Assembly: GCF_026151205.1 (NCBI RefSeq) | Contig: NC_087081.1 | Coordinates: forward strand, 17,027,058-17,091,057 | Source: Bolinopsis microptera | Lineage: Eukaryota; Ctenophora; Tentaculata; Lobata; Bolinopsidae | Reading direction: 5' to 3' | DNA: 64,000 nucleotides | Shown: one piece after another, positions 1 through 64,000 of the stretch | How positions within the stretch are numbered: the stretch's first letter is position 1 | Layout: every line of letters begins with the position of its first letter | Translations under genes and position numbers: made by a program | The notes under the pieces: generated by a model | Database searches by the model: none | Seen by the model: only the letters and a program-made list of their open reading frames with translations | Told to the model about the DNA's origin: nothing

Positions 1-95
1 GAGTGTTATTCAGGGGGGTAACACCTGGCCGGGAGTGTTATTCAGGGTGGGGGGGAGTGTAACACCTGGCCGGGAGTGTTATTCAGGATTCCCGC
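1..95. repeat. short tandem repeat at left edge
   Basis: Three imperfect copies of a unit containing GAGTGTTATTCAGG and TAACACCTGGCCGG, cut off by the window edge. No coding role seen. Confidence 0.7.
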
Positions 96-1000
96 ACTAT
101 ATACTATTACTGTTATTAAGGGTGGAAGTGGGAAAAGTAAGGAGATTGAGCAGGAACTGTTTCTATGTTTGTTTGTTTTCTGTGGCCCGCTCGTTTCGCC
201 CGCAATAATATGTCCGAAATCAGTATTAGTGATCTCGGACATACAAATCTTGAGTGTGACGTCATAACACGTGGTGTGACGTCACCATGCTCGCATCGAG
301 AAATACCCTTACAATTGTCTAAAGGAGTGTAAAATATAACTTTAGATAGATCTTACATTCAAAAGTAAGATTGCTTTGTTGGAAAAGTACTAGTATATAG
401 GACACTAGGACGCCCCCTCCCCACTAGGACACGGAGCAGCCCCGAGAAGCGGGATCTGAGGGCGCGGCCCCGAGGGGCTAAATAAAAGGTTTCATAAAGA
501 TGTGTCCAACAGTAGAATATGTTTTTTAAAGATACCAATCGCTAAGTAAGAATAAATATTGTTTCGTAGGATAAAGGAGCAGAAGGTCAATAAGCGGGGA
601 GCGTTATTATAGGGGATAGAATTAGAACCTGGCGTCTGAGTGGGGGATATGGGCTTCCCAGATCCTCAATTAGAACCTGGCCGCAGGCCGACTGAGTTAG
701 CTAACCATGTTCTCAGGTAAACGAAAAACCACAACATTTTATCGGTATGACTTCATATTTTAGATTCTTTGGTTCCTATTAGTTATTTAAAAAAGTAAAA
801 CTTTCGATATTGCAAAGAATAGCAAAAATAGAATAAAGGTTTACAAAAACTATTAACTCCCACGGTAAGATTTAAATTAATTTACATCTCATTCTTATAC
901 TATATACTATATATGTTATAGTCTTTACACGCACAGCTTCATAAAAGTAGATTAGTTCCCAAAGTAGTAAAGTTATAAATAAGTAATGTATCCTGGGTGT
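96..1000. other. non-coding stretch, no gene recognised
   Basis: AT-rich sequence with only short chance ORFs. It holds a CRE/E-box cluster (257-284) and a GC-rich patch near 410-480. I see no exon with a family match. Confidence 0.5.
257..284. promoter_or_regulatory. paired CRE palindromes around an E-box
   Basis: TGACGTCA occurs at 257-264 and again at 277-284, with CACGTG at 268-273 between them. These are the exact consensus sites for CREB/ATF-type bZIP and for bHLH factors. Three perfect sites within 28 bp is more than chance would suggest, but no adjacent transcription start can be shown. Confidence 0.4.
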
Positions 1001-1002
1001 TC

Positions 1003-1056
1003 CTATTTAGGGTTCCTATTTAGGGTTCCTATTTAGGGTTCCTATTTAGGGTTCCC
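1003..1056. repeat. 13-bp tandem repeat
   Basis: About four copies of TTCCTATTTAGGG directly downstream of the - strand gene at 1106-2032. Confidence 0.75.
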
Positions 1057-1105
1057 AATGTCAGCTCGGTATTTGCAGCTCTGATCATACTTAACAATAA
1101 CTTCT

Positions 1106-2032
1106 CTAATGAAATACAAGCAAGGAGGTGAGCAGTAGTGAGGTAACCACCAGAGAAGAGAAGCTAGTTAGACATCCAGCAGATTCAACATTGCTGCCAT
1201 CTTCGTCCGTCTCATCCTTCTCATCTTCACCCGTCTCAACTGTCTCATCCGTCTCAACTGTCTCATCCGTCTCAACTGTCTCATCCGTCTCAACTGTCTC
1301 ATCCGTCTCAACTGTCTCATCCGTCTCAACTGTCTCATCCGTCTCAACTGTCTCATCCGTCTCAACTGTCTCATCCGTCTCAACTGTCTCATCCGTCTCA
1401 ACTGTCTCATCTGTTTCATCCGTCTCAACTGTCTCATCTGTTTCATTCGTCTCAACATTGGTCTCATCTGCCTCGGTGAGATCATTGTTAACTGGTATAT
1501 TCTTAACAGGGGTTGGTGCAACAACCGGGGCCTCAAGAACAGTTGGGGCCTCAGGAACAGTTGGGGCCTCAGGAACAGTTGGGGCCTTAGGAACAGTTGG
1601 GGCCTCAGGAACAGTTGGGGCCTCAGGAACAGTTGGGGCCTCAGGAACAGTTGGGGCCTCAGGAACAGTTGGGGCCTCAGGAACAGTTGGGGCCTCAGGA
1701 ACAGTTGGATCTTTCTCGAAAGGAAAAGGCAGGGCATCCCCTAAGCTCTCAATTATATGGTGCATACAATTGGTGTCTTGGTTGAAGTCGCACAAACTAC
1801 TAGCAGGAGCGCAGACGTTGGAAATGTTGCGAGTGTTGTCCGGATCTTGACTATGCAAACACACCTCAGGAAGAGGGCAGTCCGTATCACAATCCTCAAT
1901 ATACAGTACCGGCCCCTGATACTGGCCTGGAGCTACTTCTAACATAGGCATCCCGTGTTGAGCCTGGTCGAAATGGCATTTCGTTGAGCACTGATTACCT
2001 CCGGCTCTTACAACTACTAATAGCACCGTCAT
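1106..2032 (-). CDS. secreted, probably GPI-anchored protein with TVPEAP and TDETVE repeats
   Basis: Open frame of 308 aa from the ATG at 2032. The N-terminus ([12 protein letters not shown]) is a short hydrophobic stretch, so either a minimal signal peptide or the continuation of one from an upstream exon; TTGCAG just upstream of the ATG could be an acceptor. Residues about 15-110 hold eight cysteines (CSTKC, CDTDC and others) and an NIS glycosylation site. Then come about ten copies of the hexapeptide TVPEAP, a short spacer, and about thirteen copies of the acidic hexapeptide TDETVE. The C-terminus has a small-residue site (ESAG) followed by a hydrophobic tail ending [10 protein letters not shown], the layout of a GPI-anchor signal. 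The architecture suggests a cell-surface stalk or mucin-like protein. I do not recognise a family. The opposite-strand ORF is a shadow. Confidence 0.65.
1215..1450 (-). repeat. 18-bp coding minisatellite (TDETVE)
   Basis: About 13 units of 18 bp encoding the acidic hexapeptide TDETVE within the GPI-type protein gene. Units are almost identical at DNA level, so copy number has changed recently. Confidence 0.85.
1535..1712 (-). repeat. 18-bp coding minisatellite (TVPEAP)
   Basis: About ten units of 18 bp encoding TVPEAP, with single substitutions giving TVPKAP and TVLEAP. It has the same period as the neighbouring TDETVE array but unrelated sequence. Confidence 0.85.
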
Positions 2033-3215
2033 CACTGCAATGTTGAACTTTTAGCTGAATATGAACGAGCATTAAACGAACATTTTAAATAGAAAACTTA
2101 GGCCGGACTATAAAATACGGCGAATGTAGGATTAGCTTACTTTATATATACTAGCAGGAACCCGTATAATATAACCCTAAACGGTGTCAAGACTCAAAAT
2201 ACTAAAATAATTATTACCTATTTAATCGGCGTTTTTGACACCACTTGGGGGCCCAAATTTTCGGCTCTAAAATCATTATTCCTTGGCCAATTTTTTATTT
2301 TTTCATGCCGATTTGAAGGCCATTAAAGCATTTGACCCAGCCAAAAAAGTTCCAGTTGTATATCTTTTACGGTTTTTGCGGAAAGTCGCGTTAAAGTTGA
2401 TGCCTTGGTGTCAGTAAAATGGCACAGATATATATATATATATCGTCTCGCTTTATATATAGTAAGATATATTATATATATATACCTAACAGTTTGAGTT
2501 TTGAATGTAGGATTAGCTTACCTAACAGCTTGAGAGGAGAGGGAGATGACATCTCGGATGGTTACTATGGTTACTATGGTTACTATGGTTACTATGGTTA
2601 CTAGGGAGGTTACTACAACAAGAGGATGATGATGATAATAAGAAAGGAGGATGGACTGCACTAAATGATTACACTCGCTATCACTTTCTGGGGATGGTCT
2701 AATAACTTAACCCCATTGTTCTACTAATTGTAGGGTTGCAGCTCAAGACAAAGCCAGTCCAAACACTGGCTTTAATCCTCATTATTGTGTCATTTGAACC
2801 TCCTCAATCTTCATCGTTCAGTCTATAGTATAAAATTATACCATAAAACAAAGCAGTTGTCTTAAAACTTCCATTAGATTAGTTTATTCAGTATTGATCA
2901 TATAGTTTACAAATATCAACTGGGTAAATCATGCAAAACTGAAAAATAAGAAACTTTGTGACTAAGGTCATCATTGATAAAGTTTAGATCAGTCACATTC
3001 TATATAGAGTTCAGAAAAATATTATAATACTTTGTAAGATTAAGTTGTCCGTGATAATTATGACCAATAAGGTATATACTATATACTATATAGTACTATA
3101 TACTACATAGTACTATGTACCTTATCCAGACGTTATTTGACCGGACATTGTGTGAACGCTAGGGCATTTAACGGCCAATTAACTAATTAATTAATTAATT
3201 AACGCATCATAATGA
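2033..3215. other. region between two - strand genes; possible terminal exons
   Basis: Should contain the 3' end of the TBC1D gene. Two weak candidates exist on the - strand. One is a phase-compatible exon after a strong acceptor (TTATTTTTCAG, near 2952), reading FCMIYPVDICKLYDQY then a stop that overlaps an AATAAA. The other lies near 2515-2560 and ends at CTGTTAG|GTAAGC, with a second copy of that donor side just downstream. Neither resembles the known C-terminal coiled coil of the family, so both are unproven. A 9-bp inverted repeat lies at about 2750-2773. Confidence 0.35.
2557..2605. repeat. 9-bp tandem repeat (GGTTACTAT)
   Basis: Five copies of GGTTACTAT. On the - strand they read TAACCATAG, ending in AG. 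The same motif appears inside the array at 3216-3480. Confidence 0.8.
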
Positions 3216-3480
3216 GTTACCTGGTATTCAATCTCTAACTCTCTGAGTTCCAAGGTTACTATGGTTATTATGGTTACTATAGTTACTATGGTTACTAGAG
3301 AGGTTGCCAGAATAGTAGTAATAATGAGTTACCTGGTATTCAATCTCTAGCTCTCTGAGTTCCAAGGTTACTATGGTTACTATGGTTACTATAGTTACTA
3401 TGGTTACTAGAGAGGTTGCCAGAATAGTAGTAGTAATGAGTTACCTGGTATTCAATCTCTAGCTCTCTGAGTTCCAAGGT
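3216..3480 (-). repeat. donor-anchored large repeat at e21 (about 110-bp unit, 3 copies)
   Basis: Three copies of a unit holding the e21 end (GAACTCAGAGAG... to TACCAG) plus GTAACTCATTA and nested GGTTACTAT repeats. Two extra copies of the donor therefore lie in the intron. Confidence 0.85.
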
Positions 3481-3507
3481 TAGATCTAAACTGAATATGT
3501 CCTTGAC
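3445..3507 (-). CDS. TBC1D1/4-like exon e21 (after TBC)
   Basis: 63 bp, TTCCAG| to TACCAG|GTAACT, phase 0/0, reading [20 protein letters not shown] then Q, which matches the E-x-E-Y end of the domain. Last exon I can support; its donor side is copied twice more in 3216-3444. Confidence 0.8.
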
Positions 3508-6500
3508 CTGGAAAAAGTAAAATAGTGTTGTTGTAAAACGTTACTACTAAGACAGGACTATATAAATGTTAATATTGAAGCAGTATTCCTGCACCCCTGG
3601 CAGATATAATAATTCAACATTTTGTAAGACAAATTACCCTGTATTCAAAAGAAGCGTCTATTTTCTGCGGTATTGTTTCTTTCATGTAGTTCATCAAAAC
3701 CTCAAAGTTCTTCAGGGACAATATCTCTGCCTCCGACGCGTCCAGAGTGTACAAAATCACCTGAGATAATTCCAGTATCATTTATCAAGTATATTATAAT
3801 GATGGGCGATGGAACACAGTAAAGTACCGGAATATGTAGGTTAAGAAAACGGAATATAAATTATAACTATATGAATGTTATTGAATATAAGCATGAACAC
3901 ACTATTACCTGTAACTTAATAACTTACTTATTTTCGGATAGGAGGACAGACCATGTTATTTGATTTAAAATCGTAGTTTGTATAGTAGTAATCGTATAGT
4001 AGTTTGTATTCTGAATCAGCAGGATGGACTGGGATTAAATCATCACACAGTGAAAATCAGTGGTAGAAACTTGGTTTGGTTTTTTTACATATAAAACTAA
4101 TCAGAAAATTGCGATAAATTTAATTAATCTGGTAAAATTAACATAAATAAATCGCCAGATAACCCTGTTATAAACCGTATTAATTATTATTGAGGTGAGC
4201 TCTTCTAAATCGGCATTTACAAGCGCAGATATAAAACCACACTGATGAGATAATGAAAGGTGAACACAAAATGTACCTTAAATAGAGCATCGATACCCTG
4301 AAGGAAAATGAAGTCCATAATACGTAGACAGATGGCGAAGGGGAGTTGGGCGGAGAATGCTGTCATGATCCACGAAACAGCGTACAGAGACGGTGTTACC
4401 TAGGGTAGTAACCAATAGTTACCTAGCGTAGTAACCAATAGTTACCTAGGGTAGTAACCAGTAGTTACCTAGGGTAGTAACCAATAGTTACCTAGGGTAG
4501 TAACCAATAGTTACCTAGGGTAGTAACCAGTAGTTACCTGGGGTAGTAACCAATAGTTACCTAGGGTAGTAACCAATAGTTACCTAGGGTAGTAACTAAT
4601 AGTTACCTAAGGTAGTAAACATAGTTACCTAGAGTAGTAACTACCTTATCGAAACTTATTTGAACGGACATGAATTGGACGATAGAGCCTTGAGGCCCTA
4701 GCGTTCATTTAAATGTCCGTTCATTTAAATGTTTGTTCATGTTAATGTCCGATAAGGTAAACAAACCTCATGTGTGTTTAGATGCTCGTGGATACTGAAA
4801 TGTAAACAAACCTCATGTGTGTTAAGATGCTCGTGGATACTGAAATAAACAAACCTCATGTGTGTTTAGATGCTCGTGGATAAGGTAAACAAACCTCATG
4901 TGTGTTTAGATGCTCGTGGATAAGGTAAACAAACCTCATGTGTGTTTAGATGCTCGTGGATAAGGTAAACAAACCTCATGTGTGTTGAGATGCTCGTGGA
5001 TAAGGTAAACAAACCTCATGTGTGTTGAGATGCTCGTGGATACTGAAATGTCTGTCGTGAACCAATCTGGATAGCTGATACAACCTGACGAGAATAATAA
5101 TAAATATACCAGTTTCTTATTGGCAGTGCCCAATCTGGATAGCTGATACAACCTGACGAGAATAATAATAAATATACCAGTTTCTTATTGGCAGTAGCTG
5201 GACAGCTGATACAACCTGATGAGAATAATAATAAATATACCAGTTTCTTATTGGCAGTGCAATCTGGATAGCTGATACAACCTGACGAGAATCATAATAA
5301 ATATACCAGTTTCTTATTGGTAGTAGCTGGACAGCTGATACAACCTGATGAGAATAATAATAAATATACCAGTTTCTTATTGGTAGTAGCTGGACAGCTG
5401 ATACAACCTGATGAGAATAATAATAAATATACCAGTTTCTTATTGGTAGTAGCTGGACAGCTGATACAACCTGATGAGAATCATAATAAATATACCAGTT
5501 TCTTATTGGTAGTAGCTGGACAGCTGATACAACCTGATGAGAATAATAATAAATATACCAGTTTCTTATTGGCAGTGCAATCTGGATAGCTGATACAACC
5601 TGATGAGAATAATAATAAATATACCAGTTTCTTATTGGCAGTGCTGATACAACCTGATGAGAATAATAATAAATATACCAGAGTCTTATTGGTAGTGCCC
5701 ACGTCATGAGATTCTTATTTACTACTACTATTACTATTTAAAAGTCCGAATCACATGTCAAAATGAGTAGTTGACAACGAAAAACTAGAAATCTGAGGTA
5801 AGTGAAGTAGTAAACATCTAAGCTACACCCCTTACCAACCTTAGTTCGAGCCCTGACATTAAACACCTGCACCAGGCACCTCTCTAAGCTACACCCATTA
5901 CCTACCTTAGTTTGAGCCCTGACATTAAACACCTGCACCAGGCACCTCTCTAAACTACACCCATTACCTACCTTAGTTTGAGCCCTGACATTAAACACCT
6001 GCACCCCTCTAAGCTACACCCATTACCAACCTTAGTTTGAGCCCTGACATTAAACACCTGCACCAGGCACCTCTCTAAGCTACACCCATTACCTACCTTA
6101 GTTTGAGCCCTGACATTAAACACCTGCACCCCTCTAAGCTACACCCATTACCAACCTTAGTTTGAGCCCTGACATTAAACACCTGCACCAGGCACCTCTC
6201 TAAGCTACACCCATTACCAACCTTAGTTTGAGCCCTGACATTAAACACCTGCACCAGTCACCTCTCTAAGCTACACCCATTACCAACCTTAGTTTGAGCC
6301 CTGACATTAAACACCTGCACCCCTCTAAGCTACACCCATTACCAACCTTAGTTTGAGCCCTGACATTAAACACCTGCACCCCTCTAAGCTACACCCATTA
6401 CCAACCTTAGTTTGAGCCCTGACATTAAACACCTGCACCAGGCACTTCTCTAAGCTACACCTATTACCTACCTTAGTTTGAGCCCTGACATTAAACACCT

Positions 6501-9500
6501 GCACCTCTCTAAGCTACACCTATTACCTACCTTAGTTTGAGCCCTGACATTAAACACCTGCACCAGGCACCTCTCTAAACTACACCCATTACCAACCTTA
6601 GTTTGAGCCCTGACATTAAACACCTGCACCAGTCACCTCTCTAAGCTACATCCATTACCAACCTTAGTTTGAGCCCTGACATTAAACACCTGCACCAGGC
6701 ACCTCTCTAAGCTACACCCATTACCTACCTTAGTTTGAGCCCTGACATTAAACACCTGCACCCCTCTAAGCTACACCCATTACCAACCTTAGTTTGAGCC
6801 CTGACATTAAACACCTGCACCAGTCACCTCTCTAAGCTACACCCATTACCAACCTTAGTTTGAGCCCTGACATTAAACACCTGCACCAGGCACCTCTCTA
6901 AGCTACACCCATTACCTACCTTAGTTTGAGCCCTGACATTAAACACCTGCACCCCTCTAAGCTACACCCATTACCAACCTTAGTTTGAGCCCTGACATTA
7001 AACACCTGCACCAGGCACCTCTCTAAGCTACACCCATTACCAACCTTAGTTTGAGCCCTGACATTAAACACCTGCACCAGGCACCTCTCTAAGCTACACC
7101 CATTACCAACCTTAGTTTGAGCCCTGACATTAAACACCTGCACCAGGCACCCCTCTAAGCTACACCCATTACCAACCTTAGTTTGAGCCCTGGCATTAAA
7201 CACCTGCACCAGGCACCTCTCTAAGCTACACCTATTACCTACCTTAGTTTGAGCCCTGACATTAAACACCTGCACCTCTCTAAGCTACACCTATTACCTA
7301 CCTTAGTTTGAGCCCTGACATTAAACACCTGCACCAGGCACCTCTCTAAACTACACCCATTACCAACCTTAGTTTGAGCCCTGACATTAAACACCTGCAC
7401 CCCTCTAAGCTACACCTATTACCTACCTTAGTTTGAGCCCTGACATTAAACACCTGCACCAGGCACCTCTCTAAACTACACCCATTACCAACCTTAGTTT
7501 GAGCCCTGACATTAAACACCTGCACCCCTCTAAGCTACACCTATTACCTACCTTAGTTTGAGCCCTGACATTAAACACCTGCACCCCTCTAAGCTACACC
7601 CATTACCAACCTTAGTTTGAGCCCTGACATTAAACACCTGCACCAGGCACCTCTCTAAGCTACACCCATTACCAACCTTAGTTTGAGCCCTGACATTAAA
7701 CACCTGCACCAGGCACCTCTCTAAGCTACACCTATTACCTACCTTAGTTTGAGCCCTGACATTAAACACCTGCACCAGGCACCTCTCTAAGCTACACCCA
7801 TTACCAACCTTAGTTTGAGCCCTGACATTAAACACCTGCACCAGGCACCTCTCTAAGCTACACCCATTACCAACCTTAGTTTGAGCCCTGACATTAAACA
7901 CCTGCACCCCTCTAAGCTACACCCATTACCAACCTTAGTTTGAGCCCTGACATTAAACACCTGCACCCCTCTAAGCTACACCCATTACCAACCTTAGTTT
8001 GAGCCCTGACATATGCGGTTTGTAAACGTCCCTCAGACCATATCTTGTGAGTAGGTCTTTAAACAGGATAAATGCTTCTTCCTCCTCGTCTTTCTGTAAA
8101 ATATCACTGTTTAGTGTTTCTATTTCTATTCAGTATTTCTTTTTTTGTTTCTGTTTAGTGTCTCTGTTAAGTGTTTCTGTTTCTGTTTAGTGCTTAGTTT
8201 TTCTTTTTCCGTTTCTGATTAGTGTTTTTGTTTAGTGTTTCTGTTTCTGATTCTGTTTAATTTTTCGTTTTTCTATTTCTGTTTCTGCTTCCGTTTTTGT
8301 TTCTGTTTAGTGTCTCTGTTTCCGTTTCCGTTTCTGTTTCTTGTTTCTGTTTTTGTTTCTTGTTTCTGTTTCTGTTTCTGTTTCTGTTTCTGTTTATGTT
8401 TATGTTTATGTTTAGTGTTTATTGTTTAGTTTTTCTGTTTCTATTTTGTTTTTGTTTCTTGTTTCTGTTTCTGTTTCTGTTTCTGTTTATGTTTATGTTT
8501 AGTGTTTATTGTTTAGTTTTTCTGTTTCTATTTCTGTTTTGGTTTCTGCTTTTGTTTCTGGATAATTCAAAACTTCTGATTCAAAATCCATATATGTAAG
8601 TATGTATTACCTGATGAGTATTAAAGCACAATTAAAAACGAGACCGGCCAAGAAACCAACTCAAAAAATAAAATAGAATGAGACCGGCCAAGAAAACAAC
8701 TTACAAAATAAAATAGAATGAGACCAGCCAAGAAACCAACTCACAAAATAAGATAGAATGAGACCGGCCAAGAAGCCAATGCCCTGACAGTACCCAACAG
8801 CGCTGTCGAAGGTGCTGTAAGCTAGCAGGACGTTACACAGGGACATCTGACCTTGTCCCAATTCCTCCCGGTAATACGCATGCGTCGGAAACGTTCTCCC
8901 TGGAGGTAAATCTAGGTTAAATAGGGCTGAGTTATTAATCACATTCTGAAATTATTACCAACCAGAAACTGAGGTTGTAACTGTTCGTGATACAGTAACC
9001 CTCCTGAAATTTGCTCTGGAATTTGGTGGAAATGGAATATAGTACTGAAATAATCTTACGGTCTTAAATAAGAATGGTGCTCACCAATATCAAGCAGGAC
9101 AGCGTCTCTGATAAGGGGTTCAGCTCCTTCTACTAACTGTGAGTAGTGGAGGGAGGAGGACAGAGGTTCATCTTTACACTTTTACCTGGTTACCTGGTTA
9201 CCTGGTTACCTGGTTACCTGGTTACCTACCAATATCAAGCAGGACAGCGTCTCTGATAAGAGGTTCAGCTCCTTCTACTAACTGTGAGTAGTGGAGGGAG
9301 GATGACAGAGGTTCATCTTTACACTTTCTCATCTGGGACAGAGTCTGCCACACACGTCCCCGAACTGAGTCCGGTACTCCTGTGGAAAGCTTAGGTCAGG
9401 GACGGGAGAGGGAATGGGAGTTGGAGGAAGGAACTGCATATCAGGGATCGGAGAGAGTAGGTCAGATCGGAGAGGGAGGGGGAGGGGGAGTGGGAGGAGG

Positions 9501-9740
9501 GAACTGCACATCAGGGATCGGAGAGAGGGTGGGAGAGGGAGGGGGAGAGGGAGGAGGAAACTGCACATCAGGGATCGAAGTGAGGGGTGGCGAAGTGAGG
9601 GGGAGTGCACGCCAGAGGTGGGGTTGATGGGGACTGCAAATCGGTCCACAAGTGTTGTTTTGAAATATTAATTTAAATCAGGTATTAGCATGATGAGCTG
9701 ACTCCAAGTAATTAATACTACTAGTACTACTGTTAGCAAG

Positions 9741-9772
<32 letters not shown>

Positions 9773-12700
9773 GTACTACTGTAAGCAAGTACTAATACTA
9801 CTACTACTACTAGTACTATTAGTACTATTGTTAGCAATCTAAGTAAACTATAGGTAAAAATATAATATTAATCATAAGCTAAAATGTACTAATCTTTGTA
9901 TTCTTAATGGGGAAAAAGAAGAAACATTGTCAGTCAGTCGAGAAAATTGTCAGTCAGGCTATATGGCAGCTTTGTAGATGTTGTGACTATGCTAGTAGTG
10001 GTCCCAGGCTTGCGACTGGAATTGCGGTGTTAAATCGATTTAATGGTACCAACGATCCACCTCCCACTTGTTGTTTGGTACTTAGCATTAATAGTGTTAG
10101 CTGTAGCCATTTATAGCAAGAATCTTACTACTACTACTACTACTACTAGTACTATTAGTACTATTGTTAGCAAACCTGCGAAGACAGCAGCCTCAATGTC
10201 TCGTCTGCAGGAGTCTAGGTTGGGGCTCTGTTCCTGTCTGGTTAACAAGGTCTCCCAGTGTTTCAGCTGCGTTACATCTCGAGCTGTCACTACATCAAAA
10301 CCTTATAAAGTTAATGTAACATGTCAGGTATTATAACATGTCAGGTATTATAACGTTTTTATTTTAGCTATCATCCTATGTGTTACTCTGAGTCATGCTC
10401 TTGTCTTTTTAGGAGGAGTTACCATAACACGTGTACACACTACACTACTGTCTACTACACTGGCACACTGTCACACTGGCAACACTTACCTGTACTGTCA
10501 TACTGGCACACTGGCAACACTTACCTGTACTGTCACACTGGCAACACTTACCTGTACTGTCACACTGGCAACACTTACCTGTACTGTCACACTGGCAACA
10601 CTTACCTGTACTGTCACACTGGCAACACTTACCTGTACTGTCACACTGGCAACACTTACCTGTACTGTCACACTGGCAACACTTACCTGTACTGTCACAC
10701 TGGCAACACTTACCTGTACTGTCACACTGGCAACACTTACCTGTACTGTCATACTGGCACACTGGCAACACTTACCTGTACTGTCACACTGGCAACACTT
10801 ACCTGTACTGTCACACTGGCAACACTTACCTGTACTGGCACACTGGCAACACTTACCTGTACTGTCACACTGGCAACACTAACCTGTACTGTCTACTACA
10901 CTGGCAACACTTACCTGTACTGGCACACTGGCAACACTAACCTGTACTGTCACACTGGCAACACTTACCTGTACTGTCACACTGGCAACACTTACCTGTA
11001 CTGTCACACTGGCAACACTTACCTGTACTGTCACACTGGCAACACTTACCTGTACTGTCACACTGGCAACACTTACCTGTACTGTCACACTGGCAACACT
11101 TACCTGTACTGTCACACTGGCAACACTTACCTGTACTGTCACACTGGCAACACTTACCTGTACTGGCACACTGGCAACACTTACCTGTACTGTCACACTG
11201 GCAACACTTACCTGTACTGTCACACTGGCAACACTTACCTGTACTGTCACACTGGCAACACTTACCTGTACTGTCACACTGGCAACACTTACCTGTACTG
11301 GCACACTGGCAACACTTACCTGTACTGGCACACTGGCAACACTTACCTGTACTGTCACACTGGCAACACTTACCTGTACTGTCACACTGGCAACACTTAC
11401 CTGTACTGGCACACTGGCAACACTAACCTGTACTGGCACACTGGCAACACTTACCTGTACTGTCACACTGGCAACACTTACCTGTACTGTCACACTGGCA
11501 ACACTTACCTGTACTGTCACACTGGCAACACTTACCTGTACTGTCACACTGGCAACACTTACCTGTACTGTCACACTGGCAACACTTACCTGTACTGGCA
11601 CACTGGCAACACTTACCTGTACTGTCACTAATGATGGTAGACAAGTGAGGTTCCTCTACACTGTGACGAGATACGATACCCTCTGAAAAGCAAGTTATGT
11701 TATGATACGATACCCTCTGAAAAGCAAGTTATGTTATCTACGATACCCTCTGAAAAGCAAGTTATGTTATCCGAATTCTGCTAGCCAAGTAATCAGTAGA
11801 ATATCGGGGGGGGGGGGGGGGGGGGGAGTAGAATATGATAAGTTCGCAAAATTCGGAAAAATAACGGAACTTCTAACTAGACGACGGAATAACAATTCCG
11901 GAAGAATTAAAGCTGTCTAACCCGAACTATAATAAACTATAATAAAGTAAAGTAACCTATTCTACTGCTGTGTCCCGTAGAGTGCACACTCTCGTATATA
12001 GCTTTCCTTACAGACGACTTCTGCCTCCTCCCCAACCTTCTGTCCTGCGCGGTCATCAGCACGTGCTACACAGGGGGGGGGGTCACAACACACAAGCATA
12101 TTATACAACAGACACTTTAACAGTTACACACAAACATATTATATATAAAGGATTATCTCTCAAATGATCAAGACTCCATAGGAAACTGACCCTCAGAAGT
12201 CAAGTAATGATCGTTTCTAAAAGCTTGGGTAAGCTAAAATTGTCTACGCGCCAATAATGATGACAGCCTGCTGTTATGAACATCAGACTCTTTAAGGGGG
12301 CATACCCCAAATCTGTCCAGACCTACTGACCTCATAGGCAGTTCAGTGACCTTCTAGCGCACCGTTTCCACACCAAGAAAAATTATTTTGAGAATTCCCA
12401 TTTTTGTAATCGAGCATTTCCTGGTTAAGAGTGCAATTTTCGGAAAATATTATTTTGTGGTTGAGACGCTATAAGTTAATTATTTCTTGCGGTATCAGGT
12501 TGAAATTTTGCTCGCCGTTTATTCACATCTATGTCAAGGTGTGTGTAAAATCTTGATATCGTATCTAAAAAGGCTGGTGTGTTATGATTTTTTTTGGTTT
12601 GCAGATAAAAAAAATCACATTTTCTCCCATAACTTCAAAGGGAAGCATTTTAGGGTGTTTTGTTGTTCATAACTTATATATAAATGTGCTAGTTGCGGTT

Positions 12701-15700
12701 ATTTTGCACCCTTCAAAAAGTCACTAGCACATTCCTATCAAAATTTTAGAAAAATCAGTAAATATTAAAAACGAAAAATGTGCCTAAATTTGTTGTTTGG
12801 CTTTGAGGTCCAATAGATCAGAAGGTGAATGAGTAAAAACATTTTTGAGGGCATCAAAAACTGCGCCAGAATTCAGAGAACAATTTGATGTCAAGCATCA
12901 AATAATCCGATCTTCCCTGACTGACTTTTTGTTAAAATAAGCCTGAAAAGGACAATTTTAGCTTTTTGACTTTAAAAATTCATAACACACCAGCCTTTTT
13001 AGATACGATATCAAGATTTTACACACACCTTGACATAGATGTGAATAAACGGCGAGCAAAATTTCAACCCGATATGGCAAGAAATAATTAACTTATAGCG
13101 TCTCAACCACAAAATAATATTTTCCGAAAATTGCACTCTTAACCAGGAAATGCTCGATTACAAAAATGGGAATTCTCCAAATAATTTTTTTTGGTGTGGA
13201 AACGGTGCGCTAGAAGGTCACTGAACTGCCTATGAGGTCATTTGGTCTGGACGGCACAAACCACTGTTTTGGGGGTATGCCCCCTTAATATGCTGCAGGA
13301 TATAAGGACATGATGATTAAAACATTATAACGGATTACCCTTTGTTCCTCACCTGATGAAGGGGCGGTTCAACAGGGATGGTCACTGCACGATTCCTCTT
13401 TTCTCCCGTGTACTCCTTCTGAGGTAAGTGAAGCTTGTCATAAGGGGGGTAATAACCTGTTAATAAGAAAATTGCAAAATCATATTGTCTCAAATTCTGT
13501 CCCATTTTCAGTTTTTATCCAGGACCGAAATTGTACAGTTTTGACATTTTCAGATATGACAATTTTCTCCCGCACATTTGCAGATTGGATGAAATTTTTG
13601 CCCCAAACAAAAATAGTCAGTTAATTGATGATGGTATGAAACCAAAATTGGGGTACTGGAAGTCTCAAAATCTCGAAAAAAAAATAGGAAAATCATACTG
13701 TCCCATACTTGTCCCCATTTTCCAGTTTTTGGAGCTGAATATTCCCCAGGCCGGAAAAATTTTCCATGTTTCGGCCGAATTCTGACCTGCAACCAAATAG
13801 TCACGTAACTATAGATGCCAAATGACACGATTGAGGTGCTGGAAGTTTGATTCGGGTGGTCGGAAGAAGCTCACAGCAGAAATCTTAACAAACAAAAAAA
13901 AAAAACGAAAAGTTGATTTCAAACTCTGTCCATTTTCAGATATGAAAAGTTCTGAACGGCACATTTGACGATTGGATGAAATTTTAGCCCACAAACCAAT
14001 TAAGTCAGTTAATTGATGATGGTATGAAACCAAATTGGGTACAGGAAGTCCAAATCTCGAAAAAAATTGGAAAATCATAACTGTCCCATACTCTGACCCC
14101 TTTTCAGTTTTTGGAGCTGAAAATTTCCAGGCCGAAATTTTACAGTTTCGGCCGCCGAATTTCTGACCTGCATCCAATTAGTCGTCACTATAGATGCCAA
14201 ATGACACGATTGAGGTGCTGGAAGTTTGATTTCGGGTCGGAAGAGCTCACAGCAGAAATCTTACAAAACGAAAAAGTTGTATTATCAAAACTCTGTTCCC
14301 ATTTTCAGATATGAAATTTTGAACGCCACAGTTGACAGTTTGGTATGAATTTTTTGCCACAAACCAATTAGTAAGTTAAATTGATGGTATGAAACCAACC
14401 ATTGGGTACTGGAAGTAAAACTCGAAAAAATTGGAAAATCATACTGTCCCTACTCTGTCCATTCGTTCAGTTTGGAGCTGAAATTTCCAGGGCATAAATT
14501 TTACAGTTTCGGCCGAAATTCTGACCTGCAACCAATTGTCATCACTATAGATGCCAAATGAACGATTGAGGTGCTGGAGTTTGATTCGGTCGGAGGAAGC
14601 TCACAGCAGAAATCTTAACAAAAACGAAAGTTGTATTTTTCAAAACTTTGTCCCATTTCCAGATATGGACCAAGTTTCTCAACGCACATTTGAACCAGAT
14701 TGGATGAAATTTTTGCCCACAAACCAAATTGTCAGTTAATTGATGATGGTATGAAACCAAATTTGGGGTACTGGAAAGTCAAAATCTCGATAAATAATTG
14801 GAAAATCATACTGGCCCTTACTCTTGTCCATTTTGCAGTTTTTGGAGAGCTGAATTTCCAGGGCGAAATTTACAGTTTCCGGCCAAATTTCTGACTGCAA
14901 CCAATTAGTCAGTCAATATAGATGCAAATGACACGATTGCAGTGCTGGAAGTTTGATTCGGGTCGGAGACGCTCACAGCAGAAATCTTAACAGAGACAAG
15001 TTGTATTTTCAAACTCTGTCCATTTTCAGATATGACAAATTTCTCAACGCACATTTGACAGCTTGGATGAAATTTTTTAAGCCCACAAACCAAATAGTCA
15101 GTTAATTGATGGTATTGAAAACCAAAAAATTGGGAACTGCGAAGTCAAAATCTCGCAAAAATTGGAAAATCATACGTCCATTACTTGTTCCCATTTTCAG
15201 TTTTTGGAGCTGAAATTTCCAGGGCATAAATTTTACAGTTTCGGCCGAAATTCTGACCTGCAACCAATTAGTCAGTCAACTCGTAGATTGCAAATGGACA
15301 CGGATTGAGGTGATGGAAGTTTGATTGGGTCGGAGGAAGCTCAACAGCAGAAATTTAACAAAACGAAAAGTTGTATTTTCAAAAACTTTGTCCCATTTTT
15401 CAGCTATGAAAAATTTCTCAACGCACATTTGACAGATTGGATGAAATTTTTGCCACAAACCAAATAGTCAGTTAATTGATGAGGTATGAACCTAATTGGG
15501 GTCTGGAAGTCAAATCTCGAAAAAAAATTGGAAAATCATTATATGGGTCATTTTACTCTGTTCCATTTTCAGTTTTTGGAGCTGAAATTTCCAAGGGCCG
15601 AAATTTTTACAGTTTCGGCCAAATTTCTGACCTGCAACCATTAGTCAGTCAATATAGATGCCAAATGACACGTGAAGTGTGGAAGTTTGATTGGGTCGGA

Positions 15701-18700
15701 GGAAGCTCACAGCCGAACTTTAACAAGACGAAAAGTTGTATTTTCCACAACCTCTGTCCCATTTTCAGATATGACAATTTCACGCACATTTGACCGATTG
15801 GATGAATTTTTACCCACAAACCAATTAGTCGTTAATTGATGGTATGAAAACAAATTGGGGGACTGGAAGTCAAAATCTCGAAAAAAAATTGGAAATATAC
15901 TGTTCCCAACTCTGTCCCATTTTCAGTTTTGGAGCTTAAAATATCCAGGGCCGAATTTTTACAGTTTGGCCGAAAATTCTGACCTGCAACCAATTAGTCA
16001 GTCAACTCTAGATGCCAAAATGACACCGGGGGGAGTTTTGGAAGGTTTTTTGCTGGACGTTGTGATCCGGGTCGGGAGGAAGCTCACCGCAGAAATCTTA
16101 ACAAACCGAAAAGTTGTATTTTCAAAACTTGTCATTTTCGATATGAAAATTCTCAACGCACATTTGACAGATTGGATGATATTTTGCCACAAACCAATTA
16201 GTCAGTTAATTGATGATTGGTATGGAACACCAAATTGGGGTACTGGAAGTCAAATCTCGAAAAAATTGGAAAATCCTACTGTCCCTACTCTGTCCCAGTT
16301 CAGTTTTTGGAGCTGAATTTCCAGGGCCGAATTTACAGTTTCTGCCGAAATTCAGACCGCAACAATTAGTAGTCACACTATAGGTGCCAAATGACACGAT
16401 TTAGGTGCTGGAATGTTTGATTCGGGTCGGAGGAAGTCACAGCAGAAATCTAACAAAACGAAAGTTGTATTTCAAAACTTTGTTCCCATGTTCAGATTCG
16501 ACAATTTCTCAACGCACATTTGACAGATTGGATGAAAATTTTAGCCCACAAACCAATTAGTCAGTTAATTGATGATGGTATGAAAACAAGTGGGGTACTG
16601 GAAGTCACACTCTCGAAAAAAATTGGAAAATCATATGTCCCATACTCTGTCCCATTTTCAGTTTTTGGAGCTGAAATTTCCAGGGCCGAAATTTTACATT
16701 TCCTGCCGATTTCTGACCTGCAACCAATTAGTCAGTTCACTATAGATTGCCAATGAACACGATGTGGTGCTGGAAGTTTGATTCGGGTCGGAAGAAGCCT
16801 CACAGCAGAAATCTTAACAAACGAAAAGTTTGTATTTCAAAAACTCTGTCCCATTTTCAGATAAGGAAAATTCTCAACGCACATTGACTGATTGGATGAA
16901 ATTTTTGCCCACAAACCAATAGTCGTTAATGCTGATGGTATGAAACCAAATTGGGGTACTGGAAGTCAAAAATCTCGAAAAAAATTGGAAAATCATACTG
17001 TCCCATACTCTGTCCATTTTAGTTTTAGAGCTTGAAAATTTCCAGGGCGAAATTTTACAGATTCGGCCGAATATCCTGCCTGCACCTATTAGTCAGTCAA
17101 CTATAGCTGCCCAAATGACACGATTGAGGAGCTGGAAGTTTGATTCGGGTCCGGAGAAGCTCACAGCAGAAATCTTAACAAAACGAAAAAGTTGTATTAT
17201 CCAAAATCTGTCCCATTTTCTGATATGAAAATTTCTGAAACGGCACATTTGGGACAATTGGATGAAATTTTTGCCCACAAACAAAATAGTCAGTTAAATT
17301 GAGATGGTATGACAAAACCAACTGGGGTACTGGAAGTCAAACTCTCGAAAAACCTTGGAATTTCTACAGTCCCATACTCTGTCCCATTTCCGTTTTTGGA
17401 GCTGAATTCCCAGAGGCATAAATTATACAGTTTCGGCGAAATTCTGACCTGCACACCAATTAGTCAGTCACGATAGATGCCAAATGGACACGATGAGGGT
17501 GCTGGACGTTTGATTCGGGTCGGAGGAAGCTCACAGCAGAATTCTTACCAAAAACGAAAAGTTGTATTTTCAAAAACTTTGTTCCCCATTTTCAGATCTG
17601 CAATTTCTCAACGCACATTAGACAGATTGGATGAAATTTTAGCCCACACAACCAAATAGTCAGTTAATTGATGATGGTTATGAAACCAAATTGGTGTACT
17701 GGAAGTCAAAATCTCGAAAAAAATTGGAAAATCATACTGTCCATACTCTGTCCCATTTACAGTTTTTGGAGCTGAATTTCAGAGCCGAAATTTTTACAGT
17801 TCGGCCCAAAATATCTGAACTTGCAACCAAATAGTCAGTCAACTATAGAAGCCAAATGACCACGATTGAATGCTGGACGTTTGCTTCGGGTCGGAGGAAG
17901 CTCACAGCAGAAAATCTTAACAAGACGAAAAGTTGTATTTTCAAAACACTGTCCCATTTCAGATAAGACAATTTTCAAACCCCCCCCCCACACATTTGAC
18001 AGATTGGATGCACCCCCCCCCCCCCACCCCCCCCCCCTGCCCCCCCCCCCCTCCCCACCCCCCCCCCCCCCACCCCCCCCCATCGTCCCCCACACACCAA
18101 TTAGTCAGTTACTTGATGGTATGAAACCAAATAGGGGTCCTGGACGTCACACTATCTCCGAAAAAACAAATTGGAAACTCATACTGTCCATACTCTGTCC
18201 CATTTTCAGTTTTTGGAGCTGAAATTTCCAGGGCCGACATTTTACAGTCTTCGGCCGGAATTTCTGACTGCAACCAATTATGTCCGTCAACTATAGATGC
18301 CAATGAAACACGCTTGAGGTGCTGGAAGTTTTAATCTCGGGTCGGAGAAGCTCAACAGGCAGAAATCTTAACAAACGAAAAGTTGTTTTTCAAAACTCTG
18401 TCCCATTTCATATATGAAAATTTCTGAACGTACATTTGACAGATTGGATGAAATTTTGCCCACAAAACAATTAGTCAGTTAATGATGGTATGAAACAAAT
18501 TGGGGTACTGCGAAGTCAAACATCTCGAAAAAATTTGGAAAATCATACTGCTCCCATACTCTGTCCCATTTTCAGTTTTTGGAGCTGAAATTTCCAGGGC
18601 ATAAATTTTTACGTTTCGGCGAATTTGGACCTGCAACCAATTAGACAGTCAACTATAGATGCCAAATGACACGATTGAGGTGCTGGAAGTTGTTGATTCG

Positions 18701-21700
18701 GGTCGGAGGAAGCTCACAGCAGAAATCTTTAACAAAACGAAAGTTGTATTTTCAAACTTTGTCCCATTTTCAGATATTTGACAATTTCTCACAGCCATTT
18801 GACAGATTTGGATGAAATTGTTGCCACAACCAAATAGTCAGTTAATTGATGATGGTATGAAACAAAATTGGGGTATCAGGAAGTCAAATCTCGAAAAAAA
18901 TTGGAAAATATACTTGTCCCCAAACACAGTCCCATTTTCAGTTTTTGGAGCTGAAATTTCCAGGCCGAAATTTTACAGTTTCGGCCAAATTTTGACTGCA
19001 ACCAATTGTCAGTTCAACTATAGATGCCAAATGACACGATTGCAGTGCTGGAAGTTTGATTCGGGTCGGAGGAAGCTCACAGCAGAAATCTTACCAGACG
19101 ACACGTAGTATTTTCAAACCACTGTCATTTTTCAGATTATGTCATTTCTCAACGCACATTAGGACAGATTGGATGAAATTTTTACCCACAAACCATAGTC
19201 AGTTAATAGATGGTATGAACCAAATTGGGGTATGGAAGTCAAAAATCTCGAAAAAAATTGGAAAATCGTTACGTCCATACCTTGTCCATTTTTCACTTAA
19301 TGGGCTAAAATTTTCCGGGCCGAAATTTTTACAGTTTCGCGAAATTCTGACCTGCAACCGAATTAGTCAGTCAACTATAGATGCCAAATGACACGATTGA
19401 GGTAGCTGGAAGTTTGATTCGGGTCGGAAGAAGCTCACAGCAGAAATCTTACAAAACGAAAGTTTGCATTTTCAAAACTTTGTCCCAGATTTTCAGATAT
19501 GAAAATTCTCAACGCACATTTGACAGATTGGATGAAATTTTTAGCCCACAACCAATTCGTCAGTTAATGATGATGTATGAAACCAAATTGGAGGTACTTG
19601 GAAAGTCAAATCTCGAAAAAAATTGGAAATCATACTGTCCCATACTCTGTCCATTTTCAGTTTTTGGAGCTGAAATTTCCCAGGCCGAAATTTTATGTTT
19701 CTGCGAATTTCTGACCTGCACCCAATTAGTCAGTCAACTATAGATGCCAAATGACACGATTAAGGTGCTGGAAGTTTGTTCGGGTCGGAGGAAGTCACAG
19801 CAGACAATCTTAACAAAACGAAAGTTGTATTTTCAAAACTTTGTCACATTTTCAGAATGGAAAATTTCTCAACGCACAATTGGACAGATTGGAATGAAAA
19901 TTTTTGCCCACAAACAAATTCAGTCAGTTAATTGATGATGTATGAAACCAAATTGGGGTACTGGAAGTCAAATCTCGAAAAAATAATTGGAAAATCATAC
20001 TGTCCCTACTCTGTCCATTTTCAGTTTTTGGAGCTTGAAATTTCCAGGGCCGAAATTTACAGTTTCTGCCGAATTTCTGACCGGCCAACCAATTAAGTCA
20101 GTCAACTATAGATGCCAAATGACACGATACGATTGAGGTGCTGGACGTTTGGATTCGGGTCGGAAGAAGCTCACAGCAGAAATCTTAAACAAAACGAAAG
20201 TTGTTAATTTCAAACTCTGTTCCCATTTAAGATATGAAAATTTCTCAACGCACAAATTGACCGATTGGATGAAATTTTTACCACAACCAATTAGTCAGTT
20301 AATTGATGATGGCTATGAAACCACAATTGGGGACTGGAAGTCAAATCTCGAAAAAAAAAATTGGAAAATCATATGTCCCATCCTCTGTCCCTTTTCATTT
20401 TTTGGAGCTGAAATTTTCCAGGGCCGAAATTTTACAGTTTCGGCGAATTTCTGACCTGCAACCAATTAGTCCAGTCAACTATAGGATGACATCCAAATGA
20501 CCACGTACAGACCCGGAGGTGCTGGAAGAGCCTGTGTAAGAGTCGGCGAGTCTGTACGGCCGAAAGAAGCTCACAGCAGAAATCTTAACATGAGAACGAA
20601 AAGTTGTATTTTCTAAAACTCTGTCCCATTTTTCAGATATGAAAAATTTCTGAACGCACATTTGACAGAATGGATGAAATTTTTGCCCACAAACCAATTA
20701 GTCAGTTAATTGATGGTATGAACAAATTGGGTACTGGAAGTCAAAATCTCGGAAAAAAATTGGGAAACTCATACTGTCCATACCTCTGTCCCATTTTTCA
20801 GTTTTTGGAGCTGAAATTCCAGGGCATAAATTTTACAGTTACGGCCGAAATTCTGACCTGCAACCAATTCGTCAGTCAACTATAGAGCAAATGACACGGA
20901 TTGAGGTGCTGAAGTTTGATTCGGGTCGGAGGAAGCTCCCAGCTGAAATCTTAACAAACACGAAAAAGTTGTATTTCAAAACTTTGTCCCATTTTCAGAT
21001 ATGACAATTTCTCAACGCCAATTTGACAGATTGGATGAAATTTTTTGCCCACAACCAAATAGTCAGTTTAATTTGATGATGGTATGAGAACCAAATTGGG
21101 GTACTGGAAGTCACGCGTCAAATCTCGAAAACAATTGGAAAATCATACTGTCCCATACCTTGTCCCATTTTCCAGTTTTTGGGAGCTGAATTACCAGGGC
21201 CGAAATTTTACAGTTACGGGCCAAATTTCTGACCTGCAACAATTAGTCAGTCACTATAGATGCCAAATGACACGATGAAGTGGCTTGGAAGTTTGATTCG
21301 GAGTCGGAGGAAGCTCACAGCTGGAAATCTTAACAAGACGAAAAAGTTGTATTTTCCAAAACTCTGTCCCCTTTTTCAGATATGACAATTTCTCAACGCA
21401 CATTTGACAGATTGGATGAAATTTTATACCCACCAACCAATTAGTCAGTTTAATGATGTATGAAACCAAATTGGGGTACTGGAAAGTCAACATTCTCGAA
21501 AAAATTGGAAATCCTACTGTCCCATACTCTGTCCCATTGTCAGTTTTTGGAGCTGAAATTTCCAGGGCCAGAAATTTTACAGATTCGGCCGGAATTTTCA
21601 GACTGCAACCAATTAGTCAGAGTCAACTATAGATGCCCCAAATGACACGATTGAGGTGCTGGAAGTTTGTTCGGGTCGGAAGAAGCTCACAGCGAAATCT

Positions 21701-24700
21701 TAACAAAACGAAAGTTGTATTTTCAAAAACTCTGTCCCATTTTCATATATGAAATTTCTGAACGTACATTTTGACAGATTGGATGACATTTTTGCCCCAA
21801 ACCAATTCGTCAGTTAATTGATGGTATGAAAACCAAATTGGGGTACTGAAGTCAAAATCTCGAAAAAAAATTGAAATCATACTGTCCCCATTACTCTGTC
21901 CATTTTCAGTTTTGGAGCTGAAATTCGGGCATAAATTTTTACAGGGTTTTCGCCTGAAATTCTGACCTGCAACCAATTAGTCAGTCACTATAGATGCCAA
22001 ATGACACCGATTGAGTAGCTGAAGATTTGTTTCGGGTCGGAGGAAGCTCACAGCAGAAATCTTACAAAAACGAAGTTGTATTTTCAAAACTATTGTCCCA
22101 TTTTCAGTCTATGACAATTTCTCAACGCACCTAAGACAGATTGTGAGGAAAATTTTTGCCCACAAACCAAATAGTCAGTTAATTGCTGATGTATGAACCA
22201 AATTGGGGCTGGAAAGTCCAAATCTCGAAAAAATTGGAAAATCCATACGGTCCCATACTCTGTCCCATTTTCAGTGTTGGAGCTGAAATTTCCAGAGGCC
22301 GAAATTTTACAGTTCTCGGCCAAATTTCTGACCTGCAACCAATTAGTTCAGTCAACTATAGATGCCAAATGGACACGATTGAAGTGCTGGGAAACTGGAG
22401 TTGATTCGGGTCGGAGGAAGCTCACAGCAGAAATCTTAAAAGACGAACAGTTGTATTTTCAAAAACTCTGTCCCATTTCAGATATGACAATTTCTCAACG
22501 CACATTTGAAGATGGATGAAATTTTTTACCCACAACCAATTAGTCCGTTATTGATGGTATGAAACCAAATTGGGGTACTGGAAAGTCAAAATCTCGAAAA
22601 AAATTGGAAAATCATTCTGTCCCATACTCTGTCCCATTTTCAGGTTTTTGGAGCTAAAATTTTCCAGGGCGAAATTTACAGTTTCGGCGAAATTCTGCCC
22701 TGCAACCATATTGTCAGTATATAGATGCCAAATGGGACAGATTGAGGTGCTGGAGTTTGATTCGGGTCGGGACGAAAGCTCACAGCAGAAATCTTAACAA
22801 AAAACGAAAAGTTGTATTTTCAAAACTTTGTCCCATTTTCAGATATGAAATTTCCTCAACGCACATTTGACAGATGGATGAAATTTTTGCCAACAAAACC
22901 AATTAGTCAGTTAATTGATGCTGGTATGGAAACCCAAATGGGGTATGGAAAGTCAAAATCTCGAATAAAAATTGGAAAAATCCTACTTGTCCCATACTCT
23001 GTTCCCATTTTCAGTTTTGGGTGAAAATTTTCCGGGCCGAAAATTTTACAGTTTCGGCCGATTCTGACCTGCAAACCAATTAGTCAGTCAACTATAGATG
23101 CCAAATGACACGATTGAGTGCTGGAAGTTTGATTCGGGTCGGAAGAAGCTCACAGCAGAATCTTAACAAACGAAAAGATGTTTTTCAATACACAACTCTG
23201 TCCCAATTTTCAGATATGAAATTTCTGAACGCACCCATTTTTCAGATTGGATGAAATTTTGGCCCCACAAACCAATTAGTCAGTTAATTGATGGTATGAA
23301 ACCAATTGGGGTACGAAGTCACAATCTCGGAAAAAAATTGGGAAATCATACGTCCCTACTCTGTCCCATTTTCAGTTTTTTGGAGCTGAAATTTCCAGGG
23401 CATAAATTTTACAGTTTCGGCCGAAATTCAGACCTTGCAACCAATTAGTCGGCAACTATCGATGCCAATGACACGATTGAGGTGCTGGAAGTTTGATAGG
23501 GTGGTGGAAGCTCACAGCAGAACTCTTAACAAAACGCAAAGTTGTTTTTCAATACTTGTCCCATTTCAGATATGACATTTCTCAACGCACATTTGACCGA
23601 TTGGTTGAAATTTTTGCCCACAAACCAAATAGGTCAGTTACTTGATGATGGTATGAAAACCAACATTGGGGGTACTGGAAGTCAAATCTCGAAAAAAATT
23701 GAAAATCATACTGTTCCCAAACTCTTGTCCATCTTTCAAGTTTTTGAGCTGAAAATCTCCAGGGCGAAAATTTTTTACAGTTTCGGTCAATTTTCTGACC
23801 GGCAAACCAATTTAGTCAGTCAACTATTGATGCCAAATGACCGATTGTGAGTGCTGGAAGTTTGATTCGGGTCGGAGGAAGCTCACAGCAGCAATTCTTA
23901 ACAAGACCGAAACGTTTATTTTTCAAAACTCTGTCCCCTATTCAGATATGACAATTTCTCAACGCACATTTGACAGATTGGATGAAATTTTTACCACCAA
24001 ACCAATTAGTCGTTAATTATGGTATGAAACCAAATTGGGGGTACTATCTGGAAGCGTAATCTCGAAAAAAATTGGAAATATTCGGTCCCATACTCAGTCC
24101 CATTTTCAGTTTTTGGAGCTGTGAAAATTTCCAGGGCGAAAGTTTACAGTTTCGGCCGAATTTTGACCTGCAACCAAATTAGTCAGTCAACTATAGATGC
24201 CAAATGGACACGATTGAGGTGCCTGGAATTTGATTCGGGGTCGGAAGAGCTCACAGCAGAATCTTAACAAAACGAAAAGTTGTATTTTCAAAAACTCTGT
24301 CCCATTTTCATTATAGGAAAACTTTCTGAACGTACATTTGACGATTGGATGAAATTGTTGCCCACAAACCAATTGTCAGTTAATTGCTTGGTATGAAACC
24401 AAATTGTATTAGGGTATGGAAGTCAAAATCTAGAAAAAAAAATTGAAAAAATCATACTGTCCCATACTCTGTCCATTTTCAGTTTTTGGAGCTGAAATTT
24501 CCAGGCATAAATTTTACAGTTTCGGCCGAAAATTTCTGACCTGCAACCAAATTAGTCAGTCAACTATAGATGCCAAAGACACGATTGAGGTTGCTGGAAG
24601 TTTGATTCGGGTGGAGGAAGCTCACAGCAGAAATCTTAACAAAACGAAAAGTTGTATTTTCAAAAAACTTTTGTCCATTTCAGACTATGACAATTTCACA

Positions 24701-27700
24701 CGCACATTTGACAGATTGGATGAAATTTTTGCCCACAAACCAAATAGTCAGTTTATTGATAGATGGTTATGAAACCAAATTGGGGTACTGGAAGTCAAAA
24801 ATCTCGAAAAAAAATGGAAAATCATACTGTTCCCATACTCGGTCCCATTTTCAGGTTTTTGGAGGTGAAATTTCCAGGGCCGAATTTTACAGTTTCGCCA
24901 AATTTCTGACCTGCAACCAATTAGTCAGTCAACTATAGTGCCAAATGACACGATTGAAGTGCTGGAAGTTTGATTCGGTCGGAGAAGCTCACAGCAGAAA
25001 ATCTTTAACAAGACGAAAGTTGTATTTTCAAAACTCTGTCCCATTTTCAGATATGACAGTTTTCTCACCGCACATTGACAGATTGGATGAAAATTTGTAC
25101 CCACAACCCAATTAGTCAGTTAATTGGATGGTATGAAAAAAAAAAAAACCCCCAAAAAAAAAAAAAAACAATTGGGGTACTGGAAGTCAAAATCTCGAAA
25201 AAAAAATGGAAAATCAAACTGTCCCATACTCTTGTCCATTTCAGTTTTTGGAGTAAAATTTCCAGGGGTCCGAAATTTTACAGTTCGGCCGAAATTCTGA
25301 CTGCAACCAATTAGTCAGTCAACTATAGATGCCAAAAATGACACGATTGAGGTGCTGGAGGACGTTTGATTGGGTCGGACGAAGCTCACAGCAGAAATCT
25401 TAACAAACGAAACAGTTGTAATTTTCAAAACTTTGGTCCCATTTTCAGATATGAAAATTTTCTCAACGACATTGACAGATTGGATGAAATTTTTGCCACA
25501 CACCATTAGTCAGTTAATGATGATGTATGAAACCAAATTGGGGTACTGGAAGTCAAATCTCGAAAAAAAATTGGAAAAATCATACTGTCCCATACTCTGT
25601 CCCATTTTCAGTTTTTGGACAGTGAAATTTCCGGGCCGAAATTTTACAGTTTCTGCCGAATTTCTGGACTCAACCAATTAAGTCAGGTAACTATTAGATG
25701 CCAAATGACACGATTAAGTGCTGGAAGTTTGAATTCGGGTCGGGGAGAAGCTCACAGCGAATTCTTAACAAACGAAAAGTTTTAAATTTTCAAAACGTTG
25801 TCCCATTTCAGATATGAAAATTTCTAACGCACATTTTGTGACAGACTTGGAGAAATTTTTGCACCACAAACAAGTAGTCAGTTTAATTGGATGTGGTATG
25901 AACCAAATTGGGGTACTGGAAGTCACAATCTCGAAAAAAATTGGAAAATCATATGTCCCTACTCTGTTCCATTTTCGTTTTGGAGCTGAAAGTTTCCAGG
26001 GCGAAATTTTAAGTTTCTGCCGAATTTCTGACCTGCAACCAATTAGTCAGTCAACTATAGATGACAAAATGACACGATGAGGTGCTGGAATGTGGATTCG
26101 GGTCGGAGAAGCTCACCGCAGAAAATCTTAACAAAAACGAAAGTTGTATTTTCACATCTCTGTCCCATTTTCAGATATGAAAATTTCTCACCGCACATTT
26201 GACAGATTGGATGAAATTTTTGCCACAAACCAATTAGTCAGTTAATTGATGATGGTATGAAACCCAATTGGGGTACTGGAAGTCAAAAATCTCGAAAAAA
26301 AATTGAAAATCATCTGTCCCATACTCTGTCCCATTTTCAGTTTTTTCGAGCTGAAATTTCCGGGCCGAAATTTACAGTTGCAAAATTTCTGACCTGCAAA
26401 CGAGCCAATTCGTCAGTCAGCTATAAGATGCCAAATGGACACGATTGAGGTTTGATGGAAGTTGATTCGGGTCGGAGGAAGCTCACAGCAGAAAAATCTT
26501 TACAAACGAAAAGTTGTATTTTCAAAACTCTGTCCCATTTTCAGAATATGAAAAATTTCTGAACGCACATTCCCCATTTTCAGTTTTTGGAGCTGAAATT
26601 TCCAGGGCCGAAATTTTATTGTTTGGCCGAATTTCTGACCTGCAACCAATTAGTCAGTCAACTATAGATGCCAAATGACACGATTGAGGTGTTGGAAGTT
26701 TGATTCGGGTCGGAGGAAGCTCACAGCAGAAATCTTAACAAAACGAAAAGTTGTATTTTCAAAACTCTGTCCCATTTTCAGATATGAAAGTTTCTGAACG
26801 CACATTTGACAGATTGGATGAAATTTTTGCCCACAAACCAATTAGTCAGTTAATTGATGATGGTATGAAACCAAATTGGGGTACTGGAAGTCAAAATCTC
26901 GAAAAAAATTGGAAAATCATACTGTCCCATACTCTGTCCCATTTTCAGTTTTTGGAGCTGAAATTTCCAGGGCCGAAATTTTACAGTTTGGCCGAATTTC
27001 TGACCTGCAACCAATTAGTCAGTCAACTATAGATGCCAAATGACACGATTGAGGTGCTGGAAGTTTGATTCGGGTCGGAGGAAGCTCACAGCAGAAATCT
27101 TAACAAAACGAAAAGTTGTATTTTCAAAACTCTGTCCCATTTTCAGATATGAAAATTTCTGAACGCACATTTGACAGATTGGATGAAATTTTTGCCCACA
27201 AACCAATTAGTCAGTTAATTGATGATGGTATGAAACCAAATTGGGGTACTGGAAGTCAAAATCTCGAAAAAAATTGGAAAATCATACTGTCCCATACTCT
27301 GTCCCATTTTCAGTATTTCGAGCTGAAATTTCCAGGGCCGAAATTTTACAGTTTCGGCCAAATTTCTGACCTGCAACCAATTAGTCAGTCAACTATAGAT
27401 GCCAAATGACACGATTGAGGTGCTTGAAGTTTGATTTGGGTCGGAGGAAGCTCACAGCAGAAATCTTAACAAAACGAAAAGTTGTATTTTCAAAACTCTG
27501 TCCCATTTTCAGATATGAAAGTTTCTGAATGCACATTTGACAGATAGGATGAAATTTTTGCCCACAAACCAATTAGTCAGTTAATTGATGATGGTATGAA
27601 ACCAAATTGGGGTACTGGACGTCAAAATCTCGAAAAAAATTGGAAAATCATACTGTCCCATACTCTGTCCCATTTTCAGTTTTTGGAGCTGAAATTTCCA

Positions 27701-30700
27701 GGGCCGAAATTTTACAGTTTCGGCCAAATTTCTGACCTGCAACCAATTAGTCAGTCAACTATAGATGCCAAATGACACGATTGAGGTGCTTGAAGTTTGA
27801 TTTGGGTCGGAGGAAGCTCACAACAGAAATCTTAACAAAACGAAAAGTTGTATTTTCAAAACTCTGTCCCATTTTCAGATATGAAAGTTTCTGAACGCAC
27901 ATTTGACAGATAGGATGAAATTTTTGCCCACAAACCAATTAGTCAGTTAATTGATGATGGTATGAAACCAAATTGGGGTACTGGACGTCAAAATCTCGAA
28001 AAAAATTGGAAAATCATACTGTCCCATACTCTGTCCCATTTTCAGTTTTTGGAGCTGAAATTTCCAGGGCCGAAATTTTACAGTTTTGACCGATTTTTTT
28101 CACCCGCAACCAATTAGTAAGTCAATTTTATAAGGCATATGACACGATTGAGGTGCTGCACAAATTTGACCAATTAGTCAGTTAATTGACTATGGTATAA
28201 AAGCAATTAGCAATAACCTGCTTGGTGTCCCCAGGTGTATGGGAGTGAGTGGTATAAAAGCAATTAGCAATAACCTGCTTGGTGTCCCCAGTTGTATGGG
28301 AGTGAGTGGTATAAAAGCAATTAGCAATAACCTGCTTGGTGTCCCCAGTTGTATGGGAGTGAGTGGTATAAAAGCAATTAGCAATAACCTGCTTGGTGTC
28401 CCCAGTTGTATGGGAGTGAGTGGTATAAAAGCAATTAGCAATAACCTGCTTGGTGTCCCCAGTTGTATGGGAGTGAGTGGTATAAAAGCAATTAGCAATA
28501 ACCTGCTTGGTGTCCCCAGGTGTATGCGAGTGATTAGTCTGCTGTCGCTCGTATATCGTCCTTAAACAGCCGACTAGAAGACTGTTCTGTGCGTTAACAT
28601 CACTCAGTTCCGGCTGAGATTAAATTAATTAGTTAGTTAATTAAATGTCTAACTGATTTGAAATAAATTATTTGAGCAAGATCTGCTAGTGTGATATTGT
28701 TGATCTCCTCCCCATAACTTGTACCCCCACACATTGTACCCCTCCCCCCACATTGTTACCCCTCACCCCCCCCCCCCACATTGTACCCCCACATTGTACC
28801 CCCACATTGTACCCCCTCCAACATTGTACCCCCCACACATTGTACCTTGAACATCTGAAGAACCTCCAGACTATCCTCGTTAGTCAGACTCTCTATCACA
28901 TTACTCAACTCCTGTACCACCTCATCTGGAGTTAAACCTGGAATTGTTAGTCAGACTCTCTATCACATTACTCAACTCCTGCACCACCTCATCTGGAGTT
29001 AAACCTGGAATTGTTAGTCAGACTCTCTATCACATTACTTAACTCCTGCACCACCTCATCTGGAGTTAAACCTGGAATTGTTAGTCAGACTCTCTATCAC
29101 ATTACTCAACTCCTGCACCACCTCATCTGGAGTTAAACCTGGAATTGTTAGTCAGACTCTCTATCACATTACTCAACTCCTGCACCACCTCATCTGGAGT
29201 TAAACCTGGAATTGTTAGTGAGACTCTCTATCACATTACTCAACTCCTGCACCACCTCATCTGGAGTTAAACCTGGAATTGTTAGTCAGACTCTCTATCA
29301 CATTACTTAACTCCTGCACCACCTCATCTGGAGTTAAACCTGGAATTGTTAGTCAGACTCTCTATCACATTACTCAACTCCTGCACCACCTCATCTGGAG
29401 TTAAACCTGGAATTGTTAGTCAGACTCTCTATCACATTACTCAACTCCTGCACCACCTCATCTGGAGTTAAACCTGGAATTGTTAGTCAGACTCTCTATC
29501 ACATTACTCAACTCCTGCCACCACCTCATCTGGAGTTAAACCTGGAATTGTTAGTCAGACTCTCTATCACATTACTCAACTCCTGCACCACCTCATCTGG
29601 AGTTAAACCTGGAATTGTTAGTCAGACTCTCTATCACATTACTTAACTCCTGCACCACCTCATCTGGAGTTAAACCTGGAATTGTTAGTCAGACTCTCTA
29701 TCACATTACTCAACTCCTGCACCACCTCATCTGGAGTTAAACCTGGAATTGTTAGTCAGACTCTCTATCACATTACTCAACTCCTGCACCACCTCATCTG
29801 GAGTTAAACCTGGAATTGTTAGTCAGACTCTCTATCACATTACTCAACTCCTGCACCACCTCATCTGGAGTTAAACCTGGAATTGTTAGTCAGACTCTCT
29901 ATCACATTACTCAACTCCTGCACCACCTCATCTGGAGTTAAACCTGGAATTGTTAGTCAGACTCTCTATCACATTACTCAACTCCTGCACCACCTCATCT
30001 GGAGTTAAACCTGGAATTGTTAGTCAGACTCTCTATCACATTACTTAACTCCTGCACCACCTCATCTGGAGTTAAACCTGGAATTGTTAGTCAGACTCTC
30101 TATCACATTACTCAACTCCTGTACCACCTCATCTGGAGTTAAACCTGGAATTGTTAGTCAGACTCTCTATCACATTACTCAACTCCTGCACCACCTCATC
30201 TGGAGTTAAACCTGGAATTGTTAGTGAGACTCTCTATCACATTACTTAACTCCTGCACCACCTCATCTGGAGTTAAACCTGGGATTGTTAGTCAGACTCT
30301 CTATCACATTACTCAACTCCTGCACCACCTCATCTGGAGTTAAACCTGGAATTGTTAGTGAGACTCTCTATCACATTACTTAACTCCTGCACCACCTCAT
30401 CTGGAGTTAAACCTGGAATTGTTAGTCAGACTCTCTATCACATTACTTAACTCCTGCACCACCTCATCTGGAGTTAAACCTGGAATTGTTAGTCAGACTC
30501 TCTATCACATTACTCAACTCCTGCACCACCTCATCTGGAGTTAAACCTGGAATTGTTAGTCAGACTCTCTATCACATTACTTAACTCCTGCACCACCTCA
30601 TCTGGAGTTAAACCTGGAATTGTTAGTCAGACTCTCTATCACATTACTTAACTCCTGCACCACCTCATCTGGAGTTAAACCTGGAATTGTTAGTCAGACT

Positions 30701-33700
30701 CTCTATCACATTACTTAACTCCTGCACCACCTCATCTGGAGTTAAACCTGGAATTGTTAGTCAGACTCTCTATCACATTACTCAACTCCTGCACCACCTC
30801 ATCTGGAGTTAAACCTGGAATTGTTAGTCAGACTCTCTATCACATTACTTAACTCCTGCACCACCTCATCTGGAGTTAAAACCTGGAATTGTTAGTCAGA
30901 CTCTCTATCACATTACTCAACTCCTGCACCACCTCATCTGGAGTTAAACCTGGAATTGTTAGTCAGACTCTCTATCACATTACTCAACTCCTGCACCACC
31001 TCATCTGGAGTTAAACCTGGAATTGGTGAGTCAGACTCTCTATCACATTACTCAACTCCTGCAACCACCTCATCTGGAGTTAAACCTGGAATTGTTAGTC
31101 AGACTCTATCAAAATTACTCAACCCTGCCCCAACCCTTATCTGGATTTAAACCCCTGGAATTGTTTGGGGGAGACTCTCTAACTTTAAATTTAAAACCCT
31201 GCACCACCTAAATCTGGATTTAAAAACCCGGGAAATTTTAGTTCAGCCCTTCTATCACTTTACTCAACCCTGTACCACCTCTTCGGTGATTTAAACCTGG
31301 AATTTTTTGTCGAACTTTTCCAAAAAATTAAACCCCTCCTGCACCACCTATCTGGGGGGGGGTTTAAACCCTGGAATTGTTAGTCAGACTCTCTATACTT
31401 TACCAACCCCCTGCACCCCCTCATCGGGGGGAAACCGGGGAAAGGGGGTTAGTGAGACTCTCAAATCATTTTTCTTAAACTCCGGGTACCCCCCCTAAAT
31501 TGGTTTTTAAAACCCGGGAACGTTGGGCAAAACCCTTTAAATTTTTACCAAAGGGGGCACAACCTCATCGGGAATTTTTTAAACCTGGAATTGTTAGGGG
31601 GGGAACCTCAAAATTCAAAATTTTTTTCAACCCCTCTCCAACCCCTCTTTCTGGATTAAAATGGAATTGTTAGGGACCCCTCTACCCAACTTTTAATAAA
31701 ACCCTTTAACAAAATAAGGGGATTTAAACCTGGGGGGGGTTAGTCGGGGGTACTTCTATTTACTCAACCCCTTTGAAAAAAAAAATTGCGGGGTTTAAAG
31801 GAAGGGGTTGGGAAAAACCTTAACTTTTTCAACCCTGCCCCACCTATCTGGTTTAAACCGGGGAGGGGTTAGTCAGACTCTCTTTTCGTATTACTCAACT
31901 CCTGCCCACCTCATCTGGATTTAAAACCCTTTGGAATTTTTAGTCAGCCCTCTATCACATTTTTTAACCTCCTCACCCCTAATTGGAGTTAAACCGGGAA
32001 AAGGTTAGTAAGACTCCTTTAAATTACTTAACTCCTGCACCCCCCTCATCTGGATTTAAAAACCGGGAATTGTTGTGAGACTCTCTATCAAAAATCAACT
32101 CCGACCTCCTCATGGATTTAAAACCCGGAAATTTGGTTATTGAGACTCTTTTACCCACATTACCCCCAACCCTCCTTTGGCCCCCACCTAAAGGGGGGGA
32201 TTTAAAAACCTGGAATTGTTAGCGCCTCTATCCTTTTTCTCAACTCCTGCACCCCCTAATCGGGGAGTTAAACCGGGAAATGTTAGCCCTAACCCCTCTA
32301 TCACTTTACTAAAACTCCTGCACCACCCTCATCGGGAGTTAAACCGGGCATTGTTAGTCAGATTTCTCATCAAATTACTCAACCCCTTTTACCCCCCTCA
32401 TCGGGATTAAACCGGGAATTTTAGTCAGACTCTCATCACTTTACTCAACTCCGCACCCCCCAAATAGGAAGTTAAACCGGGAATTTTTGTGAGACTCTCT
32501 ATCACTTTACTAAAACCCCTGTACCACCCTCATTGGGGTTAAACCTGGAATTTTTTAGCCAAAACCCCAAAAAAATTTATTTAACTCCTCCCACCCCCCC
32601 TCATCTGGGGGTTAAACCTGGAATTGTTGTCAATTCAAATCACATTCCCAAATTCCTGCACCCCCTTTTTTTGGGAGTTAAACCTGGAATTGTTAGTCGA
32701 CTTTTCAATCACATTACTAACTCCTGCCCACCTCATCTGGAGAAAAAACCCGGGAAATTTGTTAGTCAGACTCCCCCCCCCCTTTATCACTTTAAACCAA
32801 CCCCTGCCCCACCCATCTGGAGTTAAACCGGGAAATTTTGTTAGTCGACTCTTATCACATTCCCCCAACTCCTGCACCCCCCTTTTCGGGAAAGTTAAAC
32901 CTGGAATTTTTAGTCAGACTTCTATAAACATTACTAAACCCTTCCTGCACCCCCCCTCACTGCTTTTTAAAAACCTGGAATTGGTTAGTGAGACTCTCTA
33001 TCACATTACTCAACTCCTGCACCACCTCATCTGCAGTTAAACCTGGAATTGTTAGTGAGACTCTCTATCACATTACTCAACTCCTGCACCACCTCATCTG
33101 GAGTTAAACCCTGGAATTGTTAGTCAGACTCTCTATCACATTACTCAACTCCTGTACCACCTCATCTGGAGAGTTAAAACCTGGAATTGTTAGTCAGACT
33201 CTCTATCACATTTACTCAACTCCTGCACCACCTCATCTGGAGTTAAACCTGGAATTGTTAGTCAGACTCTCTATCACATTACTTAACTCCTGCACCACCT
33301 CATCTGGAGTTAAACCTGGAATTGTTAGTGAGACTCTCTATCACATTACTCAACTCCTGCACCACCTCATCTGGAGTTAAACCTGGAATTGTTAGTGAGA
33401 CTCTCTATCACATTACTCAACTCCTGCACCACCTCATCTGGAGTTAAACCTGGAATTGTTAGTGAGACTCTCTATCACATTACTCAACTCCTGCACCACC
33501 TCATCTGGAGTTAAACCTGGAATTGTTAGTGAGACTCTCTATCACATTACTCAACTCCTGCACCACCTCATCTGGAGTTAAACCTGGAATTGTTAGTCAG
33601 ACTCTCTATCACATTACTCAACTCCTGCACCACCTCATCTGGAGTTAAACCTGGAATTGTTAGTGAGACTCTCTATCACATTACTCAACTCCTGCACCAC

Positions 33701-36700
33701 CTCATCTGGAGTTAAACCTGGAATTTCTACAATTAACCGGTTAATTGGTTCCTACAAGTGAGGAAACTGGTGAAATGATCAATATTCTAATATCTAATAG
33801 AAACAACCTATCCAAATAAAACACGACAAGCCATTTCTACAGATTATGATGACATTATAAGATGAGATGTTTAATGTATAATGTATAATGTATAATGGAT
33901 AATGTATAATGTATAATGTATAATGTATAATGTATAATATGAGATGTATAATACAGACCGACGAGTCTGCCACATATAGTGTTGAAGAGGACGATGGGGC
34001 AGCTCTTGCAGAGACCCTTATTGCTCAGGTCACTGTCTGACTCCTTCAGCTGATTGTACGCGTTCAAACACATCTTATGTATTGAATGTAGAATAGTTAC
34101 TCCCTGAAGGTTTTAATTAACATGGCTTGTGGCGGAGGGGAGGGGGGGTCGTAACTACAACACGCCTGGCTGTGTTAATTAACATGACTTGGGGCGGAGG
34201 GGAGGAGGGAGTCGTAACTACAACACGCCTGGCTGTGTTAATTAACATGACTTGGGGCGGAGGGGAGGAGGGAGTCGTAACTACAACACGCCTGGCTGTG
34301 TTAATTAACATGACTTGGGGCGGAGGGGAGGAGGGAGTCGTAACTACAACACGCCTGGCTGTGTTTTCTTTCCTGAAGCTCGATTCAAGCAAGCCCTACG
34401 AGTCCCCAATGCGATCAGAATGATCCCCTTGAATACGATCTGAATACAGATTACTGCTCTCGGGTTACTATGAGGTGGGACATCAGATATCTTATTAGTC
34501 GCCTACCTACCTAGTCGCCAAAACAAACTCACCATATCAGACGACACCGCCTCGAACACGTGAACACATATGCGAGCGTAGTCCCCACACACTTCACGGC
34601 AAGTCCAGCCGATATAACAGCTGTCCCCAGATCCCTGCAGGGGTAATACATATTATTATTATTTCAGAGTTTCCTTTGTAATTATTCTACTTTTAGTTGT
34701 CTACTGTTCCGTCGGTAAGTTTACAATTCTTCTACATGTTCATGTAGTGGAGACAAGGCAGGGGGGGGGGAGACAAGGCAGGGGGGGAGACTAGTAGTGG
34801 AGACAAGTCAGGTGGGAGACAAGGCAGGGGGGCCTAGTAGTGGAGACAAGGCAGGGGGGTGTAGTGGAGACAAGGCAGGGGGGTGTAGTGGATACAAGGC
34901 AGGGGGATGTAGTGGAGACAAGGCAGGGGGATGTAGTGGAGACAAGGCAGGGGGGGGGTGTAGTGGAGACAAGGCAGGGGGGGGGGGTGTAGTGGAGACA
35001 AGGCAGGGGGTGTAGTGGAGACAAGGCAGGGGGATGTAGTGGAGACAAGGCAGGGAGGTGTAGTGGAGACAAGGCAGGGGGGGGGGGTGAAGTGGAGACA
35101 AGGCAGGGGGTGTAGTGGAGACAAGGCAGGGGGGGGGTGTAGTGGAGACAAGTCAGGGGGGAGACAAGGCAGGGGGGGTGTAGTGGAGACAAGGCAGGGG
35201 GTGTAGTGGAGACAAGGCAGGGTACGTACGTTTTGGTACGTTTTGGTGAGTTTGGCAGGGCGTGCTCAGGACAACTGCATCGAGTGCGTCCTCCTCCAGC
35301 TCAGCATTGAGTTATCGTTTGTCGGAGTGTATCCCGGAACCGGTGGTGTGTCTGGGTACTGTTCCATAAATCTGCCTAGACCAACTTTGAAACTGTCTAG
35401 CAATGTGATACTCCGGAGCTCCGATGGGAGCACGTTGAAGAGCTGAGCTGCTCTAACTCTAAAGCTGTTGTCGTAATCTGTTCTTACCGACAACTGTGCG
35501 TTTTTGTTCATGGCTGGGATCTCTGCCTTAATACCATGCCTTTGATGAGACTTGAACTCGAAGCCCGTATCGTTCGGAGCATGTTCATTAAGAATTTTCC
35601 ATACATGAATAATAGAATAACGCTCTCTCCGCCTCTGAAGGGACATCAACTTAAGCTTCTTCAGCCTGTCCCAGTACTGGAGATCACGGCAGCCAGATAT
35701 CTTTCTAGTAAAGGATCTCTGTACAGTCTCCAGCTTTTGTATCTCTGTGACTTTTGTAGGGTTCCAGACTGGACAGCAGTACTCTAGCTTGGAGCGAACC
35801 ATGCTTTTGTATAAAGTCAGCATGACTACTTGTGACCGGTCTCTAAAGGCACTCAATGTCCAAGCCGCCATTTTTCTAGCTCCTTGAACTGTCTTCTCAA
35901 TGTGAGGACCCCATGACCTACTGCTGCTAACATACACTCCAAGGTCTCTGACAGTTTCCTGTGGTGATATTGCGTGTCCTTTTGGTGTAGTATACTCAAC
36001 AGTCTCTGGGTAGAACGGGAGCTCTCTTAGAGCTTTTGATCCATTCAGGGGGTAGTTTACAACCTCAAACTTCTGTTCGTGTAGCTCCATGTTGTTAACA
36101 CGTGACCACTCGATAACTATGTTGAGATCATCTTGCAGTAACTCCACACTACTCATTCCTCGGATAGCCCCAATCAGCTTTGTGTCGTCTGCAAAGCTGA
36201 ATCCGTTACTATAGCTAATGCTGTTCAACAGATCGTTGATGTACAGGATAAATAGGATCGGTCCTAGGACTGTCCCTTGTGGCACCCCACTTGCCACTGG
36301 CTGGAAGGATGATTTGCGACCTTCCACAACGACTGTTTGTTTTCTGTTTAGCAAAAACTCTTTGATCCACCTTAAAGCCTGACCACCAATTCCGTATCGA
36401 CCAAGCTTGGCTAGCAGCACTGCATGGTCGACCTTGTCAAAAGCTTTGGCAAAGTCGAGGTAAATCACATCAACTTCTTCATCATTGTTGAGTGATTTGT
36501 AGATCTGTTCGATGTGACTGAGAAGCTGCGTCATGCAACTCCTCTTTTTTCTGAACCCATGCTGGTTCGTATTGATCATCATGTTCTCTTCCAAATGACG
36601 AACCAGGTTTTTCCTGATTACACGCTCAAATGTCTTTATGATGTGCGAGGTTAAAGACACTGGTCTATAGTTTGCTGGGTCCGTTCTGTCCCCCTTCTTA

Positions 36701-39700
36701 TAGATAGGGGTGATATATTGGGTCTTTAATTCCGCTGGTATATACCCACTGCTGAACGATTCCTGCCAGAGGAGTGTTAGCGGGTCTGCAAGTTGTTCTT
36801 TGCAGGCTGTGAGTATCCTAGCAGGAATCTCTCCGTCAGGTGCGGCCGAATAGGGATCCAGTTCTCCTAATGCTTCAATGATATCTTTTCTTGTGAAGCT
36901 TAGCTCGTTGAATCCGGAATCCAGTCCCTGAGGTAATCCTTGGCTCTTCATACATTCATCAATATCGGCACTCATAGGGTTACTAAATACCTTCTGGTAC
37001 TGCTTCTGAAGTAACTCTGCCTTGATACTGGGGTCGTCCACTAATGCCCCAGTCTCATCTCTCAACACCGGGATCGTAGATCTGGTCTTCTGGAGACGCT
37101 TGGCATACGAAAAGAAGTATTTGGGGTTCTTCTTTATTGCATCGACTGCCCGGAGTTCCTTTTTGTTCAGTTTCTCAAGGGTCCCTTCCTGTATGGAGTA
37201 ACACAGCAGTGAAACCTCCGTTTTCAGTTTAGGGATTAAACTCGAGCTAGGATTCATTTCCTGTAATGCACGTATCCTAGCATTCATCTTCCTTCGTCTT
37301 CTTTTCATGACATAAACGTGCTTATTCCCTCTTCTCTTTCTTGAGGTAATCTCCGCTGCACTCTCTTTCTTTGGGGAGAACTCCAAGGTAATCTGGAGCA
37401 CTGTTAGCTTGAACAATTCCAGAAAAGCGTTCAAGTCCTCGTCACAGAGTTCCCAGAGCTTCAGCCAGTCGACTTTCTGAAAGCAATCACTGATTGCCAC
37501 AAAATCGGCTTTGTGATAGTCAACTGCCCTGAAAGAGTTTGGGTCGATCTTGCTGGTTTCGTTCTTCTTTCTTCCAGTCATATTAAAACCAAGCTGAATT
37601 TCGACCAAGCTGTGGTCTGATAAAGATGTGGGGTTCACCTTTACTTCTGCGACATACCTAGGAACATTTGTAAGTACAAGATCCAGGGTGCTACCTTCTC
37701 TTGTTGACTGGTTTACGACCTGTGTTAGAAAGTTACGGTCTATAAACTCTATAAAATCATAACACCTGGCTTCACTTCTTAAGCCTCCATGTTCCCAGTC
37801 TATCTCTGGATAGTTGAAATCTCCAACAACGTATATGTCTGGCACCGTTGTATTTTCTGAGATCGCGTCTATTTTGGCTTGCAGTCTGTCTAGTAAGTTC
37901 TTCCAGCCTGAAGTATCTGCTCCAGGGGGCCTGTAGACAGTAGCAAAAAGGGTGTTGCATGACTTAACATAGCACATGACCATGTTATTGCTTCTATCCT
38001 CGTAGTGATCGGATTCTGTTACCACTAGCTGGTCATGAACATAGAGGAGGCAACCTCCTCCTACTCTCTCTGGTCTATCAGATCTGAACGATTGATAGTC
38101 TTTTATCTGCACCTGAGCGTCAGAGATGTAACTCTTTAGCCATGACTCGGTTATGGCTATGAATGGTGGGGGGCAGCTACTTCCTTCGATGATGGTTTCC
38201 TGGATGTAGGGTAGTTTCCATCTAGAGCTGCTAGTAGCTGCCGGAGATACGCTCTGTCCATTTAAGAGGACAATGGTGGAAAGTTCTGGCTGAACCACTG
38301 TGGTGCCATCATGTACGGGTATGGGATGGGCGGGTGCAGTCCCGGAACAGCTCGAGTTGCGGGGTGGCATGGTAGCTCCGTGGGGTTCAGTTGCTGGGGA
38401 ATCGGTTGGCGTTGGACCTCTTTCCCCCTCCCGATGATAATCTCGTTTCTCAGGCCATCGATTTGTTCCTGAAAACCAGCCTTCATGTTCTCGATGAGCT
38501 TCAATAAAAAAGACTCATCTTGGGCAGTCTTCTTCTCTTGGTTTTCTACTCGTGGCTTGTTGATGGTTGGGGGATACGTAGTGTATCCTGACGAAGCAAT
38601 GCTGAATTTGGGAAGCGCATTTCGTCTGTAGGGCTCAGTAGTATTTTCTACTCGTCTGTAAGTCTCTCGTTCTTCTTCTTTTCCGTGGCCAGGACCGTTG
38701 CGGGTAAACACCAGGTGTTGAAAGGTACATTGGTCGTCTTCACATCTGATGTTTTTGATGGAAAACTTGCATATTCTGGGATGCCAGTATAGGCACTTTT
38801 TACCTTTCTTGCACCCATTCTGATGCTTGGCCCCAAAGTCGCAAAACTTGTAACATCTCTTAGGGTGGCTCCTCTCACAGGTTTTGCCGTCTACAAGTAC
38901 TTTGCCAGTTCGTCCATGTGGGCATGCCCTTTTCTTGAAGAGCTCACAGATTTGTTCTTTCTTGTGCCCTGAGGTATTGGGATTCCTCTCCCTCGTCTCC
39001 CTTGTCTCATCACGACCTCTTCGTGGGCTTATCCTCTCTGATGACTCTGCTTTTTCTTCTTCACTTTCAATCTCATGGTCACTTTTACCTGTATTTTCCT
39101 CTGACTCTGTAATAGTGTCCAGTTTGTCGACACTAGCACTAAGTGCTTGTTTCGGAATCAGTTTCAGTGAGCCTTGTTTTGGAGGGTTTGATGAAAGCAG
39201 CATATCCTCCAATTCATTCTTTTCCAGACACACGTGGCACATCCAGACAAATCCTTTTGGATTTGTTTCACTCATACTCGTTGCCTTTTTCTTCAGCTCC
39301 TCACAGTCGTGACTTCCCAATAGGCACAATCTGCAGGTGAAAAGAGGCGTGGATTCCAGTGTGTTCTGGTACACTGACTTGCAGTCACTGCATTCAGCTT
39401 CAAATAGTGACTCTATCTTCAGGATTATTCTGTCAGTCAGGATATCCTGGTTTCGATAAAGCTTTTCCTTGCCATCCTCTGACCTGGCTTTGAGTCCAAC
39501 TAATTTTGCACAAGCCTCTAGCTGCTGGGCATTGCACTTCTTGACGTTAGTTTTATTTTCACCATAAGGCAGTGAAGGACTATAGCTCGCAAGGGCTTTC
39601 TTGGCATGCTCATCAGCTATGTTTGCAAGACCTCCAAGCACAACTTTCTGATTCTCTAGTATCGCTGGCATTTTCAAAGAGCAGTACCCAGACACGATGT

Positions 39701-42700
39701 ATGATGCTGGATCCAGCCGGGTCTGAAAAGATGTGCGACAGAAACTTGAAAGTAAGTTACCCCTGTAGTAGGGTAGGGGTTATTGGGTAGGTTTTGAAAT
39801 AACTGATTGATCACGATTTTTCTTCAAATAACACAGACAGCGTAAATTCTTCAAGCTAAACTGCGTTCAAACGATAACAGCAATGAAATATCCAGCTCCC
39901 TTTTAGGGCACTCAACACGAATACGTACCCGTAGTATAGAGCTCTTCAACACGGCAATTGCTATAGCGTGACCCGCCGAATCATGTTGTCACACCTCAAA
40001 TTATTTGTTATATAGTAGTGTTGAAAGTATTAAAGGGGGGGGTGTAGTGGAGACAAGGCAGGGGGGGGGGGGTGTAGTGGAGACAAGGCAGGGGGTGTAG
40101 TGGAGACAAGGCAGGGGGATGTAGTGGAGACAAGGCAGGGGGGTGTAGTGGAGACAAGGCAGGGGGGGGGGGGGGGGTGAAGTGGAGACAAGGCAGGGGT
40201 GTAGTGGGGACAAGGCAGGGGGGGCTACATGTTCATTGTTCATGTAGTGGAGACAAGGCAGGGGGGGCGCTACATGTTCATGTAGTGGAGACAAGGCGGG
40301 AGGGGGGGGGGGGCCTAGAAAAATACAAATTTAGTTTTCCTATTAAGTTTTACTATTCTCAAGTTGAAGTATCCAGATAACCATCATGCCCCAGCAGTAA
40401 CACGTAATGGTCGGGTGATGTGTCATGCTCACTCGGTGTAATGACGCACCGGACATGTTGTAAGTAAGTAACATGTTCTAATTATAACATGTTTTAAAGC
40501 TACAGAAGTGATAGTTCCCTCAATGTGCAACACTGGCCGCTGACAATGATTGCTTTGTTTCAGTAGCTTCATAGCTTGGCAAGGTTTGTCTTCGTATAAC
40601 GCGTGATTCCGTTATCATATGCTTTACTGGCTTTGTTCATGAAATAGCTGATGTGATTATTTCTATTTTAACAAGCATAGATCAACGCCTTCGCAACTGC
40701 AATAATTTGCATAGCAGTGTATTTGTTATTTGTCAGCTTTTTGTGTTTGTAGAGTTGTACTATGTTTGTTGTACGCTACAACACCTGATCGTGGATTTCA
40801 TCATCAAATAAATCATGATAGAGACTTTCAAATACTGATAAAGAAACACATCTTCAAAAGAAAGCTACCACCCCATAGAATTAGAAAACTGAGAATTAGA
40901 AACTAAGACAGAACATAAATGAATAAATAACAAATCTTAGAAGTAACTAAACGCTAAAAGAAGAAGACACCAGCTCACACGAACTACACTCTCCTCTATA
41001 GTCTATACTCTCCTCTACACTCTCCTCTACACTCTTATCCACTGAAACCCTTCCTCCGCCATGATCTACTGGATATGGGCAGTGTTTAAGAGGATGGCCC
41101 CCTTCAAGGTTGTAACACTGGATGACAGATGGGATCAGATGAACCGCAGCTTCATGATGCCTCTCACCATGTCATTCGCTTATCTTATAGACTACGGTAT
41201 CATCGCAGGTAGGAACCATGTCATTCGCTTATCTTATAGACTACGGTATCATCGCAGGTAGGAACCATGTCATTCGCTTATCTTATAGACTACGGTATCA
41301 TCGCAGGTAGGAACCATGTCATTCTCTTATCTTATAGACTACGGTATCATCGCAGGTAGGAACCATGTCATTCGCTTATCTTATAGACTACGGTATCATC
41401 GCAGGTAGGAACCATGTCATTCGCTTATCTTATAGACTACGGTATCATCGCAGGTAGGAACCATGTCATTCTCTTATCTTATAGACTACGGTATCATCGC
41501 AGGTAGGAACCATGTCATTCACTTATCTTATAGACTACGGTATCATCGCAGGTAGGAACCATGTCATTCGCTTATCTTATAGACTACGGTATCATCGCAG
41601 GTAGGAACCATGTCATTCGCTTATCTTATAGACTACGGTATCATCGCAGGTAGGAACCATGTCATTCGCTTATCTTATAGACTACGGTATCATCGCAGGT
41701 AGGAACCATGTCATTCACTTATCTTATAGACTACGGTATCATCGCAGGTAGGAACCATGTCATTCGCTTATCTTATAGACTACGGTATCATCGCAGGTAG
41801 GAACCATGTCATTCGCTTATCTTATAGACTACGGTATCATCGCAGGTAGGAACCATGTCATTCTCTTATCTTATAGACTACGGTATCATCGCAGGTAGGA
41901 ACCATGTCATTCGCTTATCTTATAGTCTACGGTATCATCGCAGGTAGGAACCATGTCATTCGCTTATCTTATAGACTACGGTATCATCGCAGGTAGGAAC
42001 CATGTCATTCACTTATCTTATAGACTACGGTATCATCGCAGGTAGGAACCATGTCATTCGCTTATCTTATAGACTACGGTATCATCGCAGGTAGGAACCA
42101 TGTCATTCGCTTATCTTATAGACTACTGTATCATCGCAGGTAGGAACCATGTCATTCGCTTATCTTATAGACTACGGTATCATCGCAGGTAGGAACCATG
42201 TCATTCGCTTATCTTATAGACTACGGTATCATCGCAGGTAGGAACCATGTCATTCGCTTATCTTATAGACTACGGTATCATCGCAGGTAGGAACCATGTC
42301 ATTCACTTATCTTATAGACTACGGTATCATCGCAGGTAGGAACCATGTCATTCGCTTATCTTATAGACTACGGTATCATCGCAGGTAGGAACCATGTCAT
42401 TCGCTTATCTTATAGACTACTGTATCATCGCAGGTAGGAACCATGTCATTCGCTTATCTTATAGACTACGGTATCATCGCAGGTAGGAACCATGTTATTC
42501 GCTTATCTTATAGACTACGGTATCATCGCAGGTAGGAACCATGTCATTCTCTTATCTTATAGACTACGGTATCATCGCAGGTAGGAACCATGTCATTCTC
42601 TTATCTTATAGACTACGGTATCATCACAGGTAGGAACCATGTCATTCGCTTATCTTATAGACTACGGTATCATCGCAGGTAGGAACCATGCCATTCGCTT

Positions 42701-44245
42701 ATCTTATAGACTACGGTATCATCGCAGGTAGGAACCATGTCATTCACTTATCTTATAGACTACGGTATCATCGCAGGTAGGAACCATGTCATTCGCTTAT
42801 CTTATAGACTACGGTATCATCGCAGGTAGGAACCATGTCATTCGCTTATCTTATAGACTACTGTATCATCGCAGGTAGGAACCATGTCATTCGCTTATCT
42901 TATAGACTACGGTATCATCGCAGGTAGGAACCATGTTATTCGCTTATCTTATAGACTACGGTATCATCGCAGGTAGGAACCATGTCATTCTCTTATCTTA
43001 TAGACTACGGTATCATCGCAGGTAGGAACCATGTCATTCGCTTATCTTATAGACTACGGTATCATCGCAGGTAGGAACCATGTCATTCGCTTATCTTATA
43101 GACTACGGTATCATCGCAGGTAGGAACCATGCCATTCGCTTATCTTATAGACTACGGTATCATCGCAGGTAGGAACCATGTCATTCTCTTATCTTATAGA
43201 CTACGGTATCATCGCAGGTAGGAACCATGTCATTCTCTTATCTTATAGACTACGGTATCATCGCAGGTAGGAACCATGTCATTCACTTATCTTATAGACT
43301 ACGGTATCATCGCAGGTAGGAACCATGTCATTCTCTTATCTTATAGACTACGGTATCATCGCAGGTAGGAACCATGTCATTCGCTTATCTTATAGACTAC
43401 GGTATCATCGCAGGTAGGAACCATGTCATTCTCTTATCTTATAGACTACGGTATCATCGCAGGTAGGAACCATGTCATTCGCTTATCTTATAGACTACGG
43501 TATCATCGCAGGTAGGAACCATGTCATTCTCTTATCTTATAGACTACGGTATCATCGCAGGTAGGAACCATGTCATTCTCTTATCTTATAGACTACGGTA
43601 TCATCGCAGGTAGGAACCATGTCATTCGCTTATCTTATAGACTACGGTATCATCGCAGGTAGGAACATTCCACCAGGGGTGACTACTAGTACTACAGTCC
43701 TGTACCAAACTATCACGTGTTGTGGAAACATTCCCACATGTTTACAAAATTAAAATATTTAGATGACAACAATGTCATTCGCTTATCTTATAGACTACGG
43801 TATCATCGCAGGTAGGAACCATGTCATTCCCACATGTTTTCAAAATTAAAATATTCAGATGACAACTACAAGCTAAGCGTGAATAATCAGGTTCACTACA
43901 GGATCTGCAATAAAGTGCACTGGGTTTGAGGACACATTCCGCTCAGAAGCATTTGTAGATGAGTACTGCTGGACACAGGGTATCTACACACTGAGAGAAG
44001 CTTATGACATAGAGAACATGGACCTGCCTTATCCCGGTTAGTGGTTACTTAGTAACTGGTGCGTGGTTACTTAGTAACTGTTGCGTGGTTACTTAGTAAC
44101 TGTTGCGTGGTTACTTAGTAACTGTTGCGTGGTTACTTAGTAACTGTTGCGTGGTTACTTAGTAACTGTTGCGTGGTTACTTAGTGACTGTTGTGTGGTT
44201 ACTTAGTAACTGTTGCGTGGTTACTTAGTAACTGGTGCGTGGTTA

Positions 44246-44276
<31 letters not shown>

Positions 44277-47200
44277 TAAAAGAGAGGCTGGGCCAAGATA
44301 GCCCACGAGAGGATAGCATTGAGATGCTCTGCCTACCTCTGGGGTGTGGCAACCTTGGGGAAGGTTGCCGGTGAAATCAGAGTGATTGGTGGAGGATGGT
44401 GTAAGATGATATATGAGTCAAAATGATACGCTTAAATGCCAGCTGGGTTTGGAAAAGTAAAACGAGACGAGACAGCATATGAGATAATACTTTAAGTCAC
44501 CCCGGTCTGATCCAGCTCTTCCGGCACAATTAAGCGTTTGGTGCGGTTTGCGAAATTGACAATTGTGGTGATGTGTTGGTTGTCGAATATGTCATTGACA
44601 GAGAGGTAGTAGTCCTGGAAATATTGACCTCTAATTTGGGCAATAGCTGGACACTGTCCAAGGAAGTGTGAGACAGTTTCCTCTCCGTCGCCGCACATAG
44701 GACAAGCACTGGTGTTTGATTTGCAAATGGTGTGAAGGTGTTTGTTTAAGCCGCAGTGACCCGTGATGAGGTGAACTGCAGTTCTGTAATCTTGTCTGTT
44801 TTTGCTGAGTGAAGTGTTGAGGTTTTTGATGATTTTGGCATGCTTGTGGCCGAGTGTCAGTTTGGTGTGTCTGGGACCGTCAGTTAACCAAGTTTCCTGA
44901 TTCAGTCTGTTGACTTTGTTGTCGATTTGACGCTTGATGTAGGATTGTGGAATTGGACACTTTAAAGTGGATTCACTGGTTGTACCAAGCTTGGCCAGCT
45001 CATCTGCTTTTTCGTTCCCCCACAATCCGATGTGTGCTGCAATCCATCGTATCTCTAGCGTGTTGTTGGATCCGAGTGCATTAAGAGAGTCGTAACAGTC
45101 TCTTGTAGTTCTACTCCGCGTTGAAAGCGCAGAGATAGCTTGTATAGATGAGAGACTGTCAGACCATATGATGATATGTGTGTTGGTATAGGTAGAGAGA
45201 TATTTGCAAGCTTCAATGATGGCGGTGAGCTCTGTTTGGTAAACAGTGCAATAATCAGGGAGCTTGAATGATCTTTCTTCAAGGGTGGTGTTATTGTTGT
45301 CAGTTGTGATGATATAGCCAGCCCCGCATCCTGAGTCTGTGAGTGACCCGTCAGTGTAGCAGGTGATTGTTTCACTGGTAATGTTGTCAATGGTGTTTTG
45401 AAGTGAATTTCTATATTCAGTGGTATCGGCTCCAGGAGTTGTGACGGTGAAGTGCCGTCCCAGCATCATGGTTGGTGTTGTTAGGTCTCTTGTTGCTCTA
45501 GGTGGGATAATGAGGTCTGCCATGAATTGTTTGTTGATAGTGGTATGATTTTTGATAGTTCCCTTCCTGAAGGCGATAGTTTCAAGAGTGAGGCTGCCAT
45601 AAGCTTGTAGCCTGGCCGCACCCTTTGCTGCTTCACCTTGCAGGAACAGTATGATGTCAGAAGTGTCGGTGAGGTGATTCAATGCGATAAAAGGTGTGCT
45701 TGGCATGGCACCAGACATCATTCTGAGTGCCAATGCCTGAACACGTTTGAGTTTCTTCGCGTTATAGTCCGTTTGAGTGGCCCTGATCCATATACTACAG
45801 CAGTAGGATAGGATTGGACGGATGACAGCCGTGTACATCCATTTGCATGTTTTGGGGCTCATACCCCATGTGGGGCCGACAGCTCTTCGACATTGCATGA
45901 GGGATGCCGTGGCTTTTTTGGTGGTGTTGATTATATGTTCATTGAAGTTGAGTTTGCTGTCCAAGGTCACTCCTAGAAATTTAGCAGACTTGGAAAGACC
46001 TATAATGTTGTTGCCAACTGTTATAGGTCTTAGAGTCCACTTACTATTCCAGGTAAACATGACTATCTGAGTTTTAAGGGCGCTAATAGATAGCTCTTTG
46101 GTTCTGCACCAATTTTCTATCGTTTTAATAGTTTTGCATGTTCGGTCCCAGATGATGTCTAAATCATCCCCTTCCGTTAGAGACAACAGATCATTCGCAA
46201 AGGCTTGCAGGTAACCCGGGATGTCTTTTGCGGTAAAGGAAAGGAGATCGTCGACTACCAGGTTCCAGAGAAAAGGAGAGAGAATGCCTCCTTGGGGGCA
46301 ACCTCGCCTGATCCGTACCCTTCTCGACTTATCCTTATGATTTAGTGTGATGAATCGATTGGTTACCATGTTGATGATCCACTGTGCTGTAGCCAAGTCC
46401 ACTTTCGTAGCCTTGACTGCTTCAGAGATAGCCTTGAACGAGACATTGTCGAAGGCGCCCTCTATATCTAGAAAGACACCTAGGACATATCCTTTCTTGG
46501 CTATTCTGCGCTCAATGGTGTGAGTAACTTTATGCGTGGTTACTTAGTAACTGTTGCGTGGTTACTTAGTAACTGTTGCGTGGTTACTTAGTAACTGTTG
46601 CGTGGTTACTTAGTAACCTTTGCATGGTTACTTAGTAACTGTTGCGTGGTTACTTAGTAACTGTTGCGTGGTTACTTAGTAACCGTTGCGTGGTTACTTA
46701 GTAACCGCTGCGTGGTTACTTAGTAACTGTTGCGTGGTTACTTAGTAACCGTTGCGTGGTTACTTAGTAACTGTTGCGTGGTTACTTAGTGACTGTTGCG
46801 TGGTTACTTAGTAACTGTTGCGTGGTTACTTAGGAACTGTTGCGTGGTTACTTAGTAACTGTTGCGTGGTTACTTAGTAACCGTTGCGAGGTTACTTAGT
46901 AACTGTTGCGAGGTTACTTAGTAACTGTTGCGTGGTTACTAAAATAAGTTATTATAACTTAGCTTACACTTACTATTAGCACATTACACATATGACATAA
47001 CATAGTGTCCTATACCCCCTACTCTCTACAGGTATAATTCCGGAGGGTATCCCGAACTGCATACCACTAGAAAGGTACGACGGGATGAAAATAGAGTGTC
47101 CTGACGAAGCCCAGTATCTCACACCTAACAGAGTTTATCATCTCTGGTACCAGGTGCACAACTAAAACAGTGTCTAATGTGCAACACAAGCTTCAACCTT

Positions 47201-50200
47201 ATCATCCGATTTAACATTAGAATATTAACTAAACCCCCCTCAACATTATAATATTAACTAAACCCCCCTCAGCACCTACAACTCTACTTCTGGCTGGTCT
47301 GTGCCCTCTTCTATCTCCCCTACATGGTGGGAATCTGTCTGGGTTTCAACTACACTAAGCCTATAGTAAACCTCCTCCACGACCCTCTCACACGTGATGA
47401 CGAGGAACTGGACGCTCTCCTCGACAAGGCTGCGCGCTCTCTTAGACACAGATTCGATATATACAGCGACCACCACAAGTCCTGGTTTAACACACTCTAC
47501 AGCAGGCACACCCTGCTCTACCTCCTCTTCTTTATCAAACTCCAGTACCTCGCTTTCTCAGTAGCTATCCTGGGGTTAACCCACGCTAAATTCAAGATAG
47601 GTAGTTTCCTAACGTATGGGTTTGAGTGGGCGGGTAGTGGTCCCACTAATGGCACCTACACTCTGATACAGCACAAGCTGTTCCCTAAAATGACAGCATG
47701 TGAGATTAGGAGATGGGGAGCTACAGGACTGGATGTTGTGAGGGGGATGTGTGTGCTACCTCAGAACGTCTCTAACTCTTATATCTTCCTGGTATTCTGG
47801 GTGTTCCTTGTGATCACTATACTGGGTAATATAATAGGGTGTATCCTGGCTGTGAAGCAGTATCTGGTGAAGAGTGAGGGGTATGGTAAACTGGTGAACT
47901 GTACTTTCTGGAATGATTGGAATCTCAGACATTTGTATTGGCACGTGGGCGGGTCAGGGCGCGTGGTCCTGCATCACCTGGCTGATAATCTCCACCCCTG
48001 TACTTTTGAGAAACTCATAAGGAGGTACTGGTGGTTGAAACGCAACGAGTTTGTTCAATATAATGGACATTTAAAAACTTCATAGGTTATATTAGAAGTT
48101 ATCAGGACATCCTCGGATGTTTTAGGGTACTCTAGAATCTACAGTATAGATTTTAGTATAATAAGATGTTATCTAGTTCATTAAACTGTGTATTTACACA
48201 CTACACTTACACAATACACTATTACACACTACACTATTATACACTACTAGTATAACTTTAGTACGCTCAATTTCACCTATTTTTAAGGGGTAGGACGTTT
48301 TTACAAATTTGATATTTTCATATGCTCGTGACAGCTGTTACATAGCGTTATATTACACAGCTTAGTGTAACACTGGTCACTGTGGCGTAGTGTAACACTG
48401 GTCACTGTGGCTTAGTGTAACACTGGTCACTGTAGCTTAGTGTAACACTGGTCACTGTGGCTTAGTGTAACACTGGTCACTGTGGCTTAGTGTAACACTG
48501 GTCACTGTGGCTTAGTGTTACACTGGTCACTGTGGCTTAGTGTTACACTGGTCACTGTGGCTTAGTGTAACACTGGCCACTGTGGCTTAGTGTAACACTG
48601 GTCACTGTGGCTTAGTGTTACACTGGTCACTGTGGCTTAGTGTTACACTGGTCACTGTAGCTTAGTGTTACACTGGTCACTGTAGCTTAGTGTAACACTG
48701 GTCACTGTGGCTTAGTGTTACACTGGTCACTGTGGCTTAGTGTTACACTGGTCACTGTGGCTTAGTGTTACACTGGTCACTGTAGCTTAGTGTTACACTG
48801 GTCACTGTAGCTTAGTGTTACACTGGTCACTGTAGCTTAGTGTAACACTGGTCACTGTGGCTTAGTGTTACACTGGTCACTGTGGCTTAGTGTTAGACTG
48901 GTCACTGTGGCTTAGTGTTACACTGGTCACTGTAGCTTAGTGTTACACTGGTCACTGTAGCTTAGTGTTACACTGGTCACTGTGGCTTAGTGTTACACTG
49001 GTCACTGTAGCTTAGTGTTACACTGGTCACTGTAGCTTAGTGTAACACTGGTCACTGTGGCTTAGTGTTACACTGGTCACTGTGGCTTAGTGTAACACTG
49101 GTCACTGTGGCTTAGTGTAACACTGGTCACTGTGGCTTAGTGTAACACTGGTCACTGTGGCTTAGTGTTACACTGGTCACTGTGGCTTAGTGTAACACTG
49201 GTCACTGTGGCTTAGTGTAACACTGGTCACTGTGGCTTAGTGTAACACTGGTCACTGTGGCTTAGTGTAACACTGGCCACTGTGGCTTAGTGTTACACTG
49301 GTCACTGTGGCTTAGTGTTAAACTGGTCACTGTGGCTTAGTGTAACACTGGTCACTGTGGCTTAGTGTTACACTGGTCACTGTAGCTTAGTGTAACACTG
49401 GTCACTGTGGCTTAGTGTTACACTGGTCACTGTGGCTTAGTGTAACACTAGCCACTGTGGCTTAGTGTAACACTAGCCACTGTGCAGTGTGGCTCTTCTT
49501 ATGCCAGAGCCACCTATCTCAGCTGTGGGAAGTGAAATTAATGACCGTGAACCAGTGTTGTTTGGGTCAAATTGAAATGAATTACGAGATTATCAGAGTT
49601 TTAGTTTTAAAATAGTGTTAAGAAAAGTAAATACATTGTACTCAGAAGATGAGACTGCTTGCGAGACGCTCGCTTTTAGGCGCTAAACAAGTCTGTTTTA
49701 AAGTTGGATTTCACAAGATAAACATTTGTTGTCCGTGTTTTGAGAATTGAGAGGGGTACACACGTGACAGAAGTGGACACTAGTTCAACTAGCACCATTA
49801 TTAATGTGCTTACCTGGGCACAAGCTTTCACATTCTTGATAGTAATTTACCTGGGCACAAGCTTTCACATTCTTGATAGTAATTTACCTGGGCACAAGCC
49901 TTTACATTCTTGATGGGCCATGTTCTTATGACGGTGACGTGGTCCATGTTTAGAAGCTGCACTTCGTTGTATCCGATATGTAGCATTCCCTTTATACTGG
50001 AGCTCAGATCTGGGAAATAGTGTGGTGAGCATTCCCTTTATACTGGAGCTCAGATCTGGGAAATAATGTGGTGAGCATTCCCTTTATACTGGAGCTCAGA
50101 TCTGGGAAATAGTGTGGTGAGCATTCCCTTTATACTGGAGCTCAGATCTGGGAAATAGTGTGGTGAGCATTCCCTTTATACTGGAGCTCAGATCTAGGAA

Positions 50201-52259
50201 ATAGTGTGGTGAGTATTCCCTTTATACTGGAGCTCAGATCTGGGAAATAGTGTGGTGAGCATTCCCTTTATACTGGAGCTCAGATCTGGGAAATAGTGTA
50301 GTGAGCATTCCCTTTATATTGGAGCTCAGATCTGGGAAATAATGTGGTGAGCATTCCCTTTATATTGGAGCTCAGATCTGGGAAATAGTGTAGTGAGCAT
50401 TCCCTTTATACTGGAGCTCAGATCTGGGAAATAGTGTGGTGAGCATTCCCTTTATACTGGAGCTCAGATCTGGGAAATAGTGTGGTGAGCATTCCCTTAT
50501 ACTGGAGCTCAGATCTGGGAAATAGTGTGGTGAGCATTCCCTTTATACTGGAGCTCAGATCTGGGAAATAGTGTGGTGAGCATTCCCTTTATACTGGAGC
50601 TCAGATCTGGGAAATAGTGTGGTGAGCATTCCCTTTATACTGGAGCTCATATCTGGGAAATAGTGTGGTGAGCATTCCCTTTATACTGGAGTTCAGATCT
50701 GGGAAATAGTGTGGTGAGCATTCCCTTTATACTGGAGCTCAGATCTAGGAAATAGTGTGGTGAGCATTCCCTTTATACTGGAGCTCAGATCTGGGAAATA
50801 GTGTGGTGAGCATTCCCTTTATACTGGAGCTCAGATCTGGGAAATAGTGTGGTGAGCATTCCCTTTATACTGGAGCTCAGATCTGGGAAATAGTGTGGTG
50901 AGCATTCCCTTTATACTGGAGCTCAGATCTGGGAAATAGTGTGGTGAGCATTCCCTTTATACTGGAGCTCAGATCTGGGAAATAGTGTGGTGAGCATTCC
51001 CTTTATACTGGAGCTCAGATCTGGGAAATAGTGTAGTGAGCATTCCCTTTATACTGGAGCTCAGATCTGGGAAATAGTGTGGTGAGCATTCCCTTTATAC
51101 TAGAGCTCAGATCTGGGAAATAGTGTGGTGAGAATTCCCTTTATACTGGAGCTTAGATCTGGGGAATAGTGTGGTGAGCATTCCCTTTATACTGGAGCTC
51201 AGATCTGGGAAATAGTGTGGTGAGCATTCCCTTTATACTGGAGCTCAGATCTGGGAAATAGTGTGGTGAGCATTCCCTTTATACTGGAGCTCAGATCTGG
51301 GAAATAGTGTGGTGAGCATTCCCTTTATACTGGAGCTCAGATCTGGGAAATAGTGTGGTGAGCATTCCCTTTATACTGGAGCTCAGATCTGGGAAATAGT
51401 GTGGTGAGCATTCCCTTTATACTGGAGCTCAGATCTGGGAAATAGTGTGGTGAGCATTCCCTTTATAGTGGAGCTCAGATCTGGGGAATAGTGTAGTGAG
51501 CATTCCCTTTATACTGGAGCTCAGATCTGGGAAATAGTGTGGTGAGCATTCCCTTTATACTGGAGCTCAGATCTGGGAAATAGTGTAGTGAGCATTCCCT
51601 TTATACTGGAGCTCAGATCTGGGAAATAGTGTGGTGAGCATTCCCTTTATACTGGAGCTCAGATCTGGGAAATAGTGTGGTGAGCATTCCCTTTATACTG
51701 GAACTCAGATCTGGGAAATAATGTGGTGATAATTCTGAAATATTCCTTAACGTGCGCCGTATTAAAAAATAATCAAAGCTCGATTGAAGAAAGTGTGATC
51801 TAGAAAGAAAGTGTGATCTAGAAAGATAATAGCAGGGGTTTCTAGAAAGATCCGTGCAGATTAGAAGTTAATGTTATATGACAATTGTTCTGAACGTTTA
51901 TTTGAGCACTCTTATTTATTAACGAGCAATAACACGTGTGCTTGTCGGACAATTTGTATAATTGTATCATTCCATATTAAGTCATGTGTTCTGGAAAATT
52001 TTGTTAACAACTACTGAATTATTGAATTACATGACAGAATAGAGGCGACATTGTTTTATTTATCTTAAAAATTGCTAGAGTCCGGTGTCCCTAAGGAAAC
52101 CAGATAAAGTCTGTATCTGATCCCCCGACCAGATACAGACTTTGGGACAATATTCGGTGTACATCATTGATATTATCGATTTAGATTTATATTTGATAAC
52201 ATTTTAATATCAGACTTCGTGAAACGACAATAAAGACTCGAGGACAAACTGAATATCCG

Positions 52260-52290
<31 letters not shown>

Positions 52291-55200
52291 AGTAACCTTG
52301 GTCTTGTCTATTTCTCTGTATTTCCTTCACAGTCTTGTCAATATCTGGCAACTGCGAACTCTCCGTCTCAATCAGCCCGATGTACTCGACCTGGAAAAAG
52401 TATTTTTATACGAAGCAAAATGTCCCTGTGCGTGCCGGCGTTAATGGATTAACAAAGGAAAAGTGAAAGTTTAACCCGTGCCTACGGCCGGGACTTCACT
52501 ATCGCACTGCAGTATCGCGGTTGAAAATGAAATGCAAAAGTATAAACCCGCCTATTAGTATTATACAGGGTGGGCCAAAAGTCACTTGACATACGTTGGC
52601 CTTAATAGCTCAGTCACTGAGTGACCAATTGAAATAATTCTTAATCTGGTACGACTTATTACCACCACTGGTTCGAGAAATTTGTCAAATCGAAAAATAT
52701 TCGAGTTCATTTGTTTCAAATGAACTCGAATAATAGCAAATCTGTTATGAGGGGAGAGAGAAAGAGAGCGACAGTGGGAGAGTACACACACACCCACCCA
52801 CTCAACCACCAACCCACCCACTCACCCACCCACCCACCCACACATCGACGGATGTTACTCGTCTAAATTTCTTCGAAGTAGCGCGCGCCGCTTTCTTCTC
52901 GAAATGTTGTTCTTCTCGAAATGTTGCCGGATGGCAAGTGCTACGAAATAGCGCGCGCCGGGCCAGATCATTAACAATGGTCAAACCCACACACAAAAAT
53001 CTTGAGAATATTAGTATTGATGATACTAATTATTGAGATTATAATGTAAACAATAAAGTAAAATACCCTCGTATAATTTACATACTTTGTATGTCAGGAC
53101 GATCTCTACTCCAAGTATACACTAATGACTGATCACTGCGTTTAGCCTGATTTAAGGATGTGTAATGTAGGTACTCACAAGGCTCGAGCCTACTATTATA
53201 CTATACTAGTGTACTTACAGCTTGTGTAACTCTTGTGTGTTATTTATCCAGGTAACCTGTATTACTCGTTACCTAGTTAGTATACATATTACATAGCCCA
53301 CTGTCTTTCTCTACACCAGTTGTTGTTGGTTGATCCTAACCGGATTGGCATTAACGCTTTAAAATTACATATAAGGATATTAACAGTGAATAATTATATG
53401 AAAAAATTGTCCAGTGCTGCACGCCGCCGTTTTTTTTCAAAACGGCGGCGGCGTGGTTAAAATCGGCGGCGGCGGCGTAATCGGCGTGAGGTCACGCGTA
53501 TAAACAGGTTCACGCCGTTTGAAAACGGCGGCGGCGTGGCCGGGAAATCATCAGCGGCGGCGGCGGCGTTCGGCGGCGGCGTGCAGCACTGAAATTGTCA
53601 AAGATAGTTGCAAAAACAGTTTTGTCCGACACTTCCCATGGCAGTAGATATAGATATGATATGATGAGGTCTCACCAAACATAATCTCATTTCTTACTCA
53701 CATACTTGGCTGAAGAATCATGATAAAAATAATGCGAGGGGGTGTTTTGTATACATGGGAATGGTCTGATTGCAGTTCTCTTTCTCTTTTTATCAGTGCA
53801 ACTGCAAAAGATTTTATTTCAGTTTTTTTATTTTTTATTTTCACAGTTTCCGAACTGAGTCTACTGTAGTCTGATCAGTTCCTTTTTGTTTGAAATCTGG
53901 TCTGACTTAAACTTGTACATCTCAGCCACCGCTGTTGTTCTGGAACATTGTTAGAAACATCTGACGTTGGTTAGCTAGTACTTCCTTATTAAGCAGCTGA
54001 TGAGATACTACTAATACTAGTGAATTCACTTCCTCATACAGAGACCCCACATAAAGCTACAGACTACAAGTTACAGGCTACAGCCGTCTCGCACAAAGCT
54101 GATAACAAGAACTAATAAAACGTTGCGTAACGGAAAATGTTAACTCGGGTATACTTTCCTCTATACTCTTCAGTTAAAAGTTATTAATCTATTAAGAGAA
54201 TTAGTTTTACTTTCCTCTATACTCTTCAGTTAAAAGTTATTAATCTATTAAGAGGTTATACTTTCCTCTATACTCTTCAGTTAAAAGTTATTAATCTATT
54301 AAGAGAATTAGTTTTGCTACAACAAACGAGAGGCAGGTCTTTCCCGCAAGTTGGGATGGCCTGAGGTGCTTATCTCCTTTTCAGTAACCCTGTGCCGAGG
54401 CACTATACTAGCTGTAGGGGGGTTAGTCCTACGAGCCAGAGGGTGTGTATCACCAGCCGAAGCTGTACCAAATCACAGCTTGGTAACTGGCCGACTTGCA
54501 ACCAACCGGATTTGAACCCGGGCCTTCTGCTTGGGAGGCGATCGTGTTTCTAGTACAGCTTAATAGTTAATACTTATTCTAATATATTTATTTACCGCCC
54601 ACCAAAAGGAATGTTAATATTACTTCCTACATGTGCTTGAGACTACTACAACTTAGTATTAACACTAGAATGGAGACTACTAGTTCCTAGTATTTTGTAA
54701 CTAGTGGCTACACCTTAGTATTAACACAGCAAGGTCCCAGATTTGTTTGTTCTCAACCCGTCACAATATTCCCCATGTCTCGATCGTGTGTACACACTAG
54801 TATTAAGGTATTACACTACGAATAACACCGCTTATGCAATACTTCTCAATTAATTTGTTTTCAGTCTTTGTTTTTTAATGTATTTATTTCTGATCCGTCG
54901 TTAGTTTAGAAAGTCTTGAGACTGTCTTTCTTAAGGTATAATTGCTTTCAGGTACATCAGTAACCCTGTATAGTGTATAGTACAGTATAGTATGTTGGTA
55001 TGTAGATCAAGTAATACTCCTCTCTCTCTATCTATTATCTCAAGTAATTATCATTTTCAAAAGCTCATTGTACTCCCAATCGAAGATAGCACATTTGAAT
55101 TGTTTTTTAATTTAAATATAAAATGCTGAATAAATTTACTTCTCACTAATTTAGTACAAATCAGCACAAGTCAGCCCGCTATAGTTACTAAAGTTACAAG

Positions 55201-58200
55201 CTGATAGATTACTGTTAATAGTAGCAGTGTGTAAGTGTTACTGTACGTGAGATAACATACAGCTGCACAGTTCACATACCACTGCGCATACCATAACACA
55301 TACCAGATTACTACACATCACACACAATACCATACTCAATAGTCAATAATATCATCATCTTTAACCTTCAGTCGGAACTATGTGCTATTAATTAGTCCCT
55401 AATTATCATAATTGCTAATTAATCGTTAATTATCACTCACGTTGTTCAATAATACTCGCGGTATAATCATTGCTTTATTAAATTGTCTAATAAAGCATTC
55501 ATTCTGGTATCAGCTTAATAATGTTATGTTTAATGCTTAATCATGTTAATACTCCCTGAACTGTAGTTTCCCTTTTTCTGACATGACAGTTTAATAAGAT
55601 TTACCTTTTAATAACTTAATTAGATTTACCTTTAATAGTTGGACAGTATCCAGACAGCCAATAGTTGCTACCATTTTATCATCATATGGAAATACTCTCA
55701 AATAACAGAGCCAACAGAGCTAACTCACTAGCCATGACACATGATAATAAGGATGTGATATAGTTACTCAGTTAATCGTTATAAGATCGTAGTGACATGA
55801 AATGAACATCTACTCATGGGCACATTTCATCTTTTCAAGACTTAATAAACAGTATTATTAGTGCTTACAGTTTAGTGCTTACAGTTTAGTGCTTACAGTT
55901 TAGTGCTTACAGTTTAGTGCTTACAGTTTAGTTCTTCTTGAACATAATATCTTGTCTCACGTAGTTTTGATTCGACACTTTTGGTAAATACGTCTTGTTA
56001 GTTGTTATCTGTTTCTACTTTTATTATCTATTATTTACTGAAATTAGCTTTGATAAATGATAATAGCTATAAAAACATTCGCAATATGTTTATTCAACCA
56101 ATCGACTTACTTACTGCCAGATAAGATTTTAAATGCACAGCCTCGACAGTGCATTGTTTAAACTTTTACGATTTATCTGCTAACTAGTTGTACTACGAGC
56201 AGTTATTTGTCTCCTATAAATACAGATACCTAATCATGGGAACGCAGTAAACGAGGTCACGTGGTCATTAGTCACGTGTTACCAGCTAGTCACTTGGTAC
56301 CACCATGCTCCCAACAGAGAGCTCCTTCTCCCCCGGTATAAGAGGGTACGAGGTGGCAGCCCTGGTGATCTGCCTCTTAATTGTAGCTGCTATATTCATG
56401 TGTTACTTCACCTGGACATTCAGATACAAAATTGTTCTCAGAACGGTAAATAGTTAACTTGGAGAGTTTCTCTTTCTCTTTCTCTTTCTCTTTCTCTTTC
56501 ACAATCAGTAAACGTGGAGAGAAGGGGGGCCGGGGGGTCGGGGGGGGGGGGGGGGGGGCCGGGGTGGGGGTAAATAGTAAACGTGGAGAGGATTGAGTAG
56601 TTACAACCGAATATATTGAGTCACTATTAGTTCAATTAATAATAAACTTACACCATCCCGTTTAATCTCCTTTCCACTTCAGACAATAAAAGAGACGACA
56701 GTAGTACAGAACTTAGTGGCACTAACCCTCCAAGAAGCAGTAGGAGATCAGTATTACAACAGTACTAACGGCCCCCTCAGGAAGGGGCCTCGTCCCCGTA
56801 ACTCAGCCAGTCAGACTATTACAGACCCGCCCCTTACTAACGGGGACTCAGACAAGAAACAGTCAGACTGGGAGCCAGATCAGAACAGAGGGGCAAACAA
56901 GGGGGATTTAGTGGATAGAGTTTCACTAAGCTCAGCACCTAAGCGTTAGTTTCACTAAGCTCACCACCTTAACTTTAGTTTTACTAAGCTCACCATCTAA
57001 ACATTAGTTTCACTAAGCTCACCACCTAAACGTTAGTTTCACTAAGCTCACCATCTAAACATTAGTTTCACTAAGCTCACCACCTAAACGTTAGTTTCAC
57101 TAAGCTCAGCACCTAAACGTTAGTTTCACTAAGCTCACCATCTAAACATTAGTTTCATTAAGCTCACCGCCTAAACGTTAGTTTCACTAAGCTCAGCACC
57201 TAAACGTTAGTTTCATTAAGCTCACCACCTAAACGTTAGTTTCACTAAGCTCAGCACCTAAACGTTAGTTTCACTAAGCTCAGCACCTAAACGTTAGTTT
57301 CACTAAGCTCAGCAACTAAACGTTAGTTTCACTAAGCTCAGCACCTAAACGTTAGTTTCACTAAGCTCACCACCTAAACGTTAGTTTCATTAAGCTCAGC
57401 AACTAAACGTTAGTTTCACTAAGCTCAGCACCTAAACGTTAGTTTCACTAAGCTCACCACCTAAACGTTAGTTTCACTAAGCTCACCACCTAAACGTTAG
57501 TTTCACTAAGCTCACCACCTAAACGTTAGTTTCACTAAGCTCACCACCTAAACTTTATTTTCACTAAGCTTACCACCTAAACGTTAGTTTCACTAAGCTT
57601 ACCACCTAAACGTTAGTTTCACTAAGCTCAGCACCTAAACGTTAGTTTCATTAAGCTCAGCAACTAAACGTTAGTTTCACTAAGCTCAGCACCTAAACGT
57701 TAGTTTCACTAAGCTCACCACCTAAACGTTAGTTTCATTAAGCTCAGCAACTAAACGTTAGTTTCACTAAGCTCAGCACCTAAACTTTAGTTTCATTAAG
57801 CTTACCACCTAAACGTTAGTTTCATTAAGCTCACCACCTAAACATTAGTTTCATTAAGCTCACCACCTTAACGTTAGTTTATTAAGCTCACCACCTAAAC
57901 TTTAGTTTCACTAAGCTCACCACCTAAACGTTAGTTTCACTAAGCTCACCACCTAAACGTTAGTTTCACTAAGCTCACCACCTAAACGTTAGTTTCACTA
58001 AGCTCAGCACCTAAACTTTATTTTCACTAAGCTTACCACCTAAACGTTAGTTTCACTAAGCTTACCACCTAAACATTAGTTTCATTAAGCTCACCACCTA
58101 AACGTTAGTTTCACTAAGCTCAGCACCTAAACGTTAGTTTCACTAAGCTCACCACCTAAACGTTAGTTTCACTAAGCTCAGCACCTAAACGTTAGTTTCA

Positions 58201-61200
58201 CTAAGCTCACCACCTAAACGTTAGTTTCACTAAGCTCACCACCTAAACGTTAGTTTCACTAAGCTTACCACCTAAAATTTAGTTTCATTAAGCTCACCAC
58301 CTAAACGTTAGTTTCATTAAGCTTACCACCTAAACGTTAGTTTCATTAAGCTCACCACCTAAACTTTAGTTTCACTAAGCTCACCACCTAAACGTTAGTT
58401 TCACTAAGCTCACCAGTTGGAAACAGTTCACACTCACAGTCTCACATGGGGCCCTCTTAATTAGAGTAAACCAAAACAATTGCTTATTCTTCTATCAATG
58501 CTATTATATCCTTAGTACTAGTAGTACATCCTATAACTGTAATTTTACTCGACAGGTACCTGCACACATCACAAACAGAGACGTCGCTCTAACATGGTCA
58601 AATCAGCGGTGAAACTCAGCTCCGGACAAACCATCCCTCGTAGAGTCGACCACAACAAACTCAGTGTTATACACGACCCCCACCCACTTGGAGACAGTAG
58701 AAAGGGGCGAGTAGAGGACAGGGGAGTAGATGACAGGGGAGTAGAGGACAGGGGAGTAGAGGACAGGGGAGTAGAGGACAGGGGAGTAGAGGACAGGGGA
58801 GTAGAGGACAGGGGAGTAGAGGACAGGGGAGCAGAGGACAGAGGAGTAGAGGACAGGGGAGTAGAGAACAGGGGAGTAGAGGACAGGGGAGTGTACGAGG
58901 TGGAGATGCTACCAGGCGATACTGAGGATCATTACCAGAAACTTATCAGTAAAAAAGAGGAGGAGAGCGAAAGTATTGCGGAGGTTAGTACTATATCAGA
59001 GGTAGTTGTGACGTTAGGAAGTTAGCACTATAGTATTAATTGTGAGATAAAACAGAAACAGAAACAGAAACAGAAACAGAAACAGAAACAGAAAGTATTG
59101 CGGAGGTTAGTACTATATCAGAGGTAGTTGTGACGTTAGGAAGTTAATACTATAGTATTAATTGTGAGATAAAACAGAAACTTAACTTATTAACGGGATC
59201 GTTCTTACTGTATTGAATTAACCTATCTGACAAAATATTTTTAATCAGAAATTGTATTTTTAAAAGATATCATATTATCGAAATTTGGATATGTTAAAAT
59301 CTTGTGAAATGGTTTCAATAATTCGACCTATTTCGAAGACATTTGAAAGCAGAGATTTACAAGGTTTGTTGTCAGGTTAGCTGTAAAAGAAGTTTTTGAA
59401 ACTAACTATCAGCAAATTTAATAAAACTGTTCAATTTATATAGTTTTATTTATATATCTGTTCTTATATTTTTGAATTTATTATCGAGTGTATTATTGAA
59501 GCCGAGAAAATGCCACGTATGGTTTGGTTGCGCTGGTTCATTTAGCAAAGTCCGAAAATCATAAAAATACACGATCATGGCCTCTTATCTGTATAGTATA
59601 TAAATATAGTACTGTGTACGAACGCATACTGTATTTCATGACAAGAGAAATGTGCGCGCGCCGATAAACCATGAGGCTGCGCGAAGAACACTACAAAACT
59701 AACTGAAAACGAGCGATAGCTATCATCTGGCGCGTGCTCATATCATGGGCTGCCTGAAAATTGTATCGTTACTAATAAATCCTGCCGGAAACAACACTTT
59801 TTTGGAGCTGTGGTCTTAAAAACCATTTTTAACAACCAACTGTAAAATAATGACTCACATGGTAAATCTCTCTACATTTGATAGGCGTACTTTTCCGGCG
59901 CTGACGGAGTTTAGCATAGTCCGGCTCTGAGCCCCGCTTCTTATCTTCAGAAGATCTCCTGAACTTATCGTCCGGAACCTGGTAATGTTCATTTAGATAT
60001 TTTATTATTATTATATACAGGGTGTTACTTCTGGGCCACCCTGTATATTACTCTTTTATTTTCAACTCTTTTATTTAATTATATTTAGCAATCTGGGAGA
60101 ATCACCCTATCAAACTACCTTCTCAAATCTGAGAACAGAGAACATATTTATTCCTTATACCTTCCTTAGAATCACCCTATTTTAAAAGGAGTCCCCTGAT
60201 TAGAGGGGGAGGGGGTATGTCCCCTAATTAGAGGAGGAGGGGGTATGTCCTCTAATTAGAGGGGGAGGGGTATGTCCCCTAATTAGAGGGGGAGGGGGTA
60301 TGTCCCCTAATTAGAGGGGGAGGGGTATGTCCCCTAATTAGAGGGGGAGGGAGTATGTCCCCTAATTAGAGGGGGAGGGGTGACATGTCCCCTAATTAGA
60401 GGGGGAGGGGTGACATGTCCTCTAATTAGAGGGGGAGGGAGTATGTTCCCTAATTAGAGGGGAGGGGGTATGTCCCCTAATTAGAGAGGGAGGGGGTATG
60501 TCCTCTAATTAGAGGGGGAGGGGTATGTCCCCTAATTAGAGGGGGAGGGAGTATGTCCCCTAATTAGAGGGGGAGGGGGTATGTCCCCTAATTAGAGGGG
60601 GAGGGGGTATGTCCCCGCATTAGAGGGGGGAGTATGTCCCCTCATTAGAGGGGAGGGAGTATGTTCCCTAATTAGAGGGGGAGGGGGTATGTCCCCTAAT
60701 TAGAGGGGGAGGGGGTATGTCCCCTAATTAGAGGGGGAGGGGGTATGTCCCCTAATTAGAGGGGGAGGGAGTATGTCCCCTAATTAGAGGGGGAGGGGGT
60801 ATGTCCCCTAATTAGAGGGGGAGGGAGTATGTCCTCTAATTAGAGGGGGAGGGGTATGTCCCCTAATTAGAGGGGGAAGGAGTATCTCCCCTAATTAGAG
60901 GGGGAGGGGGTATGTCCCCTAATTAGAGGGGGAGGGAGTATGTCCCCTAATTAGAGGGGGAGGGGGTATGTCCCCTAATTAGAGGGGAAGGGGTATGTCC
61001 CCTAATTAGAGGGGGAGGGAGTATGTCCTCTAATTAGAGGGGGAGGGAGTATGTCCCCTAATTAGAGAGGGAGGGAGTATGTCCTCTAATTAGAGGGGGA
61101 GGGGGTATGTCCCCTAATTAGAGGGGGAGGGAGTATGTCCTCTAATTAGAGGAGGAGGGGGTATGTCCCCTAATTAGAGGGGGAGGGAGTATGTCCTCTA

Positions 61201-64000: not shown

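Follow-up and report, generated by a model that had tools for sequence, protein, structure and literature searches.

Why do so many of the minisatellites at this locus coincide with the splice junctions of its genes? The original prediction held that arrays here are built on units taken from splice junctions, by local tandem duplication starting at these sites. We analysed a window of 64 kb (C10:17027058-17091057) within a searched genome of 264,652,675 bases on 232 contigs. The window is array-rich: TRF returned 91 rows for it, and arrays with a period of at least 6 cover about 60% of its length (0.606 and 0.604 in two counts), whereas array coverage in other 10-kb pieces was 0.7-32% each (12 pieces, out of 60 places drawn within the first 9.9 Mb of C1-C13). 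An Rfam search of the window returned no match.

Exon models were rebuilt by GT-AG splicing into one open frame, with one exon end of the TBC gene shifted by one base upon inspection. The 16 modelled exons of the TBC1D1/4-like gene lie at 52390-52297, 50009-49888, 34634-34533, 34103-33959, 28937-28846 and 28613-28503 (exons 1-6), at 12065-11957, 11682-11617, 10301-10176, 9379-9230 and 8899-8745 (exons 7-11), and at 8093-7993, 5084-5015, 4399-4277, 3760-3638 and 3507-3445 (exons 12-16). This model probably lacks some exons. Nine of the minus-strand exons (11682 to 3445) splice into a single frame of 325 residues, which matches TBC1D1 (PDB 3qye) with E=1.8e-65 over residues 36-324. Pfam identifies RabGAP-TBC in this gene (2e-50) and, on its upstream exons, a PTB/PID domain (1.3e-6, residues 3-126 of 222). 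The innexin model, located inside a TBC-gene intron, matches Pfam innexin nearly end to end (2.4e-34). The exon numbers used in the original prediction fit these models if e21 is 3507-3445, e18 is 5084-5015, e13 is 11682-11617 and e6 is 50009-49888; its putative membrane protein exon 2 would lie at 56919-58415.

Table 1. Gene models and the tandem repeats that span or adjoin their splice junctions, in window coordinates; a slash marks the junction.
Feature	Position	Strand	Basis and copies
TBC1D1/4-like gene	3445..52390	-	16 exons modelled; frame, PDB, Pfam
Innexin gene	41061..48085	+	4 exons, open frame ending in stop; inside TBC-gene intron
112-bp x2.4: end of exon 3507-3445 + donor, (GGTTACTAT)n filler	3209..3482	-	TRF; 2 copies; exon within TBC1D1 match
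23-bp x10.8 at acceptor of exon 4399-4277 (CCCTAG/GTAAC)	4395..4641	-	TRF; 8 copies; AG 10/10 intact (looser threshold)
40-bp x7: end of exon 5084-5015 + donor	4751..5042	-	TRF; 6 copies
63-bp x10: acceptor + start of exon 5084-5015	5067..5696	-	TRF; 9 copies
59-66-bp x34.7: last 20 bases of exon 8093-7993 + donor	5817..8012	-	TRF; 34 copies; GT 34/35
40-bp x3.5: end of exon 8899-8745 + donor	8640..8779	-	TRF; 2 copies
~99-base duplication: end of exon 9379-9230 + GT, into intron	9083..9326	-	99-bp flank match; 18-mer test; copy limits set by eye
27-bp x42: last 11-12 bases of exon 11682-11617 + donor CAG/GTAAGT	10467..11628	-	TRF; 41 copies, GT 41/41; exon by open frame
33-34-bp x3 at acceptor of exon 11682-11617	11670..11770	-	TRF; 2 copies; exon by open frame
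57-bp x6: end of exon 28613-28503 + donor	28193..28533	-	TRF; 5 copies; exon by open frame
13-bp repeat adjoining donor of exon 28937-28846	28770..28846	-	one of several overlapping TRF rows; no exon bases, 0 junction copies (18-mer test)
67-bp x71: acceptor + first ~60 bases of exon 28937-28846	28879..33725	-	TRF; exon by open frame; 55 copies at <=4 mismatches, AG intact 53/60 at <=5
49-bp x51: last 43 bases of innexin exon 1 (41061-41208) + donor GCAG/GTAGGA	41166..43666	+	TRF; 51 copies, GT 51/51; Pfam innexin
22-bp array starting 5 bases past innexin exon 2 (43902-44036)	44041..44248	+	TRF; 0 junction copies (18-mer test); unit recurs as array at 46523-46940, beyond RVT/RNase H ORF
29-bp x2 ending at acceptor AG of innexin exon 4 (47273-48085)	47213..47271	+	TRF; no exon bases, 0 junction copies (18-mer test)
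37-bp x2.8: end of PTB exon 50009-49888 + donor	49810..49914	-	TRF; 1 copy (18-mer threshold); Pfam PID
46-bp x38: acceptor + start of PTB exon 50009-49888	49982..51729	-	TRF; 37 copies, AG 37/37

Junction copies were counted with 18-mers made of the 9 exon and 9 intron bases that meet at a junction, allowing at most 4 mismatches within 5 kb on either side, at 32 junctions of the TBC gene and 6 of the innexin gene. Intron-side copies were present at 15 of these 38 junctions. One of them, the acceptor at 10301, had a lone copy at -3022 that we dropped as a likely chance match; the putative exon 12065-11957 was counted among the 38 and has no copies. The 14 junctions retained carry 254 copies in total (18-mer test, 6-kb span), which are tandemly spaced, with the most at the 28937 acceptor (55), the innexin exon 1 donor (51), the 11617 donor (41), the 50009 acceptor (37) and the 7993 donor (34), and between 1 and 9 at each of the remaining nine. 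On the opposite side, copies were seen at only two of the 38 junctions, one each, at distances of 485 and 4,639 bases. Aligning exon ends locally to 1.5 kb of flanking sequence, a cruder test, detected copies at 11 of 40 exon ends in the window. Three exons, 5084-5015, 50009-49888 and 11682-11617, have both ends duplicated. Arrays built on splice-junction units are thus borne out in the window, and the predicted figure of about 70 decoy sites proves too low as a total. As predicted, units differ between junctions, judging from inspection of the TRF rows. The doubling described for the innexin exon 4 acceptor stands in part: the repeat is present, but it ends at the AG and takes in no exon bases.

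These arrays are most likely mirages, that is, minisatellites founded by short local tandem duplications that happened to span splice junctions. Their units span the exon-intron boundary at 14 of 38 junctions, both 5′ and 3′ boundaries are involved (nine donors and five acceptors), and many, not all, copies retain the AG or GT (34/35 and 53/60 in two arrays, all copies in the other seven examined). The founder would be a duplication of about 23-145 bp, arising perhaps from break repair or replication slippage, and slippage or unequal exchange would then lengthen the array. With the copy nearest the exon complete, the coding frame stays intact; an array could survive since no other copy needs to be used, and exon definition would favour the choice of this one. 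A roughly two-fold mutational or survival bias toward junctions may also contribute.

Is this a habit of the whole genome? Genes of the CCT chaperonin family, retrieved by a PF00118 search, showed copies at 0 of 26 junctions (13 of 20 exon pairs resolved; 7 were dropped, 6 as 'none' and 1 as 'gap'). PF00566 gave 27 matches to TBC-family genes, of which five regions were examined: two genes showed copies at 0 of 6 junctions, and the exon pairs of two regions were dropped, at C2:5.13 Mb ('none') and on C8 (profile gap too large). One TBC-family gene on C2 (L074), whose exons match RabGAP-TBC at 9e-22, does have arrays on the donor side of two of its four junctions, found by eye where the automatic result was 'none'; these are an 89-bp unit x19 and exon-end copies with (CACACAATAT)n filler between them. 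Across the CCT and TBC families, exon-end copies occur at 2 of 76 exon ends, both in this gene. We therefore reject a universal genome habit, and with 0/26 and 0/6 a general junction bias is not demonstrated genome-wide.

Strong-donor octamers provided a second line of search. The octamer AGGTAAGT occurs 10,758 times genome-wide versus 7,965 for its reverse, and AGGTGAGT 8,474 versus 7,650. Among the first 100 listed places of each on the plus strand of C1, we found 4 (AGGTAAGT) and 3 (AGGTGAGT) tandem clusters, defined by an octamer spacing of at most 120 bases, versus 1 cluster among the first 100 listed places, on both strands, of the reversed octamer TGAATGGA. This corresponds to 7 clusters in ~5.1 Mb (one strand) versus 1 in ~3.1 Mb (both strands), with P ~0.02 by hand, a value that covers the reverse of one donor octamer and includes three clusters lying within 35 kb of each other. 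All seven 5′ flanks were examined, and four clusters lie at the ends of open exons that resemble dynein or sushi sequences. The exon at L084 resembles dynein heavy chain (PDB E=4.8e-9; no Pfam match at 0.1) and that at L085 a sushi domain (Pfam 8e-7), with further sushi-like exons under the Pfam cut-off at L083 (0.0024) and L087 (0.024). L088 is open over 56 codons with no Pfam match, and the flanks of L086 and L089 are not clearly coding. L083, L085 and L087 fall inside the 35-kb stretch and so are not independent. The sushi-like exon ends at L083 and L087 are similar and lie 28 kb apart on C1, and their differing units (54 versus 34 bp) suggest recurrence. Several genes, spread over C1, C2 and C10, carry mirages, yet these are not universal. 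Repeated tandem duplication across splice sites, with enlargement of introns, accordingly holds for the window and recurs in L074, L083-L085 and L087.

Simple-repeat fillers lie between the copies at three duplicated junctions: (TTACCTGG)n at 9230, where positions 9182-9227 separate both copies of the end of exon 9379-9230, (GGTTACTAT)n at 3445, and (CACACAATAT)n in L074. The sequence (TTACCTGG)3 has 4,500 genome occurrences (overlapping matches) and 0 when reversed, and (TTACCTGG)n was the only widely shared unit noted. We aligned the flanks of (TTACCTGG)n at 10 sampled loci and at the window copy. Direct flank duplication was clear in 7 of these 11, with scores of 16-93 where shuffles reached no more than 12; it was weak in three (L001, L054 and L057, scores 11-15) and absent in L053. 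The duplicated flank is the exon end at window exon 9379-9230, and at L061 an open stretch that looks like an exon and has no Pfam or PDB match. These observations suggest, short of proof, that some mirages go back to a shared type of event, duplication with filler. Flank duplication as a general feature of arrays was rejected, with 5 of 216 arrays passing; among controls, 22 of 600 positions score at least 20, probably since some of them fall inside arrays. Interstitial telomeric arrays were likewise rejected as the same phenomenon: at six (TTAGGG)n loci checked, three exceed shuffles, by inspection through TCAGGG-type repeats, and no telomere repeats were seen in the contig-end stretches inspected.

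It is conceivable, although we lean against it, that splice junctions are mutational hot spots at which co-transcriptional breaks or AG/GT microhomology start duplications, sometimes with filler. The fillers at 9230, 3445 and L074 point in this direction, as do the two similar sushi-like exons with arrays of their own and the two-fold excess of founders at junctions described below. Against it, most sampled genes have no copies, and the structure of filler plus duplication is also found at sites without a visible exon (L055, L056, L058 and L059). An extension of this idea, which we put forward only tentatively, would make junctions favoured sites of break repair, where 10-150 bp are duplicated, often with filler such as (CCAGGTAA)n, and would make the resulting arrays a main route of intron growth. 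The (CCAGGTAA)n filler itself contains a donor-like site. If junctions were such sites, splicing would have to pass over dozens of perfect decoys as a matter of routine, and (CCAGGTAA)n arrays with direct flank duplications would be a separate insertion class.

A rival reading is pure coincidence. Given a high array load and short introns, founders could fall at random, those spanning junctions being tolerated since they leave the junction preserved, without any targeting. A per-base test says little here since the arrays are long, and we instead collapsed each array of period at least 8 in 18 introns to one unit, the innexin gene (within its TBC intron) and two LINE bodies being left out. The null counts random units that reach at least 3 bases into an exon and assumes that junction-spanning founders are tolerated; the 3209-3482 array was left out because the model has no next exon beyond it. 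The collapsed introns are 89-796 bp long, with one exception of 2.3 kb. Their combined length is only 7,485 bases, with 36 junctions, so that random placement alone would bring 5.4 of 33 founders into an exon. We observed 12 of 33 (P=0.0026, rerun 0.0022), a 2.2-fold excess. With five abutting arrays (at most 10 bases from a junction) added, 17 are found versus 7.15 expected (P=0.00005); these were counted by eye, with 28770-28846 taken from an alternative TRF row and the 9230 exon duplication taken as abutting, its TRF row being the 8-bp filler only. The window was chosen for this feature, and its P value is therefore no unbiased genome estimate.

Short introns and high array load account for about half of the junction overlap in the window, and the remaining junction bias is modest, an approximately two-fold excess. 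Coincidence draws further support from the CCT genes, whose introns are mostly compact and which showed no copies; the founder excess and the octamer clusters argue against it, and we regard it as a rather unlikely explanation of the junction overlap. The proposal that duplication starts at splice sites is weakened by the founder test, given the number of units that chance would place at exons, and the pattern is not universal either, as the CCT and TBC families show. Random array units are only weakly donor-like (percentile 0.577, P=0.04; AGGT in 14 of 59 versus 9.4 expected), and a strong donor bias is rejected on these values. Window units reach percentile 0.616 (P=0.019) with no AGGT excess (14/44 versus 14.6 expected), and nine flank arrays show no donor bias (percentile 0.494). 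In expanded arrays, GTAAC (16 versus 7.8) and CAGGT (11 versus 4.8) are elevated, neither being among the top words.

Selection for the arrays, as tuners of splicing or expression for instance, appears very improbable. Its sole support is that splice dinucleotides are intact in the copies. With the threshold relaxed to 5 mismatches, nine arrays have 5 copies or more, and intact AG or GT was found in 37/37, 53/60, 5/5, 41/41, 34/35, 9/9, 6/6, 10/10 and 51/51 of their copies. Neighbouring columns in the same arrays are about as conserved (0.91-1.00), which favours recent expansion or homogenisation over selection on the decoys, and the units differ from junction to junction. An assembly artefact or erroneous exon models can be set aside as the least credible account, given that point changes and indels distinguish the copies, that the TBC exons form one frame matching TBC1D1 over 289 of 325 residues and the innexin model matches Pfam, and that 10 of the 14 mirage junctions (50009, 49888, 9230, 8745, 7993, 5084, 5015, 4399, 3445 and 41208) lie within homology-matched parts, the other four (28937, 28503, 11682 and 11617) being modelled from their open frame and splice sites.

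Mirages founded by junction-spanning duplications remain the preferred reading, and they can be placed among known systems. Introners are dispersed intron-making elements that put near-identical sequence into the introns of many genes. By inspection, no such likeness is seen among the junction units of the window, and we reject introners here. In human segmental duplications, internal tandem repeats occur at exon-intron boundaries with units averaging 30 bp x4 (PMC2812944). They share minisatellite expansion at boundaries with the window; the human repeats are tied to paralogue variation and novel introns, whereas the window holds large intronic arrays in a conserved gene. Under the Rogers model, introns are gained through tandem duplication of an AGGT-containing exon, with potato RdRp and the 24-bp repeats of fission yeast given as cases (PMC4974935). 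Those cases and the window have in common a tandem duplication that carries splice signals, but in the former an intron is created where none existed, and in the window existing introns grow.

The closest counterpart is found in amphioxus, where mirages are minisatellite-like duplications of intron-exon boundaries, described, as far as the accessible text of the two reports goes, for a handful of genes: Adh3, the globins BflGb6 and BflGb9, troponin C and PGBD5 (PMC3087553, PMC3902484). They are of the same kind as the arrays reported here, and the earlier statement that this is not a described genome habit is not supported. In both animals a tandem unit spans the exon-intron boundary, in 5′ and 3′ types, and the amphioxus units measure tens to ~160 bp with many copies keeping AG/GT (PMC3087553, PMC3902484). 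The two BflGb6 haplotypes of amphioxus, for instance, have 3 and 6 repeats, and few genes are named in the text available, whereas the window reaches up to 55 copies per junction (18-mer test), involves 14 of the 38 junctions of two genes, and has three exons with an array at either end and fillers between some copies. No report of ctenophore mirages was among the matches listed in our literature search, the coverage of which leaves out most subscription journals. New relative to amphioxus mirages are the density, the copy number and the phylum, Ctenophora. Mirage arrays are a warning for gene prediction, and introns with tens of near-identical intact donors or acceptors constitute natural experiments on how the spliceosome chooses among equal sites. 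With a second animal bearing dense mirages, their origin and their proposed seeding of new introns become statistically testable.

A whole-genome count returned 4,500 matches, overlapping ones included, to three units of (CCAGGTAA)n. Comparison of the two flanks of the array in 11 loci, namely window positions 9182-9227 in the TBC1D1/4-like gene and ten loci sampled elsewhere in the genome (L001 and L053-L061), revealed that most of these arrays are bracketed by direct duplications of 11-99 bp, which were clear in 7 of the 11, weak in 3 and absent in 1. Judged from their sequence, (CCAGGTAA)n arrays resemble insertions with a target duplication of variable length.

Interstitial (TTAGGG)n arrays are also frequent, with 4,273 matches to four units genome-wide (again overlapping), all on C1 among the matches listed. 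Among the six loci sampled (L077-L082), some of these arrays adjoin arrays of the TCAGGG variant. Also on C1, a dynein heavy chain-like exon that adjoins a donor array (positions 1-410 of locus L084) carries, upstream of that array, an internal tandem duplication of part of the exon.

Other repeat features of the window
Feature	Window position	Details
Satellite, 366-370-bp unit	13545-28158	~14.6 kb
Reverse-transcriptase-type ORF	35269-38514	minus strand
Reverse-transcriptase-type ORF	44495-46543	minus strand
29-bp x52 array	56919-58415	at putative 'membrane protein exon 2' of the original prediction

The satellite occupies most of one intron of the TBC1D1/4-like gene. One of the two reverse-transcriptase-type ORFs has an endonuclease domain and the other RNase H; on either side of them is a stretch of one and the same tandem array, as if they had been inserted into it.

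Lastly, the (AAACAG)n array at window positions 59050-59094 is arranged in the same way as the (CCAGGTAA)n loci, with a long direct duplication on its flanks that aligned with a score of 71.
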